From positions 1-64,000 of the forward strand of contig NZ_JAAITU010000002.1 in NCBI RefSeq assembly GCF_013304385.1: a stretch of 64,000 nucleotides of DNA. Reading direction: 5' to 3'. This document shows positions 1 through 64,000 of this stretch, one piece after another. The notes below the pieces were generated by a model, which was not told the DNA's origin, did no database searches, and saw only the letters and a list, made by a program, of their open reading frames with translations. The stretch's first letter is position 1. Every line of letters starts with the position of its first letter. Position numbers and translations under genes: made by a program. Origin of the DNA: Blautia glucerasea. GTDB lineage: Bacteria; Bacillota; Clostridia; Lachnospirales; Lachnospiraceae.

Positions 1-35
1 TTTGGAGAAAATAAAAAGAAAAAAAGTTTTAAAAG

Positions 36-66
36 AAAAATGGTGCTGGGCATAACACCCAACACC
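36..66 (-). terminator. Intrinsic terminator after the large surface-protein gene
   Basis: On the minus strand a 9-bp stem (42-50 with 58-66, one mismatch) with a 7-nt loop is followed by a T-rich run (ATTTTTCTTTT). It lies about 105 bases after the stop codon at 171, so it ends the transcript that starts near 4955. Confidence 0.75.
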
Positions 67-84
67 AAGTTTGTCTACAGTCTG

Positions 85-122
85 ACGCCACTTCCTTCCC
101 GGGAAGTGACGTTTTTGTTTTT
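85..122 (+). terminator. Plus-strand intrinsic terminator
   Basis: An 11-bp stem with one mismatch (arms 85-95 and 101-111) is followed on the plus strand by TTTTTGTTTTT. No plus-strand gene is visible in bases 1-84, so it would serve a convergent gene left of the window. With the hairpin at 36-66 it separates two converging units. Bases 1-170 hold nothing else I can support. Confidence 0.6.
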
Positions 123-170
123 ATAACGCTACAGCTTCTGGCATGGTTCTGATACTTTTATCAGAATAGC

Positions 171-3100
171 TTATTTTACTGTAACTTTTACTTTCTTATA
201 AAGTCCGTTCTGTGCATAACAGTAAACGTAGCATTTACCTTTTGCTTTCGCTTTGATCACACCCTTTTTGCTTACTGTTGCAATAGAAGTGTTGGTAGAA
301 ACATAGCGAATATTGCTGGTATACTTTTTGAATGTACCCTTGGAAGCAATGGCTTTTGCCTTGATAGTGGCTGTTTTGCCTTTCTTTAATGTAAAGGCCT
401 TCTTGTTTACAGTCACTTTCTTAATGTCTGCTTTCTTTCCGCCGGTTGTGTTTGTATAGATCACTGCTGACTTGGTGATTCTTCCATAGCTGCCAAAAGC
501 TGCCACATAATACTTATAAGTTGTTCCTTTTTTCAGCTTCTTCTGTGTCCAGGATCTGGTTGTTCCGGATACAGCTTTCAGAAGTTTTACTTTACCGTTA
601 TTCTTTGCGCCATAAATCTTGTAATTCTCAGCGCCATTTACCTTCGTCCAGCTAAGTGCCACAGATGTTTTGGCTGCTTTTGCTCTGGCAACAAGTACCT
701 GTCCACGTTTCGCAGGTGCCTTTGTAGGCTGAGGTGCCACTGTTGGATTCGGTGCAGGTGTTACCGTTGGCTTAGGTGCCTCTGTGGGTGTTGCAGGTAC
801 TTCTGCTGCTTTTACCTCAATGTCTTTCATAGCCACTGCATAATAGGTATATGGTGCATTGGATACGTATAATCTGTAGGAACCGGCCTTCTCTGCTTTA
901 ATTACTGCAGATCCGTTTTCATCTGTTACAGCCTGTGTCTTTTCACCGGTTGCTTTGTTTTCCAGAGTAAGTGTACTTCCTGCCACTAACAGTTCCACAG
1001 TATTCCAGTTGGAATCATATCCGTAGGTCTTCAGTGTTACAGCAAATTCTTTTCCAGCCTCAACAGAAGATGGAACATCCTGGAAGAAAAGGTATTTATC
1101 GGTCCATCCGGTTGTATCCGCATATACAAAGAGGCTGAACTGATCGCCGGTGTTTACCACACTGTTATGTGCAGCAGTCATATTTCCACTTGCATCCATA
1201 GGATACTTATCATTGATCAGGTAAGAAACATTTGGATTCTGAGCCTTGAAGATGGTATTGATCTTACCTGTATTGTCTACAGCCAGATATCTTCCCGGAT
1301 CGTTCTCAAAATCTGTTCCATATAATTCTTTATGGATTGCATAAAGGACATCCACAACAGCCACTTTATTCTTCATTTCCTCCGGCTTTTCATAACCATA
1401 GGATTTGGCTGTATCTGCAGCTACTGTCATGGAAAGAAGCTGTCCCGGCTGGTTTGCTATCTGATTAAGTCTTACAGTGATTGCTGCTGTCACCACATTC
1501 TGAGCATCCTGTGCCTCTGCTGCAGCGGCTTTCAATTCACGGATTGCCTGACGGAGTTCTTCCTCTGTTACATTTTCCTTTACCTGAGCTGCTTTTGCAG
1601 CATCCAGAACCTGCTGAAGCTTTGCCTTTGTTCCAGCCGGATACTGTCCAGGCTCCTGCCCTTCTATCATAGCGTCCAGCATTTCCTGCGTGCTCTGGAT
1701 CAGATCAGCCAGACCTTCTGCTGCTGATTTGGTACCTACAACAGTAACGGTAACTGAAACAGGCTGTCTGTAAAGCTTCTGCAATGCCTCATTATCCGGA
1801 TGTTTCTTTGCAAATACACCATACCTCTCACTGCTGAGCAGAGAAGAAATGGTGATCTCTGTATCTGTCTCTCCTGGATAAACATTCAATGTATCGTGAT
1901 TGATATATCTCTGGTTGGATGATTTAAATCGATTATAGCCTGCCCCTTCCATGATCCAAGAATCATCAAAGAAATCATCTGCAATAATGCCTTTTCCTGT
2001 TCTATCAGTAAAACTGTAGATCCATTTTGGATTTCCATTTTCATCCAGAACCATTTCCTGGAACGGATGCAGATTTCCAGTAATAGAATCCTTATCCGCA
2101 TACCGGCCGTCATTAATACCGTCAAAGTAATGCAGCTTTGCCTGCTCCATCATTGCAAGCTCATCAGCAAGAACGCTTGCATCAAGAGGCTTCACAGTCA
2201 TCGGGAATCTCTTTACTGCGGTTACATTTTCCCTGGTAAATGTAACTACAAGATCTCCTGTAATATCCTTGGTATAGAAACCGTCTACATATGTGCGATA
2301 ACCATTAACTGTAACTGCTTCATTTTCGGAGGTTACAGTGATTTCACCATTGTTAAATACTGAATGATCGTTTTCATCCTTGATTCTGGTGTACCTTGGC
2401 AAACTAAAATCAGCCTGGCAATTGTTAAGATCTACAACTTCGTTTTTATTTACAAAATCTGTAAACTGATCTGCTGTATAGTACTTATCAAGGATTGCCA
2501 GAAGCTCTTCCTCTGTAGGAGGTGCAATGTTTGTCCCTTTTACGGTAACGGTAAAATCCTTGGTGCAGCTTGTAAAAGCATTTACTGTTTCTCCACAATA
2601 AGAATTAAGAATCGTATCATTTGCATTAAAAGTAGCTGTAAGTGTAACCTCCGTATCCTTTGCAGGAGCATGGATCACACCTTTTACTGGCTCTGTTACT
2701 TTAATGCTGGTTGCATCTTCCACACTGATCACGGTAGGATCAGAAGATGTCCAGGTAATTTGTGACCATGCATAAAATGCACCATCTGTCATGATCTGCG
2801 GAAGAGAAAGATCAGATTCAACTTCTGTCTGAGAAGTATTATTGCCCTTGATCATATCCCAGGTAAGGCTGTCTTTTTCCTCTGCCATCTTACGGCTGAA
2901 GTGATCTCTGTCCCATCCAACAGTTACCCTTGTAGAATCAGTATCTGCCTGTGCTCCATTCAATTCAAATGTAAACACAACATCCAGACTCACACTATTA
3001 ATATTATTAGATGCCGGTTTCTGAGATGCAATATAATGAATCACACCATCCACTCCAATGACATCTGTATTATCTGATGATTTTACAGCAACCTTGATGC

Positions 3101-4706
3101 CAGCTGTATCAATGGTGTAAGAAGCAAGCTTGGCTTCTACAAAAGCATTAATATTTTTGTATTTATCGTAGCCAGGTCTTAAAGCGCCAAGTTCTTTATT
3201 AAACTGGGCAACTGTTGCGTCAACCTTAGCCTGATCTGCAGGATCAATAACCACATCCTTCTGCATTGCAACCGGATATGCGATCTCCACCTGATTTCAG
3301 GAAGGTGTATATGTACCTGTTGCATCCTTATAGCCATCTGCCTTAACAGTATAGGTATACTCAACACCCTTCCTCAGACTATAGACGCCATTAGCAGGCT
3401 TGTCTTCTACAGTATAAGTTTCATACTCATCGTAATCATCTTCTTCCTCATGTGTCACCTTAACTGTGGCATTGTCAACTGCCTGTCCCAGATAGGTTGG
3501 CTTAAAGGTAACTTTATATGTAGAAATCTCCTTAGTCAGCTGAATAAGGATCTCTTCATCCTTTGTTACAGTAAATTCGTCAGAAGCATTCTTATAGTTT
3601 TCTACACCACTTACACTCCAGGTATATTTATACCCCTCAACAAGGCTGTAGCTTCCGTTCTTTCCATTTATAGGCTGCCAGTCGCCTGATTTCTTAACCG
3701 TTACTTCTACGTCTGGAATTACATCTCCGGTATCTTTATCTGTTACCTTAAATGTAATGGCATGTATAACCGTTTTTGATAAGGTAACGGTTTTCTCAAG
3801 CTTCTCCGGATTACCTGAAAAAGTAAACTTTTCCGCATAAGAATTGTATCCATCACGTGTTACAGTCAGCTTATACTGCATATCCTTTATCATCTTGTAA
3901 GTTCCATCAGACTCATGTGAAACAGTGTCAAAAGGATAAGACATCTCTTCCAGTTTTACATCAGCATCGGTAATCTCTTTCTGATCAGAATCCTGCACCT
4001 TTAAAGTCAGACGATAATCATATACTTTTTCAGCTGCCACTAATGTGATCGTAAAATCCTGTGAAGCCAAAGCCGCTGCTTCTGCCCGTGTCGCATCATC
4101 GATCACATCTGTACTGGTATCTGCTGCAAATAAACGAAGAGTCGCTGTAAAACTCTGGTTTCCTTCTTCTGCGGTTGGACGAGTAATACCTAGACTCCTT
4201 GGCGCTGAAGGCTTTTTACTTCCCCAATTAACATATTTACTGTTAATATACCAGCCACTTCTATATGAGCTGGTACTTCCTTCAGTTTTTAATCGCAGAG
4301 ATGAAATACTCGATCCAGAGGGAGTTGTCAGTCCAACAGTATAGCTTAATCCATCATCACTTTTTACTACATTTGCACCACCTGTGCTAGTGATTTTATT
4401 TGTACCATCAATATAATTAGTTTTCAAATACGCTGCCGCTGCTGTTTTGGCATCCTCTGCCTCATCATAAGCAGCATCCGGCTGGGCCAGCTGGAAATCA
4501 TCTGAATCTTCCAGGATTTCCTCCGGTTCATCCGCAATTACATCTCCGTCAGAAAATGCATCTTCTGCAGATACTTCTTCCCAAGTCTTTTGACCATCTG
4601 AAAAAGCGCTGTCAGATGCAAATGCATAGGACGGCATCATTGTGAGTGTCATCATTGCAGCCATGGATATAGCTGTCAACCTTTTAAACAGTTCTTTTTT
4701 TCTCAC
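171..4706 (-). pseudogene. Giant secreted surface protein interrupted by one in-frame TGA
   Basis: One reading frame runs from GTG at 4706 (AAGGAGAAGGA ribosome site 8-9 nt upstream) to the stop at 171, broken only by TGA at 3297-3299. If restored it would be 1511 residues. Order of parts: signal peptide (about 1-30), acidic stretch, Ig-like region, three PEGA-like repeats (about 230-480), Ig-like beta domains, a FIVAR-like helical segment (about 995-1070), a DUF4430-like region (about 1070-1200), a Pro/Thr linker, a fibronectin type III domain (about 1340-1425) and a Big2-like C-terminus. There is no LPXTG. The part after the TGA could start only at GTG 3290, which has no ribosome site, so the visible product is a truncated 469-residue protein. 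The gene follows its own promoter and cobalamin riboswitch. It could be a strain-specific nonsense mutation, a sequencing error, or readthrough. A role in corrinoid binding at the surface is inferred from the riboswitch and the DUF4430-like region. Confidence 0.8.
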
Positions 4707-4793
4707 GTTTCCTTCTCCTTTTCTTTTTCAAGGTTTATTGTTTGAACAGCCAGAAATACACCCATTGTCCCTCTCTCATAAGCATAAATGGCA

Positions 4794-4831
4794 ACAAAAA
4801 ACAGAGCCCCATTGTCCACATGAGTCTCTGT
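4794..4831 (-). terminator. Expression-platform terminator of the left riboswitch
   Basis: On the minus strand an 11-bp stem (ACAGAG pairing with CTCTGT at its base, one mismatch higher up) is followed by TTTTTTGTT. It lies directly after the aptamer and about 90 bases before the GTG start. The same design, with the same base stem, recurs at 22509-22545. Confidence 0.85.
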
Positions 4832-4834
4832 CCT

Positions 4835-4950
4835 ATACAACGTGTTGGAGGCTGACTTAAGGTACCCGCCATACCTTACACAGCATTGGTTCCGGATTCT
4901 CACCGGATTTCGTCAAATCAGCCAAAAGGCTGAACCACGCCTGGTTATTC
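4835..4950 (-). promoter_or_regulatory. Cobalamin-type riboswitch (left copy)
   Basis: On the minus strand the core CCGGTGAGAATCCGG (4892-4906) matches the GGUGA..AAUCCGG block of cobalamin riboswitches. It is followed by GCTGTG and then AAGTCAG (4852-4858), the conserved 3' block, and a small CCAAC-AC-GTTG hairpin like the terminal kissing-loop arm. The spacing between core and 3' block is short, as in variants lacking the long peripheral arms. A near-copy lies at 22550-22672. With the terminator downstream, ligand binding would be expected to switch transcription of the surface protein off. Which corrinoid is sensed cannot be told. Confidence 0.8.
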
Positions 4951-4961
4951 ATTGTTTAAAA

Positions 4962-4990
4962 AGTATAACATTTTGCCCAATAACTGTCAA
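4962..4990 (-). promoter_or_regulatory. Sigma-A promoter for the left riboswitch transcript
   Basis: TTGACA (4985-4990) and TATACT (4962-4967), 17 bp apart. The predicted start is near 4955, just ahead of the aptamer. There is no terminator between the stop at 5026 and this promoter, so readthrough from the 12-gene operon is also possible. Confidence 0.8.
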
Positions 4991-5025
4991 CCTCCAGAAC
5001 ACATTATCAAGATTGCAAAATTCAT

Positions 5026-8000
5026 TTACCGAACCGTCACCCGTACCACCTTCCTCTTCTTTCCTGACTTAACCGTTATCCTTGCGCTCCCCTTTTTCTT
5101 CCCGGTAATCACCCCTCTCTTATTCACGGCCACTATCTTTAAATTGGATGACATATAACTAACCTTTTCCTGGGAAGTAATGGGTGAAAGCACAGGCTTC
5201 AACGCCAGCTTTCCTTTTCTTTTCAAAGTCAGCTTTCCTTTCAGCCCGGTAATACTTTTGGTTTTCACAGTCTTAGCTTGCACAGTTACAGTAAGACTTA
5301 ATTTCTTTCCGCTTGCCAGAACAGCTGTTACAGTGGCTTTTCCCTTACGTAAGCCCTTGATCACACCTTTTTTCGATACAGACACAATTTTCCTGTTAGA
5401 ACTGGTCCAGGTTTTCACCAAGTCCCCGTTAGCCAGGCCTGACACTGACACCTTAGATGTAGTCTGCCGGATCTTAAGGGGAATGCGCTTTACATTCAGC
5501 TTCCCTGTAGGAGACAGCTTCTCACCCACTGTACGGGTCTGTACAGTACCCTTGCTGCCTGTCCGCTGCTGTACCTCCGGTTCAAACACCGTAGCAGGTG
5601 AAAGAGTTGACCAGGTGCCAAAAACCTCTGGTTCATCCGGTACCGGCGTAGGTGTTGGCGTAACAATGATCTCTTTTCTTTGGATCGTCAATATATAATC
5701 ACCTGTTTTTCCGGTACGGGTACGTACTGTGATCCGTACCTTTGCCTCCTGGATCTCAGGACTTTTATCCAGATAAATGGCGATCCTGCTGGCATTACCG
5801 CTTCCTGTGGTTTTGCCAAAAATACTTACCTTCAAGGTTCCCTGGATCCCTGCTGCCGTTACTTCTGCATCTGATTCTTCTGTTTCTGCAAAAATATTGA
5901 TAAAATCACGGTTTCCGGTATAAAGCACCCGGTATTCCGCTGTATTTCTGTCAAATGCCGGAGAGATCGCCAACCGTGCCGGAACATTACTGTAAGTATT
6001 GCTGGTGCTTACTGTCAGATTCTCAAGCGACGGAACAGACTGATCCCTTGTAATATAAAATACGTATTTTCTGCTTTTTCCAAGACACTGCGCCAGCACC
6101 TGCACCTCTGCCTGTCCTGAAGATACATCAACCGTATAAGCGCTGGTAATATTTTGTCCATTCACGGACAAGGTACAGCCATCCAAAGCCTTAAACTGCA
6201 AAGTTACAGTTTTTGTTTCCTCCCCGATCAGCAGAGTATGCTCTGTTTTACTTTTCCGGAACATATCCTTCCACTTGATCGTACCTGCATCTGATTGTGC
6301 GGTTACACTGTCAATATATGCTCCGTTACATTCCACTGCCATCAGATAATTGGAATCATTCTTGAAATAAAGAGTTCCATCACGGTCAGCACAGATGGTA
6401 CTGATACAGTATTCTGCCTGATCTTTCTCAGGTCTGAAAATCTCTGCAGCTGTGCCGGAGGTCTGTCCTGGTGCATCTGTCAGCATATAAATACCGCCAG
6501 GCTTTGCATTATAAGTAAAATACAGATACACCCGGCCGTCCGGAAGCCCGTCTCCGTTATAATCCCGGTTCTCGTAAGCGGTAGACATCAAGGGGGCAGC
6601 CTGAGGGTATCCTGGAATGGAAACATTATAAGCAAGGGACAGACCGGAAGATGTTTCTGTAAGGACCGCAAAATGGTGTCCTCCATCCGGATTAAACTGG
6701 CCGCCTGTACCGCATACACCCACATAAATCCTGCCCTTGTATACTACAGGAGATGCAGTTGCCATCCCCCCAAGACTGATGCTGTCCGTCTGACCGAAGG
6801 TTCCGTTCTGATTCATGGCGATCCTGTAAAGATAACCGCCTTTGGTGGTAAAATACACATACCCATTCTGGTAAACAATGGTAGACCGGATATCTCCTTT
6901 CAGCCCTGTTTTCTGATCTATCAAAAGCCCTGTATGGGTATTGACAGAATACAGAATTGCTGTATTGGTGTAGTCGTTTTCGGCCCCGTCATCTGACCCA
7001 AACACAAGATAATCCTTGGATGCATAGGCTCCTGCCCAGTAAAAACCACCTTTATGATTATATTTCCAGGTACAGTATTTCACCTCATCTCCCCTTGTGG
7101 GGTCCTCATCTGTAACAGACAGGCAGAAATAAGTTCCTGCTGTTGTTTCATTATCCCAGGTACCTGTATAAATATATCCGTCTTTATATGTAACAGGTGA
7201 AATCGTCTGTCCACCTATAGATTCACTGATCCACAGGGACTTAAGGGTAGTGGCACTGATTGCCTGGATTTTTCCGCCTCCAATCTGTGCAAACAGCATC
7301 CCCTCTGCATAAGTCAGTGGAATCATAGCATAGACCATGCTTCCTGATAGCGGGTCACTGGTTTCCTGGATCTCCCCTGTGTTCCTGTCCAGTCTGTAAA
7401 TATATTTTCCGGAAGCTACATACAGCTGGCCTCCAAGGATCAGCGGCGGAGTTACAGAAGCTTCCCAGCTGCCTCCCAGTTTTTTGGACCATTTTTCCAG
7501 TGCAGTTGAAGAGTTTTCCGGAGTTTCCCAGTTCACAACACCATTATTCGTATCACTGTTTCTGAAATTAACCCAGTCATTGTCTTGGATCTCTGTATGG
7601 CGTGCAGCAGCTTCCTGAAGGTCTGCCTGGATCAGGGCTGTTTCCCCTCCTGTAAATGTGCCATGGGCACCTACATAACCATAGCAGGAGACTGTCCATG
7701 TATAAGCTTCTCCATTTAATATATTATGAAATAAATGCAGATTATCCGAATCTGGTATCTGTCGGCTTCCTGCTGCATCATATACACTGACTACAGCCTG
7801 GGAAGGCGTGATCTGAAAGGCAAGATCTGTGCCTGCTTTTCTGGACACTGTCACACAATAATTTCCCTGTGATGTATATGTACTGCCCTGGTAAGCCGGA
7901 TCCTCATAAGTATCCTGCACTTCCATGGAAAGCTGGATCCTTGTTTCCTCAGTGCCAAGGGGAACATCTACTGGATCGGATGTGGATACCGTGATTCCAT

Positions 8001-8880
8001 TCACCTTCAGCTGGTACCAGTTCTCACCATATGCATTTGCCAGAAGCTTTACGCTTGTATCAACGGCAGGAACAATTGCCTCATATTCTCTGGTTTTTCC
8101 TGTAGTATCAAAATTCCGGACCAAATTTTCTGTAAGATCTGTATCAGAAGATCTGTAGCATCTGATATTCTTAAGATCCAGGCGGCGAAGCACCAGGATT
8201 TTATATACCTGGCTGTCTCCTTCAGTTCCTGCTGTAATGGTATAAACTGCCCTTTTTCCACCCTGTATACCGGATGTAAAGATCCTGCTGCCAAGACTAT
8301 AGCGAAGTCCTTTTGAAGAAGCTGCAGCATCCATTTCTATTGTTTCCTGGGTATGATCCAGGGTCCATGCTGACAATCTTGCTTTAGCTCCTTCCGGTGC
8401 AGCAGCTGACAGATCTCCGGTCACATAAAAGGAACCTGAATCATAATTGGAGCTGTATTCTACTGTATAAACCTTTCCCTGAAGTTCCTCATCCAGATCC
8501 TCCCTGCGGTTCATTTCCAAAGGTGTTTTTACAGAATCGCTGACATATACATTCAGATCTGTCAGGTATTCCTCTGACTGGGCATTGGTATCCTGTACAT
8601 CTTCAAACAAGAATTCCTCTTCTGTTACATCATAAACCTCTTCCGGCTCTGTCGCTTCATCTGCAAACTCTGAAGAATCTTTCCCGAAAGCTTCGCTTTC
8701 ATCTGAAGTAAAATCTTCGGTAGAAAATACATCCTCCGGCTCTATTGTATCCTGCCGGGATTCCTCTTGTATATCCTCTGCCACATCAACAAACTGTTCT
8801 TCCCCATACACCTGTACACTTCCGGTTATAAGTGTTAATGCCAGCAAAGCAGCCATCCATTTTCTCATTTTTCTAGCCAT
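5026..8880 (-). CDS. Secreted surface protein with PQQ-like beta-propeller, cadherin-like and Big2 domains
   Basis: A 1284-residue exported protein. The start chosen is ATG 8880 (GGAGGG just upstream, then a K/R-rich signal peptide); an in-frame ATG at 8907 overlaps the previous stop as ATGA but would put nine extra residues ahead of the signal. Parts: signal peptide (about 1-26), acidic low-complexity stretch to about 110, beta-sandwich domains, a PQQ/WD-like beta-propeller (about 430-855) with repeated V-Y-x-G-x-Y and A-S-P-V-V-Y-K motifs, a cadherin-like beta-sandwich (about 955-1080), a Pro/Thr linker and two Big2-like Ig domains (about 1130-1284). It has no sortase motif; Big2-type domains may hold it to the wall. 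It is the last gene of the riboswitch-led operon. In Bacteroides the B12 capture protein BtuG is also a surface beta-propeller; a similar job here is only an analogy. Confidence 0.88.
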   Translation of the reverse strand: MARKMRKWMAALLALTLITGSVQVYGEEQFVDVAEDIQEESRQDTIEPEDVFSTEDFTSDESEAFGKDSSEFADEATEPEEVYDVTEEEFLFEDVQDTNAQSEEYLTDLNVYVSDSVKTPLEMNRREDLDEELQGKVYTVEYSSNYDSGSFYVTGDLSAAAPEGAKARLSAWTLDHTQETIEMDAAASSKGLRYSLGSRIFTSGIQGGKRAVYTITAGTEGDSQVYKILVLRRLDLKNIRCYRSSDTDLTENLVRNFDTTGKTREYEAIVPAVDTSVKLLANAYGENWYQLKVNGITVSTSDPVDVPLGTEETRIQLSMEVQDTYEDPAYQGSTYTSQGNYCVTVSRKAGTDLAFQITPSQAVVSVYDAAGSRQIPDSDNLHLFHNILNGEAYTWTVSCYGYVGAHGTFTGGETALIQADLQEAAARHTEIQDNDWVNFRNSDTNNGVVNWETPENSSTALEKWSKKLGGSWEASVTPPLILGGQLYVASGKYIYRLDRNTGEIQETSDPLSGSMVYAMIPLTYAEGMLFAQIGGGKIQAISATTLKSLWISESIGGQTISPVTYKDGYIYTGTWDNETTAGTYFCLSVTDEDPTRGDEVKYCTWKYNHKGGFYWAGAYASKDYLVFGSDDGAENDYTNTAILYSVNTHTGLLIDQKTGLKGDIRSTIVYQNGYVYFTTKGGYLYRIAMNQNGTFGQTDSISLGGMATASPVVYKGRIYVGVCGTGGQFNPDGGHHFAVLTETSSGLSLAYNVSIPGYPQAAPLMSTAYENRDYNGDGLPDGRVYLYFTYNAKPGGIYMLTDAPGQTSGTAAEIFRPEKDQAEYCISTICADRDGTLYFKNDSNYLMAVECNGAYIDSVTAQSDAGTIKWKDMFRKSKTEHTLLIGEETKTVTLQFKALDGCTLSVNGQNITSAYTVDVSSGQAEVQVLAQCLGKSRKYVFYITRDQSVPSLENLTVSTSNTYSNVPARLAISPAFDRNTAEYRVLYTGNRDFINIFAETEESDAEVTAAGIQGTLKVSIFGKTTGSGNASRIAIYLDKSPEIQEAKVRITVRTRTGKTGDYILTIQRKEIIVTPTPTPVPDEPEVFGTWSTLSPATVFEPEVQQRTGSKGTVQTRTVGEKLSPTGKLNVKRIPLKIRQTTSKVSVSGLANGDLVKTWTSSNRKIVSVSKKGVIKGLRKGKATVTAVLASGKKLSLTVTVQAKTVKTKSITGLKGKLTLKRKGKLALKPVLSPITSQEKVSYMSSNLKIVAVNKRGVITGKKKGSARITVKSGKKRKVVRVTVR

Positions 8881-8903
8881 ACACCCTCCTTGCTCCTTTT
8901 TGG

Positions 8904-10523
8904 TCATGCCCTTATCCTTCTATCCGTTCTTTTGTACATCCTTTTGTAATGCCTTTTAGCAGCGGTAAAAAGCAGGATATATGCCAGGCCTGCCACTGCG
9001 CCTGCCAGCATCAGCTTTGTGGAAAGCCGCAGCCCCTTAAAAGCAGAAAAAATACTTTTTTTACCGGATGAACTGTTTTTCTGCAGATCTTTCGTATCAG
9101 GTGCCTGACTTTTGTCACCGGTATCCTGGGAAAAAGAAGATTTTATATTTTCCGCTTTGTCTTTTTCACTGCTTTTGGTTTGTTCCTTTGCAGTTTCTTT
9201 CTTCTTATCCTTGTTTTTCTTCTTAGCTGTTTCTTTATCTTTAATCTGACTTTTCTTTTTTCCAATAGCCAACTGAGCAGATCCCATTGCCCCGGCACTG
9301 CCTGCTGCCCCGGATGGATTTTTCAGAGATCCTGCAGTTCCCTGTACGTTTTTCAGCTTGTCAATAGATCCATCCCCGCCAGAACCAGGCTTTGTGGCCT
9401 GGGATTTATTCCCTCCGTATCCTGGTCTTGATGCCAGGCTGCCTGATGTGGCAGCTTTTATATCCGGGATCCGGATCACAAGCTGTTCACTGATATTGCC
9501 TGCCAGATCCTTCACTGCTATGACCAGATCCTTTTCCCCTGCAGTCAGGCCGGTAAGGGCGATGGTATCTGTTCCTTCACCTACCTGGGTTCCTTTTTGG
9601 GAAGTATCCAGCTTTGGCAGGGCTGCACCAGCCTGTGTCACCTGATAATACCGGTAACCTTTTTCACTGGTCTTATATACCACAGAAGCCGTATCCGTAG
9701 AAATTCGGCTTGCACTTATTTTCTTTAATACAGGAGGGGTTGTATCCATTGTAGACAGAGTCAGGTAGTAATCCTTTTTCATACCGTCAGAAGCTGTTAC
9801 CTGGATCCTCACCTCCAGTTTTCTTTCGTTATCTGCAAACACAAGCTTCCAGTATCTATGCCCCATTCTATCATCATGATCTTTGATAGATTCATCCTTT
9901 TCCACAGTAGAAGCTTTCACACCGCTTAATGCATATACATGGATCTCACATTCTCCTGCTGCCTCAGGCCACAGATTCAGGCTCTTTCGTTCCCCCTCAT
10001 AAACTGCTTTATACTTATTGTGCTCTACAGACAGCTGCGGATCCAGCTTCAGGATCCCTTTACCGTAAGTATCAGAACTGGACACGTATAAAGCCTGAAG
10101 TACAGGTGTTTCTGTTGGCTGTGGTTCTTCTGTTGGTAATGGTATTTCCGTTGGCAGCGGTGCTTCTGTTGGCAATGGTGCTTCCGTTGGCAATGGTATT
10201 TCTGTTGGCAGTGGCGCTTCCGTTGGCAATGGTATTTCTGTTGGCAGTGGTGCTTCCGTTGGAAGTGGCACTTCTGTTGGTACCGGCGCTTCCGTTGGTA
10301 ATGGCACTTCTGTGGGCAGAGGTACTTTTGTTGGCACTGGTGCTTCTGTTGGTACCGGCACTTCTGTTGGCAATGGCACTTCTGTTGGTGCCGGAATCTC
10401 TGTAAGCACAGGTCCTGCTGTAGGCAATGGATTTTCGGTTGGTATCGTTTCTCCTCCTGTTTCGGTTTGCAATGACCCAAGAAGAAGAACGACAAGAAGC
10501 ATTCCTGTTAATAATCGTTTCAT
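8904..10523 (-). CDS. Stalked, C-terminally membrane-anchored cadherin-like surface protein
   Basis: A 539-residue protein starting at the ATG inside TAATG shared with the previous stop; an ATG 15 bases earlier would lie inside that gene. Parts: signal peptide (about 1-23), 19 hexapeptide units of the PTEAPL kind (28-141), a cadherin-like beta-sandwich (about 145-260), an Ig-like domain starting at a TTPP motif (about 265-360), a Gly/Ser then Lys-rich linker, and a C-terminal membrane helix followed by a basic tail rich in R and K. The topology is outside, helix, then positive tail inside, so it is anchored in the membrane with a long Pro-rich stalk through the wall. It lies between the DUF4430 protein and the beta-propeller protein and could hold or present a capture complex; that role is inferred. 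Confidence 0.88.
   Translation of the reverse strand: MKRLLTGMLLVVLLLGSLQTETGGETIPTENPLPTAGPVLTEIPAPTEVPLPTEVPVPTEAPVPTKVPLPTEVPLPTEAPVPTEVPLPTEAPLPTEIPLPTEAPLPTEIPLPTEAPLPTEAPLPTEIPLPTEEPQPTETPVLQALYVSSSDTYGKGILKLDPQLSVEHNKYKAVYEGERKSLNLWPEAAGECEIHVYALSGVKASTVEKDESIKDHDDRMGHRYWKLVFADNERKLEVRIQVTASDGMKKDYYLTLSTMDTTPPVLKKISASRISTDTASVVYKTSEKGYRYYQVTQAGAALPKLDTSQKGTQVGEGTDTIALTGLTAGEKDLVIAVKDLAGNISEQLVIRIPDIKAATSGSLASRPGYGGNKSQATKPGSGGDGSIDKLKNVQGTAGSLKNPSGAAGSAGAMGSAQLAIGKKKSQIKDKETAKKKNKDKKKETAKEQTKSSEKDKAENIKSSFSQDTGDKSQAPDTKDLQKNSSSGKKSIFSAFKGLRLSTKLMLAGAVAGLAYILLFTAAKRHYKRMYKRTDRRIRA
10101..10442 (-). repeat. 18-bp minisatellite coding 19 Pro-Thr-Glu hexapeptides
   Basis: In-frame 18-base units encode PTE(A/V/I)P(L/V), 19 times in tandem, with the most regular units in the middle. 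Copy number in such arrays can change by slippage without breaking the frame, so stalk length may vary between strains. Confidence 0.9.
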
Positions 10524-11875
10524 TACCAGTCCCCCCATGTTTCTCCTGTTTGACCGGCCCCTACATCAGCACCGGAATACAAGGAAAAGCGAAGCCGTAT
10601 CTCATCTCCGTCTGCCGGAAAATAAGCAGACATTCCCACATTCATATATTCTCCGTTTACAAAGTACAGCCATCCGGATTCCATTGTAAAATCAAATTCC
10701 CCGATCCAGTTGGCATCATGCTCTGACAGCTGGCAGTTGGCAGCGATCAGATGATCCATCAGATCCTGCGGAATAGCAGCGCTGGCAGCAATCCCGCCTC
10801 TCCCAATGGCTTTCAGGTAAAAGCCTCCGGAAACATCGCCATCATTTCTCCAATCAAAGCCCTGGGTCTGCAAAAATCTTAAAAGTACGGAAGACAGCTG
10901 TTCTCCTTGATAAAACCCTATGGAGGTAGATGGAAGAATAGTTCCAAGACCAATGGTACCAGCTTCAATACTGATGGTCACAGATCCTGCAGGCTGCTGC
11001 TCCTCCTCTGAGCCTTTATAAATGGTAAACACAGGAAGAGTGGTACATCTGCCTTCCTCATCTGTGGCACGGATCTCTATGGTATTGGCTCCTTCTGCCA
11101 GATCCAGCCGGTAGGCAAAGATTCCATCAGAAGGCTCTCCTCTGGAAGAAAGCCGCTGTCCATTTCCTGTGATCTGAAGTGCCGAAGCCGAAAGGCTGTT
11201 GCCATACCAGTCCTTTGCCTGTACGTAGAAAGTTCGGTAAGAAGCATTGACAGTTTCTCCATCTGTCAGATCTGTGGCAACCGTAGGATACTGATTTACC
11301 GGTTCCTCAGGCACCGGTGAAGGAGTAGGTGCTTCTGTAGGAGCAGGCGTTACCGGTACCTGTGCGCCATCTTGATTACGGTCGTCATTCTGATCAGGAG
11401 CACTTTCCTCATGCTCCGTGTTGTTTTCTTCACCTGAAGGTTCATATACAATGGTATTGGTCTGGGAATCCGGATCCGGCACTGTGGGTGCGTCTGTCAC
11501 CTGAACAGGGGTTGGATCCGTCTTATCCTGTATTTCTTCTGGATCTGCAGGCGTTACAACAGGCACAGGGGAAGGTGTTATTTTTTCTTCTTGGGGTGTT
11601 ACCGTAGGTTCAGGCAAAGTCTGAGCCTGCTGGATAAAATCCTGTTCTCCCTGACTGTTTCCTTTGTCCTGTCCGCCATATGCATATCCCTTGCCAAGAT
11701 ACCCCTTTAAGGAACTTTGGGCATTGATCCCCTGAATAGGATCTGTCTGGATCTCCTGCTTTTCCTGACGAAATCCGCTGTACAACACAGCCAAAAAAAA
11801 CATCAGAAATGCCAGTAGAAGAACACTTGTCCATATTTTGTTTTTCCTGTTTTTTCCCTTGCTCCTTTTTTTCAT
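10523..11875 (-). CDS. Membrane-anchored protein with C-terminal DUF4430 (transcobalamin C-terminal-like) domain
   Basis: A 450-residue protein: basic N-terminus, one membrane helix (about 14-35), a long Pro/Thr/Glu-rich linker (about 85-195), an Ig-like domain (about 195-290) and a C-terminal DUF4430 domain (about 297-450). The DUF4430 hallmark is clear: an SGWLYFVNGEY motif, then N-V-G-M-S, then a D-G-D-E-I-R-L-R-F strand. Pfam places this domain with the beta domain of intrinsic factor and transcobalamin, which closes over bound cobalamin. The gene starts 8 bases after the transglutaminase-like gene and shares TAATG with the next gene. Together with the alpha/alpha-toroid lipoprotein four genes upstream it suggests a two-protein corrinoid binder. 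The domain call is strong; the ligand is inferred from the riboswitch. Confidence 0.9.
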   Translation of the reverse strand: MKKRSKGKNRKNKIWTSVLLLAFLMFFLAVLYSGFRQEKQEIQTDPIQGINAQSSLKGYLGKGYAYGGQDKGNSQGEQDFIQQAQTLPEPTVTPQEEKITPSPVPVVTPADPEEIQDKTDPTPVQVTDAPTVPDPDSQTNTIVYEPSGEENNTEHEESAPDQNDDRNQDGAQVPVTPAPTEAPTPSPVPEEPVNQYPTVATDLTDGETVNASYRTFYVQAKDWYGNSLSASALQITGNGQRLSSRGEPSDGIFAYRLDLAEGANTIEIRATDEEGRCTTLPVFTIYKGSEEEQQPAGSVTISIEAGTIGLGTILPSTSIGFYQGEQLSSVLLRFLQTQGFDWRNDGDVSGGFYLKAIGRGGIAASAAIPQDLMDHLIAANCQLSEHDANWIGEFDFTMESGWLYFVNGEYMNVGMSAYFPADGDEIRLRFSLYSGADVGAGQTGETWGDW

Positions 11876-11883
11876 TGCTTTCT

Positions 11884-14187
11884 TTAATATAGCCTTTCAA
11901 TATATTTCATAACCCAGTTGTCAAACCAGCTTTTCTGTTTCTTTAATTCCTTTTTCAGGATCCGGATACATTCCCTGCAGGTATCCTTTTCCTGAAGCTG
12001 TATTTTGTGCGGGCTGAAAGCCGCCTTCTGCCCAGCCTGATAAACCTGCTGATACAGCTCCTCTGCCCTTTTTGAATACCCATTCTCTCCTCTGCTATAA
12101 AGATCCTCTGCGTATCCGGCCATTGCGCAAAGGGCTTTCTTATCATCTCTGCTTAAAAACCGCTTCCTGCGCCTGTATGAAGCACGTATCCGAAGCATAA
12201 CCACAGTAAAAATAAAAAGCACACAGAAGCCATCAAAAACAGCCAGGAAAAGAAGGAAAAACTTTTCTATGCCAAACAAGGCAAGCTTCAGACTCCAGTG
12301 AGTCTGTATATTTTCCTCTTCCTGCATAGTCTGTGTTTCTTCTGGCACTGCCTTTGCCTGTCTGCCCTTTGCCTCCAGGCCTGTTTTCAGGTCAGCCTCT
12401 TCCATAACCCCATAATATTCGGGAGTCATTTCCACGGGTATCCATCCAAGTCCATCAATATAGATTTCTGTCCAGGCATGGCCGTTTTTACCCGGGATAT
12501 TAATAGTATCTTCTGATGTCTTATCCTGAATGTCAGAAGGAGTGACCAGATATCCTTCCACATACCTGGAAGGAATGCCATAATATCGGAACATTAAGGC
12601 AGCTGCTGTTGCAAAATGTACACTATGACCAATCTTCTTATCTTCCAGAAATTCACGGACAAAATCACCACTTTTGCTGTAAGGATCTGCAGCACTGCTG
12701 TATGTCATATGCTTTTCCAGATAAGCTCGGATCCTGGTAATGGCTGTATAGTAATCCGTATGTCCCTGATTTCTGTCTCCTGCCTCTCCCAGTTCCTGCT
12801 TAAATAAACTTTCAAGAGCTGCTGGCAGCTGCAGGTCATTGGCGTAAACAAAAGCATTATAATAGCTTTCCGCCTGTCTGTATCCCGGATCTTTCCCTGT
12901 AGCAAGAAGCTGGTATATCTGCGCCCCCAGGTCTGTAAACTGGCTGGTAAGAGGCTGAACAGTGGTAAAAGAATAGTTACGCTGGCCCCAAAATCCTTTT
13001 GCGCCAACTGTACTGTCTGCCAATCCATCCTCTCCCTGACACCCTTCCGGAAGCTGCTGCATTTCATATGATGTATAAAGATATCGGCTGTCCGCAGCCA
13101 GATTTTTTACGCTGATCTTCTGGCTGCTGATGCTGGTATCTGTAAGCCTGGCGCCACTGGCAAGCTGTGTTTCCCCATAAAAGCCTTTCTGATGCAGCCA
13201 GTAAAAAAGATTACGTTCCTGATAAGCACTGGAAGGATCTATGCTTTTCCAGCTGCTGCCATCATACCTGGAGCCCACGAAGCCACGCAGGTACATGGGC
13301 TGAGGCTTTTCCATGGAGATCCTGAGAGCCGTTTCATCAGAACCCGTCCAATTTCCTGTATTTTTCAGATTTCCCCCGGTAAGACCATTTAACTTACCCT
13401 TTTTAAAACGAAGATCATACAAGGCTTCTCCTGCTTTTTCCTTTGCATCAGACACAACTTGCAGATCCTGATATTCTTCCTGGGGAAGCATTCTTGCAAG
13501 AATCAGGCCTGCAGCCAGAATCACAGCTGTCAAAAAAAGTATCCCTTCCCCAAAAGCCAGATCCTGTGCAAAGGCATCCTTGCCTGTGAGCATCCGGATC
13601 AAGCCAAGCACCAGGGAAAAATAAAAAATAACAAAAAGATCAGGATCCGGGAAACTGCCGGTAAGCACCATAAGCACCACAGGCACCACACCATACAAAA
13701 CCAGTATCAAACTGATCCGCCAGCGAAAAAAAAGATACCCTGCTGCTCCGGCAGCTATCCCAAGGCAGACCAGAAAAACCGTTGCTGCCAATTCCGTATC
13801 CACATCTGTGACAGTCTGATACCGTACAAGATAGATCCCGGCACTGCTCCCAAGCAGGTCTGCCCCTTTATTCCAGAATACCACAGCTCCTGCCAGTAAA
13901 AGCCTGCGAAAGAAAAAAATAATGATTCCTGTAATCAGAACAATCAGGGTTCCTGTAATCTGTCTGCCTTTTTTCATAGTTTCGGTAAATAAACAGAACA
14001 GTGCCGTAAAAAACACACTGCTTAAAAAAGGCAGTCTGTCTTCGGCCCCTGTAAGCATTTCAAGAAGCAAGAATATCCCTGCCCCGCAAATCCCCAGGAT
14101 CAGTCCAGCTTCCAGCAAAATACCGGGCAGCTGCTGTCTGTATTTTGTTTTTTGTTTTTGTCCTGGCATTGTAAGCCAAACTTCCAT
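11884..14187 (-). CDS. Polytopic membrane protein with degenerate transglutaminase-like domain
   Basis: A 767-residue member of the TgpA-type family: about six membrane helices in the first 240 residues, an extracytoplasmic transglutaminase-like core, one helix at about 670-690 and a cytoplasmic tail. The start is ATG 14187 with AAGGAG 10 nt upstream, overlapping the DUF58 gene by 88 bases. In active members a Cys-His-Asp triad is expected. Here the Cys position in the G-x-C-x-x-F-A block is Ser522 (AGT), the His is kept in HAW (His570), and the Asp is Glu586 in G-W-I-P-V-E-M-T-P. It is therefore probably not a normal transglutaminase or protease and may act as a binding or scaffold domain. 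MoxR, DUF58 and this family commonly occur as a set. Confidence 0.85.
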   Translation of the reverse strand: MEVWLTMPGQKQKTKYRQQLPGILLEAGLILGICGAGIFLLLEMLTGAEDRLPFLSSVFFTALFCLFTETMKKGRQITGTLIVLITGIIIFFFRRLLLAGAVVFWNKGADLLGSSAGIYLVRYQTVTDVDTELAATVFLVCLGIAAGAAGYLFFRWRISLILVLYGVVPVVLMVLTGSFPDPDLFVIFYFSLVLGLIRMLTGKDAFAQDLAFGEGILFLTAVILAAGLILARMLPQEEYQDLQVVSDAKEKAGEALYDLRFKKGKLNGLTGGNLKNTGNWTGSDETALRISMEKPQPMYLRGFVGSRYDGSSWKSIDPSSAYQERNLFYWLHQKGFYGETQLASGARLTDTSISSQKISVKNLAADSRYLYTSYEMQQLPEGCQGEDGLADSTVGAKGFWGQRNYSFTTVQPLTSQFTDLGAQIYQLLATGKDPGYRQAESYYNAFVYANDLQLPAALESLFKQELGEAGDRNQGHTDYYTAITRIRAYLEKHMTYSSAADPYSKSGDFVREFLEDKKIGHSVHFATAAALMFRYYGIPSRYVEGYLVTPSDIQDKTSEDTINIPGKNGHAWTEIYIDGLGWIPVEMTPEYYGVMEEADLKTGLEAKGRQAKAVPEETQTMQEEENIQTHWSLKLALFGIEKFFLLFLAVFDGFCVLFIFTVVMLRIRASYRRRKRFLSRDDKKALCAMAGYAEDLYSRGENGYSKRAEELYQQVYQAGQKAAFSPHKIQLQEKDTCRECIRILKKELKKQKSWFDNWVMKYIERLY

Positions 14188-15287
14188 GTAATCTGAACTC
14201 CTTCGCTGTCTGAGCCTTTGCCTCCGCACTTCAGGACAGTAACCTGTCCCCTGTTTTTCAGAAACTGTGCAGAGATATCCTCCGGTTCCCCTGTAAGATA
14301 AATATACTCTGCAAATCTTACTGTACCTGGATTTTCCAGATATTTCCGTACAACTACAGGTTCATCTTTAGTTCCTGTGCTTTGCAGGAAAAGATAAAGA
14401 ACTCTTTCCAGATCTTCCCTGGTACCGATCTTCTGTATATGTATCCTTCCTGCAGACCTGTCATAAACCCCGACCTGGCAGGAGATCTTACGTTCCATAA
14501 AGTCTTCCAGAATTACAGCAAATACTTCAGCTGCTGCTTCTGCTCTTAATGGTTTTCTATCCTTCTGGAAGCTTTCTGCCAGAAGCAATACTGTGTCATC
14601 TACAGGATAGCTTTTTTCCCGGATCATCACGTCATCCAACTTGCCTGTAAGCTTCCAGTGAATCTGACGGATATTGTCCCCTGGCCTGTATGACCGGATA
14701 TCATATGTTTCTCCAGGATCATCCCCAGGGCGCACCCCTGAATAGCGGAAGCTTTCCATGTCAAAGCTCTCTCCCAAAAGAAAAGAAAAGCTTTTTTTCT
14801 GCCTGTCAGGCATGATTACCACTTCCCTGCTTTCTTTTGTCTGCCTTTTTCCTGAAAAAATATGGAAAAGATCCTGGCAGTACCATTTTCCAAAAGTAAA
14901 GGCAACACATCCGCACCATCTGCTTTCCCCCTGAAACTCAATGATCTGTTTGCCTTTACTTTGTAAGGAAAAGCTTATGGGAAGCCATCCTTTTTCTCCA
15001 GTCAGTGTATTTTCCCACCACAGCTTTCCTTTTCCTGCAAAAACAGGAATGGCCGAAAGATTCCGAACCTGCAGCTCCCCTGTAAATTCCCTGCCTCTTT
15101 CTGCTGCTCTTGGCAGTTTGATTTGAACCTGCAGCTTACGTCCTGTACAGATCAGAAGAATTCCGGACATTACAAACGCCACACAGGAAATCAGAAGCAA
15201 AGCCATATACAGATATTCCCCTGTAAATACTGATGCAGCCGCCATGCCCGCCAGCCACAGAAGCCAGATCAGCCTGCTTTTCATCAT
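14100..15287 (-). CDS. DUF58 domain membrane protein
   Basis: A 395-residue protein with two N-terminal membrane helices (about 5-48), then a beta-rich segment and the DUF58 domain, recognised by the Y-R-P-G-D-N-I-R-Q-I-H-W-K block near residue 205 (a degenerate VWA-like fold). The start ATGATG overlaps the MoxR stop (TGATGA), so translation is coupled. DUF58 proteins are usual partners of MoxR AAA+ ATPases. The last roughly 29 residues overlap the next gene in another frame. Its role in this operon is unknown; it may help assemble or regulate the surface complex. Confidence 0.88.
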   Translation of the reverse strand: MMKSRLIWLLWLAGMAAASVFTGEYLYMALLLISCVAFVMSGILLICTGRKLQVQIKLPRAAERGREFTGELQVRNLSAIPVFAGKGKLWWENTLTGEKGWLPISFSLQSKGKQIIEFQGESRWCGCVAFTFGKWYCQDLFHIFSGKRQTKESREVVIMPDRQKKSFSFLLGESFDMESFRYSGVRPGDDPGETYDIRSYRPGDNIRQIHWKLTGKLDDVMIREKSYPVDDTVLLLAESFQKDRKPLRAEAAAEVFAVILEDFMERKISCQVGVYDRSAGRIHIQKIGTREDLERVLYLFLQSTGTKDEPVVVRKYLENPGTVRFAEYIYLTGEPEDISAQFLKNRGQVTVLKCGGKGSDSEGVQITWKFGLQCQDKNKKQNTDSSCPVFCWKLD

Positions 15288-16219
15288 CCGTCTACCCTTG
15301 GCACAGGCACCTGTAAAAGGATCTGCTCCAGGATCTGTCTTGGACCTTTGTCCTCATACCTGGCTTTGGTATCCAGCACCATCCTGTGACCTGCCACATC
15401 TGCGAATACTGCCTGTACATCCTTTGGCACCACATAATCCCGTTTCTCCATAAAGGCATGAGCCTTGGCCATACGCATCAAAGCCAAAGTACCTCTGGGG
15501 CTTAAGCCTAAGGTGATCAACTCATCCGCCCTGGTAGCCTCTGCAAGAGAAACGGCATAGTCCAGCACTGCATCGGATACATATACCTTTTGTACCTGCT
15601 CCTGAAGGGAAAGCAGTTCTTCTCTTGTGAGCACAGGTGCTGTATGTTCCAGCGGGTTTTCTTTTTGTCTGTCACGGAGCAGTTCCACCAGGCTGTCATG
15701 ATCCGGGTACCCCATACTCAGGCTGACCATAAAGCGGTCCAGCTGGGATTCCGGCAGAAGCTGTGTACCAAGGGAGCCTACCGGGTTTTCGGTAGCGATC
15801 ACCACAAAGGGCTGCGGTACAGGATGGGCTTCCTGATCAACTGTTACCCTTCCTTCTTCCATAACCTCCAGAAGCGCAGACTGGGTCTTGCTGGAGGTAC
15901 GGTTGATCTCATCTGCAAGAAGCATATTGCACATCACTGCCCCAGGTCTGTAAAGGAACTGGCCAGAGGCTTTGTCATACATTGTAAATCCGGTTACATC
16001 TGACGGCACCACATCCGGTGTAAACTGGATCCTGTTAAAATCCATACCCATCAGCCTGCTTAAAGCCAGAGCTGTGGTAGTCTTTCCTACACCAGGTACA
16101 TCCTCCAGCAGGATATGTCCTTTTGCCAGCACTGCCATCAGCATTTTATCTGTGATCTGTTTTTTACCTTTTATGATTTTCCCAAGCTGTTCCTGCAGCA
16201 GGGTAATCTTATCAACCAA
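15284..16219 (-). CDS. MoxR-family AAA+ ATPase
   Basis: 311 residues, a normal MoxR length. Walker A is GVGKTT (about 43-48), Walker B is LLADEINR, and sensor 1 is ATENP. MoxR ATPases act as chaperones for metal centres or VWA-type partners; the DUF58 gene follows with overlapping stop and start codons. The gene begins 15 bases after the lipoprotein gene with a GGAGG-type site. It lacks any fused domain. In this setting it may remodel the DUF58/transglutaminase-like membrane partners. Confidence 0.93.
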   Translation of the reverse strand: MVDKITLLQEQLGKIIKGKKQITDKMLMAVLAKGHILLEDVPGVGKTTTALALSRLMGMDFNRIQFTPDVVPSDVTGFTMYDKASGQFLYRPGAVMCNMLLADEINRTSSKTQSALLEVMEEGRVTVDQEAHPVPQPFVVIATENPVGSLGTQLLPESQLDRFMVSLSMGYPDHDSLVELLRDRQKENPLEHTAPVLTREELLSLQEQVQKVYVSDAVLDYAVSLAEATRADELITLGLSPRGTLALMRMAKAHAFMEKRDYVVPKDVQAVFADVAGHRMVLDTKARYEDKGPRQILEQILLQVPVPRVDG

Positions 16220-16234
16220 TATCCTTTCCTCCCT

Positions 16235-17197
16235 CTATTTGTTATCGGTCATATTATATAAGCTGTTTTGCTTTTCCTGTAATCTGTGATAGGCTGCCAG
16301 TGCACAGAAAGCCTGGTCAGTTGCCAAAGGATCCGCCTCTCCCTTGGGAATATGGGCAAAGCCTCCATCACCCGTTGAAAATTCCATCAGTCTGTCGTAA
16401 AGACCCTTCCCGTCTTTTTTAAACCGGCTGTCTTCATTACAGTCCACCCCGTAAGTAGAAAGGGCGATCACTGTCTGGGAAATGGATTCTGAGCTTTTTG
16501 TACCATATGCAGTGTATCCTCCATCTTTATCCTGGGCATCCGCCAGGAAGGTGATCCCTTTTTCTATGGTTTCTTTTACATCCTTATCCTGCTGATAAGG
16601 CTCCAGGCAGGTCAGTGCCATTGCTGTGATATCCACATCTGCTGTATCTGCCTGATCACTCAAAGAAAAACCGCCTTCCGGTTTTTCTTTTTCAAGGATA
16701 AAATCCAGATATTGTTTCTCAAGTGGCCCATCCACATCCAAGCGGTCTGCATTCAAGGCAAGAAGTGCAAAAACAGCGCCGTTCAGTCCTTGGGAAACCA
16801 CGGTGTCATAATCCTCCAAAGCCTTTGTCAGATCATAGCCTGCAACATCTTTCGAATCATCCCCGATGGCTGTCAGGGCAAGGATCGCCCTGGAATATTC
16901 CGTATAACGGTTATCGCTTAATACGCCTTCCTGTTCCTTTACTCTTTTTTCCAGGTTGGCTCTGTATTTTTCATAATAATTATCCTCCACCTTAGCACCT
17001 GATCTGGCAAGTGCCAGCACCGTCCACTCTCCTCCAAGAGTATTAGATTCAGGAGAAGTAACCGTTTCCATTTCATAAGCAGCTGTTTTCTTAATAGCAT
17101 CCTGTGGTGTTTTGCTGCTGTTCCCACATCCTGTAAGCATTACTGCCCACAGCCCGCCTAGCAGAAGCCATTTTCTTATTTTATATTCTCTCACCAT
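16235..17197 (-). CDS. Lipoprotein with alpha/alpha-toroid (prenyltransferase/transcobalamin alpha-like) domain
   Basis: 320 residues from the ATG that shares one base with the TIM-barrel stop (TAATG), with GGAAGGAGG about 10 nt upstream; a longer frame would run into the previous gene. Residues 1-24 form a lipoprotein signal with lipobox LTGC (Cys24). The rest is helical and repetitive, with G-G-F/Y turns followed by long helices (near 172, 222 and 279) and motifs such as DVDITAMAL and SQTVIALSTYG. This is the pattern of terpenoid-cyclase/prenyltransferase-type alpha/alpha toroids, the fold also used by the cobalamin-binding alpha domain of intrinsic factor and transcobalamin. No cyclase DDTAD-type catalytic motif is kept. 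As the only lipoprotein beside an ECF importer under a cobalamin riboswitch, it is the best candidate for a corrinoid-binding partner of the DUF4430 protein. Confidence 0.88.
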   Translation of the reverse strand: MVREYKIRKWLLLGGLWAVMLTGCGNSSKTPQDAIKKTAAYEMETVTSPESNTLGGEWTVLALARSGAKVEDNYYEKYRANLEKRVKEQEGVLSDNRYTEYSRAILALTAIGDDSKDVAGYDLTKALEDYDTVVSQGLNGAVFALLALNADRLDVDGPLEKQYLDFILEKEKPEGGFSLSDQADTADVDITAMALTCLEPYQQDKDVKETIEKGITFLADAQDKDGGYTAYGTKSSESISQTVIALSTYGVDCNEDSRFKKDGKGLYDRLMEFSTGDGGFAHIPKGEADPLATDQAFCALAAYHRLQEKQNSLYNMTDNK

Positions 17198-17955
17198 TAT
17201 AAGGCTCCTCCTTCCAGTGCTCTGATCTTTTCCCAGCATAGCTGTGCATCCTCTTTTTTCATACATTCAATAGTCCATGTCCGTTCTTCTGTAAGGGGAA
17301 GGTTTTCCAGAACCTGCTGATAAGGCAGATTTCCCCGTCCAAGACCTGTATGGGCATCTCTGTCCCCAAGGTTGTCATGTACATGCACATGGGTCACATA
17401 AGGTGCAAGGGCTTTCGCCCACTCCCGCACATCCACAGACGAATAGCAGTGTGCATGTCCAATGTCCAGGCAAAGCTTAAAATTAGGGTGATCTACTTTC
17501 TTGTATACATCTAACAGTAATTCCCAGTCATCATCAAAAACATTCTCAAGCACAATTTCCAGTTCCTGCCTGCCGTCCATAAATTCACTGAAAAACCGTG
17601 ACACCTGATCTGCCCAGCCCTGTTTATAATATACATAAGGATTCATTCCGGAATGAAAAACGATCTTTCTGGCTCCAAGAAGCAAACCTGCCTGATAGCA
17701 CTGGTCAAACCGCTTCATAGTTACTTCCCGTACCAGTCTGTCATAGGCCGCCGGATTCACATCCAGGAAAGGACCATGGAGAATCAGTTCCCTGGTTCCC
17801 ATCTTTTTTAATTTTTCCCTGTATACATCTATGGATTCAGAAAAATGATCCAGGTTATCTGCAATTGAAAAGTCAATGCTTTCTACTCCCATCCCGGACT
17901 GACGGATCAACTCCTCCATCTGGTCATCCGGAAATAAATGGCTGATATATATCAT
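17197..17955 (-). CDS. Xylose-isomerase-like TIM-barrel protein (AP endonuclease 2 superfamily)
   Basis: 252 cytoplasmic residues with no signal. Metal ligands of the sugar phosphate isomerase/AP-endonuclease-2 superfamily are visible: His and Glu in L-H-G-P and L-E-N-V, D-I-G-H-A-H, H-V-H-D-N, H-T-G-L-G and a final T-I-E-C Glu. Members isomerise, epimerise or cleave small sugar-like substrates, so the reaction cannot be named from sequence. It lies between the ECF S component and the toroid lipoprotein, 19 bases after one and overlapping the other by one base. A role on an imported corrinoid or its nucleotide loop is speculative. Confidence 0.85.
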   Translation of the reverse strand: MIYISHLFPDDQMEELIRQSGMGVESIDFSIADNLDHFSESIDVYREKLKKMGTRELILHGPFLDVNPAAYDRLVREVTMKRFDQCYQAGLLLGARKIVFHSGMNPYVYYKQGWADQVSRFFSEFMDGRQELEIVLENVFDDDWELLLDVYKKVDHPNFKLCLDIGHAHCYSSVDVREWAKALAPYVTHVHVHDNLGDRDAHTGLGRGNLPYQQVLENLPLTEERTWTIECMKKEDAQLCWEKIRALEGGAL

Positions 17956-17974
17956 ATATTAGTTTTACCTCATT

Positions 17975-18838
17975 TCACCGCTGTATAAGCCCGTATTTTG
18001 CCTTGATCCTTTCCAGCTTTGTAAGCAGGGGCCGGCTCATGATACACAAAAAGACCACTGTAGATGCTGCATGTACCAGATCTACCGGAAGCCCCGAAAT
18101 ATAAAAAGCCAGCAGGCTTTCCTTTGTAATATGCCCATAGGCCATAAGGATGCTGGCCGGATTCATGATCCCGCCATAGATCAGCACTACGCTTAGAAAA
18201 CCATAAATACAAAGATCTGCCTTTCTGGCCTTCAGGATTCCTTTTTTATACAGGATCCCTGCAAAAAATCCAATGATTCCAAAGGAAAACATCTGCCATG
18301 GTGTCCATGGTCCCTGTCCCATAAACATATTGGAGATCAGCATGATCAGACAGCCTACCAGAAAACCTGCCTCGCCTCCAAAAGAAATCCCGGTAAGGAT
18401 CACAAAGGCAGCCACAGGCTTAAAGCTTGGCACCATGAAAAAAGCAGCCCTGCCTGCAACTCCAAGTGCAGCCAGTACAGCGATCACCATGATTTCCCTT
18501 GCCTTTGGCTTCCTGCCTTCAAACACCATAAAAAAGGGCAGCATAGCCGCAAATACAACGATCAGGCTGCTGATCATATATTTCTTCCCATGGAAGATCC
18601 TCACGGACAGATATAACAAAGCAGGCACGATCAACAGCATCAGCACAAGGGCAAACCAGGTGCGGCGCCCTACCTTACCATCTTTTTCTATCTGTCTGAT
18701 GATCAGTCCGTCTGTTGGCAGCTGATATTCCTCCAAGTTCTCTTCGGCTTCACTGCTAATCTCTCTTGAAGCCGGTTCTTCCCCAGGTATTGCAAGAAAG
18801 CTGTCCAGGAAATGGTCTAATTCCCGTTCTGTAAGCAT
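17975..18838 (-). CDS. ECF transporter S component, candidate corrinoid-specific subunit
   Basis: 287 residues: an acidic cytoplasmic N-terminal extension of about 60 residues, two helices, then a six-helix S-component core with the G-Q-G-P-W-T-P-W-Q-M loop and the A-L-G-V-A-G-R-A segment typical of the ECF_trnsprt family. S components bind the vitamin and toppled T/A modules release it inside. Substrate assignment to cobalamin or a precursor rests on the upstream riboswitch and the DUF4430 gene, not on residues. It overlaps the ATPase gene by 22 bases. The N-terminal extension is unusual for the family. Confidence 0.85.
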   Translation of the reverse strand: MLTERELDHFLDSFLAIPGEEPASREISSEAEENLEEYQLPTDGLIIRQIEKDGKVGRRTWFALVLMLLIVPALLYLSVRIFHGKKYMISSLIVVFAAMLPFFMVFEGRKPKAREIMVIAVLAALGVAGRAAFFMVPSFKPVAAFVILTGISFGGEAGFLVGCLIMLISNMFMGQGPWTPWQMFSFGIIGFFAGILYKKGILKARKADLCIYGFLSVVLIYGGIMNPASILMAYGHITKESLLAFYISGLPVDLVHAASTVVFLCIMSRPLLTKLERIKAKYGLIQR

Positions 18839-20511
18839 GCAACCACATCCTTTCCAGTTATTGCATATGGAAAATATTGTCTTGCCATCCGGTTAGCTGC
18901 TGTTGTATAGAAATTGTTCCCTGCAAAAAAGCTATTTACATCATTCTCAGTTACAATATTTCCTTCAAAAAATAATCCTACACGATCTGCATACTCTGCC
19001 ACAAATTCTATATCATGTGAAATCATAAATATAGTCATTCCATGAGATTGAAGCTTTTTCAATATTTTTCCCAGTTCTTCCTTATATTCTCCGTCCATTC
19101 CCTTTGTTGGCTCATCCATCAGAAGTATCTTTGGCCGCAGAAGAAGCACCTTGGCAAGGGCAAGTCTTTGCTGTTCTCCGCCGCTTAAATCATAGGGATG
19201 ACGTTCCAGAAGACCTTCCAGCTTTGTCAGGCTTACCATCCCTTCAATTGCTTTTTCTTTTTTCATTTGGGACTGGTATTCCAGAGACATACGCTCCTTC
19301 TTTCCTCCAATCACAGAATACAGATCCTCCAGTACCGTCTTCTTCAGGAATATACTTTGAGGATTCTGGGGAAGCACTCCCAGACAGCCAAAGTACAGTT
19401 CTTTATCCTTATAAGAACGAAGATCTCTGCCATAAAGGCGAATCCTTCCTCTGTATGGCTGATTCACCCTTGACAGCAACGATAAAGTGGTACTTTTCCC
19501 TGTACCATTTCCTCCTACAAGTGCATAGAATTCCCCTTTATTGATCTGCAAGGAAAGATCCCTGACCACATCCTGGCTATCCTTTTCATACCGGAACCAC
19601 AGATCTTTTGCCTGGATGGCAGGTTCTGTCAAACCTGAAGCTGCCTTCGTTTTCTTTATATCTGTAGGGATCTGGGGATGATCTTTTACATACTCACCCA
19701 GCCATTTTCTTCCCTGGCTTACGGTAAGAGGGCATTCTCCTGTTCCTTCCACTGCACTGAAGATCTGTACAGGCACAGGCATGGAAAGAAACATTCCCTT
19801 ATCAGCATCATGAAGACCAGCTCCAACCTCTCCTGGTGTTCCCTGCATCTGGATCCGCCCATCCGCCATTACATACACCTGATCTGCATATGGAAGGATC
19901 TCCTGCAGCCTGTGCTCCGTCAATATCACAGTAGTGCCGATATCCCGGTTGATTTTTTTTACTGTTTCCAGAAAGTCAGAGGCTGCAATCGGATCCAGCT
20001 GGGAGGTTGGCTCATCCAGGATCAAAAGAGAAGGATGCATTGCCATAACAGCAGCCAGATTCAGAAGCTGCTTCTGTCCCCCTGACAATTCTGATACATT
20101 TTTATAGAACCACTGGTGGATGCCAAAATAGCTGGCCATCTCTGCCACACGAAGCCGGATGGTTTCGCTGTCATAGCCAAGACTTTCCAGACCAAAGGCC
20201 AGCTCATGCCATACTTTATCGGTAACGATCTGATTATCCGGATCCTGCATCACAAACCCGATCTCCTGGCTTTGTGTCCTGTGATCTGTTTCAGCCAGAC
20301 TTTTCCCCTTATAGAGGATCTCCCCTTGGGTTTTCCCATAAGGAGCAAGTGCTGATTTCAGGTGACGTAAAAGGGTACTTTTCCCACATCCGCTTCTGCC
20401 GCAGATAATGTTTAAAGTGCCCTCTTTGATCTTCAGCTTTGTATGATCCAGTACCCTTTTGGAACTGTCAGGATAGGCAAAGCAAAAGTCACATATCTCC
20501 ACAATATTCAT
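18817..20511 (-). CDS. ECF transporter ATPase, two ABC domains fused
   Basis: 564 residues in two nucleotide-binding domains. Domain 1: Walker A GRSGCGKST (about residue 38), signature LSGGQKQ, Walker B LLILDEPTSQLD. Domain 2: Walker A GGNGTGKST (about 334), signature LSGGEQQR, Walker B LLMDEPTKGMD, switch His in ISHD. EcfA1 and EcfA2 are usually separate genes; here one chain does both jobs. It begins 5 bases after ecfT and overlaps the S-component gene, so the T, A and S parts should be made in matched amounts as a dedicated (group I) ECF system. Confidence 0.93.
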   Translation of the reverse strand: MNIVEICDFCFAYPDSSKRVLDHTKLKIKEGTLNIICGRSGCGKSTLLRHLKSALAPYGKTQGEILYKGKSLAETDHRTQSQEIGFVMQDPDNQIVTDKVWHELAFGLESLGYDSETIRLRVAEMASYFGIHQWFYKNVSELSGGQKQLLNLAAVMAMHPSLLILDEPTSQLDPIAASDFLETVKKINRDIGTTVILTEHRLQEILPYADQVYVMADGRIQMQGTPGEVGAGLHDADKGMFLSMPVPVQIFSAVEGTGECPLTVSQGRKWLGEYVKDHPQIPTDIKKTKAASGLTEPAIQAKDLWFRYEKDSQDVVRDLSLQINKGEFYALVGGNGTGKSTTLSLLSRVNQPYRGRIRLYGRDLRSYKDKELYFGCLGVLPQNPQSIFLKKTVLEDLYSVIGGKKERMSLEYQSQMKKEKAIEGMVSLTKLEGLLERHPYDLSGGEQQRLALAKVLLLRPKILLMDEPTKGMDGEYKEELGKILKKLQSHGMTIFMISHDIEFVAEYADRVGLFFEGNIVTENDVNSFFAGNNFYTTAANRMARQYFPYAITGKDVVACLQNGN

Positions 20512-20516
20512 AAATC

Positions 20517-21542
20517 TTATCCTTCCTGTTCCAGTTCTTCATAGATCCGCCGGTAGGTCATACCAATATCCGCACCTGCATGCTTTCGGCTGTTTTTCAG
20601 ATGTATCTGTTCTGTAAGCTCCAGGATCACAGGTAAAAAACAAAAAAGTCCATAACACAAATAGGTGGCAGCAGTTAACAAGCTGCCCGCCGATACCGGA
20701 GACGTCCTGCCCTGGATCGTAAATCCAGCCAGCAGGATCCGTGGGTTATATGAGGCATAAGCTGCCCCTTTAGCAATGCCCACAGTAAAAATCATGGACA
20801 AAAAGGCCATGACTGTCCCAAGGATCTTATCTCTGTTTGTAAACCTGTATATGGAAAAAGCAGTCCGTTCTGGAAGGCCATACCCTCGGCTTTTCATGGA
20901 ATCTGAGGTTTCAATGGCATTCTCCAATGCCCAGGTGATCAAAATAGACAAAATATTCAGCCCATACCGGATACGCCGGAATAAATTGCCTTCAGATACA
21001 TCTCTGCCCATCCCTTTCTGTCCATTACGGATCACCTTTAGCTGGTGCAAAAACTCCGGCACAAAGCGAAGAGCCATGGATAACACCAAGGACAGAGCAG
21101 GAATGATCCTGCCAAACAAATAAACAAACTTGTCGCTGGTCATTACCTGATTGTAACAGGAAAACCATTGTATCACCACAAACATCACCGTTCCAAGTAC
21201 CACTCCATATATCAATGCTTCAAGAGTCACCCAATTCCCGCTGCTCTCTATATAATAAAGCATGGTAACGCCATAATGATTAAACATAGGATTCAAAAGG
21301 GCAACGATCAAAAGGGCAGGTAATGTAAAAAAACAGCTTTGCCTCAAGGTCTTTCCTGCTCCATTCAGCAGTATCCCATAGCTTACAGCCCCGGCATAGG
21401 AAACTGCAAGAATCAGCGGATGCTGGCTGAACATGGTAAATATGAGCACAACAGCAAAATAAAAGAAATTCAGCATCGGATGACACCTGGAAAAGGTATC
21501 CGATGCCTCAAAGGTTTCAGCTTTCCTTTCGGTCTTCTTCAC
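20517..21542 (-). CDS. ECF transporter T component (EcfT-like)
   Basis: 341 residues, CbiQ/EcfT family. The start is GTG 21542 with GGGAG 7 nt upstream, overlapping the LRR gene by 26 bases. Several membrane helices are present, with a cytoplasmic helical part carrying the M-K-S-R-G-Y-G motif (the x-R-G coupling motif that contacts the ATPase). The C-terminus has two more helices and a charged tail, making it longer than the usual 260-270 residues. It transmits ATP hydrolysis to the S component. Confidence 0.92.
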   Translation of the reverse strand: MKKTERKAETFEASDTFSRCHPMLNFFYFAVVLIFTMFSQHPLILAVSYAGAVSYGILLNGAGKTLRQSCFFTLPALLIVALLNPMFNHYGVTMLYYIESSGNWVTLEALIYGVVLGTVMFVVIQWFSCYNQVMTSDKFVYLFGRIIPALSLVLSMALRFVPEFLHQLKVIRNGQKGMGRDVSEGNLFRRIRYGLNILSILITWALENAIETSDSMKSRGYGLPERTAFSIYRFTNRDKILGTVMAFLSMIFTVGIAKGAAYASYNPRILLAGFTIQGRTSPVSAGSLLTAATYLCYGLFCFLPVILELTEQIHLKNSRKHAGADIGMTYRRIYEELEQEG

Positions 21543-22392
21543 AGATATACTCCCTTTTTAATTCGTATTCATCGCAATAAGCGTCTATTTTACTGCCCTT
21601 TCTGCATCGGATGGTACAGCTTTTATTCACGATCCAGGGACCAATATACTCAGGATCATGGAAAATATCCAGATATTCCAGCCTGCTGCTGCCATGAAAT
21701 ACCCAGCGTCCCAGCGTTCGCACACTTTGGGGGATCCTTACATGACGCAAGTTCTTGCATCTAAAAAATGCGCTATCCCCAATCTCAACCAGTCCTGGCG
21801 GCAGAACCAATTCTTCAAGCCCACAAAAATAAAATGCCTGCTCTCCAATAAAACGCAAAGAGGAAGGAAGCTGAATCTTTTTAAGCTCCTTACATCTGTA
21901 AAAAGCCATCTTATCAATCACACGCACACTTTTAGGCAAAATAATTTCATTCAGCCGTACACAGGAATCAAAAGCACCCTCTGGTATAGCTGTACATCTG
22001 GAAGACGGTGAAAAAACAACTTTCTTCAGATTATTACATTCTCTGTATGCCTGTGCTCCAAGAATTTCCAAGGATGAAGGAAATACTGTCTGCCGCAGAT
22101 TATGGTTCTCTGCAAAAGCACGCTTTTTGATCTCTTTTAATGTATTCGGGAATTGTACGGATTTGCGGAACTGGCATCCTTCAAATGCCTGCCTTCCAAT
22201 GATCCTGCATTTAGGCGGAAGTATTACCTCTTTGATCTTTCCATTACCCATAAAACACTTGTCATCAACAAAGACATATTCAGGCGGGATCACCCCACAC
22301 TGTTCTTTTTCCTTTTTGGTATCCTGAAATGTATAGGTACGGGAGTCGAATCTTAATGTATTCCATCCCGGTTCATTCTGATCTATGTACAT
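21517..22392 (-). CDS. Leucine-rich repeat (LRR_5/BspA-like) protein, first gene after the riboswitch
   Basis: The frame is open further upstream, but that part runs through the riboswitch. I chose ATG 22392 (AGGAG 12 nt upstream), giving 291 residues; a GGAGGT about 50 bases further up has no standard start codon. From about residue 50 there are about nine 23-residue LRR_5 repeats of the form I-G-x-x-A-F-x-x-C-x-x-L-x-x-V-x-L-P. There is no signal peptide or membrane helix, unlike most BspA-type proteins, so it is either cytoplasmic or has lost its N-terminus. The last bases overlap ecfT. Its role in corrinoid uptake is unknown. Confidence 0.75.
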   Translation of the reverse strand: MYIDQNEPGWNTLRFDSRTYTFQDTKKEKEQCGVIPPEYVFVDDKCFMGNGKIKEVILPPKCRIIGRQAFEGCQFRKSVQFPNTLKEIKKRAFAENHNLRQTVFPSSLEILGAQAYRECNNLKKVVFSPSSRCTAIPEGAFDSCVRLNEIILPKSVRVIDKMAFYRCKELKKIQLPSSLRFIGEQAFYFCGLEELVLPPGLVEIGDSAFFRCKNLRHVRIPQSVRTLGRWVFHGSSRLEYLDIFHDPEYIGPWIVNKSCTIRCRKGSKIDAYCDEYELKREYICEEDRKES

Positions 22393-22508
22393 ATATAAGC
22401 TGGTTTCTCCTGGAATTTTATCGTTACTTTGCACTCTGTTAAAATGTATTCCCAGTACCTCCAGTGACGGCAACTGGGATATTACCTGTGAATAGTACAA
22501 ATAAGTAA

Positions 22509-22545
22509 CAAAAACAGAGCCCCACGATCTGCTGTGAGCCTCTGT
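22509..22545 (-). terminator. Expression-platform terminator of the right riboswitch
   Basis: A minus-strand stem of about 12 bp whose base is ACAGAG/CTCTGT (22514-22519 with 22540-22545), followed by TTTTTGTT. It is directly 3' of the aptamer and about 115 bases ahead of the chosen LRR start. It matches the left copy in base stem and position. Confidence 0.87.
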
Positions 22546-22549
22546 CCTC

Positions 22550-22672
22550 TTAACAACGTGTTGGATATGCTGACTTAAAATGTCTCTGTGGCATTTCACA
22601 CAGCGAAACGGTTCCGGAATCTCACCGGATTTCCTTTAACAGATCACGCCTGACCTGACCACGCCTGGTAAT
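22550..22672 (-). promoter_or_regulatory. Cobalamin-type riboswitch (right copy) heading the 12-gene operon
   Basis: On the minus strand CCGGTGAGATTCCGG (22614-22628) is the GGUGA/AAUCC-like core, followed by CGCTGTG and a short stem, then AAGTCAG (22570-22576) and a CCAACACGTTG hairpin. The 5' part has the sequence AGGCGTGGTCAGGTCAGGC. Core, 3' block and terminator base stem are shared with 4794-4950, while arm sequences differ but keep pairing, as in a conserved RNA fold. It should turn the LRR, ECF and capture genes off when corrinoid is plentiful. Confidence 0.83.
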
Positions 22673-22684
22673 TTATAATTTTAT

Positions 22685-22713
22685 ATTATATCATTTCGTA
22701 TTTTTAGTGTCAA
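22685..22713 (-). promoter_or_regulatory. Consensus sigma-A promoter of the riboswitch operon
   Basis: TTGACA (22708-22713), 17 bp, TATAAT (22685-22690): a perfect consensus. The -35 box overlaps the TGA stop of the EutP-like gene. Predicted start near 22678, at the 5' end of the aptamer. Confidence 0.88.
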
Positions 22714-23234
22714 TAATCAGACTGCTTCTCTTCCATTGGAATGGGATCCCACTCATTAAGTCCCAGACTTTGTCTGTACCTGGCCTCTTCCATGGTAAGC
22801 TTCGGTGTATCCTGAGAAAGATAATCAAGGAGCTCATCTATTCCTTCCCGGGTCACATTGTTCACAAGAAAAACCCGTTCACAGCCGGCATTCTCCAGCC
22901 ACTGACGTACCATAGGGATATTGGCATAAGGAGAATCGATCTTCGTGATGATCCCAATAAGAGGGCGCAGAATAAAGGACTGGCATCCCTCCCCGAAAAG
23001 ATTAAATGGCTCGTCTGCGGCCTGTACGATCCCTACTACATCTGCTTCAAAGGAAAAGCATGCCAGACCTACGCTAAATCTCTTGGACTCCGCATATTCT
23101 CCCGGGGAGTCAATGGTATCCTCATCTGACTTTGTATACTGGGTCTTTTTGTAATGAAGCTCTTCCCCTTTCAATGCCTGGGTAAGGGAAGTTTTCCCGG
23201 CTTCACTTCTGCCCATCAAAAATAATTTTCTCAT
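22710..23234 (-). CDS. eutP: EutP/PduV-type GTPase
   Basis: 174 residues of the EutP/PduV family of Ras-like GTPases tied to bacterial microcompartments. The P-loop is GRSEAGKTS (about 8-16), the switch/G3 region has the family D-S-P-G-E-Y motif (D-T-P-G in other GTPases), and G4 is TKID. It starts 9 bases after the second shell-protein gene and should be co-transcribed with it. In Eut and Pdu systems this protein associates with the shell and helps localise the compartment. No ethanolamine or propanediol enzyme is encoded nearby. Confidence 0.9.
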   Translation of the reverse strand: MRKLFLMGRSEAGKTSLTQALKGEELHYKKTQYTKSDEDTIDSPGEYAESKRFSVGLACFSFEADVVGIVQAADEPFNLFGEGCQSFILRPLIGIITKIDSPYANIPMVRQWLENAGCERVFLVNNVTREGIDELLDYLSQDTPKLTMEEARYRQSLGLNEWDPIPMEEKQSDY

Positions 23235-23243
23235 ACTGTCTCC

Positions 23244-23672
23244 CTAGCTTCTGTGAATGGAACAGGTTTTAAAATCCAGAACTTCATCAAAAAATTTAAC
23301 TACTGATTCTACAGCTGTCTGCACCTGGCTTAACCCTCCGGTAATGATCAGAGAGCCACAGAACCTGTCCATAAAACTGATCTGTATATCTGCACTTTTC
23401 ACTGCCACATCAGCAGCTACCACAACTGCCTCCCAAGGGGTAAAACGGATCATGCCAATGGATTCCCCTGTATGATCTTCCCCTTCATGAACGCCGATAT
23501 GAAGCCCCAGATTCTGATAAATACTGGTCTGGGAAGAGCTGATAATGTGTGCCAGACATACTTCCTTGCCCGGTACCCTTACCCGTGTCATACGCAGCTT
23601 TTTCCCTTTCAGGCTTTTGTAGTCTTCATGGAAGATCCGCTCCAAAAGCTCTTCTTTCGTCATTGAACACAT
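23244..23672 (-). CDS. BMC shell protein, EutS/PduU-type paralog with N-terminal extension
   Basis: 142 residues with a single BMC domain like EutS/PduU (circularly permuted hexamer formers). Hallmarks are L-A-H-I, I-G-M-I-R-F-T-P-W-E, A-A-D-V-A-V-K-S-A and F-M-D-R-F-C-G-S-L-I-I-T-G. It has about 25 more N-terminal residues than its neighbour and an insert with H-E-G-E-D-H. The start is ATG 23672 with GGAAG 7 nt upstream. It lies between a second EutS-like gene and eutP. Confidence 0.9.
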   Translation of the reverse strand: MCSMTKEELLERIFHEDYKSLKGKKLRMTRVRVPGKEVCLAHIISSSQTSIYQNLGLHIGVHEGEDHTGESIGMIRFTPWEAVVVAADVAVKSADIQISFMDRFCGSLIITGGLSQVQTAVESVVKFFDEVLDFKTCSIHRS

Positions 23673-23683
23673 GGAACCACTTC

Positions 23684-24049
23684 CTATCTTTTTGTAATAT
23701 TGCAGACAACATATCCCAGGGAATCCCTGAAATAATCCACGATCTCTGTCAATGCGGAGATCACATCTGAGATCTCTCCTGTAATGATCAGCGTACCTGT
23801 AAAACGATCTGCAAAGCCCAGGTATACATTACCGCTTTTCACTGCAATGTCAGATGCGATCACTGCTGACTCCGGCGGTGTCATATTCATAATCCCAATA
23901 GCAGAAGACCGGTAGTCCAGCTGAGGATTCAATCCCAGCTTCTGGTAGATCACAGGTGCCGGGCCGCCCATTACATGGGCAAAGGTAATCTCCTTACCTG
24001 CCACAGTCTCCTGTACAATTCTGATCTGCTCTTCATGTTCTTTTCCCAT
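23684..24049 (-). CDS. eutS: BMC shell protein EutS/PduU type
   Basis: 121 residues, normal EutS length. The V-A-G-K-E-I-T-F-A-H start, A-I-G-I-M-N-M-T-P-P-E, A-S-D-I-A-V-K-S-G and F-A-D-R-F-T-G-T-L-I-I-T-G blocks identify the family. It is first in a three-gene unit driven by the promoter at 24118-24146, followed 11 bases on by its paralog. The pair could form mixed or separate hexamers; no canonical BMC-H, pentamer or enzyme genes are in the window. Confidence 0.92.
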   Translation of the reverse strand: MGKEHEEQIRIVQETVAGKEITFAHVMGGPAPVIYQKLGLNPQLDYRSSAIGIMNMTPPESAVIASDIAVKSGNVYLGFADRFTGTLIITGEISDVISALTEIVDYFRDSLGYVVCNITKR

Positions 24050-24117
24050 TTGTATAAACCCTCTCTTTCAATGCATGTACTGCCTGCCGATCTGTGCTGA
24101 CAGCATCTCTTATACAA

Positions 24118-24146
24118 ATCGTACTATCCCCTATATCTTATGTCAA
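24118..24146 (-). promoter_or_regulatory. Sigma-A promoter of the eutS-eutS-eutP unit
   Basis: TTGACA (24141-24146), 17 bp, TACGAT (24118-24123). It lies about 70 bases upstream of the first shell gene. No riboswitch or two-component antiterminator hairpin is evident in the leader. Confidence 0.7.
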
Positions 24147-24232
24147 GTCGATTTTTTACGATAAAATGTAACTTGATTATTGATTATTTACGGTTGCTGC
24201 TCACAGTTCACCCCATTTATGATAATCTTTAC

Positions 24233-24985
24233 TTATTTCACCAGATCCTTAATAACCTCTCCTGCAATGATCAGTCCTGCCACAGAAGGCACAAATGCCA
24301 CAGATCCGGGGATATCTCTCCGCTCTGTACATTTATGTGCCGCCCCTGGCGGACAGATACAGTGGCTCTTGCAGCTGATGGACATATCTTCCAAAGGACG
24401 GGTTGGCTTTTCCTGTGAATAAACCACTTTTAATTTTTTAATGCCACGTTTTTTTAATTCCCTGCGCATTACCTTTGCCAGAGGACACACAGATGTTTTA
24501 TAAATATCTGCCACCTGAAAAGCGGCTGGGTCCAGCTTGTTCCCTGCTCCCATACTGCTGATGATAGGGACTCCTGCTTCTTTTGCATCCATAACCAGCT
24601 GGATCTTGGCTGTTACTGTATCCACTGCATCAACCACATAGGAATACTGTGAAAAATCAAATTCATCTTTGTTCTCCGGAAGATAAAAGCACTTATGAAC
24701 ATTTACCACTGCCTTTGGATTAATATCCAGGATCCTGTCTTTCATCACATCTACTTTATATTTCCCAACCGTACTTCTGGTGGCTATGATCTGACGGTTC
24801 AGATTGGTAAGACATACCTTGTCATCATCGATCAGGTCAATGGCTCCCACGCCGCTTCGTACCAGTGCCTCCACTGTATAACCTCCAACGCCGCCGATCC
24901 CGAATACGGCTACTCTGGACTGTTGTAATTTATCCATAGCTGTTTTTCCCAAAAGAAGCTGGGTTCTGGAAAATTGATTCAGCAT
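24233..24985 (-). CDS. tcdA: tRNA threonylcarbamoyladenosine dehydratase
   Basis: 250 residues of the E1-like/ThiF fold. Nucleotide-binding GIGGVGGYTVEAL (about 30-42), D-D-D-K-V-C-L-T-N-L-N-R-Q, D-A-V-D-T and S-S-M-G-A-G-N-K-L-D-P are characteristic of TcdA (CsdL/YgdL). It cyclises t6A37 to ct6A in ANN-decoding tRNAs using ATP. It stands alone between its own promoter and the eutS promoter region. Confidence 0.93.
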   Translation of the reverse strand: MLNQFSRTQLLLGKTAMDKLQQSRVAVFGIGGVGGYTVEALVRSGVGAIDLIDDDKVCLTNLNRQIIATRSTVGKYKVDVMKDRILDINPKAVVNVHKCFYLPENKDEFDFSQYSYVVDAVDTVTAKIQLVMDAKEAGVPIISSMGAGNKLDPAAFQVADIYKTSVCPLAKVMRRELKKRGIKKLKVVYSQEKPTRPLEDMSISCKSHCICPPGAAHKCTERRDIPGSVAFVPSVAGLIIAGEVIKDLVK

Positions 24986-25020
24986 AATATTGTCTCTCCC
25001 TTTATTCTGTCTTACTTTCT

Positions 25021-25049
25021 ATCATAAACCCTGATTAAAATTCTCTTAA
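25021..25049 (-). promoter_or_regulatory. Promoter of tcdA
   Basis: TTAAGA (25044-25049), 17 bp, TATGAT (25021-25026), about 35 bases upstream of the tcdA start. Confidence 0.6.
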
Positions 25050-25089
25050 GGCTTTCCGTAAAATATTAACATACTTTCTCATTTTTAGC

Positions 25090-25124
25090 AAAAAAAATCC
25101 CGGAAAATCATAAGATTTCCCGGG
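25090..25124 (-). terminator. Terminator of the Ala/Lys-rich protein gene
   Basis: A minus-strand 11-bp stem (25099-25109 with 25114-25124, one G-T pair), TTAT loop, then eight T residues. It begins 25 bases after the stop at 25149. Confidence 0.9.
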
Positions 25125-25148
25125 GATATGTGTGTAAAACAAACAGGA

Positions 25149-25643
25149 TCAAAGATCGATGTAATTACCGTCAGCCTCTCCATTAACAACATAGTAAGCT
25201 TTGTTCTCTTCAGGCTTAACATAAACCTGCAGCTCTTTGATGTCTTCTTCTTTTTTTCCTGTCATGCCTGCCCATGCTTTCTTAACATTGGCAACGATTT
25301 CTTTTGTCAGTAGTTCCCTTCCCATAAACTGAACATAAACATCTGCAGAAACTTCCTTCTTGGCAACCACTTTCTTTGCCGGAGCTTTCCTTGCAGTGGT
25401 TTTCTTTGCAGCAGGTTTCTCAGTCTCTTTTGCTGCAGTAGTCACCTTGGCAGCCTCTTTTACAACCGGTTCTTTTGCAGGCTCTGCTTTTACTGTCTCA
25501 GCTTTTGTCTCTGCAGCTTTTACAGTTACCTCTTTTGCTGCTTCCTTAACAACAGGTTTTACAGCAGCCTCTTTTACGGTAGCCTTTGCAGCAGCCTTGG
25601 CAGCCATTGTCTCTGCTTTCTTTACGGTTCTTTTTGTAGCCAT
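25149..25643 (-). CDS. Ala/Lys-rich protein with C-terminal DUF6465-like domain
   Basis: 164 residues. The first about 95 are almost only Ala, Lys, Val, Glu and Thr (histone-H1-like low complexity with AAKKTTARKAPAKK runs). The last about 65 form a compact domain with V-Y-V-Q-F-M-G-R-E and an end of N-Y-I-D-L, seen in small Lachnospiraceae proteins labelled DUF6465. The strong AAGGAGG site and dedicated promoter and terminator suggest high expression. The basic tail may bind nucleic acid; function unknown. Confidence 0.85.
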   Translation of the reverse strand: MATKRTVKKAETMAAKAAAKATVKEAAVKPVVKEAAKEVTVKAAETKAETVKAEPAKEPVVKEAAKVTTAAKETEKPAAKKTTARKAPAKKVVAKKEVSADVYVQFMGRELLTKEIVANVKKAWAGMTGKKEEDIKELQVYVKPEENKAYYVVNGEADGNYIDL

Positions 25644-25686
25644 ATAATAGCCTCCTTAAAAGGTGAAGATTAATTTTTACTAATCT

Positions 25687-25715
25687 AGGATACTACTGTT
25701 TTTTTCTTTTTTCAA
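25687..25715 (-). promoter_or_regulatory. Promoter of the Ala/Lys-rich protein gene
   Basis: TTGAAA (25710-25715), 17 bp, TATCCT (25687-25692). The AT-rich stretch from 25716 to 25938 beyond it holds only a doubtful 74-codon frame and no feature I can support. Confidence 0.6.
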
Positions 25716-25938
25716 GTTAGAGTTTTTTCATGTAAAAGCTGATTATCTGTTCCAAATTCAGTAATTTTGTATTTAATTTATGGATTTTCCGGTCATTATC
25801 TATAGAAATAACCATTACTTTCCAATAAATATGTGGGTGGGTTGCACATTTTTTTCTGTTTTTCAATAATTTTTCATTTATTTTGTACAGACAGTTTTTC
25901 ACTTTTTGTGAATACAGAGCCTTAGAATCCGTAAAATT

Positions 25939-26011
25939 CAAGAATGCCGAGGCATTCTTGCTGCGAGGTGCGCGTCATGCAATTGCATGACATACTTCTC
26001 CTGCGCACCTC
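25939..26011 (-). repeat. Nested palindrome element at the recG stop codon
   Basis: Two adjoining hairpins. One has a 10-bp perfect stem (25939-25948 with 25951-25960). The other has outer arms GAGGTGCGC (25965-25973) and GCGCACCTC (26003-26011), enclosing the perfect palindrome GTCATGCAATTGCATGAC (25974-25991). The outer arm includes the last base of the recG stop. On the minus strand AGGAG inside the loop precedes ATG 25993, opening a 23-codon frame to 25922. It looks like a dispersed palindromic (REP or MITE-like) unit, and could also act as the recG transcript end. Confidence 0.7.
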
Positions 26012-28065
26012 TACAATCCCAGATTCTCCAGATGGTCTTTCAGGTAGCTGCTCATATGCTTTTTCAGACCTGCATGCTGTGGCAGATCCAGCTCCGGATC
26101 CAGTTCCAGGATCTGCCCTCCTGCCTCACTGGCCATCTTCAGTACATCTGCATCATTATAAATATCGCCGATCTTAAATTCCATTAAGCCACTTTGACGG
26201 ATCCCGAAAAGATCCCCTGGGCCACGAAGTTTTAAATCTTCTCCGGCAATAAAAAATCCATCATTGGATTTGTTCAAGATATCAAGACGCTTAGAGGTTT
26301 CTTTTTCCTCATTGCCTTGGATGAAGATGCAGTAAGACTGATACTCACCTCTTCCTACCCGACCGCGAAGCTGATGCAGCTGAGCAAGCCCGAAGCGTTC
26401 TGCATTTTCCACCATCATCACGGTAGCATTAGGCACATTCACCCCCACCTCCACTACAGTGGTAGATACAAGTACCTGGATCTGCCCTGCTGCAAAAGCC
26501 TCCATAACAGCATTCTTTTCTTTAGGCTTCATCTTGCCGTGAAGGGCAGCTACTGTAATGTGAGAAGGCAGGATTGCTTTCAGAGATGCAGTATAGTCCG
26601 TAACATTTGCTCCATCCATCCCTTCACTTTCTTCCACCATAGGACAGATGATATACGCCTGTCTGCCTTCCTGTATCTGCCGCTCAATAAAAGAATAGGC
26701 TTTTGGCCGATATGAGGTGTCCACCACACAGTTCTTAATAGGACGACGTGCTGCAGGCAGTTCATCGATCACGGAAATATCCAAATCTCCATACAAAATA
26801 ATCGCCAATGTCCTTGGAATCGGTGTGGCACTCATAACCAGTACATGAGGCGACTCACCTCTTGTTGTCAGCGCCTCTCTTTGTTTAACCCCGAATCGGT
26901 GCTGCTCATCTGTAATCACAAGCCCCAGATTCTGATAGGTTACTTTTTCCTGGATCAGGGCATGGGTGCCAATGATCACATTGGCCTCCCCTGAATCTAT
27001 GGCCTGATAGATCTTGCGCTTGGATGCAGCAGTTACAGATCCAGTAAGAAGAACCGGTCTGCAAGAAATGATCTGCTGCTGGTCAAGCAGCTTCTGAAAT
27101 GCTTCAAAATGCTGATTGGCAAGTACCTCCGTGGGTACCATCAGTGCTGCCTGATATCCATTTTCCACTGTAAGGATCATTGCCAGAAAAGCAAGGATCG
27201 TCTTGCCGCTTCCCACATCTCCCTGAATCAGCCTGGACATCAGGGAATGGCTGCACAGATCTCTTTCCACTTCATGCCATACATTCATCTGAGCCCTGGT
27301 AAGAGAATAGGGCAGATTATCAATAATATTCTCCGTGGTCCACACAGGCTTCATAGGAAAGGCATTCCTGGCTGTTTCTGTCTTTTCTTTCAGCTGCTGT
27401 ACAGCCAGGATAAACATAAGGAACTCATCAAATACCAGCCTCTTTCTGGCAGTAAGAAGCTCTGTCATGTTCTTTGGAAAATGAATGGTCTGCAAGGCAT
27501 AATTACGATCTGCCAGATGAAGCCTTTCCCTCAGGTCTTCAGGAAGAAATTCTTCTTGCAGACTTTCTTCATTCAAAGCCTGATGTACCAGCTTTATAAT
27601 TGTTTTGTTGGAAAGCCCTGCAGTCAGTCCGTAGATTGGCTGAAGGCTGTGCAGGATCTCTTCATAAGCGCCATGGGTAAAAATCTCCGGGTGCTCCATC
27701 AAAAGCCTGCCCTGCTTCCAGACTGCACGACCACGAAATACAAAGCTGCTGCCTCTTTTTAAGGTAGAGCGAAGATAGGGCGTATTAAACCAGGTCACAG
27801 GAAGCTTTCCTGTGGCATCTGCAATGGTAACTGTCACTATCTGCAGATTTCGCACTTTATTTACATATACGCTGGAAATAACCGTACCAGAAACAGCGGC
27901 AGTCTCTCCCTTGGAAAGACTGCCGATGGTAACAGGTTCTTCATATGCATCATAATTTCTCGGAAAATATTCCAGAAGATCCTCAGTTGTGATCACACCG
28001 ATCTTCTGAAAAAGCTTTTCTGTTTTATCCCCGACTCCCTTCAGACTGCGGAGTGGTTTCATCAT
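26011..28065 (-). CDS. recG: ATP-dependent DNA helicase RecG
   Basis: 684 residues, full length. An N-terminal wedge/OB domain (about 60-150) is followed by a superfamily 2 helicase core: Walker A GDVGSGKT (about 282), DEQH box in V-I-T-D-E-Q-H-R-F-G, V-M-S-A-T-P-I-P-R-T, and the TRG-type motif Q-L-R-G-R-V-G-R-G. It remodels stalled forks and branched DNA. It is third in asp23-fakA-recG, 24 bases after fakA. Confidence 0.97.
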   Translation of the reverse strand: MMKPLRSLKGVGDKTEKLFQKIGVITTEDLLEYFPRNYDAYEEPVTIGSLSKGETAAVSGTVISSVYVNKVRNLQIVTVTIADATGKLPVTWFNTPYLRSTLKRGSSFVFRGRAVWKQGRLLMEHPEIFTHGAYEEILHSLQPIYGLTAGLSNKTIIKLVHQALNEESLQEEFLPEDLRERLHLADRNYALQTIHFPKNMTELLTARKRLVFDEFLMFILAVQQLKEKTETARNAFPMKPVWTTENIIDNLPYSLTRAQMNVWHEVERDLCSHSLMSRLIQGDVGSGKTILAFLAMILTVENGYQAALMVPTEVLANQHFEAFQKLLDQQQIISCRPVLLTGSVTAASKRKIYQAIDSGEANVIIGTHALIQEKVTYQNLGLVITDEQHRFGVKQREALTTRGESPHVLVMSATPIPRTLAIILYGDLDISVIDELPAARRPIKNCVVDTSYRPKAYSFIERQIQEGRQAYIICPMVEESEGMDGANVTDYTASLKAILPSHITVAALHGKMKPKEKNAVMEAFAAGQIQVLVSTTVVEVGVNVPNATVMMVENAERFGLAQLHQLRGRVGRGEYQSYCIFIQGNEEKETSKRLDILNKSNDGFFIAGEDLKLRGPGDLFGIRQSGLMEFKIGDIYNDADVLKMASEAGGQILELDPELDLPQHAGLKKHMSSYLKDHLENLGL

Positions 28066-28089
28066 TGTCCTGTCCTCCTGTCTGCCGGA

Positions 28090-29766
28090 TCACTCTACAG
28101 AAATAATGTAATAGTAAATAGGCTGTCCACCCATATTTACTTCTACTTCACAGTCCGGATATGCCGCTTCCAGCTCTTCTCCAAGCTTCTCGGCTTCTTC
28201 TTCAGGCACATCCTCGCCAAAGTAAATACTGATCACTTCTGCATCCTCTGTATCCATTGCAGCAACCGTATCTTTTGCTACATTGGTACGTCCTTTGCCT
28301 ACTGCCAGGATACCATGATCTCCAATACCCATTATATCCCCTTCATGGATCTCTTTCTCATCCAGTCTGGTATCACGCACTGCATAAGTGATCTGGCCTG
28401 TCTGTACCATAGAGATCGCTTCTGTCATTGCTTCCAGATTCTCTTCCTGGCTCTTCTCAGGCACAAAGCTGATCAAAGCTGAAATACCCTGTGGAATAGT
28501 CTTTGTAGGCACAACAATAATGGTCTTGTCCTCTGTCAGATCCCTTGCCTGATTGGCAGCCAGAACAATATTCTTGTTATTAGGTAAAATATAAATGGTT
28601 TTTGCATTTACCTGATCAATGGCATTCAGCATATCTTCTGTGCTTGGATTCATGGTCTGTCCGCCTTCGATCAGATAGTCAACTCCAAGATCCTTGAAGA
28701 TAGCAGAAAGTCCGCTTCCTACGGATACGGAAATAAATCCTACTTCCTTGGCCGGCTTTGTTTCTTTTGCTGCTTCTGCTTCTTCCTGCTCCCTGGCAAG
28801 CTTCTCTGCATCCTTGATCAGCTTCTCCTGATGCTCTTCGCGCATGTTATCGATCTTCATACGGGAAAGCGCACCATAGGTAAGTGCACGCTCAAATGCC
28901 TGACCCGGATGATTGGTGTGTACATGCACCTTTACGATCTCATCATCTGCTACCAATACAATGGAATCACCAATGGAATTCAGGAATTTCTTGAAGCTGT
29001 GAAGTTCCACATCTGGAAGCGGCTTATCCAGAAGAATGATAAACTCTGTACAGTAGCCAAACTTAATGTCCGCTTCTGCCTGGGGAGAAATCTTTGTAAC
29101 AGCCGAACCTGCAGATGTTCCTGCAAACTCTGTATAATCAATCTCTTTTCCAAGGAATCCGTCAATAGCACCTCTGAACACCTCAAGAAGTCCCTGTCCG
29201 CCGGAATCCACAACGCCTGCCTCTTTCAGCACAGGCAGCATATCCGGTGTCCTGGCAAGAGTCTTCTCTGCATGATCAAAGATCTCAAGGAAAAACGGCT
29301 CCAGATCCTCTGCTGACTCTGCAATCTCAGCTGCCTTGATGGCTGCTTCCTTTGCCACTGTCAGGATGGTGCCCTCCTTAGGCTTCATAACTGCCTTGTA
29401 TGCTGTCTCAACGCCCTTCTCCATGGCTGCGGCGATCGCTACTGCGTCCAGCTCCTCCAGCATACGTACACCTCTTGTAAAACCACGAAGCAGCTGAGAA
29501 AGGATCACACCGGAATTACCTCTTGCGCCTCTTAAGGAACCGGAAGAAATGGCCTTTGCCAGTACCTCCATATTCATCTGGGAAATATTTCCTACTTCAG
29601 ATGCAGCAGACATGATCGTCAGTGTCATATTGGTACCGGTATCTCCGTCAGGCACAGGAAATACGTTTAATTCGTTGATCCATTCTTTCTTCGCTTCCAG
29701 GTTCTTGGCACCAGCCAGAAACATCCTGGAAAGTACATTGGCATCTATGGTCTGTTTACTCACCAC
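28090..29766 (-). CDS. fakA: Fatty acid kinase subunit A-like DAK protein (YloV)
   Basis: 558 residues. The start is GTG 29766 (GAGGAGG upstream). The N-terminal DhaL-like kinase domain has F-P-V-P-D-G-D-T-G-T-N-M (about 35-46) and G-A-R-G-N-S-G-V-I-L-S; the C-terminal part is the FakB-interacting DegV-like region. FakA phosphorylates fatty acids carried by FakB for phospholipid synthesis. It follows the asp23 gene by 18 bases, the usual Firmicutes order. Confidence 0.93.
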   Translation of the reverse strand: MVSKQTIDANVLSRMFLAGAKNLEAKKEWINELNVFPVPDGDTGTNMTLTIMSAASEVGNISQMNMEVLAKAISSGSLRGARGNSGVILSQLLRGFTRGVRMLEELDAVAIAAAMEKGVETAYKAVMKPKEGTILTVAKEAAIKAAEIAESAEDLEPFFLEIFDHAEKTLARTPDMLPVLKEAGVVDSGGQGLLEVFRGAIDGFLGKEIDYTEFAGTSAGSAVTKISPQAEADIKFGYCTEFIILLDKPLPDVELHSFKKFLNSIGDSIVLVADDEIVKVHVHTNHPGQAFERALTYGALSRMKIDNMREEHQEKLIKDAEKLAREQEEAEAAKETKPAKEVGFISVSVGSGLSAIFKDLGVDYLIEGGQTMNPSTEDMLNAIDQVNAKTIYILPNNKNIVLAANQARDLTEDKTIIVVPTKTIPQGISALISFVPEKSQEENLEAMTEAISMVQTGQITYAVRDTRLDEKEIHEGDIMGIGDHGILAVGKGRTNVAKDTVAAMDTEDAEVISIYFGEDVPEEEAEKLGEELEAAYPDCEVEVNMGGQPIYYYIISVE

Positions 29767-29784
29767 AAGTTCCTCCTCTTAATC

Positions 29785-30144
29785 CTAATCTATGGCACGC
29801 ACGCCTTCTACGAAAATGTTGATCTTCTCAATCTCAAGTCCAGTGAAAGCTTCTACTTTATATTTTACATTGCTGACAAGATTATCTGCAATCGTACTGA
29901 TATTCACACCGTATGCCACGATAACATGGAAATCCAGGCGAATCTTATTGTCCTCAGTAATCCGTACATTAATTCCATGCTTCAGGGAATCCCTGCGAAG
30001 CAGCTTAACAAGACCATCCTTCATGCTTACTGCTGCCATACCAATAATACCGAAGCACTCCACTGCTACACTTCCGGCATATGTGGCTATTACATCTGTA
30101 TCAATGACAATCTGACCCAATCCGGAATCTATGCGTCCATTCAT
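29785..30144 (-). CDS. Asp23/Gls24 family envelope stress protein (YloU-like)
   Basis: 119 residues from ATG 30144, chosen because GGAGG lies 8 nt upstream; an ATG 24 bases earlier lacks a site. It has the Asp23 pattern: V-I-A-T-Y-A-G at the start, I-V-A-Y-G-V-N-I in the middle and I-N-I-F-V-E-G-V-R at the end. It is the partner gene of fakA in Firmicutes. Two tandem promoters lie upstream. Confidence 0.9.
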   Translation of the reverse strand: MNGRIDSGLGQIVIDTDVIATYAGSVAVECFGIIGMAAVSMKDGLVKLLRRDSLKHGINVRITEDNKIRLDFHVIVAYGVNISTIADNLVSNVKYKVEAFTGLEIEKINIFVEGVRAID

Positions 30145-30182
30145 ATGGTTTACCTCCATAAAATTCATATTCGTGTATCTGT

Positions 30183-30211
30183 ATTATACCCTTTTTCATA
30201 TCATTTCGCAA
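30183..30211 (-). promoter_or_regulatory. Proximal promoter of asp23-fakA-recG
   Basis: TTGCGA (30206-30211), 17 bp, TATAAT (30183-30188), about 30 bases upstream of the asp23 ribosome site. Confidence 0.65.
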
Positions 30212-30233
30212 TGATAGAGTTTTAACTCGTACC

Positions 30234-30262
30234 ATCATATATCAAAAAACTTTTATTTTCAA
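30234..30262 (-). promoter_or_regulatory. Distal promoter of asp23-fakA-recG
   Basis: TTGAAA (30257-30262), 17 bp, TATGAT (30234-30239). A third TTGACA (30311-30316) lies further up but its -10 (AAAGAT) is poor. Confidence 0.55.
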
Positions 30263-30266
30263 GGCA

Positions 30267-30306
30267 TTTTAGCGGAGAAATAGATCTATCTTTTAGCGGA
30301 TAAATA
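30267..30306. repeat. Direct repeat in the divergent asp23/rpmB promoter region
   Basis: TTTTAGCGGA(G/T)AAATA occurs at 30267-30282 and 30291-30306, a 24-base period, between the promoters of the two divergent units. It may be a pair of operator sites on the same DNA face or a leftover duplication. Confidence 0.55.
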
Positions 30307-30346
30307 AATTTGTCAAGAAATTATTTTATATTTTTCCTTTTTTCAC

Positions 30347-30375
30347 TTGCAAAAGACCATTTCATCTGTTAAAAT
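30347..30375 (+). promoter_or_regulatory. Sigma-A promoter of rpmB
   Basis: TTGCAA (30347-30352), 17 bp, TAAAAT (30370-30375), about 20 bases before the ribosome site. Confidence 0.8.
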
Positions 30376-30412
30376 AAAACCTGTTGAAAAAAAGCGTCAA
30401 GGAGGTGCTATC

Positions 30413-30598
30413 ATGGCTAAATGCGCTATTTGTGAAAAAAGTGCTCATTTCGGAAACAATGTGAGTCATTCCCATAGAAGATCCAATAAGATGTGGAAAT
30501 CTAACGTGAAATCCGTCAGAGTTAAAACAGAAGGCGGCTCAAAGAAGATGTACGTATGTACTTCCTGCTTAAGATCCGGAAATGTAGAGAGAGCCTAA
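30413..30598 (+). CDS. rpmB: Ribosomal protein bL28
   Basis: 61 residues from ATG 30413 (AGGAGGTG 5-8 nt upstream); a longer frame to 30347 runs through the promoter. It has the C-A-I-C and C-T-S-C pairs of the zinc-binding (C+) type of L28, and S-H-S-H-R-R-S-N-K-M-W-K. It is a component of the large ribosomal subunit, single gene with its own promoter and terminator, as usual in this group. Confidence 0.97.
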   Translation: MAKCAICEKSAHFGNNVSHSHRRSNKMWKSNVKSVRVKTEGGSKKMYVCTSCLRSGNVERA

Positions 30599-30607
30599 TT
30601 GACACCT

Positions 30608-30638
30608 TACCCTCGCAGAGATGCGAGGGTATTTTTTT
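30608..30638 (+). terminator. rpmB terminator
   Basis: A perfect 10-bp stem (30608-30617 with 30622-30631), GAGA loop and seven T residues, 9 bases after the stop. Confidence 0.95.
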
Positions 30639-30653
30639 GCCATTTTATGTGAA

Positions 30654-30687
30654 AGGACCGCACTCCCCTTTTAAGATATGCGGTCCT
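30654..30687 (-). terminator. Probable terminator of the small membrane peptide gene
   Basis: A perfect 9-bp stem (30654-30662 with 30679-30687) with a 16-nt loop, followed on the minus strand by only TTTC. It lies 19 bases after the stop at 30707, so the position fits but the U-tract is weak. Confidence 0.45.
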
Positions 30688-30706
30688 GATATACAACGTA
30701 TGAAGC

Positions 30707-30844
30707 TTAATGACAAAACATATGATAACCGCAAAGCATACAGGCGGCTGCCACCATAAAAACTAACAGGCTTTCTGTTACAAGAATCCCAATGACCATC
30801 CCGATCCCTATAAAGAACAGGATGAGTCCTAACAGTCTGTTCAT
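30707..30844 (-). CDS. Small hydrophobic membrane peptide, 45 residues
   Basis: ATG 30844 with AAAGGATAGAG just upstream; stop at 30707. Nearly the whole product forms two membrane helices (a G-L-I-L-F-F-I-G-I-G-M-V segment, then L-L-V-F-M-V-A-A-A-C-M-L), ending G-Y-H-M-F-C-H. Codon use is normal and it is bounded by a hairpin, so it is likely a real gene that automatic callers may miss. It lies downstream of gerW. Function unknown. Confidence 0.65.
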   Translation of the reverse strand: MNRLLGLILFFIGIGMVIGILVTESLLVFMVAAACMLCGYHMFCH

Positions 30845-30885
30845 CTCTATCCTTTCTTTCTGTGGGATTATTATATCTTATGCAG

Positions 30886-30951
30886 TTCCTTTGATTTTAG
30901 TATCTATTACCCCTGTTCTTCCTTTGGTTTTAGTATCTATTACTCCTGTTC
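30886..30951 (-). repeat. 33-bp tandem duplication covering the gerW stop
   Basis: Copies at 30886-30918 and 30919-30951 differ at only two positions. The second copy contains the last codons (Glu-Glu-Gln-Glu) and stop of gerW, so the first is a decayed copy of the gene end. Confidence 0.85.
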
Positions 30952-31308
30952 TTCCTGATCTTTGGAAGCAGCTGTATCCGGTGCAAAGCGGTTTACAAAA
31001 TCCGGAACCATATCAAGCACCTTGGTCAGTCCGTCCTGATTCTTAACATTTACAAGCTTGGTAGTACCATTCTGGATCACCAGTACTGCGCATGGACTCA
31101 TCTTGCCAGCCAGACCGCCGCCGCCATTATTCTTCTTATCTCCTGCAAATGCTCCGGCACCTACGCCAAAGGAAACATCTACCAGTGGAAGGATAATGGT
31201 ATCCCCAACATGGATCGCATCACCTACAACGGTTTTAGCTGCTACAAAGCCATCCATTCCTTTAAACAGGGAATTGACAGTTTCTTTAAAATTGTTTTCA
31301 TTTTCCAT
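30940..31308 (-). CDS. gerW: GerW family sporulation protein (YtfJ)
   Basis: 122 residues of the YtfJ/GerW family: D-T-I-I-L-P-L-V-D-V-S-F-G-V-G-A-G, then G-G-G-G-L-A-G-K-M-S-P-C-A-V-L-V-I. In Bacillus it is needed for spore germination in some conditions. The ribosome site GGAGG overlaps the end of the DUF2953 gene, with an 11-base overlap of coding regions, the usual ytfI-ytfJ pairing. Confidence 0.9.
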   Translation of the reverse strand: MENENNFKETVNSLFKGMDGFVAAKTVVGDAIHVGDTIILPLVDVSFGVGAGAFAGDKKNNGGGGLAGKMSPCAVLVIQNGTTKLVNVKNQDGLTKVLDMVPDFVNRFAPDTAASKDQEEQE

Positions 31309-32293
31309 AATTCAGATCCTCCTTATGTTTCCACTGGTTAATGATATGCTTTATATTTTTGTTAAAATAAATACGGATTCCTGTTCGCAGCAGGACAAAT
31401 CCGTAGATCCGTCCTTTCATATTTATTTCCCCTTCCAGAAAACTCTCTTCATTTTCAAAAGCAGGAGAAACCTGGATACAGTTCTTATGAAGGGGAATGC
31501 TCATGCCAAGCACTGCAAGAATCATTCCTGTTACTGCCGGATCTTCGCACCCAAATGCTGCGTTTCCACTAATCTTGGTGGGAAAAATGTGTTTCAGAAG
31601 GCCTGTACACTGTTCCTTAATAAGGCCAAATGCTTCTTTCATTTCTTCTGACCTTAAAAAGCCCATCCACCATTTTGCCTTTTTCATGATGTGTGCAAAT
31701 GTTTGCCTGATATTTTTAAGCTTTTTAAAAAATGTCCTAATCCTTTGAAGCACTGTTTTTAGTTTTGCCCTGATTCCAAGGAAAAATCCTTTTCTTTGTG
31801 AAGATTGAGATTTCTCAGGCTTTGGAGCAGGTGATTCTTTGACCTTTCTGTTACCTGATGCTGTATCTGTCTGTTCTGAGTCTGTATGCATTGATACTGT
31901 CAGCTTTTCTTCTGTTTGCGTTGGCATGGATGGCATTTCATCTGTCTGCTTAGAAACAGGCTTCTTTGAGGCGGTTACTGATTGTACCTGATCAGTTTCA
32001 GGCTTCTTTTTTCTTCTTTTTTTCTTTTTTCCAAACAGCGAGATACCAGCAAGCTTCAGACTGTGTTTTTCTTTTCCATCCTGATAACAGATCCGCAAGG
32101 ATACCAGTCCTAAAAGCCAGCTGACCCTGGCTGTGCACCTAGCATGTTCCCAGTTTCCCCGATCTTTGCTGCCCCACATCCGATAACGTACCGGACAGAA
32201 CAGTATAAGAAGTATGACTGCCAAGGCAAGTCCGATCAACACGCCTGCCAGAATCAGTATGAACTTTATGATCGCCCATAATATATGTAACAT
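31298..32293 (-). CDS. DUF2953 membrane protein (YtfI-like)
   Basis: 331 residues: an N-terminal membrane helix (about 8-30), a DUF2953 core with C-P-V-R-Y-R and V-S-W-L-L-G-L-V-S motifs split by a long low-complexity insert of Lys, Thr and Gln (about 85-165), and a C-terminal region ending G-F-V-L-L-R-T-G-I-R-I-Y-F. Its partner gerW overlaps it downstream. The family has no proven biochemical role but follows sporulation genes. Confidence 0.85.
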   Translation of the reverse strand: MLHILWAIIKFILILAGVLIGLALAVILLILFCPVRYRMWGSKDRGNWEHARCTARVSWLLGLVSLRICYQDGKEKHSLKLAGISLFGKKKKRRKKKPETDQVQSVTASKKPVSKQTDEMPSMPTQTEEKLTVSMHTDSEQTDTASGNRKVKESPAPKPEKSQSSQRKGFFLGIRAKLKTVLQRIRTFFKKLKNIRQTFAHIMKKAKWWMGFLRSEEMKEAFGLIKEQCTGLLKHIFPTKISGNAAFGCEDPAVTGMILAVLGMSIPLHKNCIQVSPAFENEESFLEGEINMKGRIYGFVLLRTGIRIYFNKNIKHIINQWKHKEDLNYGK

Positions 32294-32297
32294 ACGC

Positions 32298-32609
32298 TCA
32301 CCTGTTCTTAAAATAATCTTTTACCTGAAAATGACCGGTTGTCTCATAAATCTCTTTTATGATCCCTGCTGCCATATCAATAGCCGCATCCTTGCCTTTC
32401 TCCATCCCTACAATCGTAGGGCAGATCCTGGCATATGACTTCTGCACCAGCATAGATGCAGGGATGATCTCCAGAAGATTGCCTGGATTCTCTGACAAAG
32501 TGATCAGGTATACATCTACTGTAAGGTGCCCTGCATCAATCTTCTTACGGGTCTTCTTGGGATGCTTGATCCCTGCTCCTATATAATAGTCTGTGATCCA
32601 TTTTGGCAT
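32298..32609 (-). CDS. Conserved small hypothetical protein
   Basis: 103 residues, ATG 32609 after AAAGGGGTG. A soluble protein beginning M-P-K-W-I-T-D-Y-Y-I-G with mixed alpha/beta character. I do not recognise the family. Four bases separate it from the DUF2953 gene, so it is likely in the same unit with gerW. Confidence 0.75.
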   Translation of the reverse strand: MPKWITDYYIGAGIKHPKKTRKKIDAGHLTVDVYLITLSENPGNLLEIIPASMLVQKSYARICPTIVGMEKGKDAAIDMAAGIIKEIYETTGHFQVKDYFKNR

Positions 32610-32668
32610 AAGCCTGTCACCCCTTTATCTGTAATCTGAGCATACCCATATTATCCATGATCTAAACA

Positions 32669-32708
32669 GGGACTGCTGCACGGATCTGATCACGGATGCA
32701 GCAGTCCC
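32669..32708 (-). terminator. Hairpin terminator after the NUDIX gene
   Basis: A perfect 12-bp stem (32669-32680 with 32697-32708) begins 5 bases after the stop at 32713. The T-run on the minus strand is short (TGTTTA), so it is a strong hairpin with a weak tail. Confidence 0.65.
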
Positions 32709-32712
32709 TCCT

Positions 32713-33168
32713 TTAAAAATATTTCTGTCCTCTTGCCCACAGACCTGCACTTCGCATCTCCAGATACTCCTGGTATGCCTTTTCTACGATCTGCTTCTCA
32801 TTGGAAAAACGCAGCAAATGGTAAATCTCATGAAACTTGTAATAGCCGGAATCCACGAAGAACTCTTCTCTTTGAGGCTTGCTATGATAATTATCAGCCG
32901 TCATAAGATACCAGTGTACTTCTTTACTTACCATATCTTCCGGAACTGTAAAATTATACTGGCTTTTCCCGATATATTTTACAATGGAAGCCTTAACATC
33001 TGCTTCTTCTTTTACTTCCCGCAGAGCAGTCTGCTCATGGCTTTCTCCCAGCTCCACTGTTCCCTTTGGTAATACCCATCCTTCATAACGGTTTTTGTAG
33101 GATTTGTAAAGTGCCAGAATCTTACCTCGATGAATTACCACACCGCCACAGCTCGTTGCTTCTATCAT
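32713..33168 (-). CDS. NUDIX hydrolase
   Basis: 151 residues. The NUDIX box is complete: G at the start of G-T-V-E-L-G-E-S, then R-E-V-K-E-E-A. It hydrolyses a nucleoside diphosphate linked to another group; the substrate (for example diadenosine polyphosphate or an oxidised nucleotide) cannot be told. The start has GGAGGGA upstream. Own promoter at 33210-33238. Confidence 0.93.
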   Translation of the reverse strand: MIEATSCGGVVIHRGKILALYKSYKNRYEGWVLPKGTVELGESHEQTALREVKEEADVKASIVKYIGKSQYNFTVPEDMVSKEVHWYLMTADNYHSKPQREEFFVDSGYYKFHEIYHLLRFSNEKQIVEKAYQEYLEMRSAGLWARGQKYF

Positions 33169-33209
33169 CTTGCAATCCCTCCTGTAATGCGTGTGTTTTA
33201 CTGCTGTAT

Positions 33210-33238
33210 AGTATACCTCTTTTTTAGAATACTGGCAA
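33210..33238 (-). promoter_or_regulatory. Promoter of the NUDIX gene
   Basis: TTGCCA (33233-33238), 17 bp, TATACT (33210-33215), about 40 bases upstream of the start. Confidence 0.7.
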
Positions 33239-33248
33239 CCATAAGTTA

Positions 33249-34736
33249 TCAGGAAGCATAATATGCATCGAAAACCTGTCCCGCGATAGGCACTGCAGCT
33301 TCACTTCCTGCTCCGCCATTCTCAACGATCACCGCGATCACAAGTTCCGGATTATCTACATTCGTATAACCAACAAACCAGGAATGGCTGTCTCCCTGCT
33401 CATTAAACTCTGCAGACCCTGTCTTGCCGGCAACAGTATAGGACCTGCCATTCAACGCAGAAGCTGTACCTGAAGTCACTACCTGGCGCATCATTTTCCC
33501 AAGAAGATTGGCCTCATTGGAAGACATCAGCCTTTTGTAGGTACTGCTCTGTGTTCTTTTCACCAGATCACCGGAATCATTCTCGATCCGGTCGATCAGA
33601 TAAGGCTTCATCAGCACACCATTATTAGCCACTGCAGCTGTGATCAGTGCCATATGCATAGGGGAAACCAGTGTTTCGCCCTGGCCGATGGCGGTCTGCA
33701 TCACTGTAGAAGTGCCAGACTTTCCATCCAGGGTAAAGCTGCTCTTCCTGTAGGAATTAAGAGGAAGTGCCTTATTAAACAAAAGATCCTCGGCAGTATT
33801 TCTGATGGATGAACCTCCCAGACTGATCCCTATATCTGCAAAAGCACAATTACAGGAATTTGCAAATGCACTGTAAAAATCTTCCTGTCCATGTACATGG
33901 CCATGATAACACTGAATGGTATGGTCTCCTACTGTAATACTTCCCTGACACAGATAAGAATATCCTTCAAAGGTGCCTTTTGAGCGGAAATAATCAAGAG
34001 CAGTTACAATCTTGAAGGTTGACCCTGGAGGATAGGCTCCATTGGTAGCCCTGTTCAAAAGACTGCTGTCATTCTCATCATTTACAAGTATATCCCAGTT
34101 CTGTGACAATGTGTTGGGATCGAAATCAGGTCTGCTTACCTCTGCCAGGATCTTACCTGTAGAAGCCTCCAAAACGACCACTGCCCCTCTCCTGTCACCA
34201 AGGGCATTGTAGGCAGTCTGCTGTAATCTGGAATCTAACGTGGATACTACAGTATCTCCCATATTCTTCTGGTTCAGGAACTGATTCTTCATCTGATCCA
34301 GAAAAAAGGCATGGGAACTTAAAAGCGAGAAATTAGCCTCAGACTCCAGCCCGCTCTTGCCATTGGTATCATACCCGATCACATGGGCAAACATATTGGA
34401 AAAAGGATAATACCGTTCTTCTGTACCGTCCTCAGCCACATTGGTCTGTGCAAGTACCTGTCCGTCTGCGGACAAGATCTTTCCTCTTACCACACGGTCT
34501 GAAAAAGTGTCCTGTCTGGTATTGTACGGACTATTAATAAAATCGTCACTTTTCACAGAATTAAAATAGATCAGATATGCGATCATACTGAAAAAAACAG
34601 CTGCAAAGAAATAAGAAACAAAGGCATATTCCCGATTTCTTTTCTTCTTTTTCTTAGTAATCTCCTTCTCTTTGCGCCTGTATTCTTTCTCTAGCTCTCT
34701 TTGCCGCTTCTTTTCGGAATCTCTCAATTTCTTCAT
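33249..34736 (-). CDS. Penicillin-binding transpeptidase (PbpA/FtsI-like)
   Basis: About 495 residues from ATG 34736; the exact start is unsure because the frame is open to 34778 and overlaps the RodA-like gene by 83 bases or more, and the best-placed AAGGAG (near 34660) has no standard start codon after it. Parts: a very basic coiled N-terminus, a membrane helix, then the transpeptidase domain with S-T-F-K (active Ser, P-P-G-S-T-F-K), S-C-N and K-T-G-S motifs. It lacks the large N-terminal pedestal of class B PBPs. It cross-links peptidoglycan with the RodA/FtsW glycosyltransferase encoded just upstream. Confidence 0.9.
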   Translation of the reverse strand: MKKLRDSEKKRQRELEKEYRRKEKEITKKKKKRNREYAFVSYFFAAVFFSMIAYLIYFNSVKSDDFINSPYNTRQDTFSDRVVRGKILSADGQVLAQTNVAEDGTEERYYPFSNMFAHVIGYDTNGKSGLESEANFSLLSSHAFFLDQMKNQFLNQKNMGDTVVSTLDSRLQQTAYNALGDRRGAVVVLEASTGKILAEVSRPDFDPNTLSQNWDILVNDENDSSLLNRATNGAYPPGSTFKIVTALDYFRSKGTFEGYSYLCQGSITVGDHTIQCYHGHVHGQEDFYSAFANSCNCAFADIGISLGGSSIRNTAEDLLFNKALPLNSYRKSSFTLDGKSGTSTVMQTAIGQGETLVSPMHMALITAAVANNGVLMKPYLIDRIENDSGDLVKRTQSSTYKRLMSSNEANLLGKMMRQVVTSGTASALNGRSYTVAGKTGSAEFNEQGDSHSWFVGYTNVDNPELVIAVIVENGGAGSEAAVPIAGQVFDAYYAS

Positions 34737-36024
34737 CCTCGTCTTCTCTGTAAATATATATTCCCTGGATAATGGCAATCATAAGGAGGGTACTTACTAC
34801 AGAACTTCCTCCATAAGCCACCAAAGGCAGGGTAACTCCGGTCATAGGGATAAATTTGGTAACACCGCCAATGGTCAGGAATACCTGGCAGGCATATTCC
34901 GTACCAAGTCCAAGTGCGATCAGCTTATAAAAAGGATTTTTGATCTGCAGTGCAATATTCAGGATCATCAGGAAAAAGCTCATGCATACAAGAATCAGGC
35001 AGATTGCAAATATACCGCCCAGTTCCTCACATATGGCGCTGAAAATAAAGTCATTCTTTACTACCGGAATCTTTTCAGGGGAACCCTGGCACAGCCCCAT
35101 CCCAAACCATCCGCCTGTCCCAATGGCAAACAAAGACTGAACGATTTGGTATCCTTCATTCTTGTAAACAGCCATAGGATCCTTCCATGCGCTCACTCTC
35201 TGGCGCACATGGCCGAACAGGAAATAAGCAACCACTGCCGCCCCGCTTCCTCCTGCAACTCCGATTCCCAGAAGTGCCGGGCTTTTGGTAGCTACATAGA
35301 TCATCACCAGATAGGCAGTAAAGAAGATCATTGCACTTCCAAGGTCCTTGGACAGTACAAGGATCCCTACGTGAAGGCCTGCGATCACAGTGGCCTGGAT
35401 CACCTTTTTCAGGTTCACATCCCTCCATAAAAGAGATGCCATGAAAAATACAAAAGAAAGCTTAATGGCCTCTGAGGGCTGGATCCCCATCAGGGATAGC
35501 TTGGCCCCGTAGCTGGTCTTTGCCAGAAGAAAAACAGCTGCCAGAAGCACAACACCAATCCCTGCATATACCCAGGTCAGATTCTTAAGAAATTTCATCT
35601 TGCGGATCATAACCGGTATCAGAAGAGATACCACACTGCCTGCTGCTACGATCAGCAGCTGCTTATTGGCAGACTTGATATCCAGCCGGCAAAGCATAAC
35701 AAATCCAATGCTTAACAGCATACACATATTATTCAGTAGAAGCAGCGACGCATTCTTGTAGATGATCCGGTACAGAATCTGGATCAGTGCAAAATAAACC
35801 ATCATCTCCACATAAAACAGGATCACGCTGAAATCAAAGGTCTTCAGATAGATCACAAGAAATGCTGTAAAATCAATAAAGAAAATAAGCATCAGCTGCC
35901 TGGTAAGCATCTCCCGCCGCTCTTCCTGATCCTGTCTTCTTACCATATAAAAGCAATGAAAGGTATATACGATCATCAAAGTCAGGATCACATATTTTGA
36001 CAGTTCAACAATAATATTAATCAT
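34654..36024 (-). CDS. SEDS-family glycosyltransferase (FtsW/RodA/SpoVE)
   Basis: 456 residues with about ten membrane helices. SEDS hallmarks: K-D-L-G-S-A, G-I-Q-P-S-E-A-I-K-L-S, and P-M-T-G-V-T-L-P-L-V-A-Y-G-G-S-S near the C-terminus. It polymerises lipid II and works with the PBP encoded next. A short cytoplasmic tail rich in Glu and Arg overlaps the PBP gene. RodA or FtsW cannot be decided from sequence alone. Confidence 0.93.
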   Translation of the reverse strand: MINIIVELSKYVILTLMIVYTFHCFYMVRRQDQEERREMLTRQLMLIFFIDFTAFLVIYLKTFDFSVILFYVEMMVYFALIQILYRIIYKNASLLLLNNMCMLLSIGFVMLCRLDIKSANKQLLIVAAGSVVSLLIPVMIRKMKFLKNLTWVYAGIGVVLLAAVFLLAKTSYGAKLSLMGIQPSEAIKLSFVFFMASLLWRDVNLKKVIQATVIAGLHVGILVLSKDLGSAMIFFTAYLVMIYVATKSPALLGIGVAGGSGAAVVAYFLFGHVRQRVSAWKDPMAVYKNEGYQIVQSLFAIGTGGWFGMGLCQGSPEKIPVVKNDFIFSAICEELGGIFAICLILVCMSFFLMILNIALQIKNPFYKLIALGLGTEYACQVFLTIGGVTKFIPMTGVTLPLVAYGGSSVVSTLLMIAIIQGIYIYREDEDEEIERFRKEAAKRARERIQAQREGDY

Positions 36025-36030
36025 AGGCCT

Positions 36031-38232
36031 TTACTGGGCTCCTCTTTTAAAATGTCCTTTTGTAAACTTCCGGTCCGGCACATCCTGTCCATCCCTGTAA
36101 GCAGCTGTAAAATCCTTCAGAATATGGACAGCTTCACCAGGAGACTCCATGGTAAAGGAAAGCCGCACTGAATCTATCCCCAGATTCTTTACCTGCCTGC
36201 TTTCTTTCAGAAGTCCAAAAGGAAGTGTATTGTAAATGATATTATAACAGGGCAGAATTTTTTCTGTATTTCCTGTTTTCCAGGGATCACATTCACATAC
36301 AACAGGAAACAGATTCTCATATCGATCCTTCAGATATACATCTGCCCTGTCTTTCTTTATTTTCTGCTGTGTACAGTCAGTTTTCTTACAGCTATATACA
36401 TTCCTGCGGACACACTGTGCAGAATACATCAGTGGCAGATATCCATAAACCAGCATCTCACTGCCTTGATTATCCCTGTGTCCCAATTCTCCCTGATTTA
36501 ATTCCAAGGGGACCGTATTGCCAAGCACCTTCTGCGCTCTCCAGAAATCCACAGCCTGATTGTTCCAGGTATAAAGAGTATGGTCGATCCTGCATTTTTC
36601 TCCATATCCCATTTCGGAAAGCATGGCATAGGATTCCAGATTACGTACCAGGAATCCTTTCATCCCCTTTGCAAGCCAGCCTGGTATCTTCTCCTGCACT
36701 ATATCTGGCATCTGGCCTCTGGTAATATAAGGCAGGGCAAGATACATGGAAATCCCTGCTCTGACTCCTTTATCAAGGAAAAGTTCCATCAGATCAAAAG
36801 GCAGGTACATGCCTTGAAAACCACCAGTCTTCAAAAGTGCCTGTGCAGTATCCCTGTCTTCACAAGATACACTGATCCCCGGAGAGCGAAGTATGCTCTT
36901 CTGACTGTCTGTCAAAGCAGAGGGAAGCTTTCCTGTAAGGCTGCGGCGGTAGGGCTTAAGCAATTCTTCCTGAAGCTTGGTAAGCGCATCCCTGCGAATC
37001 TGGTTCAATGCACTCATAGGCACAAAAATACTGTCCTCCATCTGGATCTTAAGATCTCCCCAGACAAACGGTGTATTTCCCAGCTTCTCCATCTGCTGCC
37101 GGATCCGCTCCTGTGCCATAGGATTATTTCTCGCATACTGAACCTCTCCGCCTAAGACTGTTACCTTCTTACCCTGGCAGGTTATTTCCAGTATAACAGG
37201 ACTTCCGGGAAAAAGTATTAAATTCCCATAAATTTTTTCTTTACTTTTTCTTAGATTCAGGGAAACCTCCCCTGTTTTCTTCTCATTGGAAAAGGCCATC
37301 ATGGAAGGTCCGCCCTGCATTTTATAATAGCCTGTACAAGATCCGCCCCTATTAAACAGATCCAGCAGATATTTCCTGTCTTTTTCTTCCACATGATAGG
37401 ATTCTTTTCCATTCTTTTCCAGAAGATCCAGATATTTCCTGTATACAGCCGTCACTCCGGCTGTATACTCCGGCTGTTTCATCCGTCCTTCTATCTTAAG
37501 AGAAGTCACTCCTGCTTCCAGGATCTCCGGTAATATCTCAATGGTACAGATATCTTTCAGGCTTAACGGGCACATCTGGCCTTTACCTTTATAATTCTTT
37601 CTTCCGTCCAGGGAGGTATCATAAGGAAGGCGGCAGGGCTGTGCACACCTGCCTCTGTTACCGCTTCTGCCGCCAAGAATACTGCTCATCAGACACTGGC
37701 CGGAATAGCTGTAGCACAAAGCCCCATGTACAAATGCTTCGATCTCCAGGCTGCTTTCCTGATGCATTCTTTCCAGTTCTTTAAGGGTCAGCTCCCTGGC
37801 TGCCACCACTCTGACCGCTCCCTGCTGTTCAAGAAATCTCATCCCCTTAGGTCCTGTTACTGCCATCTGGGTGCTGGCATGAAGATGAAGCAGGGGAAAA
37901 GCTTCTTTTAGTGCTGTAAAAACTCCAAAATCCTGTATGATTACTCCGTCCAGCCCAGCCTGGTAAAAAGGCTGAAGATACGGGATCAATTCCTCATAAA
38001 GTTCTTTATTCTTTAAAAGGGTATTCACTGTAAGATACAGCTTTTTCCCATAAATATGTGCTGTATCAATTGCCTGAAGCAGTTCTTCATCTGAAAAATT
38101 TCTGGCATAGGCTCTGGCTCCAAACCTGGTGCCTCCCACATATACTGCATCTGCACCTGCGCCCAAAGCCGCTTCAAAGCCCTGATACGAGCCTGCCGGT
38201 GCCAGCAGTTCTATCTTTCTGTCCTGACCCAA
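36031..38232 (-). CDS. U32 family peptidase-like protein with DUF3656
   Basis: 733 residues. The N-terminal U32 domain has E-L-L-A-P-A-G-S, A-D-A-V-Y-V-G-G and the signature block E-A-F-V-H-G-A-L-C-Y-S-Y-S-G-Q-C (about 165-180) with following G-R-C-A-Q-P-C-R, whose cysteines can hold an Fe-S cluster. C-terminal DUF3656 follows. Relatives include RlhA and TrhP, which hydroxylate rRNA or tRNA bases, so an RNA-modifying role is more likely than proteolysis. It lies 6 bases upstream of the rodA-like gene. Confidence 0.9.
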   Translation of the reverse strand: MGQDRKIELLAPAGSYQGFEAALGAGADAVYVGGTRFGARAYARNFSDEELLQAIDTAHIYGKKLYLTVNTLLKNKELYEELIPYLQPFYQAGLDGVIIQDFGVFTALKEAFPLLHLHASTQMAVTGPKGMRFLEQQGAVRVVAARELTLKELERMHQESSLEIEAFVHGALCYSYSGQCLMSSILGGRSGNRGRCAQPCRLPYDTSLDGRKNYKGKGQMCPLSLKDICTIEILPEILEAGVTSLKIEGRMKQPEYTAGVTAVYRKYLDLLEKNGKESYHVEEKDRKYLLDLFNRGGSCTGYYKMQGGPSMMAFSNEKKTGEVSLNLRKSKEKIYGNLILFPGSPVILEITCQGKKVTVLGGEVQYARNNPMAQERIRQQMEKLGNTPFVWGDLKIQMEDSIFVPMSALNQIRRDALTKLQEELLKPYRRSLTGKLPSALTDSQKSILRSPGISVSCEDRDTAQALLKTGGFQGMYLPFDLMELFLDKGVRAGISMYLALPYITRGQMPDIVQEKIPGWLAKGMKGFLVRNLESYAMLSEMGYGEKCRIDHTLYTWNNQAVDFWRAQKVLGNTVPLELNQGELGHRDNQGSEMLVYGYLPLMYSAQCVRRNVYSCKKTDCTQQKIKKDRADVYLKDRYENLFPVVCECDPWKTGNTEKILPCYNIIYNTLPFGLLKESRQVKNLGIDSVRLSFTMESPGEAVHILKDFTAAYRDGQDVPDRKFTKGHFKRGAQ

Positions 38233-38284
38233 TATGCTCCCTCCTATAAAAAAGAGGATTACCTGTAAGCAATCCCCCTCGTTC

Positions 38285-38692
38285 TTATTTCAGCATTTCA
38301 TCCAGTTCTTTTTCCAGTTCCTTTACTTTGCCTTCCAGACGGTTCTTCTGGTCAATCGCATCCTGCTCTGTCTTTCTGGCTTCCTCCATCTGCATTTTCA
38401 GCGAAATCAGTTCATGCTTCAGATCATACATCTCCTGATCCTTCTGCTGCAGATCCTGTTCATAAGTCTCTACCTGCTTTCTTGCCTTAAAATAATCATC
38501 TGTAATATTCAGGCTGAGAAGGGTATGCTTCGTCTCCATGGGCTGTCTGCTATAACCTGGCATCTCGCTAAGCTCTGACAGCTTTCTGTTCATATAATTC
38601 GCAACCTGCTGAAAATACTCAGAAGATTCGTAACCTCCCAATGTAATGATTTTCCCGCCGATAATAACCTGCGCCGTATTTTTGACCGCCAT
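38285..38692 (-). CDS. zapA: Cell division protein ZapA
   Basis: 135 residues. The ZapA head (V-I-I-G-G-K-I-I-T-L-G-G-Y-E) is followed by a long coiled coil rich in Glu, Lys and Gln (about 65-135). It stabilises the FtsZ ring. GCAGGAGG ribosome site, own promoter overlapping the ruvB stop region. Confidence 0.92.
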   Translation of the reverse strand: MAVKNTAQVIIGGKIITLGGYESSEYFQQVANYMNRKLSELSEMPGYSRQPMETKHTLLSLNITDDYFKARKQVETYEQDLQQKDQEMYDLKHELISLKMQMEEARKTEQDAIDQKNRLEGKVKELEKELDEMLK

Positions 38693-38780
38693 CCGTACAA
38701 GCCTCCTGCTTTTCTTCTATCTGTAATCATTTAACCAATATAAATGGAATAATTTCTCTTTTTGGCACTTCTGCCGTTCT

Positions 38781-38809
38781 ATTATAATCGAAATGTGTAA
38801 AAATGTATA
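38781..38809 (-). promoter_or_regulatory. Promoter of zapA
   Basis: TATAAT (38781-38786) with TATACA (38804-38809) 17 bp upstream; good -10, weak -35. Confidence 0.5.
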
Positions 38810-38812
38810 GCA

Positions 38813-39817
38813 TTATTTTTCGGATGGTATGGGATACCCCAGATGTTCATAAGCTGCGGCAGTTGCAATACGCCCTCTTGGGGTTCTTCCAAGAAATCCA
38901 TTCTGCAGAAGATAAGGCTCATATACATCCTCCAGTGTACCTGCATCTTCTCCTATGGCTGCTGCCAGTGTTTCCAGACCCACAGGACCTCCCTGAAAAT
39001 TACGGATCATAGTCTGAAGGATCCGTCGATCCAGCTTATCCAGTCCATAGGAATCCACTTCTAACAAGTCCAGTGCAAAATTCGCCACTTCCAGTGTGAT
39101 CCTTCCGTCATATTTTACCTGAGCAAAATCCCTGACCCTTTTCAAAAGGCGGTTAGCAAGACGGGGAGTACCTCTGGATCGCTTGGCAATCTCAGCAGCT
39201 CCCTTTGGATCAATTTCTACTCCAAGTACCTGTGCAGAACGAATTACAATAGTTGTCAGCTCCTGCTGGCTGTAAAACTCCAGATGATGCACCACCCCAA
39301 AACGATCCCGTAAAGGTGCCGATAAAAGGCCTGCCCTTGTGGTGGCTCCTACCAGTGTAAACCTGGGAAGATCCAGACGGATGGATCTGGCCGACGCCCC
39401 CTTACCGATCATAATATCAATGGCAAAGTCCTCCATAGCAGGATAAAGAACCTCCTCCACCTGCCGGTTCAGCCTGTGGATTTCATCTACAAACAATACA
39501 TCCCCTTCCTGAAGATTATTCAGTATAGCCGCCATCTCACCCGGCTTCTCAATAGCCGGCCCTGACGTCACCTTCAGGTGGGTGCCCATTTCATTGGCAA
39601 TAATACCGGAAAGTGTAGTCTTTCCAAGTCCCGGAGGACCGTAAAACAATACGTGATCCAAAGCATCATGTCTTTGCTTTGCTGCTTCTATGTATATCCG
39701 CAGGGTATTTTTGGTTTTTTCCTGTCCGATGTACTCCTCCAGGGTCCTTGGACGAAGGCTTCCTTCTAGCGTATAATCTTCTTCTGTTACATCTGTGGTA
39801 ATGATCCTGTTCTCCAT
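38813..39817 (-). CDS. ruvB: Holliday junction helicase RuvB
   Basis: 334 residues. Walker [10 protein letters not shown] (about 59-67), Walker B in F-V-D-E-I-H-R-L, sensor G-A-T-T-R-A-G, and the C-terminal winged helix with [10 protein letters not shown]. It drives branch migration with RuvA, encoded 24 bases upstream in the same unit. Confidence 0.98.
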
Positions 39818-39841
39818 TTCTTATATTCCCCTTATCTGACG

Positions 39842-40450
39842 TCAGAAATTCTTAAGAGCTGCTTTCAGAATCTCTTCCACATTCTCCAGATCCACCCCTG
39901 CAACAGATCGCACTGCCGCATAAGCCTCTGTGCTGCTGTATCCCAAGGCTGTCAATGCTTCTACCGCTTCTCTTTTGGCATCCGTCATGCCGTCTGAGGA
40001 TACCACTATCCCTGCGGTCTCATGGGACAGCTTCTGTTCAAAGGCTTCTTCAAGGCTTAACTTATCACGAAGTTCCAGGATCAGTTTCTGGGCAGTCTTT
40101 TTCCCGATGCCAGGAGCCTTAGAAACAGTCTTGGCATCATCTGCCAGAATGGCGAATCTTAGTTCATCTGCAGACAGGCCGGACAGAACTCCCAAAGCTC
40201 CCTTGGGGCCAATGCCATTCACCCCAAGCAAAAGCCTGAACATAGAAAGATCATCTTTCTGAAGAAATCCAAAAAGAACCATAGCATCTTCCCTCACCTG
40301 GAAATACGTATGTATTTTATATTCTTCACCCATATGGATCCTGGAAAGGTCATTTCCTGTCATAAAGATCTCATAGCCAATGCCATGATTCTCAAGGATC
40401 ACAGATGTTTCTGTCATATCTGCTGCTTTTCCCTTAACAAATGAAATCAT
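39842..40450 (-). CDS. ruvA: Holliday junction DNA-binding protein RuvA
   Basis: 202 residues from ATG 40450 (AAGGAG 6 nt upstream), starting M-I-S-F-V-K-G as is typical; a longer frame to 40510 overlaps the promoter. OB-fold, two helix-hairpin-helix motifs (L-L-G-V-N-G-I-G-P-K and A-P-G-I-G-K-K-T-A-Q) and a C-terminal UBA-like domain that binds RuvB. Confidence 0.97.
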   Translation of the reverse strand: MISFVKGKAADMTETSVILENHGIGYEIFMTGNDLSRIHMGEEYKIHTYFQVREDAMVLFGFLQKDDLSMFRLLLGVNGIGPKGALGVLSGLSADELRFAILADDAKTVSKAPGIGKKTAQKLILELRDKLSLEEAFEQKLSHETAGIVVSSDGMTDAKREAVEALTALGYSSTEAYAAVRSVAGVDLENVEEILKAALKNF

Positions 40451-40481
40451 GAAGTACTCCTTAAATCCATAAATTTGTTTT

Positions 40482-40511
40482 ATCATACCACAGGTCAGGA
40501 AAAAGTGCAAA
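40482..40511 (-). promoter_or_regulatory. Promoter of ruvAB
   Basis: TTGCAC (40506-40511), 18 bp, TATGAT (40482-40487), about 32 bases upstream of the ruvA start. Confidence 0.65.
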
Positions 40512-40572
40512 CATCCATTCGATAAAACAAAGCAGACAAATCTGCCTCAAGTTCCTCAATCCCTGAATTCAT

Positions 40573-40612
40573 ATGAAAGACCGCCCCACAGCTTAGCAGG
40601 ACGGTCTTTCAT
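40573..40612 (-). terminator. Terminator of the rnf operon
   Basis: A stem with arms of 11 or more bp (40573-40583 with 40602-40612) lies 22 bases after the rnfB stop. The trailing T-run on the minus strand is short. It separates rnf from ruvAB. Confidence 0.75.
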
Positions 40613-40633
40613 GTTACAGCTATTTTGTTAGGA

Positions 40634-41425
40634 TTACCGGATGATCCCTCTTGGACAGACTTCTTTACATTGACCGCATCCCGTACATTTGTCAGGATCG
40701 ATCTGTGCGCAGAAATCTGTTACAGTGATAGCTCCATTCGGGCAGGTCTTCTCGCATTTCTTACAGCCAATACAGCCTACATCACAAGCAGAAGTTACTG
40801 CTTTACCCTTTGCATGGGAACTGCATCCCACAAAGATCTGCTGTTCGTATGGAATCAGCTGGATCAGATGTCTTGGACACTTTGCCACACACTTCCCACA
40901 GGCTTTACAGGCTTCCCGATCCACCACTGCCACACCATCGATCACATGGATAGCATCAAAAGGACAGACCTTTACGCAGCTTCCAAAGCCAAGGCAGCCA
41001 TAAGTGCACATCTTAGCGCCACCATTTGGCACAAAAGCCATCATCTCGCAGTCTTCCACGCCGGTATACTGATAATAATCCTTTGTTTTATCACAGGTAC
41101 CTTTGCACTTTACATATGCAGTCTGGCGGATACTTTCTCCCGCTTCCTGTCCCATAATACCGGCAATGATCTTGCCTACCGGTTCGCCGCCTACCGGACA
41201 ACGGTTCACTGGTGCCTCTCCTTTTGCAATGGCAGCTGCAAGACCGTCACAGCCCGGATATCCGCATCCACCACAGTTATTCCCAGGAAGGGCCTCCCGG
41301 ATCGCAACTTCTTTTTCATCTACTTCCACAGCAAACTTCTTCCCTGCAGCCCCAAGGAAAATACCAATAAAAAGGCCAACAAGGGCAACGAGTACAGTTG
41401 CTGTTACAATCGCCCCAATATTCAT
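40634..41425 (-). CDS. rnfB: Rnf complex subunit B
   Basis: 263 residues: N-terminal membrane helix, a 4Fe-4S domain with N-N-C-G-G-C-G-Y-P-G-C-D-G, then four C-x-x-C-x-x-C-x-x-x-C clusters (for example C-K-A-C-G-K-C-V-A-K-C-P and C-T-G-C-G-Q-C-K-E-V-C-P). It takes electrons from reduced ferredoxin. It is last of rnfC-D-G-E-A-B, with AAGGAGGG site. Confidence 0.97.
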   Translation of the reverse strand: MNIGAIVTATVLVALVGLFIGIFLGAAGKKFAVEVDEKEVAIREALPGNNCGGCGYPGCDGLAAAIAKGEAPVNRCPVGGEPVGKIIAGIMGQEAGESIRQTAYVKCKGTCDKTKDYYQYTGVEDCEMMAFVPNGGAKMCTYGCLGFGSCVKVCPFDAIHVIDGVAVVDREACKACGKCVAKCPRHLIQLIPYEQQIFVGCSSHAKGKAVTSACDVGCIGCKKCEKTCPNGAITVTDFCAQIDPDKCTGCGQCKEVCPRGIIR

Positions 41426-41437
41426 CTTACACCCTCC

Positions 41438-42013
41438 TTAAATCAGTCCGGAAAATCCAAAGAATGCAATGGCCATAAGACCGGCTGTGATCAGCACGAT
41501 AGGAAAGCCCTGGAATGACTTTGGAATGTTGTTATATGCAATTTTCTCACGGATACCGGCCATAAGTACAATGGAGATCGTAAATCCCACTGCAGTGGCA
41601 AATCCGTTTACAGTTCCCTGAAGGATCCCGTAATCCTTCTGTACATTGATCAGGGCCACACCAAGAACTGCACAGTTGGTAGTAATCAGCGGAAGATACA
41701 CACCTAGTGCCTTATAGAGGGCCGTCATGTTTTTTTTCAGAAACATCTCCACAAACTGTACCAGTGCTGCAATGATCAGGATAAATACGATGGTCTGCAG
41801 ATAGGTCAGATCCAGCGGTACAAGAATGAACTTGTAGATCAGGCTTGTAACAAAGGAAGACAATGTGATAACAAAAATAACAGCGCCGCCCATTCCTGCA
41901 GCTGTATTTGTAGTCTTGGACACACCAAGGAATGCACAAAGCCCAAGGAATTGGCTAAGTACCACATTATTAACAAGCGCTGCACTTACAATGATCAAAA
42001 GCATTTCTTTCAT
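41438..42013 (-). CDS. rnfA: Rnf complex subunit A
   Basis: 191 residues, six membrane helices, start ATG 42013 overlapping the rnfE stop as ATGA. V-V-L-S-Q-F-L-G-L-C-A-F-L-G and T-T-N-C-A-V-L-G hold the conserved Cys residues that, with RnfE, bind a membrane-embedded [2Fe-2S] cluster. Confidence 0.97.
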   Translation of the reverse strand: MKEMLLIIVSAALVNNVVLSQFLGLCAFLGVSKTTNTAAGMGGAVIFVITLSSFVTSLIYKFILVPLDLTYLQTIVFILIIAALVQFVEMFLKKNMTALYKALGVYLPLITTNCAVLGVALINVQKDYGILQGTVNGFATAVGFTISIVLMAGIREKIAYNNIPKSFQGFPIVLITAGLMAIAFFGFSGLI

Positions 42014-42735
42014 GATTCTTTGCCTCCCTTCCCACTGCACATGGTATTGCCGCAGGCAGCACATCCGCCGCCGCATCCAGAACCGGAATTACTTGGATCG
42101 ATTCCCCGCTTTGCAGCACCAATCTTAAATTTATTCTGGATGGCCGAAAGGGCTGCAAGTACAAAAAATGCACCTGGTGCAAGAACAAAGATGGTAACCG
42201 GCTGATAGCCGCCTTTACCTGCCGCATCTGCCAGTGGGATGATCTGATGTCCGAAAAGAGCACCTGCGCCGATCAGCTCCCTCACTGCGCCGATGCAGGT
42301 AATACTTACCGTGAAACCAAGTCCCATACCAATGCCGTCAAAAAGGGATGCAACCGGCGGATTCTTGGACGCATAGGCCTCTGCCCTTCCAAGGATGATA
42401 CAGTTTACCACGATCAGCGGAATGTAAATACCAAGGGAAGAATAAAGGGTTGGTATAAAGCCCTGGAGAAGCATCTGAACAATTGTAACAAAAGAAGCAA
42501 CTACAACAATATATGCGGGCATCCTGACTCTGTCTGGAATGAAATTACGCAGAAGGGAGATCATCAGATTGGAGGCCGCCAGGATCACTGTGGTGGTAAG
42601 CCCCATACCAATACCATTTACAGCTGAGGTGGTGATTGCCAGTGTTGGACACATGCCCAGCAGCAGCACAAATGTAGGGTTTTCTTTTATGATTCCGTTA
42701 TAAAGCCGTTCTGAAGGCGAATTCTGTTTCATCAC
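42010..42735 (-). CDS. rnfE: Rnf complex subunit E
   Basis: 241 residues, homologous to RnfA, with N-P-T-F-V-L-L-L-G-M-C-P-T-L-A and V-N-C-I-I-L-G-R-A. The C-terminus carries an unusual Cys-rich tail (C-G-G-G-C-A-A-C-G-N-T-M-C) of about 20 residues, possibly a metal site. Overlaps rnfG and rnfA by 4 bases on each side. Confidence 0.97.
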   Translation of the reverse strand: MMKQNSPSERLYNGIIKENPTFVLLLGMCPTLAITTSAVNGIGMGLTTTVILAASNLMISLLRNFIPDRVRMPAYIVVVASFVTIVQMLLQGFIPTLYSSLGIYIPLIVVNCIILGRAEAYASKNPPVASLFDGIGMGLGFTVSITCIGAVRELIGAGALFGHQIIPLADAAGKGGYQPVTIFVLAPGAFFVLAALSAIQNKFKIGAAKRGIDPSNSGSGCGGGCAACGNTMCSGKGGKES

Positions 42736-43358
42736 TGATTGTCCCCCTCTCCTGCCAGCTGCATCTCATAACGATAAGCACACAGTCCGGCATTTACGCC
42801 GTTTGTCATGGCATTTGTAGTAATAGTAGCACCGCTTAATGCATCGATCTGATCAGACCCGGCTGCTCCGGTCTTGGTATATGTGATCTTCTCTGTCTTT
42901 CTGTCCTTGAACTGGTCTTTAAAGTTGTCCGTATCTGCACGCATACCCATGCCGGCAGTCTCGCTGATAGAAAGGAAGGAAATACCAGTCATAGTACCAT
43001 CGTCCTTTACTCCCATAGCAAATTTAATATCTCCGCCATATCCTTCAGATGTGGTAATGGTAAACGCATAACCAAGGACATTACCTGAATCATCCTTTGC
43101 AAGCATCACTTCGTTGATGCTTTCACCTGGATATCCCTGATCATCCAGATAAGCTTCCAGATCCGGATTCTCTGTATCGGTTAAAGTTTCAAAAGAAGCT
43201 GCATCTGCAAAAACAGCTTTATAGGCCTCTGACTTTTCTTTGGCTTCCTGCTTTGCAATAGGATCCGCAGTAATATCATGAACCAATCCCAGGAGAAGAC
43301 CTGAGATCAGTGTGATCACAGTCAGGGCAATGGCATCTTTTACGATTCTGTTACTCAT
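42732..43358 (-). CDS. rnfG: Rnf complex subunit G, covalent FMN protein
   Basis: 208 residues from ATG 43358, which overlaps the rnfD end by 8 bases; a longer frame lies inside rnfD. One membrane helix, then an FMN-binding domain with S-G-A-T-I-T-T, whose Thr carries FMN. Confidence 0.96.
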   Translation of the reverse strand: MSNRIVKDAIALTVITLISGLLLGLVHDITADPIAKQEAKEKSEAYKAVFADAASFETLTDTENPDLEAYLDDQGYPGESINEVMLAKDDSGNVLGYAFTITTSEGYGGDIKFAMGVKDDGTMTGISFLSISETAGMGMRADTDNFKDQFKDRKTEKITYTKTGAAGSDQIDALSGATITTNAMTNGVNAGLCAYRYEMQLAGEGDNQ

Positions 43359-44331
43359 GTTTTTTCCCTCCTTTTCCAAAGGCGGTAGGACAGGTAAAAC
43401 GTTCGATCTGCGGCACAAGAAGATTGCAGAAAATGATCGCATAGGAAACACCCTCTGCTGAAGCGCCAAACAGGCGGAACACACCAGTAACAATACCCAG
43501 ACAGATACCGTATACATACTGCCCCTTTTGCGTGATCGGTGATGTTACATAATCAGTTGCCATGAACCATGCACCTAGCATCAAACCGCCGGAAAACAGT
43601 TCACTAAGCAGATAATTCATATCAAAGCCCTTTCCTGAAAAGCAAAGGTACAGGACTACAAAAACAGAAAATGTACCCAGATATGTAAGCGGGATCTTCA
43701 GATCGATCACCTTAAAGGTAAGAAGGATCACTGCGCCCAAAAGGATCGCCAGTGCAGAAGTCTCGCCAATGGTTCCCTGGATATTTCCCACAAAAAGATT
43801 CCTGATAGGAACAGACCCAGAAACAAACCCATGATCCTTTAATGCTGCCAGTGGTGTAGCACCTGTCACAGTATCTACCACTCCCTTAAAACTGTCTGAA
43901 ACAGAAAAGTCTGTCATCCTTGCAGAAAAAGAAATCAACAGGAAACATCTGGCAGCCAGAGCAGGATTCATAAAGTTCTGTCCTAATCCTCCAAACAGCT
44001 GCTTTACAACAATAATTGCAAAAACACTTCCAAGCACCGGTATCCATAAAGGAATGGAAACCGGCATATTCATGCCAAGCAAAAGTCCTGTAACAGCTGC
44101 ACTCCAATCCTTTACTGTGTTAGGTTTATGCATGAAATGATCGTAAACCCACTCTGAACAGACTGCTGATAAAACAGACACACACAGCACAAGGAGAGCC
44201 CTAAGTCCAAAATTCCATACACCTACTGCAGCTGCCGGAAGCAGTGCCACAAATACCATCTGCATTATTTTTGCTGTTGTCATCCTGTCTCTTACATGAG
44301 GATTGGATGACACATGTAACATTTCTCCCAT
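43351..44331 (-). CDS. rnfD: Rnf complex subunit D
   Basis: 326 residues with about nine membrane helices. V-T-G-A-T-P-L-A-A carries the Thr that binds FMN covalently. RnfD is considered part of the ion path. It begins 14 bases after rnfC. Confidence 0.97.
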   Translation of the reverse strand: MGEMLHVSSNPHVRDRMTTAKIMQMVFVALLPAAAVGVWNFGLRALLVLCVSVLSAVCSEWVYDHFMHKPNTVKDWSAAVTGLLLGMNMPVSIPLWIPVLGSVFAIIVVKQLFGGLGQNFMNPALAARCFLLISFSARMTDFSVSDSFKGVVDTVTGATPLAALKDHGFVSGSVPIRNLFVGNIQGTIGETSALAILLGAVILLTFKVIDLKIPLTYLGTFSVFVVLYLCFSGKGFDMNYLLSELFSGGLMLGAWFMATDYVTSPITQKGQYVYGICLGIVTGVFRLFGASAEGVSYAIIFCNLLVPQIERFTCPTAFGKGGKKHE

Positions 44332-44345
44332 AATGTATGCCCCCT

Positions 44346-45662
44346 CTATTTCTTTCTACGGTTTGCAAGAACAATCTTACGCATGGACTTAATGCTTTGG
44401 GTCAGCGGACGTTTTGCAGGACAAATGTAACTGCAGCATCCACATTCACAGCATTCCATACCATCCATCTTCTGGAAGCCTTCCAGATCCCCATGTTCTG
44501 CAAGTGTTGCCAGCCTTGAAGGCATTACATGCCCGGGACAGACTTTTACGCAGCGTCCGCAGTTAATACATGCAGTAGCTTCTGATTCGAAAGCAGGATC
44601 CTCTGCCATACAAAGAAGTGCGGAGCTTGTCTTTGTACAGGGTACATGCAAATCAAACATGGCAAATCCCATCATTGGACCACCACTGATCACTTTTTTA
44701 ACATTGTCTTTTAAACCTCCGGCTGCCTGCACCAGCTCCTCCACATTGGTACCGGTAAGCACTTCATAATGTGCAGGATGGCTGATACCGTCACCGGTAA
44801 TGGTAATGATCCTGCTCATAACCGGGCGTCCCAGCAGTACAGCATTAGAGATAGCTACCATGGTCTCTACGTTATCAACCACACACCCCACATCTGCCGG
44901 GAGCATGGAAGAATTGATCTCTCTGCCAGTCACTGCATAGATCAAAGTACGCTCACCGCCCTGAGGATATTTTGTCATCAGCTCTTTTACTTCGATCCGG
45001 GGAATATCCTGTACCAACTCCTTCATCTTCCGGATGCAGTCTGGCTTATTATCCTCAATACAGATGCAGCCCTTGGCATGTTCAAAAAGGGTAAGCACGA
45101 TCCTCAGCCCGTCCACCACCTTCTGCGGCTCGTCCATCATCCTGCGGTAATCGCTGGTAATGTAAGGCTCACATTCTGCCCCGTTCACCAGGATATATTC
45201 GATCTTATCAGGATCCTTAGGAGACAGCTTGACCTGGGTGGGAAAGCCTGCACCGCCCATACCCACAACACCGCCTTCACGGATCCTGTCCAGGATCTCT
45301 TCTCTGGACAGATCTTCCAGTCTGGCTGGCACGAATTCTGCTTCTTTATATTCTCCGTCATTCTCAATGATAATGGAACTGACCATAGAACCAGTCGAGG
45401 TCAACCGTGGCTCAATCCCCTTTACTGTACCGGATACGGATGCATGCACAGGGGCAGATACAAAACCGCCTGCTTCAGCAATGACCTGACCTGCCAGCAC
45501 ATGATCTCCCTTAGTTACCAGCGGCTTGGCCGGTGCACCGATATGCTGGGAAACCGGATATACCAGTTCTCCTTTAGGCAGATACTTTTCTGTAGGACAT
45601 TCTTTTGACATGTCTTTTCCGTCAAAAGGATGCACGCCGCCTTTAAAGGTTAAAAATCCCAT
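44346..45662 (-). CDS. rnfC: Rnf complex subunit C
   Basis: 438 residues: NADH/FMN domain with G-V-V-G-M-G-G-A-G-F-P-T, SLBB-like segment, then two 4Fe-4S clusters (C-I-N-C-G-R-C-V-K-V-C-P and C-C-E-C-G-C-C-S-Y-I-C-P). It passes electrons to NAD+. First of the six rnf genes; 27 bases separate it from the CmpB-like gene, so the operon may start upstream of that gene. Confidence 0.97.
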   Translation of the reverse strand: MGFLTFKGGVHPFDGKDMSKECPTEKYLPKGELVYPVSQHIGAPAKPLVTKGDHVLAGQVIAEAGGFVSAPVHASVSGTVKGIEPRLTSTGSMVSSIIIENDGEYKEAEFVPARLEDLSREEILDRIREGGVVGMGGAGFPTQVKLSPKDPDKIEYILVNGAECEPYITSDYRRMMDEPQKVVDGLRIVLTLFEHAKGCICIEDNKPDCIRKMKELVQDIPRIEVKELMTKYPQGGERTLIYAVTGREINSSMLPADVGCVVDNVETMVAISNAVLLGRPVMSRIITITGDGISHPAHYEVLTGTNVEELVQAAGGLKDNVKKVISGGPMMGFAMFDLHVPCTKTSSALLCMAEDPAFESEATACINCGRCVKVCPGHVMPSRLATLAEHGDLEGFQKMDGMECCECGCCSYICPAKRPLTQSIKSMRKIVLANRRKK

Positions 45663-45689
45663 ACTCTTTATTGCCTCCTCCAGTTTATT

Positions 45690-46562
45690 TTATTTAGCTT
45701 CGTGTTCCTGCCGTTCTTTTCTGTGCAGCTTGTAACCTCTGTTCAGATTCGGATATGACTTCACGAAACGTTTTATATTATGACCAAATTTACCGGCCAT
45801 ACTTTCTTTGTATTTCCGAAGCTCTTTGTTGACGTCAGCCATGATGGCAGCCCTTTTCTTCTCAAGCTCCACAAGTACTGCCGGATAATCCGGCTTTAAG
45901 GATATTTTCTCTTTCAGTGCCTGTCTTGTAACCCCCATAGACTCTTCCAAGGCATCCATCTTCTGCCTGCCTTTCAGCAAAAGTTCTCCCTGCATCTGCT
46001 CCAGAGCCTGCTCCCATGCCGGAATGCGATCTCGCAAATGGAAGGCTGCTGCTGCAGAAAAGCAAAAATCCACTGCGTATACAACTACGATCACATAAAT
46101 CACAATCTCTCCCACCCTCTGAGGATAAAGAGCAACGATCTTCTCTACTGCCGGATGAAGGATCTTAAATAACCCCACTGTAAAAAATCCCCACCCGACG
46201 GAAGCTCCCAAGCAGATCCGACCCTGGAAATTAAACTTCTTATCGCTATAATCCCACCAAGAAGTATGGAAAATGTTCTCCATCAGCACAGCAGTTACAT
46301 ACTCCAGGGCAGTAGCCACGATAACGCCTCCAAAGTACAGAATCAGCAGATTCTCCTGAAACGGATACAGCACCAGATAAACAGCCAGGGCACCACATCC
46401 GTAAATCGTACAAAAAGGGCCATTAATAAAACCACGGTTCACCCATTCCCCTTCCTTTGCAGACACATAGCAGGTCTCCCAAAGCCAGCCCAAAAAGCTG
46501 TATATAAAAAACCAGCTGACAAGATGATACATGTCTATGCCTCTAATTGTCAAACTCCACAT
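45690..46562 (-). CDS. CmpB-like putative ABC-transporter permease family membrane protein
   Basis: 290 residues from ATG 46562 (AAAGGGGAG just upstream). Five to six membrane helices in the first about 190 residues with W-F-F-I-Y-S-F-L-G-W-L-W-E-T and W-D-Y-S-D-K-K-F-N-F-Q-G-R-I-C-L-G, the pattern of PF06541 proteins, followed by a basic coiled-coil tail. The family's permease label is not backed by an ATPase here. It lies directly upstream of rnfC and may be co-transcribed. Confidence 0.82.
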   Translation of the reverse strand: MWSLTIRGIDMYHLVSWFFIYSFLGWLWETCYVSAKEGEWVNRGFINGPFCTIYGCGALAVYLVLYPFQENLLILYFGGVIVATALEYVTAVLMENIFHTSWWDYSDKKFNFQGRICLGASVGWGFFTVGLFKILHPAVEKIVALYPQRVGEIVIYVIVVVYAVDFCFSAAAAFHLRDRIPAWEQALEQMQGELLLKGRQKMDALEESMGVTRQALKEKISLKPDYPAVLVELEKKRAAIMADVNKELRKYKESMAGKFGHNIKRFVKSYPNLNRGYKLHRKERQEHEAK

Positions 46563-46683
46563 ATGCTCCCCTTTCACAACTTTATCTTTTTATTACTATA
46601 ACTCATTTTATGAAAAAATTCACTACCATTTTCAAAAAAATTTGTATATAATAAATAAAAATACATAAAAAGGAACGAGATCA

Positions 46684-47703
46684 ATGATTGTTAAAAAAAT
46701 GCCGATTTTACAAGGTTTTCCAGACTTTGAGTGTGTCAGAAAATTATCAATTTCAACCAGTCAAACCTCTGATTTCAACCCTGTTTTTTATGATATCGAA
46801 ACCACCGGACTATCACGAAATTCCACTTTTTTATATTTGATCGGAGTTATCTATTATACTGGTGAAACCTGGCAGATGTGTCAGTGGATGGGCGAATCTC
46901 CACAGCAGGAAGAAGAAATTCTCACTGCTTTTTCATCCTTCCTTAAGCCTTTTACCTGCTCCATCCAGTATAATGGGGATCAATTTGACCAGCCTTATCT
47001 TGAAGCACGGCTGGCAGCCCATCAGATGGAAAATCCTTTTACAGAACTTTCTTCTGTTGATCTATATAAGAAATTAAAGCCTGTGAAAGCCCTTCTGAAG
47101 CTTCCTGGCATGAAGCAGGAGCAGATGGAAAATTTCCTTGGTATTTCCGCCAGACAGTACTGTAACGGAGGAGAATGTATCCATTTATACAAAGATTACA
47201 TCAAAAACCAGGATCCGGCACTTCTTTCCTCTTTGCTTGGACACAACCAGGAAGACCTTCTCGGACTTGGCCGCGTCTATGAAATGATGGCCTATCTCTG
47301 TCTTCTTGATGGCAGATACACATGCACGGATCTTACCTGTACATCGGACAATCTTATCCTTTCGCTTGAGCTTCCTTATCCCCTTCCTGTTGCCTTTTCC
47401 AACAGGATTCAGGATTTTTATATAACAGGAGAAGGGAAAAAAGTTCGTATCCTGATAAATACTTATCAGGGCAAAGCCAGACAATATTATATGAATTACA
47501 AGGAATATGATTATATTCCAGGAGAAGATACCATAATGCCTAAAAGCCTGACCCGCTTTATGGACAAAAGCTTGCGAAAGCCAGCCACCAAAAACAACTG
47601 TTATACCTGGTTTGACTGCACAGGCGCTTTTCTTACAGATCCGGCCATTCAGAAAAAATACCTGGAGCACACTTTGCCCTGGATCATTCAAACCATTCAT
47701 TAA
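46684..47703 (+). CDS. YprB-like ribonuclease H-fold protein
   Basis: 339 residues with a DEDD exonuclease-type RNase_H_2 domain (about 30-215): Y-D-I-E-T-T-G-L-S, I-Q-Y-N-G-D-Q-F-D, and H-N-Q-E-D-L-L-G-L. The C-terminal half is less conserved. AGGAACGAG ribosome site; a TATAAT at 46647-46652 is a likely -10. YprB is thought to be a nuclease; in Bacillus it lies next to a helicase gene, absent here. Confidence 0.85.
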   Translation: MIVKKMPILQGFPDFECVRKLSISTSQTSDFNPVFYDIETTGLSRNSTFLYLIGVIYYTGETWQMCQWMGESPQQEEEILTAFSSFLKPFTCSIQYNGDQFDQPYLEARLAAHQMENPFTELSSVDLYKKLKPVKALLKLPGMKQEQMENFLGISARQYCNGGECIHLYKDYIKNQDPALLSSLLGHNQEDLLGLGRVYEMMAYLCLLDGRYTCTDLTCTSDNLILSLELPYPLPVAFSNRIQDFYITGEGKKVRILINTYQGKARQYYMNYKEYDYIPGEDTIMPKSLTRFMDKSLRKPATKNNCYTWFDCTGAFLTDPAIQKKYLEHTLPWIIQTIH

Positions 47704-47749
47704 TGCAGAATAACGCTTACAAATTCTCTTTGATCATGCAAAAAGCCAT

Positions 47750-47800
47750 ACAAAAACCGCAGTCAAACCAGATGAACACTCAATTGATTTAACTGCGGTT
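47750..47800. terminator. Shared hairpin between yprB and the S1 gene
   Basis: A 9-bp stem (47755-47763 with 47792-47800) encloses an imperfect inner arm. On the minus strand it is followed by TTTTTG, on the plus strand by AATTATTTCTTT, so it could stop both convergent transcripts. Nothing else is seen between 47704 and 47905. Confidence 0.6.
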
Positions 47801-47905
47801 AATTATTTCTTTGTATTAATCTCTTTGTATGAGCAAAGCATCAGTGTCAAATGATCGATACTGTTTGCTTCGTCCCAAGCAACTTGCCTGGCAGCAGCAG
47901 ATAGA

Positions 47906-48994
47906 TTATTCTTCTACCGGCTCTTCCTCCTCTGCAGGAGCAGCGCTCTCAAGTGCTTTCATGCTAAGGCTGATCTTCTTGTCCTCGCCATTAAAATCAA
48001 CAACCTTTGCTGTGATCTCCTGACCGATGGATAATACATCAGATGGCTTTGCAACATGCTCACGGGAAATCTGTGATACATGAAGAAGAGCGTCAACACC
48101 AGGTGCCAGTTCAACAAATGCACCAAAGTCTGTCATACGTGCAACCTTGCCAGTTACTACATTACCTACTGCAAATTTCTCATCTGCTGTAAGCCATGGA
48201 TTCTCCTCAGGGAACTTCAGAGAAAGGGCAATCTTGTCACCATTGATATCTTTGATCAGAACAGTCAGCTTCTCTCCAACTGTGAATACTTTCTTAGGAT
48301 TCTCAACTCTGCCCCAGGACATCTCAGAGATGTGAAGAAGTCCGTCAGCTCCGCCAAGATCAATAAATGCACCGAAATCTGTAACATTCTTAACAACGCC
48401 TTCTACCTTATCGCCAACATGGATCTTCTCCATAAGCTCTTTCTGTTTCTGAGCCTTCTCAGCAACCAGAAGCTGCTTGCGATTACCAATAATACGACGT
48501 CTTCTAGGATTAAACTCAGTGATCACAAACTCGATCTCCTGTCCTGCATATTTGGACAGATCCTTCTCATATGTGTCAGATACCAGGCTGGCAGGAATAA
48601 ATACTCTTGTCTCCTCAACATTCACGCATAAACCGCCATCAAGTACCTGTGTTACAGGTGCTTTGAGAACTTCCTGGCTCTCAAATGCCTCTTCAAGGCG
48701 CTTGTTGCCTTTCTCTGCTGCAAGTCTCTTGTATGTGAGGATAACCTGACCTTCACCATCATTAACTTTCAGTACCTTTGCTTCCATTGTATCACCTGGA
48801 TGAACAACTTCTGTTAATACAACATTTGCATCATTAGAGTACTCGCTCTTTGTAATGATACCGTCTGCTTTATAGCCGATATTCAGAATGATCTCGTCCT
48901 CTTTCACATCAATGACAGTACCCTGTACAATCTCTCCATTCCTAATAGTTTTTACGGAATCTTCCAGCATTTGTTCAAAACTTAATTCTGACAT
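47906..48994 (-). CDS. rpsA: S1 RNA-binding domain protein (30S protein S1-like)
   Basis: 362 residues from ATG 48994 (GAGGAGG 9 nt upstream, inside ispH). Four S1 domains: about 15-85, 100-165, 190-260 and 275-345, with the typical G-x-V-x-x-V-T-D-F-G-A-F-V/I pattern in the last two. Acidic tail. It overlaps ispH by 20 bases. In several Clostridia IspH and the S1 part are one fused protein; here they are two overlapping genes. Confidence 0.93.
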   Translation of the reverse strand: MSELSFEQMLEDSVKTIRNGEIVQGTVIDVKEDEIILNIGYKADGIITKSEYSNDANVVLTEVVHPGDTMEAKVLKVNDGEGQVILTYKRLAAEKGNKRLEEAFESQEVLKAPVTQVLDGGLCVNVEETRVFIPASLVSDTYEKDLSKYAGQEIEFVITEFNPRRRRIIGNRKQLLVAEKAQKQKELMEKIHVGDKVEGVVKNVTDFGAFIDLGGADGLLHISEMSWGRVENPKKVFTVGEKLTVLIKDINGDKIALSLKFPEENPWLTADEKFAVGNVVTGKVARMTDFGAFVELAPGVDALLHVSQISREHVAKPSDVLSIGQEITAKVVDFNGEDKKISLSMKALESAAPAEEEEPVEE

Positions 48995-49841
48995 GTTCTT
49001 GAACCTCCTCAATAATTTTCTTTGGGGTGGAAGCCCCTGCTGTAATACCTACATAACTACTGCATTGGAACATTTCAGAATCCAAGTCTACAGGTGTTTG
49101 TATATAGTAAGTATTTTCACATTCCTTTTTACATATTTCAAACAGCTTTTGAGTATTGGAACTATGTCGGCCGCCAACAACCAGCATAGTGTCTACCTCT
49201 CCGGCTATGTGTTTTGCTTCTTTCTGCCGTTCTTCGGTAGCATTACAAATAGTGTTTAAAATATTGAGAATATTTAAAACAGTATTATCATACCTCTTTT
49301 TCCTAAGAATTTCAACTAAATCTTTAAATTTGTTGTAATTAAATGTCGTCTGAGACACAACACAGATCTTTTTACCCATAACTGGTACAAATTGATCTGC
49401 ATCTTCCTTGTTGCGGATCACGGTGAAAGGTCCTGTGCACCAGCCGCAGATCCCCTGCACTTCCGGATGCTCACGATCACCAATGATCACGATCTGTGAT
49501 CCTGCCAGGCTTTCTCTCTCTACGATCCGATGGATCTTCAGTACAAAAGGACAGGTGGCATCTACATAATCCAGCCCCTGTGCTTTGATCCTGTCGTATA
49601 CATTCTTCCCCACACCATGGGATCGGATCACCACAGTTCCTTCCTGAATCGTCTCCAGCTGGTCTTCCTGGATCACCTGGACTCCTTTTTTCTCCAGGTC
49701 TTCCACCACACCCTCATTATGGATGATCGGTCCCAGAGTATAAATCGGTGCCACATTCTGGCTGATCAGCTCATATACCTTATCAACAGCCCTTTGCACG
49801 CCAAAACAAAAGCCTGCTGTCTTTGCAGTTACTACTTTCAT
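48975..49841 (-). CDS. ispH: 4-hydroxy-3-methylbut-2-enyl diphosphate reductase
   Basis: 288 residues. Three cluster cysteines are present: A-G-F-C-F-G-V (Cys12), A-T-C-P-F (about 96) and N-T-I-C-N-A-T (about 196), with the substrate His residues in I-I-H-N-E-G, R-S-H-G-V-G and E-H-P-E-V. Last step of the MEP isoprenoid pathway. The start shares TAATG with the cmk stop. Confidence 0.97.
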   Translation of the reverse strand: MKVVTAKTAGFCFGVQRAVDKVYELISQNVAPIYTLGPIIHNEGVVEDLEKKGVQVIQEDQLETIQEGTVVIRSHGVGKNVYDRIKAQGLDYVDATCPFVLKIHRIVERESLAGSQIVIIGDREHPEVQGICGWCTGPFTVIRNKEDADQFVPVMGKKICVVSQTTFNYNKFKDLVEILRKKRYDNTVLNILNILNTICNATEERQKEAKHIAGEVDTMLVVGGRHSSNTQKLFEICKKECENTYYIQTPVDLDSEMFQCSSYVGITAGASTPKKIIEEVQEHVRIKF

Positions 49842-50512
49842 TAGTCTTCCGCCTTTTCCCGGTAAATATCCAGGATCCGCTGTACCACCTGAGAAATGGT
49901 CATATCTGAGGAATCCACAAGCACTCCGTCCTCAGCCTGACGAAGGGGTGAGATTTCCCGCGTCATATCCCTGTGATCCCTGTCGCGGATATCCTGGCAG
50001 ATTTCTTCAATACTGTGTTTTTCTCCCTTGGCTTCCAACTCCAGGGCACGTCTTTTCCCTCGTGTTTCTACGCTGGCAGTAAGGAAGATTTTTACCTGTG
50101 CATCCGGAAGTATGGTAGTACCAATATCCCTTCCATCCATAACCACATTATTCTCTGCTGCCAGAGAACGCTGAAGCTGGAACAGATGCTGGCGTACTGC
50201 CGGGACTGCGGAAACCACAGAAGCCATATTACCCACTTCTTCTTTACGGATCTGGCTGCTCACATCCCTGTCATTCAGCCATACCTGCTGTTCCCCATCC
50301 ACATAACGGATAGAAACATGGGCATCCTGGCATTTTTCACTGATCTGGTCTTTCTGCTCAGCAGTGATACCAAGCTCCATAAGATATAATGCTACAGCCC
50401 GGTACATAGCTCCTGTATCTACGTAGATAAAAGAAAGCTCTTTTGCCACAGCCCTGGCAATTGTACTTTTTCCGGCACCTGCCGGGCCGTCAATGGCTAT
50501 ATTAAAACCCAT
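49841..50512 (-). CDS. cmk: Cytidylate kinase
   Basis: 223 residues from ATG 50512 (GGAGG 10 nt upstream; a TTG two codons earlier is less likely). P-loop GPAGAGKST, D-G-R-D-I-G-T and R-D-R-D-H-R-D-M-T-R. It phosphorylates CMP and dCMP. The cmk-ispH-rpsA order is common in Firmicutes. Confidence 0.97.
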   Translation of the reverse strand: MGFNIAIDGPAGAGKSTIARAVAKELSFIYVDTGAMYRAVALYLMELGITAEQKDQISEKCQDAHVSIRYVDGEQQVWLNDRDVSSQIRKEEVGNMASVVSAVPAVRQHLFQLQRSLAAENNVVMDGRDIGTTILPDAQVKIFLTASVETRGKRRALELEAKGEKHSIEEICQDIRDRDHRDMTREISPLRQAEDGVLVDSSDMTISQVVQRILDIYREKAED

Positions 50513-50552
50513 TTTCAAGTTCCCTCCTTGTAACCATCTAATTCATTCAATT

Positions 50553-51785
50553 TTACGGGATGGCCTGTGCTGCCAGATAAGCGGTAGACCAGGCGATCTG
50601 CAGATTGTAGCCGCCGGTTATGCCATCAAGATCCAGTACCTCTCCTGCAAAATATAAGCCTTTCATTTTCTTTGATTCCATTGTCTGTGGGACTATCTCC
50701 TTTACAGAAACGCCGCCTCTGGTGATGATTGCCTCCTTAAACTCACCCATACCGGTTATGGTAAAAGGAAATGCTTTCACTACCTCTTCAAAATGCATCC
50801 TTTCCTCCCTGGATATATCATGGATCACTTTATCTCCCGGAATCCCGCCAAGAAGCAGCATAACAGGGGTAAGGGAAGAAGGAAACATATGCCCGATCAC
50901 ATTTTTAAACTGTCGGTTCTGTCCACCTTCAAATTCCCGGAGAACTCTGGCATCCAGCTGCTCATTTGAAAGGGCAGGCTTCAGATCCAGATATCCTTTC
51001 AGTTCTTCTCCCTTGTCCAGATATCTGCCCAGATGCGCACTGGCGGAAAGAATCATAGGGCCGGTTACGCCAAAATGAGTAAACATCATCTCCCCAAAGT
51101 CCTGGTAAACCACCTTTTTCCCTGATTTCACAGTAAGCTGTGTGTTCTTCAAGGAAAGCCCCTGCATCATGGGAATATAATCTTCCTTGGTCTTCAGTGG
51201 AACAAGTGATGGGGAAAGTCTGGCAATGGTATGTCCTGCATCTTTCGCGAAGCGATACCCATCACCTGTGGAACCGGTAGCCGGGTAAGATAGGCCTCCT
51301 GTAGCAATAATCACTGCGTCTGCTTCCAATACTTTCCCATGATCAAGGATCACGCCTTTCACATGGTCATCCTGAAACTGCAGTTCTTTTACCTTCGTAT
51401 TCAAATGGATCTGTACGCCTGCTTTTTTCAGTTCTTTTTCCAGGGCTCGGATAATATCTGAAGAATGGTCGGACACAGGAAAAACCCTGCCTCCCCGTTC
51501 TACCTTTAAAGGCACCCCAGCTTCTTCAAAGAAGGTATATACATCCTGATTGGTGTAAGTATAAAATGCGCTATACAGAAACTTTCCATTACTCATCATT
51601 GCAGGAAAAAGCTCTTCCACATCACAGTTATTTGTAACATTACACCTGCCTTTTCCTGTAATATATAATTTTTTCCCTAGTTTTTCATTTTTTTCCAGGA
51701 TATGAACCTGATGCCCCAGTCTTCCGGCATGAACGCCTGCCATCATCCCTGCAGCACCGCCGCCTATGATCAAAACTCTGCTCAT
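50553..51785 (-). CDS. HI0933-family NAD(P)/FAD-dependent oxidoreductase
   Basis: 410 residues. N-terminal FAD motif G-G-G-A-A-G-M-M-A-G, G-K-G-R-C-N-V-T-N-N-C-D, and C-terminal F-A-G-E-V-L-D-L-D-G-I-T-G-G-Y-N-L-Q. This family includes BaiN-type flavoproteins; the substrate of most members is unknown. 40 bases upstream of cmk and likely in its operon. Confidence 0.92.
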   Translation of the reverse strand: MSRVLIIGGGAAGMMAGVHAGRLGHQVHILEKNEKLGKKLYITGKGRCNVTNNCDVEELFPAMMSNGKFLYSAFYTYTNQDVYTFFEEAGVPLKVERGGRVFPVSDHSSDIIRALEKELKKAGVQIHLNTKVKELQFQDDHVKGVILDHGKVLEADAVIIATGGLSYPATGSTGDGYRFAKDAGHTIARLSPSLVPLKTKEDYIPMMQGLSLKNTQLTVKSGKKVVYQDFGEMMFTHFGVTGPMILSASAHLGRYLDKGEELKGYLDLKPALSNEQLDARVLREFEGGQNRQFKNVIGHMFPSSLTPVMLLLGGIPGDKVIHDISREERMHFEEVVKAFPFTITGMGEFKEAIITRGGVSVKEIVPQTMESKKMKGLYFAGEVLDLDGITGGYNLQIAWSTAYLAAQAIP

Positions 51786-51852
51786 AAATTCCCAACTTTC
51801 TGTTTTCTGTGTCTCAGTATGATGATATTGCCTGTTGGAACCATCACTACCT

Positions 51853-51916
51853 ATAAAAATAAGGGGTTGTTGTATAAGCCTGCAAACTTATGCCTGCTTA
51901 TACCCCACCCCCTTAT
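51853..51916 (-). terminator. Terminator of the decarboxylase operon
   Basis: A large minus-strand hairpin: outer arms ATAAGGGG and CCCCTTAT (51909-51916 and 51859-51866), inner GTATAAGC/GCTTATAC arms, then TTTTTAT. It begins 53 bases after the stop at 51970. Confidence 0.9.
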
Positions 51917-51969
51917 CAATCTGCAAAGCTGCGAAATGTATTCTGTAACTGAAGCGTTACATCATTTCA

Positions 51970-53382
51970 TTATACCGGATATGCTCCGTTCTTTGTATCT
52001 GCTTTTGTTTCATCAACCTTTGTCTCCTGAGCCTGACGATATTTGAAGAACTCAGTTGCAACCTGCGGGAACAGTGCATAGGACAGAACATCCTCATCCT
52101 GCTCCTTATACTGTGCCATCTCGCTTTCAAGCTTATCCAGCTCATTGTCAAGAAGGTCAGCCGGACGGCATGTGATCGGTGTTGTATCGCCGATGCACTT
52201 CTTCTGTACTTCTTCGTTAAACGGTTTTGCTGTAGCACCATATTTACCGGAGAGTACATCCTTTGTCTCTTTTGTTACCATCTTGTATCTCTCGCCAAGG
52301 ATCACGTTGAATACAGCCTGGGTACCAACGATCTGGGATGACGGAGTAACAAGCGGCGGCTCACCAAGATCTTTACGAACACGTGGAACCTCTTCCAGAA
52401 CATCATAGAATTTGTCTTCTGCATGCTGCTCCTTCAGCTGGGAGGTCAGGTTAGAAAGCATACCGCCTGGTACCTGATACAGAAGAGTCTTGATATTTAC
52501 ACCAAGGTTCTTAGGATTGAGAAGGCCGCTGTCAAGAGCTTCATCGCGCATTGGGCGGAAGTAATCAGCGATCTCAGCCAGAAGCTTCTGGTCAAATCCT
52601 GTGTCGTATGGTGTGCCCTTAAATGTTTCAACCATAACCTCTGTTGCTGGCTGGGAAGTACCCAGTGCAAACGGAGACATAGCTGTATCAATAATATCTA
52701 CACCAGCCTCAACAGCCTTCAGATATGTCATGGAAGCAACACCTGAAGTGTAATGTGTATGAAGATCGATGGGGATCTTTACAGTCTCTTTCAGGGCTGT
52801 TACAAGCTCTGTAGCCTTGTATGGAAGAAGAAGACCAGCCATATCCTTGATGCAGATGGAATCAGCGCCCATCTCCTCGATACGTTTTGCCATGGTTGTC
52901 CAGTATTCCATTGTATAAGCATCACCCAGTGTATAGGAAAGAGCTACCTGTGCATGGCCTTTTTCTTTGTTAGCAGCCTTAACTGCTGTCTGAAGATTAC
53001 GAAGGTCATTCATACAGTCAAAAATACGGATGATATCAATACCATTTGCAAGGGATTTCTGCACAAAATACTCTACCACATCATCTGCATATGGACGGTA
53101 TCCAAGGATATTCTGTCCACGGAAAAGCATCTGCAGTTTTGTATTTTTGAATCCGTCACGTAATTTACGAAGTCTGTCCCACGGATCCTCTTTCAGGAAA
53201 CGAAGGCAGGCATCATAGGTAGCACCACCCCAGCACTCTACTGCGTGATAGCCAACCTGATCCAGTTTATCAACAATGGGAAGCATCTGTTCTGTGGTCA
53301 TACGTGTTGCGATCAGGGACTGATGTGCATCACGGAGAATGGTTTCCACAATTTTAACAGGTTTTTTTTCAATTTCTGCCAT
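51970..53382 (-). CDS. oadA: Oxaloacetate decarboxylase alpha / pyruvate carboxyltransferase (5S-type) subunit
   Basis: 470 residues: TIM-barrel carboxyltransferase with E-T-I-L-R-D-A-H-Q-S, metal ligands Asp and the H-x-H of D-L-H-T-H, the carbamylated Lys region C-I-K-D-M-A-G, then the conserved PYC_OADA domain. It has no biotin domain of its own, so it must use the separate carrier encoded two genes upstream. It moves CO2 between oxaloacetate/pyruvate and biotin. Last gene of the five-gene operon. Confidence 0.95.
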   Translation of the reverse strand: MAEIEKKPVKIVETILRDAHQSLIATRMTTEQMLPIVDKLDQVGYHAVECWGGATYDACLRFLKEDPWDRLRKLRDGFKNTKLQMLFRGQNILGYRPYADDVVEYFVQKSLANGIDIIRIFDCMNDLRNLQTAVKAANKEKGHAQVALSYTLGDAYTMEYWTTMAKRIEEMGADSICIKDMAGLLLPYKATELVTALKETVKIPIDLHTHYTSGVASMTYLKAVEAGVDIIDTAMSPFALGTSQPATEVMVETFKGTPYDTGFDQKLLAEIADYFRPMRDEALDSGLLNPKNLGVNIKTLLYQVPGGMLSNLTSQLKEQHAEDKFYDVLEEVPRVRKDLGEPPLVTPSSQIVGTQAVFNVILGERYKMVTKETKDVLSGKYGATAKPFNEEVQKKCIGDTTPITCRPADLLDNELDKLESEMAQYKEQDEDVLSYALFPQVATEFFKYRQAQETKVDETKADTKNGAYPV

Positions 53383-53411
53383 GATTGTACTCCTTATATT
53401 ATTCTAAAATA

Positions 53412-54560
53412 TTAAACTCCATAAATAGCCATAAATGTACCGGCTGCTACTGCTGTACCGATAACACCTGCCACATTGGGTCCCATAGCATGCATGAGAA
53501 GGAAGTTGGTAGGATCTGCCTCTGCACCAACCTTCTGGGATACACGGGCAGCCATAGGCACAGCGGATACACCTGCAGAACCGATCAACGGATTGATCTT
53601 GCCGCCGGAAAGTTTGCACATAAGCTTACCAAGCATAACACCGCCAAATGTACCAAATGCAAATGCCACAAGACCAAGAACTACGATCTTCAGTGTAGCA
53701 ACATTAAGGAATGCTTCAGCACTTGTAGATGCACCTACAGAAGTACCCAGAAGGATAACTACGATGTACATCAAAGCATTGGATGCTGTCTCTGTCAGCT
53801 GTTTTACAACGCCAGACTCTCTGAACAGGTTACCAAGCATCAGCATACCTACAAGAGGAGCTGTGGTAGGAAGAATCATACATACTACGATGGTGATCAC
53901 GATTGGGAAGAGGATCTTCTCAAGCTTGGATACAGGACGAAGCTGATCCATTCTGATCTTACGCTCTTCTTCTGTTGTAAACAACTTCATGATCGGAGGC
54001 TGGATGATAGGCACAAGGGACATATAGGAATATGCCGCCACAGCGATAGGTCCCATCAATGAGGACTGTCCCAGCTTACCTGCAAGGAAAATAGATGTAG
54101 GACCATCTGCACCGCCGATAATGGAAATAGCTGCTGCTGCCTTTCCGTTGAAGCCAAGGAAGATGGCAAGGAAGTAAGCAACATAAATACCAAGCTGTGC
54201 AGCTGCACCCATGATAAAGCTCTTAGGATTGGCGATCAACGGGCCAAAATCTGTCATCGCACCTACACCCATAAAAATAAGGGATGGTAAAATACTCCAC
54301 TCATCCAAAATGTAAAAATAGTGAAGAAGTCCACCTACACCATTGGACATATCTTCCGGATTAGCCATAATATCCGGATAAATATTAACCAAAAGCATAC
54401 CAAATGCGATGGGAACCAGAAGAAGCGGCTCAAATCCCTTTGCAATAGCCAGATAAAGGAATACGCATGCAACCACGATCATCAGGTAATTGCCCCATGT
54501 CAGATTAAAAAATGCTGTCTGGTGAAGCAGGTTGGACAAAGTATCTGTTACATAAGACAT
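53412..54560 (-). CDS. oadB: Na+-transporting decarboxylase beta subunit
   Basis: 382 residues with about ten membrane helices; I-G-G-A-D-G-P-T-S-I-F and G-V-S-A-V-P-M-A-A-R are the signature segments for carboxybiotin and Na+ binding. It decarboxylates carboxybiotin and pumps Na+. GGGAGG ribosome site 7 nt upstream. Confidence 0.96.
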   Translation of the reverse strand: MSYVTDTLSNLLHQTAFFNLTWGNYLMIVVACVFLYLAIAKGFEPLLLVPIAFGMLLVNIYPDIMANPEDMSNGVGGLLHYFYILDEWSILPSLIFMGVGAMTDFGPLIANPKSFIMGAAAQLGIYVAYFLAIFLGFNGKAAAAISIIGGADGPTSIFLAGKLGQSSLMGPIAVAAYSYMSLVPIIQPPIMKLFTTEEERKIRMDQLRPVSKLEKILFPIVITIVVCMILPTTAPLVGMLMLGNLFRESGVVKQLTETASNALMYIVVILLGTSVGASTSAEAFLNVATLKIVVLGLVAFAFGTFGGVMLGKLMCKLSGGKINPLIGSAGVSAVPMAARVSQKVGAEADPTNFLLMHAMGPNVAGVIGTAVAAGTFMAIYGV

Positions 54561-54576
54561 CTGAATACCTCCCGAC

Positions 54577-54957
54577 TTAGTTTAATGTTGCAAGGGTATC
54601 TCCATTTTCAACAGAGGCACCTTCTGCCACATCAATACTTGCAACTGTTCCGTCCTGTGGAGCTACTACCGGAATCTCCATCTTCATGGACTCAACGATT
54701 ACAATGCTGTCACCGGATTTAACAGCCTGTCCTACAGATGCAACGATCTTTAATACTTTTCCAGGCACCTGTGCTGCTACCTTTACGGAACCTGCACCAG
54801 CAGCTGCTGCTTTCGGTGCCGGTGCTACCTTTGGTGCCGGTGCTGCCTTCGGTGCCGGTGCTGCTGCTCTTGGAGCTGCTGCCGGTGCTGCACTTCCATT
54901 CTCTTCTACGGTTACATCATATGCAGTTCCATTAACTGTGATTGTATAATTTTTCAT
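54577..54957 (-). CDS. Biotin carboxyl carrier protein of the decarboxylase
   Basis: 126 residues: a short N-terminal domain, an Ala/Pro-rich hinge (about 22-55) made of A-P-A-P-K-A repeats, and a biotinyl domain with E-S-M-K-M-E, the Lys being the biotin site. The swinging arm serves the carboxyltransferases and OadB encoded around it. Confidence 0.95.
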   Translation of the reverse strand: MKNYTITVNGTAYDVTVEENGSAAPAAAPRAAAPAPKAAPAPKVAPAPKAAAAGAGSVKVAAQVPGKVLKIVASVGQAVKSGDSIVIVESMKMEIPVVAPQDGTVASIDVAEGASVENGDTLATLN

Positions 54958-54976
54958 TTTGAAATCCTCCTGTTAT

Positions 54977-55711
54977 TTACCATTTCTTACGATTCACTTT
55001 GCGGATAGAACGTACAACAAAACTATCTGTGCTGGTGCCCTCTGCTGCTGCAATAGCAGCTGCGATCACTGCAACCAGTTCACCATCATCTGCTGTTTCT
55101 TCAACAACAGGTGCTGCTACTGGTGCCGGTGCAGGAGCCTGAGCCGGTGTTTCTGTTTTCTTCTTGCTGCCATTGGGAATAAAACGGAACAGCCAGATCA
55201 CAAACATCAGGAAAAACAGAACACAGAATACGGTGGCAAGACCCATCACTGTATTCATTGCAGCTCTTTTCAGTGTATCACTCATTGAATACTGGATGTC
55301 CACATTTACAGATGTAGGAGCACCAGACTCATCAAACACATATACAAACTTTGCATCTGATTTCTCAAATGCTACAGGAACAGTAATGGTATACTCACCA
55401 TTTGCCTCAGAGAAGTCTGTCTCTCCGGCATCCTTCTGATCCTCTTTCATGGTTCCAAGCTCGTCCTTTGCACCAGCCCATGCTGTCATAGCACTGGTAG
55501 TAAAGCTGTCACTGGACTTGGAATAAGCCTCTACCTGATCATCAGTCAGCTGGACAATGGTCTGGGTCAGGCCTTCTGCAGTTGTGATCATCTGCTGCTT
55601 CAGCGTATCATCCACATCTGCCCATACAGCTCCGGCTGTACCCAGTACAAGGGCTGCCGCACATAAGATCGAAGCGCAGAAGCAGGATACTTTCTTAAAA
55701 ATACCTTTCAT
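54977..55711 (-). CDS. OadG-family membrane subunit with extracytoplasmic domain
   Basis: 244 residues from ATG 55711. Signal-like first helix (about 8-32), an outside domain of about 120 residues resembling DUF3887, one membrane helix (about 150-175), a Pro/Ala hinge, and a C-terminal cytoplasmic part ending V-R-S-I-R-K-V-N-R-K-K-W. Usual OadG is about 80-130 residues with a single helix; the extra outside domain is atypical. It should tether the soluble subunits to OadB. Confidence 0.85.
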   Translation of the reverse strand: MKGIFKKVSCFCASILCAAALVLGTAGAVWADVDDTLKQQMITTAEGLTQTIVQLTDDQVEAYSKSSDSFTTSAMTAWAGAKDELGTMKEDQKDAGETDFSEANGEYTITVPVAFEKSDAKFVYVFDESGAPTSVNVDIQYSMSDTLKRAAMNTVMGLATVFCVLFFLMFVIWLFRFIPNGSKKKTETPAQAPAPAPVAAPVVEETADDGELVAVIAAAIAAAEGTSTDSFVVRSIRKVNRKKW

Positions 55712-55725
55712 ATGCTCCACCTCAC

Positions 55726-57162
55726 TTAGACCGTTGTGTGTTTCTTGGACGGACGTGCTTCTCTTTTTGTGAAAAGCATCTCAAATGCACCAATCACATA
55801 TTTTCTTGTGTCTGCAGGGCTGATAATGGTATCTACATATCCTCTCTGTGCAGCAGACTCAACGCTGGACTGAAGTTCTTTGTACTGAGCTGCCTTCTCA
55901 TTCAATGTAGCTGCATCTGCACCTGCATACATGATCTTGGCTGCCAGGGATGCATCCATCATACCGATCTGTGCATCTTCCCATGCATAAACCATATCTG
56001 CACCAAGGGCTTTACTGTTCATCACTGTATAAGCGCTTCCGAATGCTTTACCGATGATCACGTTAACCTTCGGTACAGTTGCATCTGCAAAAGCATGTAC
56101 CAGCTGTCCAAGAGAAGCTGCAAGAGTTCTCTCGTTGCATTTGTCTGCTTTAAAGCCTGTTACATTGGTAAGAGTAAGTACAGGAATCTGGAAAGCATCG
56201 CAGAATTTCACAAAATCTGCTGCTTTTCTTGCGCCTCTTGCAGAAAGGCTTCCGTCTAACTCTTCGGACTTGTTGTCCTGTGCATCATAGATCTCGCTTC
56301 TGTTAGCAACAGCACCTACAGTAGCTCCGTTCAGACGGATAAATCCTGCTGCAATATCTTTACCGAAGTCTGGTTTGATTTCAAAGAATTGCTCATTGTC
56401 AGCAATCCTTGAAAGTGCAATAGCAGTATCTCCTGTGCAGTTTGCAATATCCTCACATACACGGTTCAGGTCATCTGTGCACTCCATATATGCATCAGAA
56501 TCCTCATTATTAGACGGCAGGTAGGAAATCAGCTCACGGATCTTCTCAAGGATCTCATCTTCGGTGCCAACTCCGTCGATCAGTCCTGTCTCACTGCTCT
56601 GGAATGCAGCATCAGATGTATCACATTTGTCAATGTGATTGCCTTCCAGTGCATTTGGGGAATTCACAAACATTTTTCCTTTTTTGCTCTCTATAAAAGT
56701 AAAATCAGTAAGCGCCGGAACAACAGCCATACCTCCACCGCAGGTACCGAAAATACCTGTAACCTGAGGAATCACTCCGGATGCCAGAGTCTGTTTGAAG
56801 TAGATCTCTCCAAAAGCCTCCAGTGCATCGGTAGCTTCCTGAAGACGAAGTCCTGCACAATCGATCAGGCCGATCACCGGTGCGCCTGTCTTAATGGCAA
56901 GGTCATAAAGTCTGGTGATCTTCTTGGCATGCATCTCGCCAACTGTACCGTTTAATACGGATACATCCTGGCTGTATACATAAACCAGATTCCCGTCAAT
57001 GACACCATATCCGGTAATAACTCCGTCAGAAGGTGCTTTTTTTTCAGCTAAGTTGAAATCAGTGCTTCTGGCTGTCACACTTTGGCCGATCTCAACAAAA
57101 CTGTTTGCATCAAGCAAAGAAGTAATTCTTTTGCCTGCTAAGCTTTGTGTTGCATTACTCAT
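55726..57162 (-). CDS. mmdA: Acyl-CoA carboxyltransferase (methylmalonyl/propionyl-CoA type)
   Basis: 478 residues, two crotonase-like halves. G-T-C-G-G-G-M-A-V-V-P and G-K-A-F-G-S-A-Y-T-V-M-N are the CoA and biotin site loops. It is first in the operon. Similar proteins transfer CO2 between methylmalonyl-CoA or another short-chain acyl-CoA and biotin. It is shorter than usual (about 510) and diverged, so the acyl-CoA is not certain. Promoter at 57196-57224. Confidence 0.88.
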   Translation of the reverse strand: MSNATQSLAGKRITSLLDANSFVEIGQSVTARSTDFNLAEKKAPSDGVITGYGVIDGNLVYVYSQDVSVLNGTVGEMHAKKITRLYDLAIKTGAPVIGLIDCAGLRLQEATDALEAFGEIYFKQTLASGVIPQVTGIFGTCGGGMAVVPALTDFTFIESKKGKMFVNSPNALEGNHIDKCDTSDAAFQSSETGLIDGVGTEDEILEKIRELISYLPSNNEDSDAYMECTDDLNRVCEDIANCTGDTAIALSRIADNEQFFEIKPDFGKDIAAGFIRLNGATVGAVANRSEIYDAQDNKSEELDGSLSARGARKAADFVKFCDAFQIPVLTLTNVTGFKADKCNERTLAASLGQLVHAFADATVPKVNVIIGKAFGSAYTVMNSKALGADMVYAWEDAQIGMMDASLAAKIMYAGADAATLNEKAAQYKELQSSVESAAQRGYVDTIISPADTRKYVIGAFEMLFTKREARPSKKHTTV

Positions 57163-57195
57163 TCTTATTTGCCCTCCGTTTTATAAAAATTTAAA

Positions 57196-57224
57196 AGTAT
57201 AACCAAAAAATCTGCCGATTGTAA
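57196..57224 (-). promoter_or_regulatory. Promoter of the decarboxylase operon
   Basis: TTACAA (57219-57224), 17 bp, TATACT (57196-57201). The perfect palindrome AATTGTACAATT (57223-57234) touches the -35 box and may be an operator. Confidence 0.65.
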
Positions 57225-57273
57225 TTGTACAATTTTTCAACCTTTTTTTCAAGTCTTTTTATACTGAAACAGC

Positions 57274-57325
57274 AAAAAAGAGCCTTGCAAAAGGTTCCCT
57301 TTCGGGAATCTTTCGGCAAAAGCTC
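57274..57325 (-). terminator. Terminator of the D-Ala-D-Ala carboxypeptidase gene
   Basis: A long imperfect stem (57280-57288 with 57316-57325) with an inner TTCCC/GGGAA arm, then TTTTTT on the minus strand, 34 bases after the stop. Confidence 0.8.
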
Positions 57326-57358
57326 CTTTCCATACTTTTTCTTCTTTCTTTTTTTGTT

Positions 57359-58618
57359 TCAGCTATGAAAAAATAAGTGAAACACCTGATCCACACACCA
57401 GAAATAACTGATCCGTTCCACATTCTTATCTGCAACAACCGGATAAGCAGCCAGCAGTTCATCTCTAAGCATGTATCGCACTTCTCCGATCTTCTGTCCC
57501 TTTTGCACAGGAGCCTGAAGTTCCTTTTCCAGCTTCAGGCTGCAGCTTACCTTTTCATCGGTACGAACCAGTACTTTTTTCTTTTTATCTGTTTCTTTTG
57601 CCCTTAATTTTCCCTGGATCCATACTTTTTGTCCCGGCCTGCTGCCTCCTGTGGTTCCATTTTCAACAGAAATCCTTGGGATCTTAAGCTCTTTCCAGTA
57701 ATTTTCATATCTGAAACAGGTTTCCCCGTATTTCAGAAGCTTTTTTGCATCCTGCCATTTGTAATTTTTATTACCAGGCCATCCACATCCAAGAAGGGCA
57801 ATGATAAATGTCCTTTCCTGGTTCTCACAAGCACACACGTAACAGTATCCTGCATTGCCGGTAAATCCTGTTTTTCCTGAAAGCACCCCTTCTTCCATAT
57901 CAAGGAATGCATTTGCATTATGCAGGGAAAAATGTCTTTTGCCACTTAAATCTGAAAAAGAATAATCCCTTGTCTGAGTGATTTTAAGAAATACCGGATT
58001 GGAAATAGCATAATTCATGATCCTTGCCAGATCCTCAGCCGTGGTATGATGTACACCGCCTGCATCGGAAGCATCCAGACCATTTGGTGTAATAAAATAA
58101 GTATCCTTGCATCCGATCTCTTTTGCCTTTGCATTCATCATGTCAGCAAAGCCTTCCACGCTGCCGCCGATATGCTCTGCAACTGCCACTGCTGTATCAT
58201 TATGGCTTTTCAGCATCAGAGAATATAAAAGGTCTTCCAGGTAATACTGTTCTCCTTCATGCAGGTTCAGCCTCACCTCCGGCTGGGAAGCGGCATTTTT
58301 TGAAATACTCACATAGTCATCTCCGGATCCGTTTTCCAATGCCAGAATACAGGTAAGCACTTTTGTTGTACTTGCATTTGGTCTTGGTACTTCTCCGTCC
58401 TTCTGATAAAGGATCCTGCCGGAATCTCCATCCATCAGCACTGCTGACAGGGAATAGAGACTCCCCGGCTCTTCTGGCTCACTGTTTTCTACCAGATCCA
58501 CCAGATTGGGGATCATCTGTACCTCCGTAACTTGGCTTTTTCCATATGCCGGAATATAAATAGTTGCAAGAAGCAGCAGACACCAGCACACTGCTGTCTT
58601 TTTCAGTATTCCTTTCAT
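57359..58618 (-). CDS. Serine-type D-Ala-D-Ala carboxypeptidase (DacB/DacF, S11)
   Basis: 419 residues from ATG 58618, which places a signal peptide at the very start; a longer frame to 58681 has no site. Motifs S-T-T-K (P-N-A-S-T-T-K), S-H-N and K-T-G are complete. A C-terminal beta domain and hydrophobic end follow. It trims peptidoglycan stem peptides; in Clostridia such proteins act in growth or spore cortex. Confidence 0.93.
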   Translation of the reverse strand: MKGILKKTAVCWCLLLLATIYIPAYGKSQVTEVQMIPNLVDLVENSEPEEPGSLYSLSAVLMDGDSGRILYQKDGEVPRPNASTTKVLTCILALENGSGDDYVSISKNAASQPEVRLNLHEGEQYYLEDLLYSLMLKSHNDTAVAVAEHIGGSVEGFADMMNAKAKEIGCKDTYFITPNGLDASDAGGVHHTTAEDLARIMNYAISNPVFLKITQTRDYSFSDLSGKRHFSLHNANAFLDMEEGVLSGKTGFTGNAGYCYVCACENQERTFIIALLGCGWPGNKNYKWQDAKKLLKYGETCFRYENYWKELKIPRISVENGTTGGSRPGQKVWIQGKLRAKETDKKKKVLVRTDEKVSCSLKLEKELQAPVQKGQKIGEVRYMLRDELLAAYPVVADKNVERISYFWCVDQVFHLFFHS

Positions 58619-58705
58619 CTGACACCCCGCAGCCTGATATCCGGATACACGGATCCAGATACCTGATTTTATAATAATCATATGCAGGCATGTCCTGAAT
58701 ATACC

Positions 58706-59503
58706 TTAACCGTTATATGTTTTATCCCATCGTTCAGACAGACTGCCCGGCATAAGGGCCAGGCTGTATAATTCCATCAGATCTTTGGGAGCTGCAAGCA
58801 AAGCCTTACGGAAGTATTCTTCCAGCTGCCTCACAGGTATCTGACTTTCCTTTACAGGTGCAGGAGTCATAAAGTGCCCCAGCATATCCTCCTGGAAATT
58901 CTTTCCGCCCAGTCTTAAAATGCGCCCGATCCATTTTCTTCGCATGCCTCCGTCATCACAGACCATAAGATTTGTAAAATATTTCATCATTTTCATGGAA
59001 ATGCAAATATTACTGCTGCTTACCTGAGGAATCGCCTGATGGATCACCTTTGCATAACGGATATCAGGTACAATCCCGCAAGAAGGGTAATATGCATAGG
59101 GGTTTTTACCTGTTTTTTCCATCAGATATCTGTCAAACTCTGTTTCCAGGGTGCTGTGACGCAAAGCTCCGGAGTCATCCACCTGATTTACATAGGGATG
59201 ACAAACAGAATCCAGAAGATAATGGCACCCAAACCCCATCATATATGCAAACAGCGCATGACTGTCTGTCTCTCTTACTTGTTTCATCCCTGCCTCAAAA
59301 AAACCGGCAGCCTTCTGCCGGTGCATGGAAACACCTTTCGCTGTTACCGGATTCGGCGTAACCATAAAATAAAACAGGATATCTGGCCCATGAACACCGA
59401 TCCTGTATAATTCTCCGTTTTCCCGGATCAGCTGCTGCAAAGGTGCAGGCAGCTGCCTGTAAACCATTTTTCCAAACAGATCATGTGCATATGTGGTTGG
59501 CAT
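58706..59503 (-). CDS. Zinc-dependent phospholipase C family protein
   Basis: 265 residues. M-P-T-T-Y-A-H at the start, H-G-P-D-I-L-F-Y, H-x-x-K-A-A-G-F-F, and G-F-G-C-H-Y-L-L-D-S-V-C-H-P-Y place His and Asp metal ligands as in the family. There is no signal peptide, so it is not a secreted toxin-type enzyme. Between scpB and dacB. Confidence 0.87.
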   Translation of the reverse strand: MPTTYAHDLFGKMVYRQLPAPLQQLIRENGELYRIGVHGPDILFYFMVTPNPVTAKGVSMHRQKAAGFFEAGMKQVRETDSHALFAYMMGFGCHYLLDSVCHPYVNQVDDSGALRHSTLETEFDRYLMEKTGKNPYAYYPSCGIVPDIRYAKVIHQAIPQVSSSNICISMKMMKYFTNLMVCDDGGMRRKWIGRILRLGGKNFQEDMLGHFMTPAPVKESQIPVRQLEEYFRKALLAAPKDLMELYSLALMPGSLSERWDKTYNG

Positions 59504-59517
59504 TTGTTCATCTCCCT

Positions 59518-60087
59518 TTACACATCCAGCCGAAGCTGTACTTCCTCTTCTGCTTCTGCCTTAAAATCTTCCAGCTTTACAGGGTCAAGAGCAGGCAGTT
59601 CTTCCAGTCCCTGAACACCAAAGGTACGCAAAAATTCCTCTGTTGTACCAAACAAAATCGGTCTTCCCGGCGCATCCAGGCGCCCAAGTTCCTTTACAAG
59701 GGAATATTCCACCAGCTTATTCACTGCATGGTCGCTTTTCACCCCGCGGATCTTCTCGATCTCTGCCTTTGTGATAGGCTGCTTATATGCAATAATAGAA
59801 AGGGTTTCCAGCATTACATCTGTAAGGGATGGTTTCTTAGGCTGCATGGCGATCCGGATCAAATTCCCGTAATATTCTTTTTTGGTGCACATCTGAAAGG
59901 AGTCTCCCAGTTCAATGATCTGAATCCCCCTGTCTTCTTCCTGGTATCGGTCCATCATATGATGGATCACTTTTCTTGTTGTCTCTTTATCCTGCTCTAC
60001 TGCTTTTGCGATCTGTGTTAACTCTACAGAATCTCCCATTGTGAAAAGTATGGCCTCGATCGCTGCTTCCATTGTCTTGATCTCCAC
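59518..60087 (-). CDS. scpB: Segregation and condensation protein B
   Basis: 189 residues with two winged-helix domains; A-I-E-A-I-L-F-T-M-G-D near the start and K-P-S-L-T-D-V-M-L-E-T-L-S-I-I-A-Y-K-Q-P-I-T-K-A-E. It forms the condensin complex with SMC and ScpA, encoded upstream. Confidence 0.96.
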   Translation of the reverse strand: MEIKTMEAAIEAILFTMGDSVELTQIAKAVEQDKETTRKVIHHMMDRYQEEDRGIQIIELGDSFQMCTKKEYYGNLIRIAMQPKKPSLTDVMLETLSIIAYKQPITKAEIEKIRGVKSDHAVNKLVEYSLVKELGRLDAPGRPILFGTTEEFLRTFGVQGLEELPALDPVKLEDFKAEAEEEVQLRLDV

Positions 60088-60126
60088 TTACTAACCTCTT
60101 CTATGTTCCATTTATACGGAAGCTGC

Positions 60127-60915
60127 TTATGCATCCTCCGCAAATTCAGTCAAATTCTTCCATGTGTCAGGATCTGTTACAACATCGATCTGAATATCGT
60201 CAAATAATTCTTCCTGCACCGCATGGATATGCCCCATCTTCATAAGCTCCAGTACAGAAAGGAAAGTAACGATCACTTGAACTTTGGAACACTGCCTTTC
60301 CAATAGCTGTCTGAAGCTGAACTTCCTGTGGCTTTTTGCAAAATCCTTCATCTGAAGCATTTTGTCGGAAAGACTGACTTCTTCCTTCTCAATAGTTCCA
60401 AACTTGCTTCGGATAGGATCGATCCTGTCATCCTGTTTTCGTATGATGGATTTGTAGATCTCATTCAACTTTTCCAAGGTCAATCCTTCAAGAAGAGCAG
60501 ACGGATCCACTGGCTCTCTGTACTGCAGCACTTCCTTTGGGACCGTAGGTTTTTTGTAATAAATCCCTTCTGCATCGTCCATCTTATCACGAAGTTCATA
60601 GGACATATATTTATACATTTTGTATTCAAGAAGCTTCTGCACTAGTTCTGCTCTTGGATCCTCTTCCTCTCCATCTTCATTGACTTCCTTAGGAAGAAGC
60701 ATCCTGCATTTAATATCCAGAAGTGTGGCTGCCATGACCATAAACTCGCTCATAACACCCAGATCTTCTTTTTCCATAGCATGGATATATTCCATGTACT
60801 GATCTGTGATCTCCACAATAGGAATATCATAGATGTCTATTTTATTTTTATCGATCAGGTGAAGGAGCAGATCTAGTGGTCCTTCAAACACATTTAACTT
60901 TACAGATATAGCCAT
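60127..60915 (-). CDS. scpA: Segregation and condensation protein A
   Basis: 262 residues. F-E-G-P-L-D-L-L-L-H-L-I near the start is the kleisin N-terminus; winged-helix end near 200-250. Kleisin of the SMC complex. 39 bases before scpB. Confidence 0.97.
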   Translation of the reverse strand: MAISVKLNVFEGPLDLLLHLIDKNKIDIYDIPIVEITDQYMEYIHAMEKEDLGVMSEFMVMAATLLDIKCRMLLPKEVNEDGEEEDPRAELVQKLLEYKMYKYMSYELRDKMDDAEGIYYKKPTVPKEVLQYREPVDPSALLEGLTLEKLNEIYKSIIRKQDDRIDPIRSKFGTIEKEEVSLSDKMLQMKDFAKSHRKFSFRQLLERQCSKVQVIVTFLSVLELMKMGHIHAVQEELFDDIQIDVVTDPDTWKNLTEFAEDA

Positions 60916-60993
60916 TCGTATCGTTCTCCCGGTGTTTCATTTTACATGTTCTGCATGGGATTGTAAAGGGTGGCTTTGCATATTATAAATGTT

Positions 60994-61794
60994 TCAAGAT
61001 CCTGTGCCTTCCAGTTCAATGATCAGAAGTTCCCTTGGATTATGGATCCGCACAGGAATGGTATGCTCCCCCAGCCCTGCACTTACCAGAATATATTTTC
61101 CTTCTTTTTCAAAATCCCCGCAGCAAAATGGCGGAAACAGCAGATACTGAGGACTGGTCAGGCCACGATGCCTGGACAGCCGTAAAATCCCCCCATGATA
61201 ATGACCGCAAAGAGTCAGATCTGCATTCCAGGAGAAATAAGCTTTTCCGTATTTGGGATTGTGGGCCAGAAGAATATTCAGTCTGGATGGATCACCTGAG
61301 CCCAGTAAATTCTTGATTTGTCCACAGGTCAGCGTTGGCGAATCCGGCTTATGATAATACTCCATAGGGAGTTCCAGTCCGTAAATAGTCAACGGGATAT
61401 CCCCTATCTTAAGATCCTTCTTTTCATTGTGAAAGATCTTTATGCCGCCTTTTACCAGTTCCTCTTCATAATCCGTATAGATTCGGGCAGTCTCCGGCTG
61501 AAGCTTCATCCTGCATTCATGATTGCCAAGAGCCATATAAACCGGAAAATCTTCTGAAAGCTTCAAAAGAAGCTCCCTTGCCACCGGAATGGAATGGGGT
61601 AATGTACGCACGATCATATCTCCTGCACACAAAACAAGATCCGGCTGCTGCCTGCATATTTCTTCCAACAGCACCTGATTTCCCGGACCGAATTCTCTGC
61701 CATGCAGATCTGTAAGAAAAGCTGCTTTCAGTTTTTTCCCTTCAGGGATTTTGGACGATGTAAGCCTGTACACCTGTGTGCGAAAACGGATCAT
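60994..61794 (-). CDS. Calcineurin-like metallophosphoesterase
   Basis: 266 residues. Metal motifs: D-L-H-G, G-D-M-I, G-N-H-E-C-R, A-H-N-P and G-H-Y-H-G-G. The start ATG overlaps the MoeA-like stop (ATGA). Resembles YkuE/YaeI-type phosphoesterases but lacks their N-terminal membrane helix. Substrate unknown. Confidence 0.9.
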   Translation of the reverse strand: MIRFRTQVYRLTSSKIPEGKKLKAAFLTDLHGREFGPGNQVLLEEICRQQPDLVLCAGDMIVRTLPHSIPVARELLLKLSEDFPVYMALGNHECRMKLQPETARIYTDYEEELVKGGIKIFHNEKKDLKIGDIPLTIYGLELPMEYYHKPDSPTLTCGQIKNLLGSGDPSRLNILLAHNPKYGKAYFSWNADLTLCGHYHGGILRLSRHRGLTSPQYLLFPPFCCGDFEKEGKYILVSAGLGEHTIPVRIHNPRELLIIELEGTGS

Positions 61795-62819
61795 TTGCCA
61801 AACCCACAGGTCGGAAAAGTACAGACCTTACAATTCAGGCAAAGTCCGCCCTCGCCATATGCAGCCACTTCCTCTTCGTGGATTTTATCTCCAGCTGCCA
61901 GTCTTGGAAGAACAAGGTCAAAAACCGTTCGTTTTGCATACATCACACAGCCTGGCAGTCCGATCACAGGAATACATTTTCCGTCTTTCTCATAATAGGA
62001 AATCAGAAGCATAGCTCCAGGAAGCACAGGTGCACCATAAGTTACGATCCTGGCTCCTGTATCTTGGATCCCGCCTGGCGTACGGTCATCCGGATCTACG
62101 CTCATCCCACCGCTACAAAGCACCATATCTGCTCCGTTTTTTATGAACTGAAGGATATCCTCTGTGATCTGAGTTTTATCATCTCCTGGCATAGTCTGGC
62201 CTATAACTTCCATGGAGTATTCCTTTAATTTTTCTACCAGCACCGGTGTAAAGGTATCCTTTATCAACCCCTTTTTCACTTCACTTCCTGTAGTTACAAC
62301 CCCTACTTTCATAGTTCTGTAAGGAAGAATAGAAAAAATCGGATCTGCTCCTGCCGCTTTACAGGCTTTGTCCATCTTTTCCTGTTGGATCACAAGAGGG
62401 ATGATCCTGGTCCCTGCAATCTTGTCGCCTTTCTTCACAGGAAAATCTCCATGTCTTGATGCGATCATCATTTCCCCCTGGCTGTTTACTGCCAGAAGTG
62501 CATCCCTTCGGATCTTCAGCACTCCGTCTATATCTGCGATCAGCTCGATCTTTCCCTCACTTACTTCCGTTCCGTGCATATGCTCTCCTGCACATATCTG
62601 ATATAGGATCTTTGCAGCCTCATTTTCGTGAAGAATCCCTTCTTTTTTCTCCCAGACAAATAAATGCTCTTTTCCCACTGAAAGAAGAAGGGGAATATCC
62701 TCTTCCCGGATCACATGGCCTTTTTTAAACAGAACTCCTTTTTTTTCATCTTTAATGATCTGCGTAATATCGTGACACAACACACTACCCACTGCATCCT
62801 TGGTACAAATCTCTTTCAT
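61791..62819 (-). CDS. MoeA-like molybdopterin-binding protein with C-terminal Cys motif
   Basis: 342 residues from ATG 62819 (AAGGAGG 8 nt upstream). The MoCF-binding domain (about 165-320) has T-T-G-S-E-V, P-G-D-D, L-C-S-G-G-M-S-V-D-P-D-D and G-L-P-G-C. The C-terminus has C-L-N-C-K-V-C-T-F-P-T-C-G, a possible metal or Fe-S site absent from classic MoeA. No other molybdenum genes are in the window. Confidence 0.88.
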   Translation of the reverse strand: MKEICTKDAVGSVLCHDITQIIKDEKKGVLFKKGHVIREEDIPLLLSVGKEHLFVWEKKEGILHENEAAKILYQICAGEHMHGTEVSEGKIELIADIDGVLKIRRDALLAVNSQGEMMIASRHGDFPVKKGDKIAGTRIIPLVIQQEKMDKACKAAGADPIFSILPYRTMKVGVVTTGSEVKKGLIKDTFTPVLVEKLKEYSMEVIGQTMPGDDKTQITEDILQFIKNGADMVLCSGGMSVDPDDRTPGGIQDTGARIVTYGAPVLPGAMLLISYYEKDGKCIPVIGLPGCVMYAKRTVFDLVLPRLAAGDKIHEEEVAAYGEGGLCLNCKVCTFPTCGFGK

Positions 62820-62833
62820 ATGCCAAACCTCCT

Positions 62834-64000
62834 TTATAAACCGGCTCTGCAAAGTTTTGCATAAACACCGTTCTTTTCCATCAGTTCCTTATGGGTGCCT
62901 TCTTCCGCGATCCCATCCTCAGTGAGCACAAGGATCCTTCTTGCATTCCGGATCGTTGACAGCCTGTGTGCAATCACAAATGTGGTCCTGTCTTTTGCCA
63001 GCCGTTCCAGCGAATCCTGTACTACCTTCTCACTTTCATTATCCAAAGCAGAAGTTGCTTCATCAAAAATAAGAATTGGCGGATTTTTCAGAAATGCCCT
63101 GGCAATTGATAGTCTTTGCTTTTGCCCCCCGGAAAGCTTCACTCCTCTCTGCCCTATGTCTGTATAATAATTATTGTCCATTTCCATAATAAAATCATGT
63201 GCATTGGCAGCCTTAGCAGCACGGATCACTTCTTCATCTGACGCATCTGGTCTTCCATAACGGATATTATCCAGGACTGTTCCTGCAAAAAGATAAACAT
63301 CCTGCTGTACAATACCAATATTATTTCTCAGATCTTTCAGGCGGATGTTGCGGATATCCTTTCCATCCAGGTAAATAGCACCACCTGAAACATCATAAAA
63401 TCTGGGGATCAGACTGCACAAAGTGGTTTTCCCTGCTCCAGAAGAACCCACTAATGCTACATACTCTCCTGGCTTCACTTCCAAGTTCACGTGAGAAAGA
63501 ACACTCTCCTTATGATCCTCATAGTGAAAGGATACATCCTCAAACCTTATATCCCCTTTCGCATGTTCAAGGGGCTGTGCATCCGGTGTGTCTTCGATAT
63601 CCGGAGCAATGGACATCATTTCAAGGAAACGGTCATATCCACTGTATCCATTCTGGAATTGTTCTGTAAAATTCACAAGCTTTGTAACCGGCTCCGTAAA
63701 ATTATTGATATAAAGCAGGAAGGTAACAAGGTCTGCTGCCAAAATGCTTCCTCCTGCCAAAAACATAGATCCGGAAACCAGTGCTACAACTGTGATCAAA
63801 GTAGTAAATGCATCCATTCCGGCATGATATCCTGCCATATAACGATATGATACACTTTTTGCCTCTACAAATCTTTCATTTCCTTTTTTGAATTTCTCAA
63901 TCTCCCGTTTCTCATTTCCAAAAGACTTTACCACCCTGATCCCTGCCAGGCTGTCTTCGATCTGGCTGTTAATATCCCCAATACGTACACGGTTTTCTTT
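62834..64000 (-). CDS. ABC exporter (membrane-ATPase half transporter), 5' part outside window
   Basis: Open to the window edge; 388 codons plus stop visible. The end of the membrane domain is followed by an ATPase: Walker A G-S-S-G-A-G-K-T-T, signature L-S-G-G-Q-K-Q-R, Walker B I-L-I-F-D-E-A-T-S-A-L-D and the switch His in I-A-H-R. MsbA/LmrA type. Stop 14 bases before the MoeA-like start. Substrate unknown. Confidence 0.95.
   Translation of the reverse strand, partial: KENRVRIGDINSQIEDSLAGIRVVKSFGNEKREIEKFKKGNERFVEAKSVSYRYMAGYHAGMDAFTTLITVVALVSGSMFLAGGSILAADLVTFLLYINNFTEPVTKLVNFTEQFQNGYSGYDRFLEMMSIAPDIEDTPDAQPLEHAKGDIRFEDVSFHYEDHKESVLSHVNLEVKPGEYVALVGSSGAGKTTLCSLIPRFYDVSGGAIYLDGKDIRNIRLKDLRNNIGIVQQDVYLFAGTVLDNIRYGRPDASDEEVIRAAKAANAHDFIMEMDNNYYTDIGQRGVKLSGGQKQRLSIARAFLKNPPILIFDEATSALDNESEKVVQDSLERLAKDRTTFVIAHRLSTIRNARRILVLTEDGIAEEGTHKELMEKNGVYAKLCRAGL

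Follow-up and report, generated by a model that had tools for sequence, protein, structure and literature searches.

A cobalamin-riboswitch operon of Blautia glucerasea predicted to join an ECF importer to a transcobalamin-like cobamide capture set and a MoxR-DUF58-transglutaminase-like triad

Cobamide acquisition in Firmicutes is presented as less well known in the available part of PMC8941943, where a Firmicute btuH homologue is placed near a predicted ECF cobamide transporter. The core of such a system was predicted by Burroughs et al. in 2007: according to the accessible sections of PMC1796856, extracellular toroid and transcobalamin-like beta-grasp proteins are encoded in Gram-positive CbiO/CbiQ operons and were proposed to scavenge B12, FIVAR and propeller fusions being noted for these transcobalamin-like SLBB proteins. 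Moreover, the annotation 'Additional lipoprotein component of putative cobalamin ECF transporter' is already in use in a table of PMC9963975. The initial annotation of the locus described here, which considered a capture apparatus beside an ECF importer as new or poorly described, was therefore too strong. What looks new is the enlarged form of the system, in which a MoxR-DUF58-transglutaminase-like triad lacking the catalytic Cys is tied to capture proteins in four genera and is accompanied by stalk and propeller proteins, an LRR protein free of export signal and a CbiR-like enzyme. The triad lineage and the CbiR-like enzyme look the most novel of these parts, and had not been highlighted.

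The window analysed is a stretch of 64,000 nucleotides of Blautia glucerasea, in which 12 tightly packed minus-strand ORFs extend from about 22.4 kb down to position 5026 (Table 1). All elements of the proposed one-promoter, riboswitch-led 12-gene operon were found, namely the gene set, the promoter, the aptamer and a terminator-like hairpin. Gaps and overlaps had been estimated at about 25 bases at most. This holds for 9 of the 11 junctions (4 to 26 bases), but the other two are overlaps of 70 bases (before the toroid gene) and 130 bases (before the transglutaminase-like gene), because the longest ORF start was taken; the probable start of the transglutaminase-like protein is the position at which its relatives in genomes G029 and G054 begin. 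For the LRR gene, a start at 22599 would fall inside the aptamer and is improbable, whereas position 22392, preceded by a good ribosome-binding site, fits. A carboxypeptidase-regulatory-domain gene (3297-4706) located 319 bases past the end of the operon was considered to lie outside it. It is preceded by a promoter-like site (4990-4962), five such sites being detected there against 5.8 expected in shuffles.

Table 1. Features of the operon in transcription order, with coordinates in the window
Feature	Coordinates	Strand	Evidence
Sigma-70-type promoter TTGACA-17-TATAAT, extended TG	22685..22713	-	12/12 consensus match; conserved in G022
Predicted cobalamin riboswitch aptamer RF00174	22543..22678	-	32.3 bits, gathering 31.5; E 2e-4 for 64 kb
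Terminator-like hairpin ACAGAG...CUCUGU with U run	22538-22521 (scan); about 22545-22510 (sequence reading)	-	putative intrinsic terminator
BspA-type LRR protein without signal-peptide-like or membrane segment	21517..22392	-	LRR_5 1.5e-50; start from sequence
ECF T component, CbiQ-like	20517..21542	-	CbiQ E 5e-4, under Pfam cut-off; six membrane-like segments
Fused double ATPase A-A (ECF ATPase)	18817..20511	-	TIGR04520 341.6 bits, cut-off 315
S component, CbrT-type	17975..18838	-	PDB sequence match 6fnp_A (CbrT)
CbiR-like TIM-barrel protein (AP_endonuc_2)	17197..17955	-	Pfam 7.8e-24
Alpha/alpha toroid lipoprotein, lipobox LTGC	16235..17266 (real start probably 17197)	-	Prenyltrans 1.6e-10
MoxR AAA+ ATPase	15284..16219	-	AAA_3 1.3e-54
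DUF58 protein	14100..15287	-	DUF58 8.8e-7
Membrane transglutaminase-like protein	11884..14229 (real start probably 14187)	-	Transglut_core 5.6e-23
Membrane-anchored DUF4430 (transcobalamin beta-domain-like) protein	10523..11875	-	PF14478 30.7 bits, cut-off 23.8; N-terminal membrane segment
PT-rich stalk protein, signal peptide and C-terminal membrane anchor	8904..10538	-	sequence; segments 1-24 and 505-529
Large surface protein: cadherin-like, propeller-like (under cut-off), Big_2	5026..8907	-	Pfam

The consensus promoter was recovered as claimed. A covariance-model search of the riboswitch region matched RF00174 at gathering score, the sole Rfam match at that level within the 64 kb. The score of the aptamer in the window is barely over its threshold, which we counted against the functional reading of the locus. 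The terminator attributed to the riboswitch corresponds to a hairpin and U run overlapping the 3' end of the aptamer, the arrangement of an expression platform. In the nearest relative, G022, the aptamer, terminator stem and U tail are kept along with the promoter, and the leader beyond them has diverged.

Relatives of the S gene were identified at 595 loci at least in a species-level genome collection. A run was defined as genes on the same strand separated by gaps of less than 400 bases, many runs being cut by locus or contig ends. Comparison of gene orders showed that the linkage of the S, DUF4430 and toroid genes is conserved: among the best 80 of the at least 595 loci, for which neighbours were viewed, a DUF4430 gene lies in the same run as the S gene at 58, and both a toroid and a DUF4430 gene do so at 48. 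In the contexts of relatives, toroid and DUF4430 genes were both present in 19 of 25 and DUF4430 in 22 of 25. A cobalamin riboswitch preceded the run in the same orientation in 10 of 20 relatives (9 at gathering score), in 12 of 14 named genomes and in 14 of 25 further loci, the latter hand-picked, mostly for a visible operon start, and thus not random; the loci without such a riboswitch represent 50, 14 and 44 percent of the three samples, respectively. These samples overlap (G058 is the same as L089), so that their counts are not to be summed. Among the 14 named genomes, L094 and L160 have no upstream riboswitch, and the run of L117 is immediately preceded by a partial aptamer (53.9 bits). 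In the 25 further loci, riboswitches lying elsewhere (L107, L133, L139) or present as an additional copy (L097, L142) were left out of the operon count, and AdoCbl-like elements in G029 (40.4 bits) and G054 (36.5 bits), for a gathering score of 50, were not counted as riboswitches. The association with a cobalamin riboswitch recurs across Clostridia and Bacilli; in G160, it concerns ECF genes accompanied by neither toroid nor DUF4430.

Because of the riboswitch model, the match of the S component to CbrT, the fold that a fused homologue shares with transcobalamin, and the conserved neighbourhood, we consider it very probable that the locus is a corrinoid-repressed cobamide capture-and-import operon. 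The same four elements back the proposal of a B12-regulated importer with a capture set, in which binding and transport remain predictions. The genome also encodes CbiD, so that the cell may synthesize its own corrinoids, a point counted against this reading.

The triad genes stand in order beside a surface protein, as in PFNA-like cassettes, and one could imagine that a B12 ECF unit (from LRR to toroid) and an unrelated triad surface cassette merely lie side by side with chance read-through. A second such cassette of the genome, C175, contains DUF4430 and propeller proteins with no ECF genes, and a cobalamin riboswitch was not found for it. An LRR-profile protein also adjoins similar triads in 5 of 12 control loci, and in bifidobacteria the partner of such a triad is an FN3 protein, as reported in the accessible part of PMC8430577. 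Nevertheless, we regard two independent units as unlikely. In four genera whose gene orders differ, the triad is embedded in clusters of B12 capture or ECF genes, and in G090 a cobalamin riboswitch precedes genes for capture proteins and the triad at a place that has no ECF genes. Conversely, DUF4430, toroid or ECF S/T genes were near none of 12 other triads, out of 31 other triad places. In the tree, built without one of the 12 controls (L182, whose ORFs are broken), the B12-linked members, including the window protein, fall on one side of a branch with a support of 89/89, a clustering partly expected since the triad proteins were first recruited by similarity to the window protein.

The transglutaminase-like protein itself could be suspected of covalently anchoring or cross-linking the capture proteins, as its transglutaminase core and His motif are retained. 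This is improbable: at the alignment position that we take to be that of the catalytic Cys, the window protein carries a Ser, not the residue of an active transglutaminase, and Ser or Asp is found in all 10 aligned B12-linked proteins covering that position (G022, one of them, has a Cys one place earlier; G022C104 does not span the catalytic region). The Cys is seen as GYC or GFC in 3 control proteins and is also absent in 8 of 11 controls, so the B12 lineage is not alone in having lost it. Within the preferred capture-and-import reading, the triad most likely assembles surface proteins rather than cross-linking them. More tentatively, with the odds slightly against it, the Cys-less lineage may have become, in Clostridia, the machinery devoted to assembling a B12 capture complex that spans the wall and comprises the toroid, DUF4430, stalk and propeller proteins; if so, an orphan triad of wide distribution would acquire a definite client and could be assayed through a ligand.

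The T, fused A and S parts announced for the ECF importer are all encoded in the operon, the T component being matched by Pfam CbiQ under the cut-off, and the fused ATPase has two sets of Walker A, LSGGQ-type and Walker B motifs. CbrT (6fnp_A, the B12 S component of ECF-CbrT) was the only PDB sequence relative of the S component (4.8e-16); searched with the S family profile, 6fnp was retrieved at 1.5e-17 and the runner-up, a riboflavin uptake protein, at 1e-3. By these PDB searches CbrT is the nearest of the S families to the S component, and the importer is predicted to transport cobalamin. An importer of riboflavin, folate, thiamine or a metal, placed by chance behind a cobalamin riboswitch, would fit the best Pfam family (riboflavin S, over the cut-off) and the best NCBIfam family (folate, under the cut-off), no CbrT model being among the matches of either, and would fit the adjacency of one DUF4430 gene of this genome to thiE and thiD. 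Given that CbrT was the only PDB sequence match and given the riboswitch association recurring in Clostridia and Bacilli, we hold it to be very improbable.

Pfam detected both the toroid and DUF4430 proteins that had been reported, and we predict that they are counterparts of the two halves of transcobalamin and intrinsic factor. The model of the window toroid (pLDDT 86.5) is an alpha/alpha toroid. Taken alone, the protein (P0001) resembles alpha/alpha toroids generally, transcobalamin being among its best folds and not the first, and it gave no specific transcobalamin signal in profile and fold searches. The DUF4430 protein of the operon, a PF14478 beta domain, belongs to the long surface class, a short ECF-partner class being encoded elsewhere in the genome (C94); a search with the DUF4430 profile, based on sequence alone, placed intrinsic factor at ranks 2 and 3 of 5 with a non-significant E-value of 0.63. 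The two-domain resemblance was seen in L129, a natural toroid-DUF4430 fusion lipoprotein of another Clostridia genome, where it adjoins the same importer; the halves are separate proteins in the window. Of the 693 PDB fold matches of the L129 model, the top 15 comprise nothing but transcobalamin, haptocorrin and intrinsic factor, with both domains aligned, although the relative domain orientation differs from that of transcobalamin (rmsd of about 22 A across both domains). The model was built from alignment A4; in alignment A2 (102 rows), DUF4430 rows fell partly on the toroid, and the corresponding PDB search was discounted for this reason. Class II cyclases have a DxDD motif. That the toroid is a terpene cyclase or prenyltransferase, as its Pfam Prenyltrans family and profile matches to squalene-hopene cyclases might suggest, was rejected as highly improbable, given a single toroid with a lipoprotein signal, DVDI at the motif position, its pairing or fusion with DUF4430 and the transcobalamin folds topping the list for the fused homologue.

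The TIM-barrel gene, initially labelled xylose-isomerase-like, was reassigned as CbiR-like: CbiR is its best NCBIfam family, and since its score is 49.9 bits for an equivalog cut-off of 105, the protein is a relative of CbiR and not a proven CbiR (its relatives score 29-53 bits). No hydrophobic segment was found in the LRR protein. The stalk and anchors of the proposed stalked protein can be read from the sequence, but it has no Pfam match. As for the announced beta-propeller surface protein (P0004), a propeller-like part was detected, but with a model under its Pfam cut-off. Its 31 PDB sequence matches, most of them weak, include no propeller and no BtuG, the best being a tail fibre that matches the Big_2 part; a BtuG-like propeller is thus unsupported by this search.

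From these elements we infer a cobamide ligand, its binding mode and hand-over, a CbiR-type activity and parts for the triad, stalk, propeller and LRR proteins. Under cobamide limitation, the riboswitch would let transcription through the terminator. The toroid lipoprotein and the DUF4430 protein would form a transcobalamin-like clamp gripping cobamide between its halves outside the membrane and passing it to the CbrT-type S component, import being powered by the T component and the fused ATPases. The CbiR-like enzyme would probably act on foreign cobamides after import, cleaving their nucleotide loop so that the cell could rebuild them. Stalk and propeller proteins may position or extend within the wall a capture set most likely assembled by the MoxR-DUF58-pseudo-transglutaminase triad.

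The operon family, with its S gene related to at least 595 loci, offers a testable model in which a transcobalamin-like clamp, tethered to the bacterial membrane, supplies an ECF importer, and connects a specific set of surface proteins with a triad whose function is unknown. It bears on gut competition for B12 and on the 2007 proposal, made in the accessible text of PMC1796856, that animals acquired their B12 carriers from such bacteria.

Compared with known systems, the locus shares with ECF-CbrT of L. delbrueckii (PDB 6fnp; PMC5997447) a homologous S component, a T component with two ATPase domains and a B12-linked genomic context, but has a dedicated T, a fused A-A and an extracellular capture set that the available part of that source does not mention for ECF-CbrT. 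It agrees with the SLBB account in its toroid and transcobalamin-like beta-grasp proteins, CbiO/CbiQ operon and proposed B12 scavenging, whereas the riboswitch link, the CbrT assignment, the CbiR-like gene and the triad are unmentioned in the accessible sections of PMC1796856. In Bacteroides, BtuG (a propeller) and BtuH are likewise riboswitch-controlled surface capture proteins adjoining a B12 importer, but serve an outer-membrane BtuB system, as far as the available text of PMC8941943 describes it. The bifidobacterial PFNA cluster similarly has MoxR, DUF58 and transglutaminase genes adjoining a large surface protein, with an FN3 protein and a kinase in place of B12 capture and ECF genes and, in the accessible part of PMC8430577, no mention of B12. 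CbiR, a cobamide-remodelling phosphodiesterase encoded, in the portion available of PMC7733943, near cobamide genes, resembles the TIM-barrel protein in family and context but not in score. Finally, human transcobalamin, haptocorrin and intrinsic factor share the two-domain fold (toroid and beta domain) of the fused bacterial homologue; the human carriers are soluble and have a receptor, whereas the window encodes the halves as two separate proteins, tethered to the membrane, beside an importer.

The operon lies on the minus strand, where a perfect promoter is followed by a cobalamin riboswitch, a terminator-like hairpin ahead of the first gene, and twelve close-set genes ending at position 5026. 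The initial annotation had proposed both the riboswitch and this layout; the former was recovered by covariance-model search above its gathering score, and all twelve genes could be located, in the order: LRR, T component, fused A-A ATPase, S component, CbiR-like TIM barrel, toroid lipoprotein, MoxR, DUF58, transglutaminase-like, DUF4430, stalk and propeller protein. The nearest relative, G022, keeps the promoter, aptamer and terminator stem, its leader having diverged past them. The window's genome holds 6 RF00174 elements. An LRR gene also stands behind a riboswitch or riboswitch-like element in G022, in two further relatives (G029 and G054) and on contig C142.

Features of the window and of related stretches (contigs C32, C85, C94 and C142 belong to the window's genome)
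Feature	Coordinates	Strand	Evidence or remarks
Perfect promoter	22713-22685	minus	promoter scan
Cobalamin riboswitch RF00174	22678-22543	minus	32.3 bits, gathering 31.5
LRR gene, first after riboswitch	21517-22392	minus	without export signal
EutP/PduV-like, microcompartment shell and ThiF-family genes, upstream	22710-24985		
Carboxypeptidase-regulatory-domain protein, after operon	3297-4706		own promoter-like site TTGACA-17-TATACT
Toroid-DUF4430 fusion, Oscillospiraceae genome	L129:2592-3914		441-residue lipoprotein
Riboswitch-led transport unit, C32	L045:1773-10170		riboswitch 84.8 bits
Carboxypeptidase-regulatory/Big_2 surface protein, C85	L042:1558-6212		1441 residues, led by cobalamin riboswitch; FeoB gene further on
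Short DUF4430 lipoprotein, C94	L046:4580-5164		ECF-partner class, alone beside thiE and thiD
Cobalamin riboswitch ahead of LRR gene like the operon's first, C142	L043:6416-13256		with divergent 1736-residue protein, toroid (by custom profile) + DUF4430

The only PDB sequence match of the S protein was 6fnp_A (4.8e-16), an entry titled 'membrane protein' which we take to be the ECF-CbrT structure. A profile of the S family (26 rows) matched 6fnp at 1.5e-17 versus 1e-3 for a riboflavin uptake protein; contrary assignments came from Pfam, whose best family is riboflavin, and from NCBIfam, whose best is folate. The ECF-CbrT transporter itself has been described (PMC5997447). The fused ATPase scores above the ECF ATPase cut-off with two complete motif sets; the T protein matches CbiQ, under the Pfam cut-off. 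For the TIM-barrel gene adjoining S the best NCBIfam family was CbiR, a member of the same superfamily (PMC7733943, part of the article), at 49.9 bits versus a cut-off of 105. Related proteins scored 53.3 (G029), 51.4 (G054), 48.4 (L149) and 29.3 bits (L129), and on these scores the gene can be called CbiR-like only.

The capture proteins appear, from structural models, to be transcobalamin-like. The fusion of toroid and DUF4430 in locus L129, encoded directly upstream of a fused A-A-S gene, was modelled with a mean pLDDT of 83.8. The first 15 of its 693 PDB matches were transcobalamin, haptocorrin and intrinsic factor only (E 3e-10 to 7e-8, 430-478 columns); terpene synthases, prenyltransferases and others came next among those listed, from E 9e-6 and mostly over about 280-330 columns. 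Among the matches listed, the human transcobalamin beta domain alone gave a TM of 0.70-0.71 of its own length, and the domain orientation of the model is unlike that of transcobalamin (rmsd about 22 A). The window's own toroid (pLDDT 86.5) resembles alpha/alpha toroids generally, with transcobalamin taking ranks 5, 7, 10 and 13 of a mixed list. Its DUF4430 protein exceeds the Pfam cut-off and has features in common with the long surface class (alignment A5); the short ECF-partner class lies inside the operon in G029 and G054 and is unlinked, on C94, in the window's genome.

Gene order bore out the association of importer and capture set. The S protein was matched in 60 of 194 related genomes at E <= 1e-3 (the window's genome included), 43 of them at E <= 1e-20. 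Among the contexts of 25 relatives, 19 contained toroid and DUF4430 and 22 contained DUF4430; neither was found in three, G153 (whose contig ends just upstream), G175 and G160. In the best 80 of at least 595 named loci, many of whose runs are broken off by locus or contig ends, the same-strand run of S included T 64 times, DUF4430 58 times, the toroid 50 times and both capture proteins 48 times, the background being four DUF4430 places per 4 Mb in the window's genome. Among the genera carrying such loci are Blautia, Acetobacterium, Sporobacter, Enterococcus, Fusibacter, Lutispora, Paenibacillus, Bacillus, Lacticaseibacillus and Anaerovorax.

A cobalamin riboswitch upstream of the capture/ECF run, on the same strand, was counted in 10 of 20 relatives (G022, at 28.5 bits under gathering, and, over gathering, G058, G038, G134, G182, G070, G075, G160, G191 and G037), in 12 of 14 named genomes (L089, L093, L105, L110, L113, L117, L119, L124, L148, L151, L156 and L161, with none upstream of the run in L094 and L160) and in 14 of 25 further loci (L097, L108, L111, L120, L121, L122, L123, L128, L130, L142, L152, L153, L157 and L158). 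By rough estimate about one locus per hundred is expected by chance (5 riboswitches per 3.5 Mb, a 14-kb stretch, the right strand). G029 and G054 carry AdoCbl-like elements, under gathering, ahead of the LRR gene.

The MoxR-DUF58-transglutaminase-like triad lies inside B12 clusters in the window, G022, G029, G054, G043, G084 and G208 (the genome of L149). In G037 it is on the strand of S, about 26 kb away; at G090:C10 it comes after a cobalamin riboswitch (80.5 bits) and capture proteins, with no ECF genes at that place; at G022:C104 the triad and a propeller protein lie behind an element of 25.8 bits, under threshold; contig C175 of the window's genome has triad, DUF4430 and propeller only. 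The B12-linked places, spread over four genera, are the top ten by score of 41, plus G208. The 12 places ranking next served as controls: none had DUF4430, toroid or S/T genes in the fetched stretch, and 5 had LRR-profile proteins beside the triad. Since other triads (L178, L179, L181, L182, L183) adjoin large LRR-profile-matched proteins, the triad may be a general cassette serving various surface proteins. When 11 B12-linked proteins were placed in one tree with 11 controls, the B12-linked ones occupied one side of a branch (89/89), a grouping for which 0 of 500 shuffles were as low. This clustering in context and tree argues that the B12-linked triad is tied to the capture clusters by context and by descent. 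Cross-linking by the usual transglutaminase chemistry seems unlikely because each of the 10 B12-linked proteins that cover the catalytic Cys position has Ser or Asp there; the G022 protein has a Cys one place earlier, and the 11 controls have Cys in 3 and Ser or Ala in 8. MoxR proteins have been characterised as chaperones of protein complexes (PMC8430577, part of the article), and the triad could assemble the surface complex.

On C32, a cobalamin riboswitch leads genes for a Big_2 surface protein and for a protein of 920 residues with no Pfam match, and after these come BtuF-like, FecCD and ATPase genes, which together look like a second B12 importer, likewise with surface proteins in front. 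Because this unit and CbiD are both present, the cell probably has two or more uptake routes, of which the window operon is one, and is possibly a corrinoid producer.

The initial annotation regarded a capture set joined to an importer in a Gram-positive as new or poorly described. Our searches left most subscription journals and preprints outside their scope; within it, no DUF4430 paper is by title about such a system, and no paper found on MoxR, DUF58, transglutaminase, cobalamin and DUF4430, judged by its listing or by passages of it, joins the triad to B12 uptake. The core of the operon is of an already known kind, because Burroughs et al. 2007 (PMC1796856), in the part available, described Gram-positive transcobalamin-like beta-grasp domains with toroids, their CbiO/CbiQ operons and a proposed role in B12 scavenging; it is the enlarged operon and the triad lineage that are new, as far as our searches reach.
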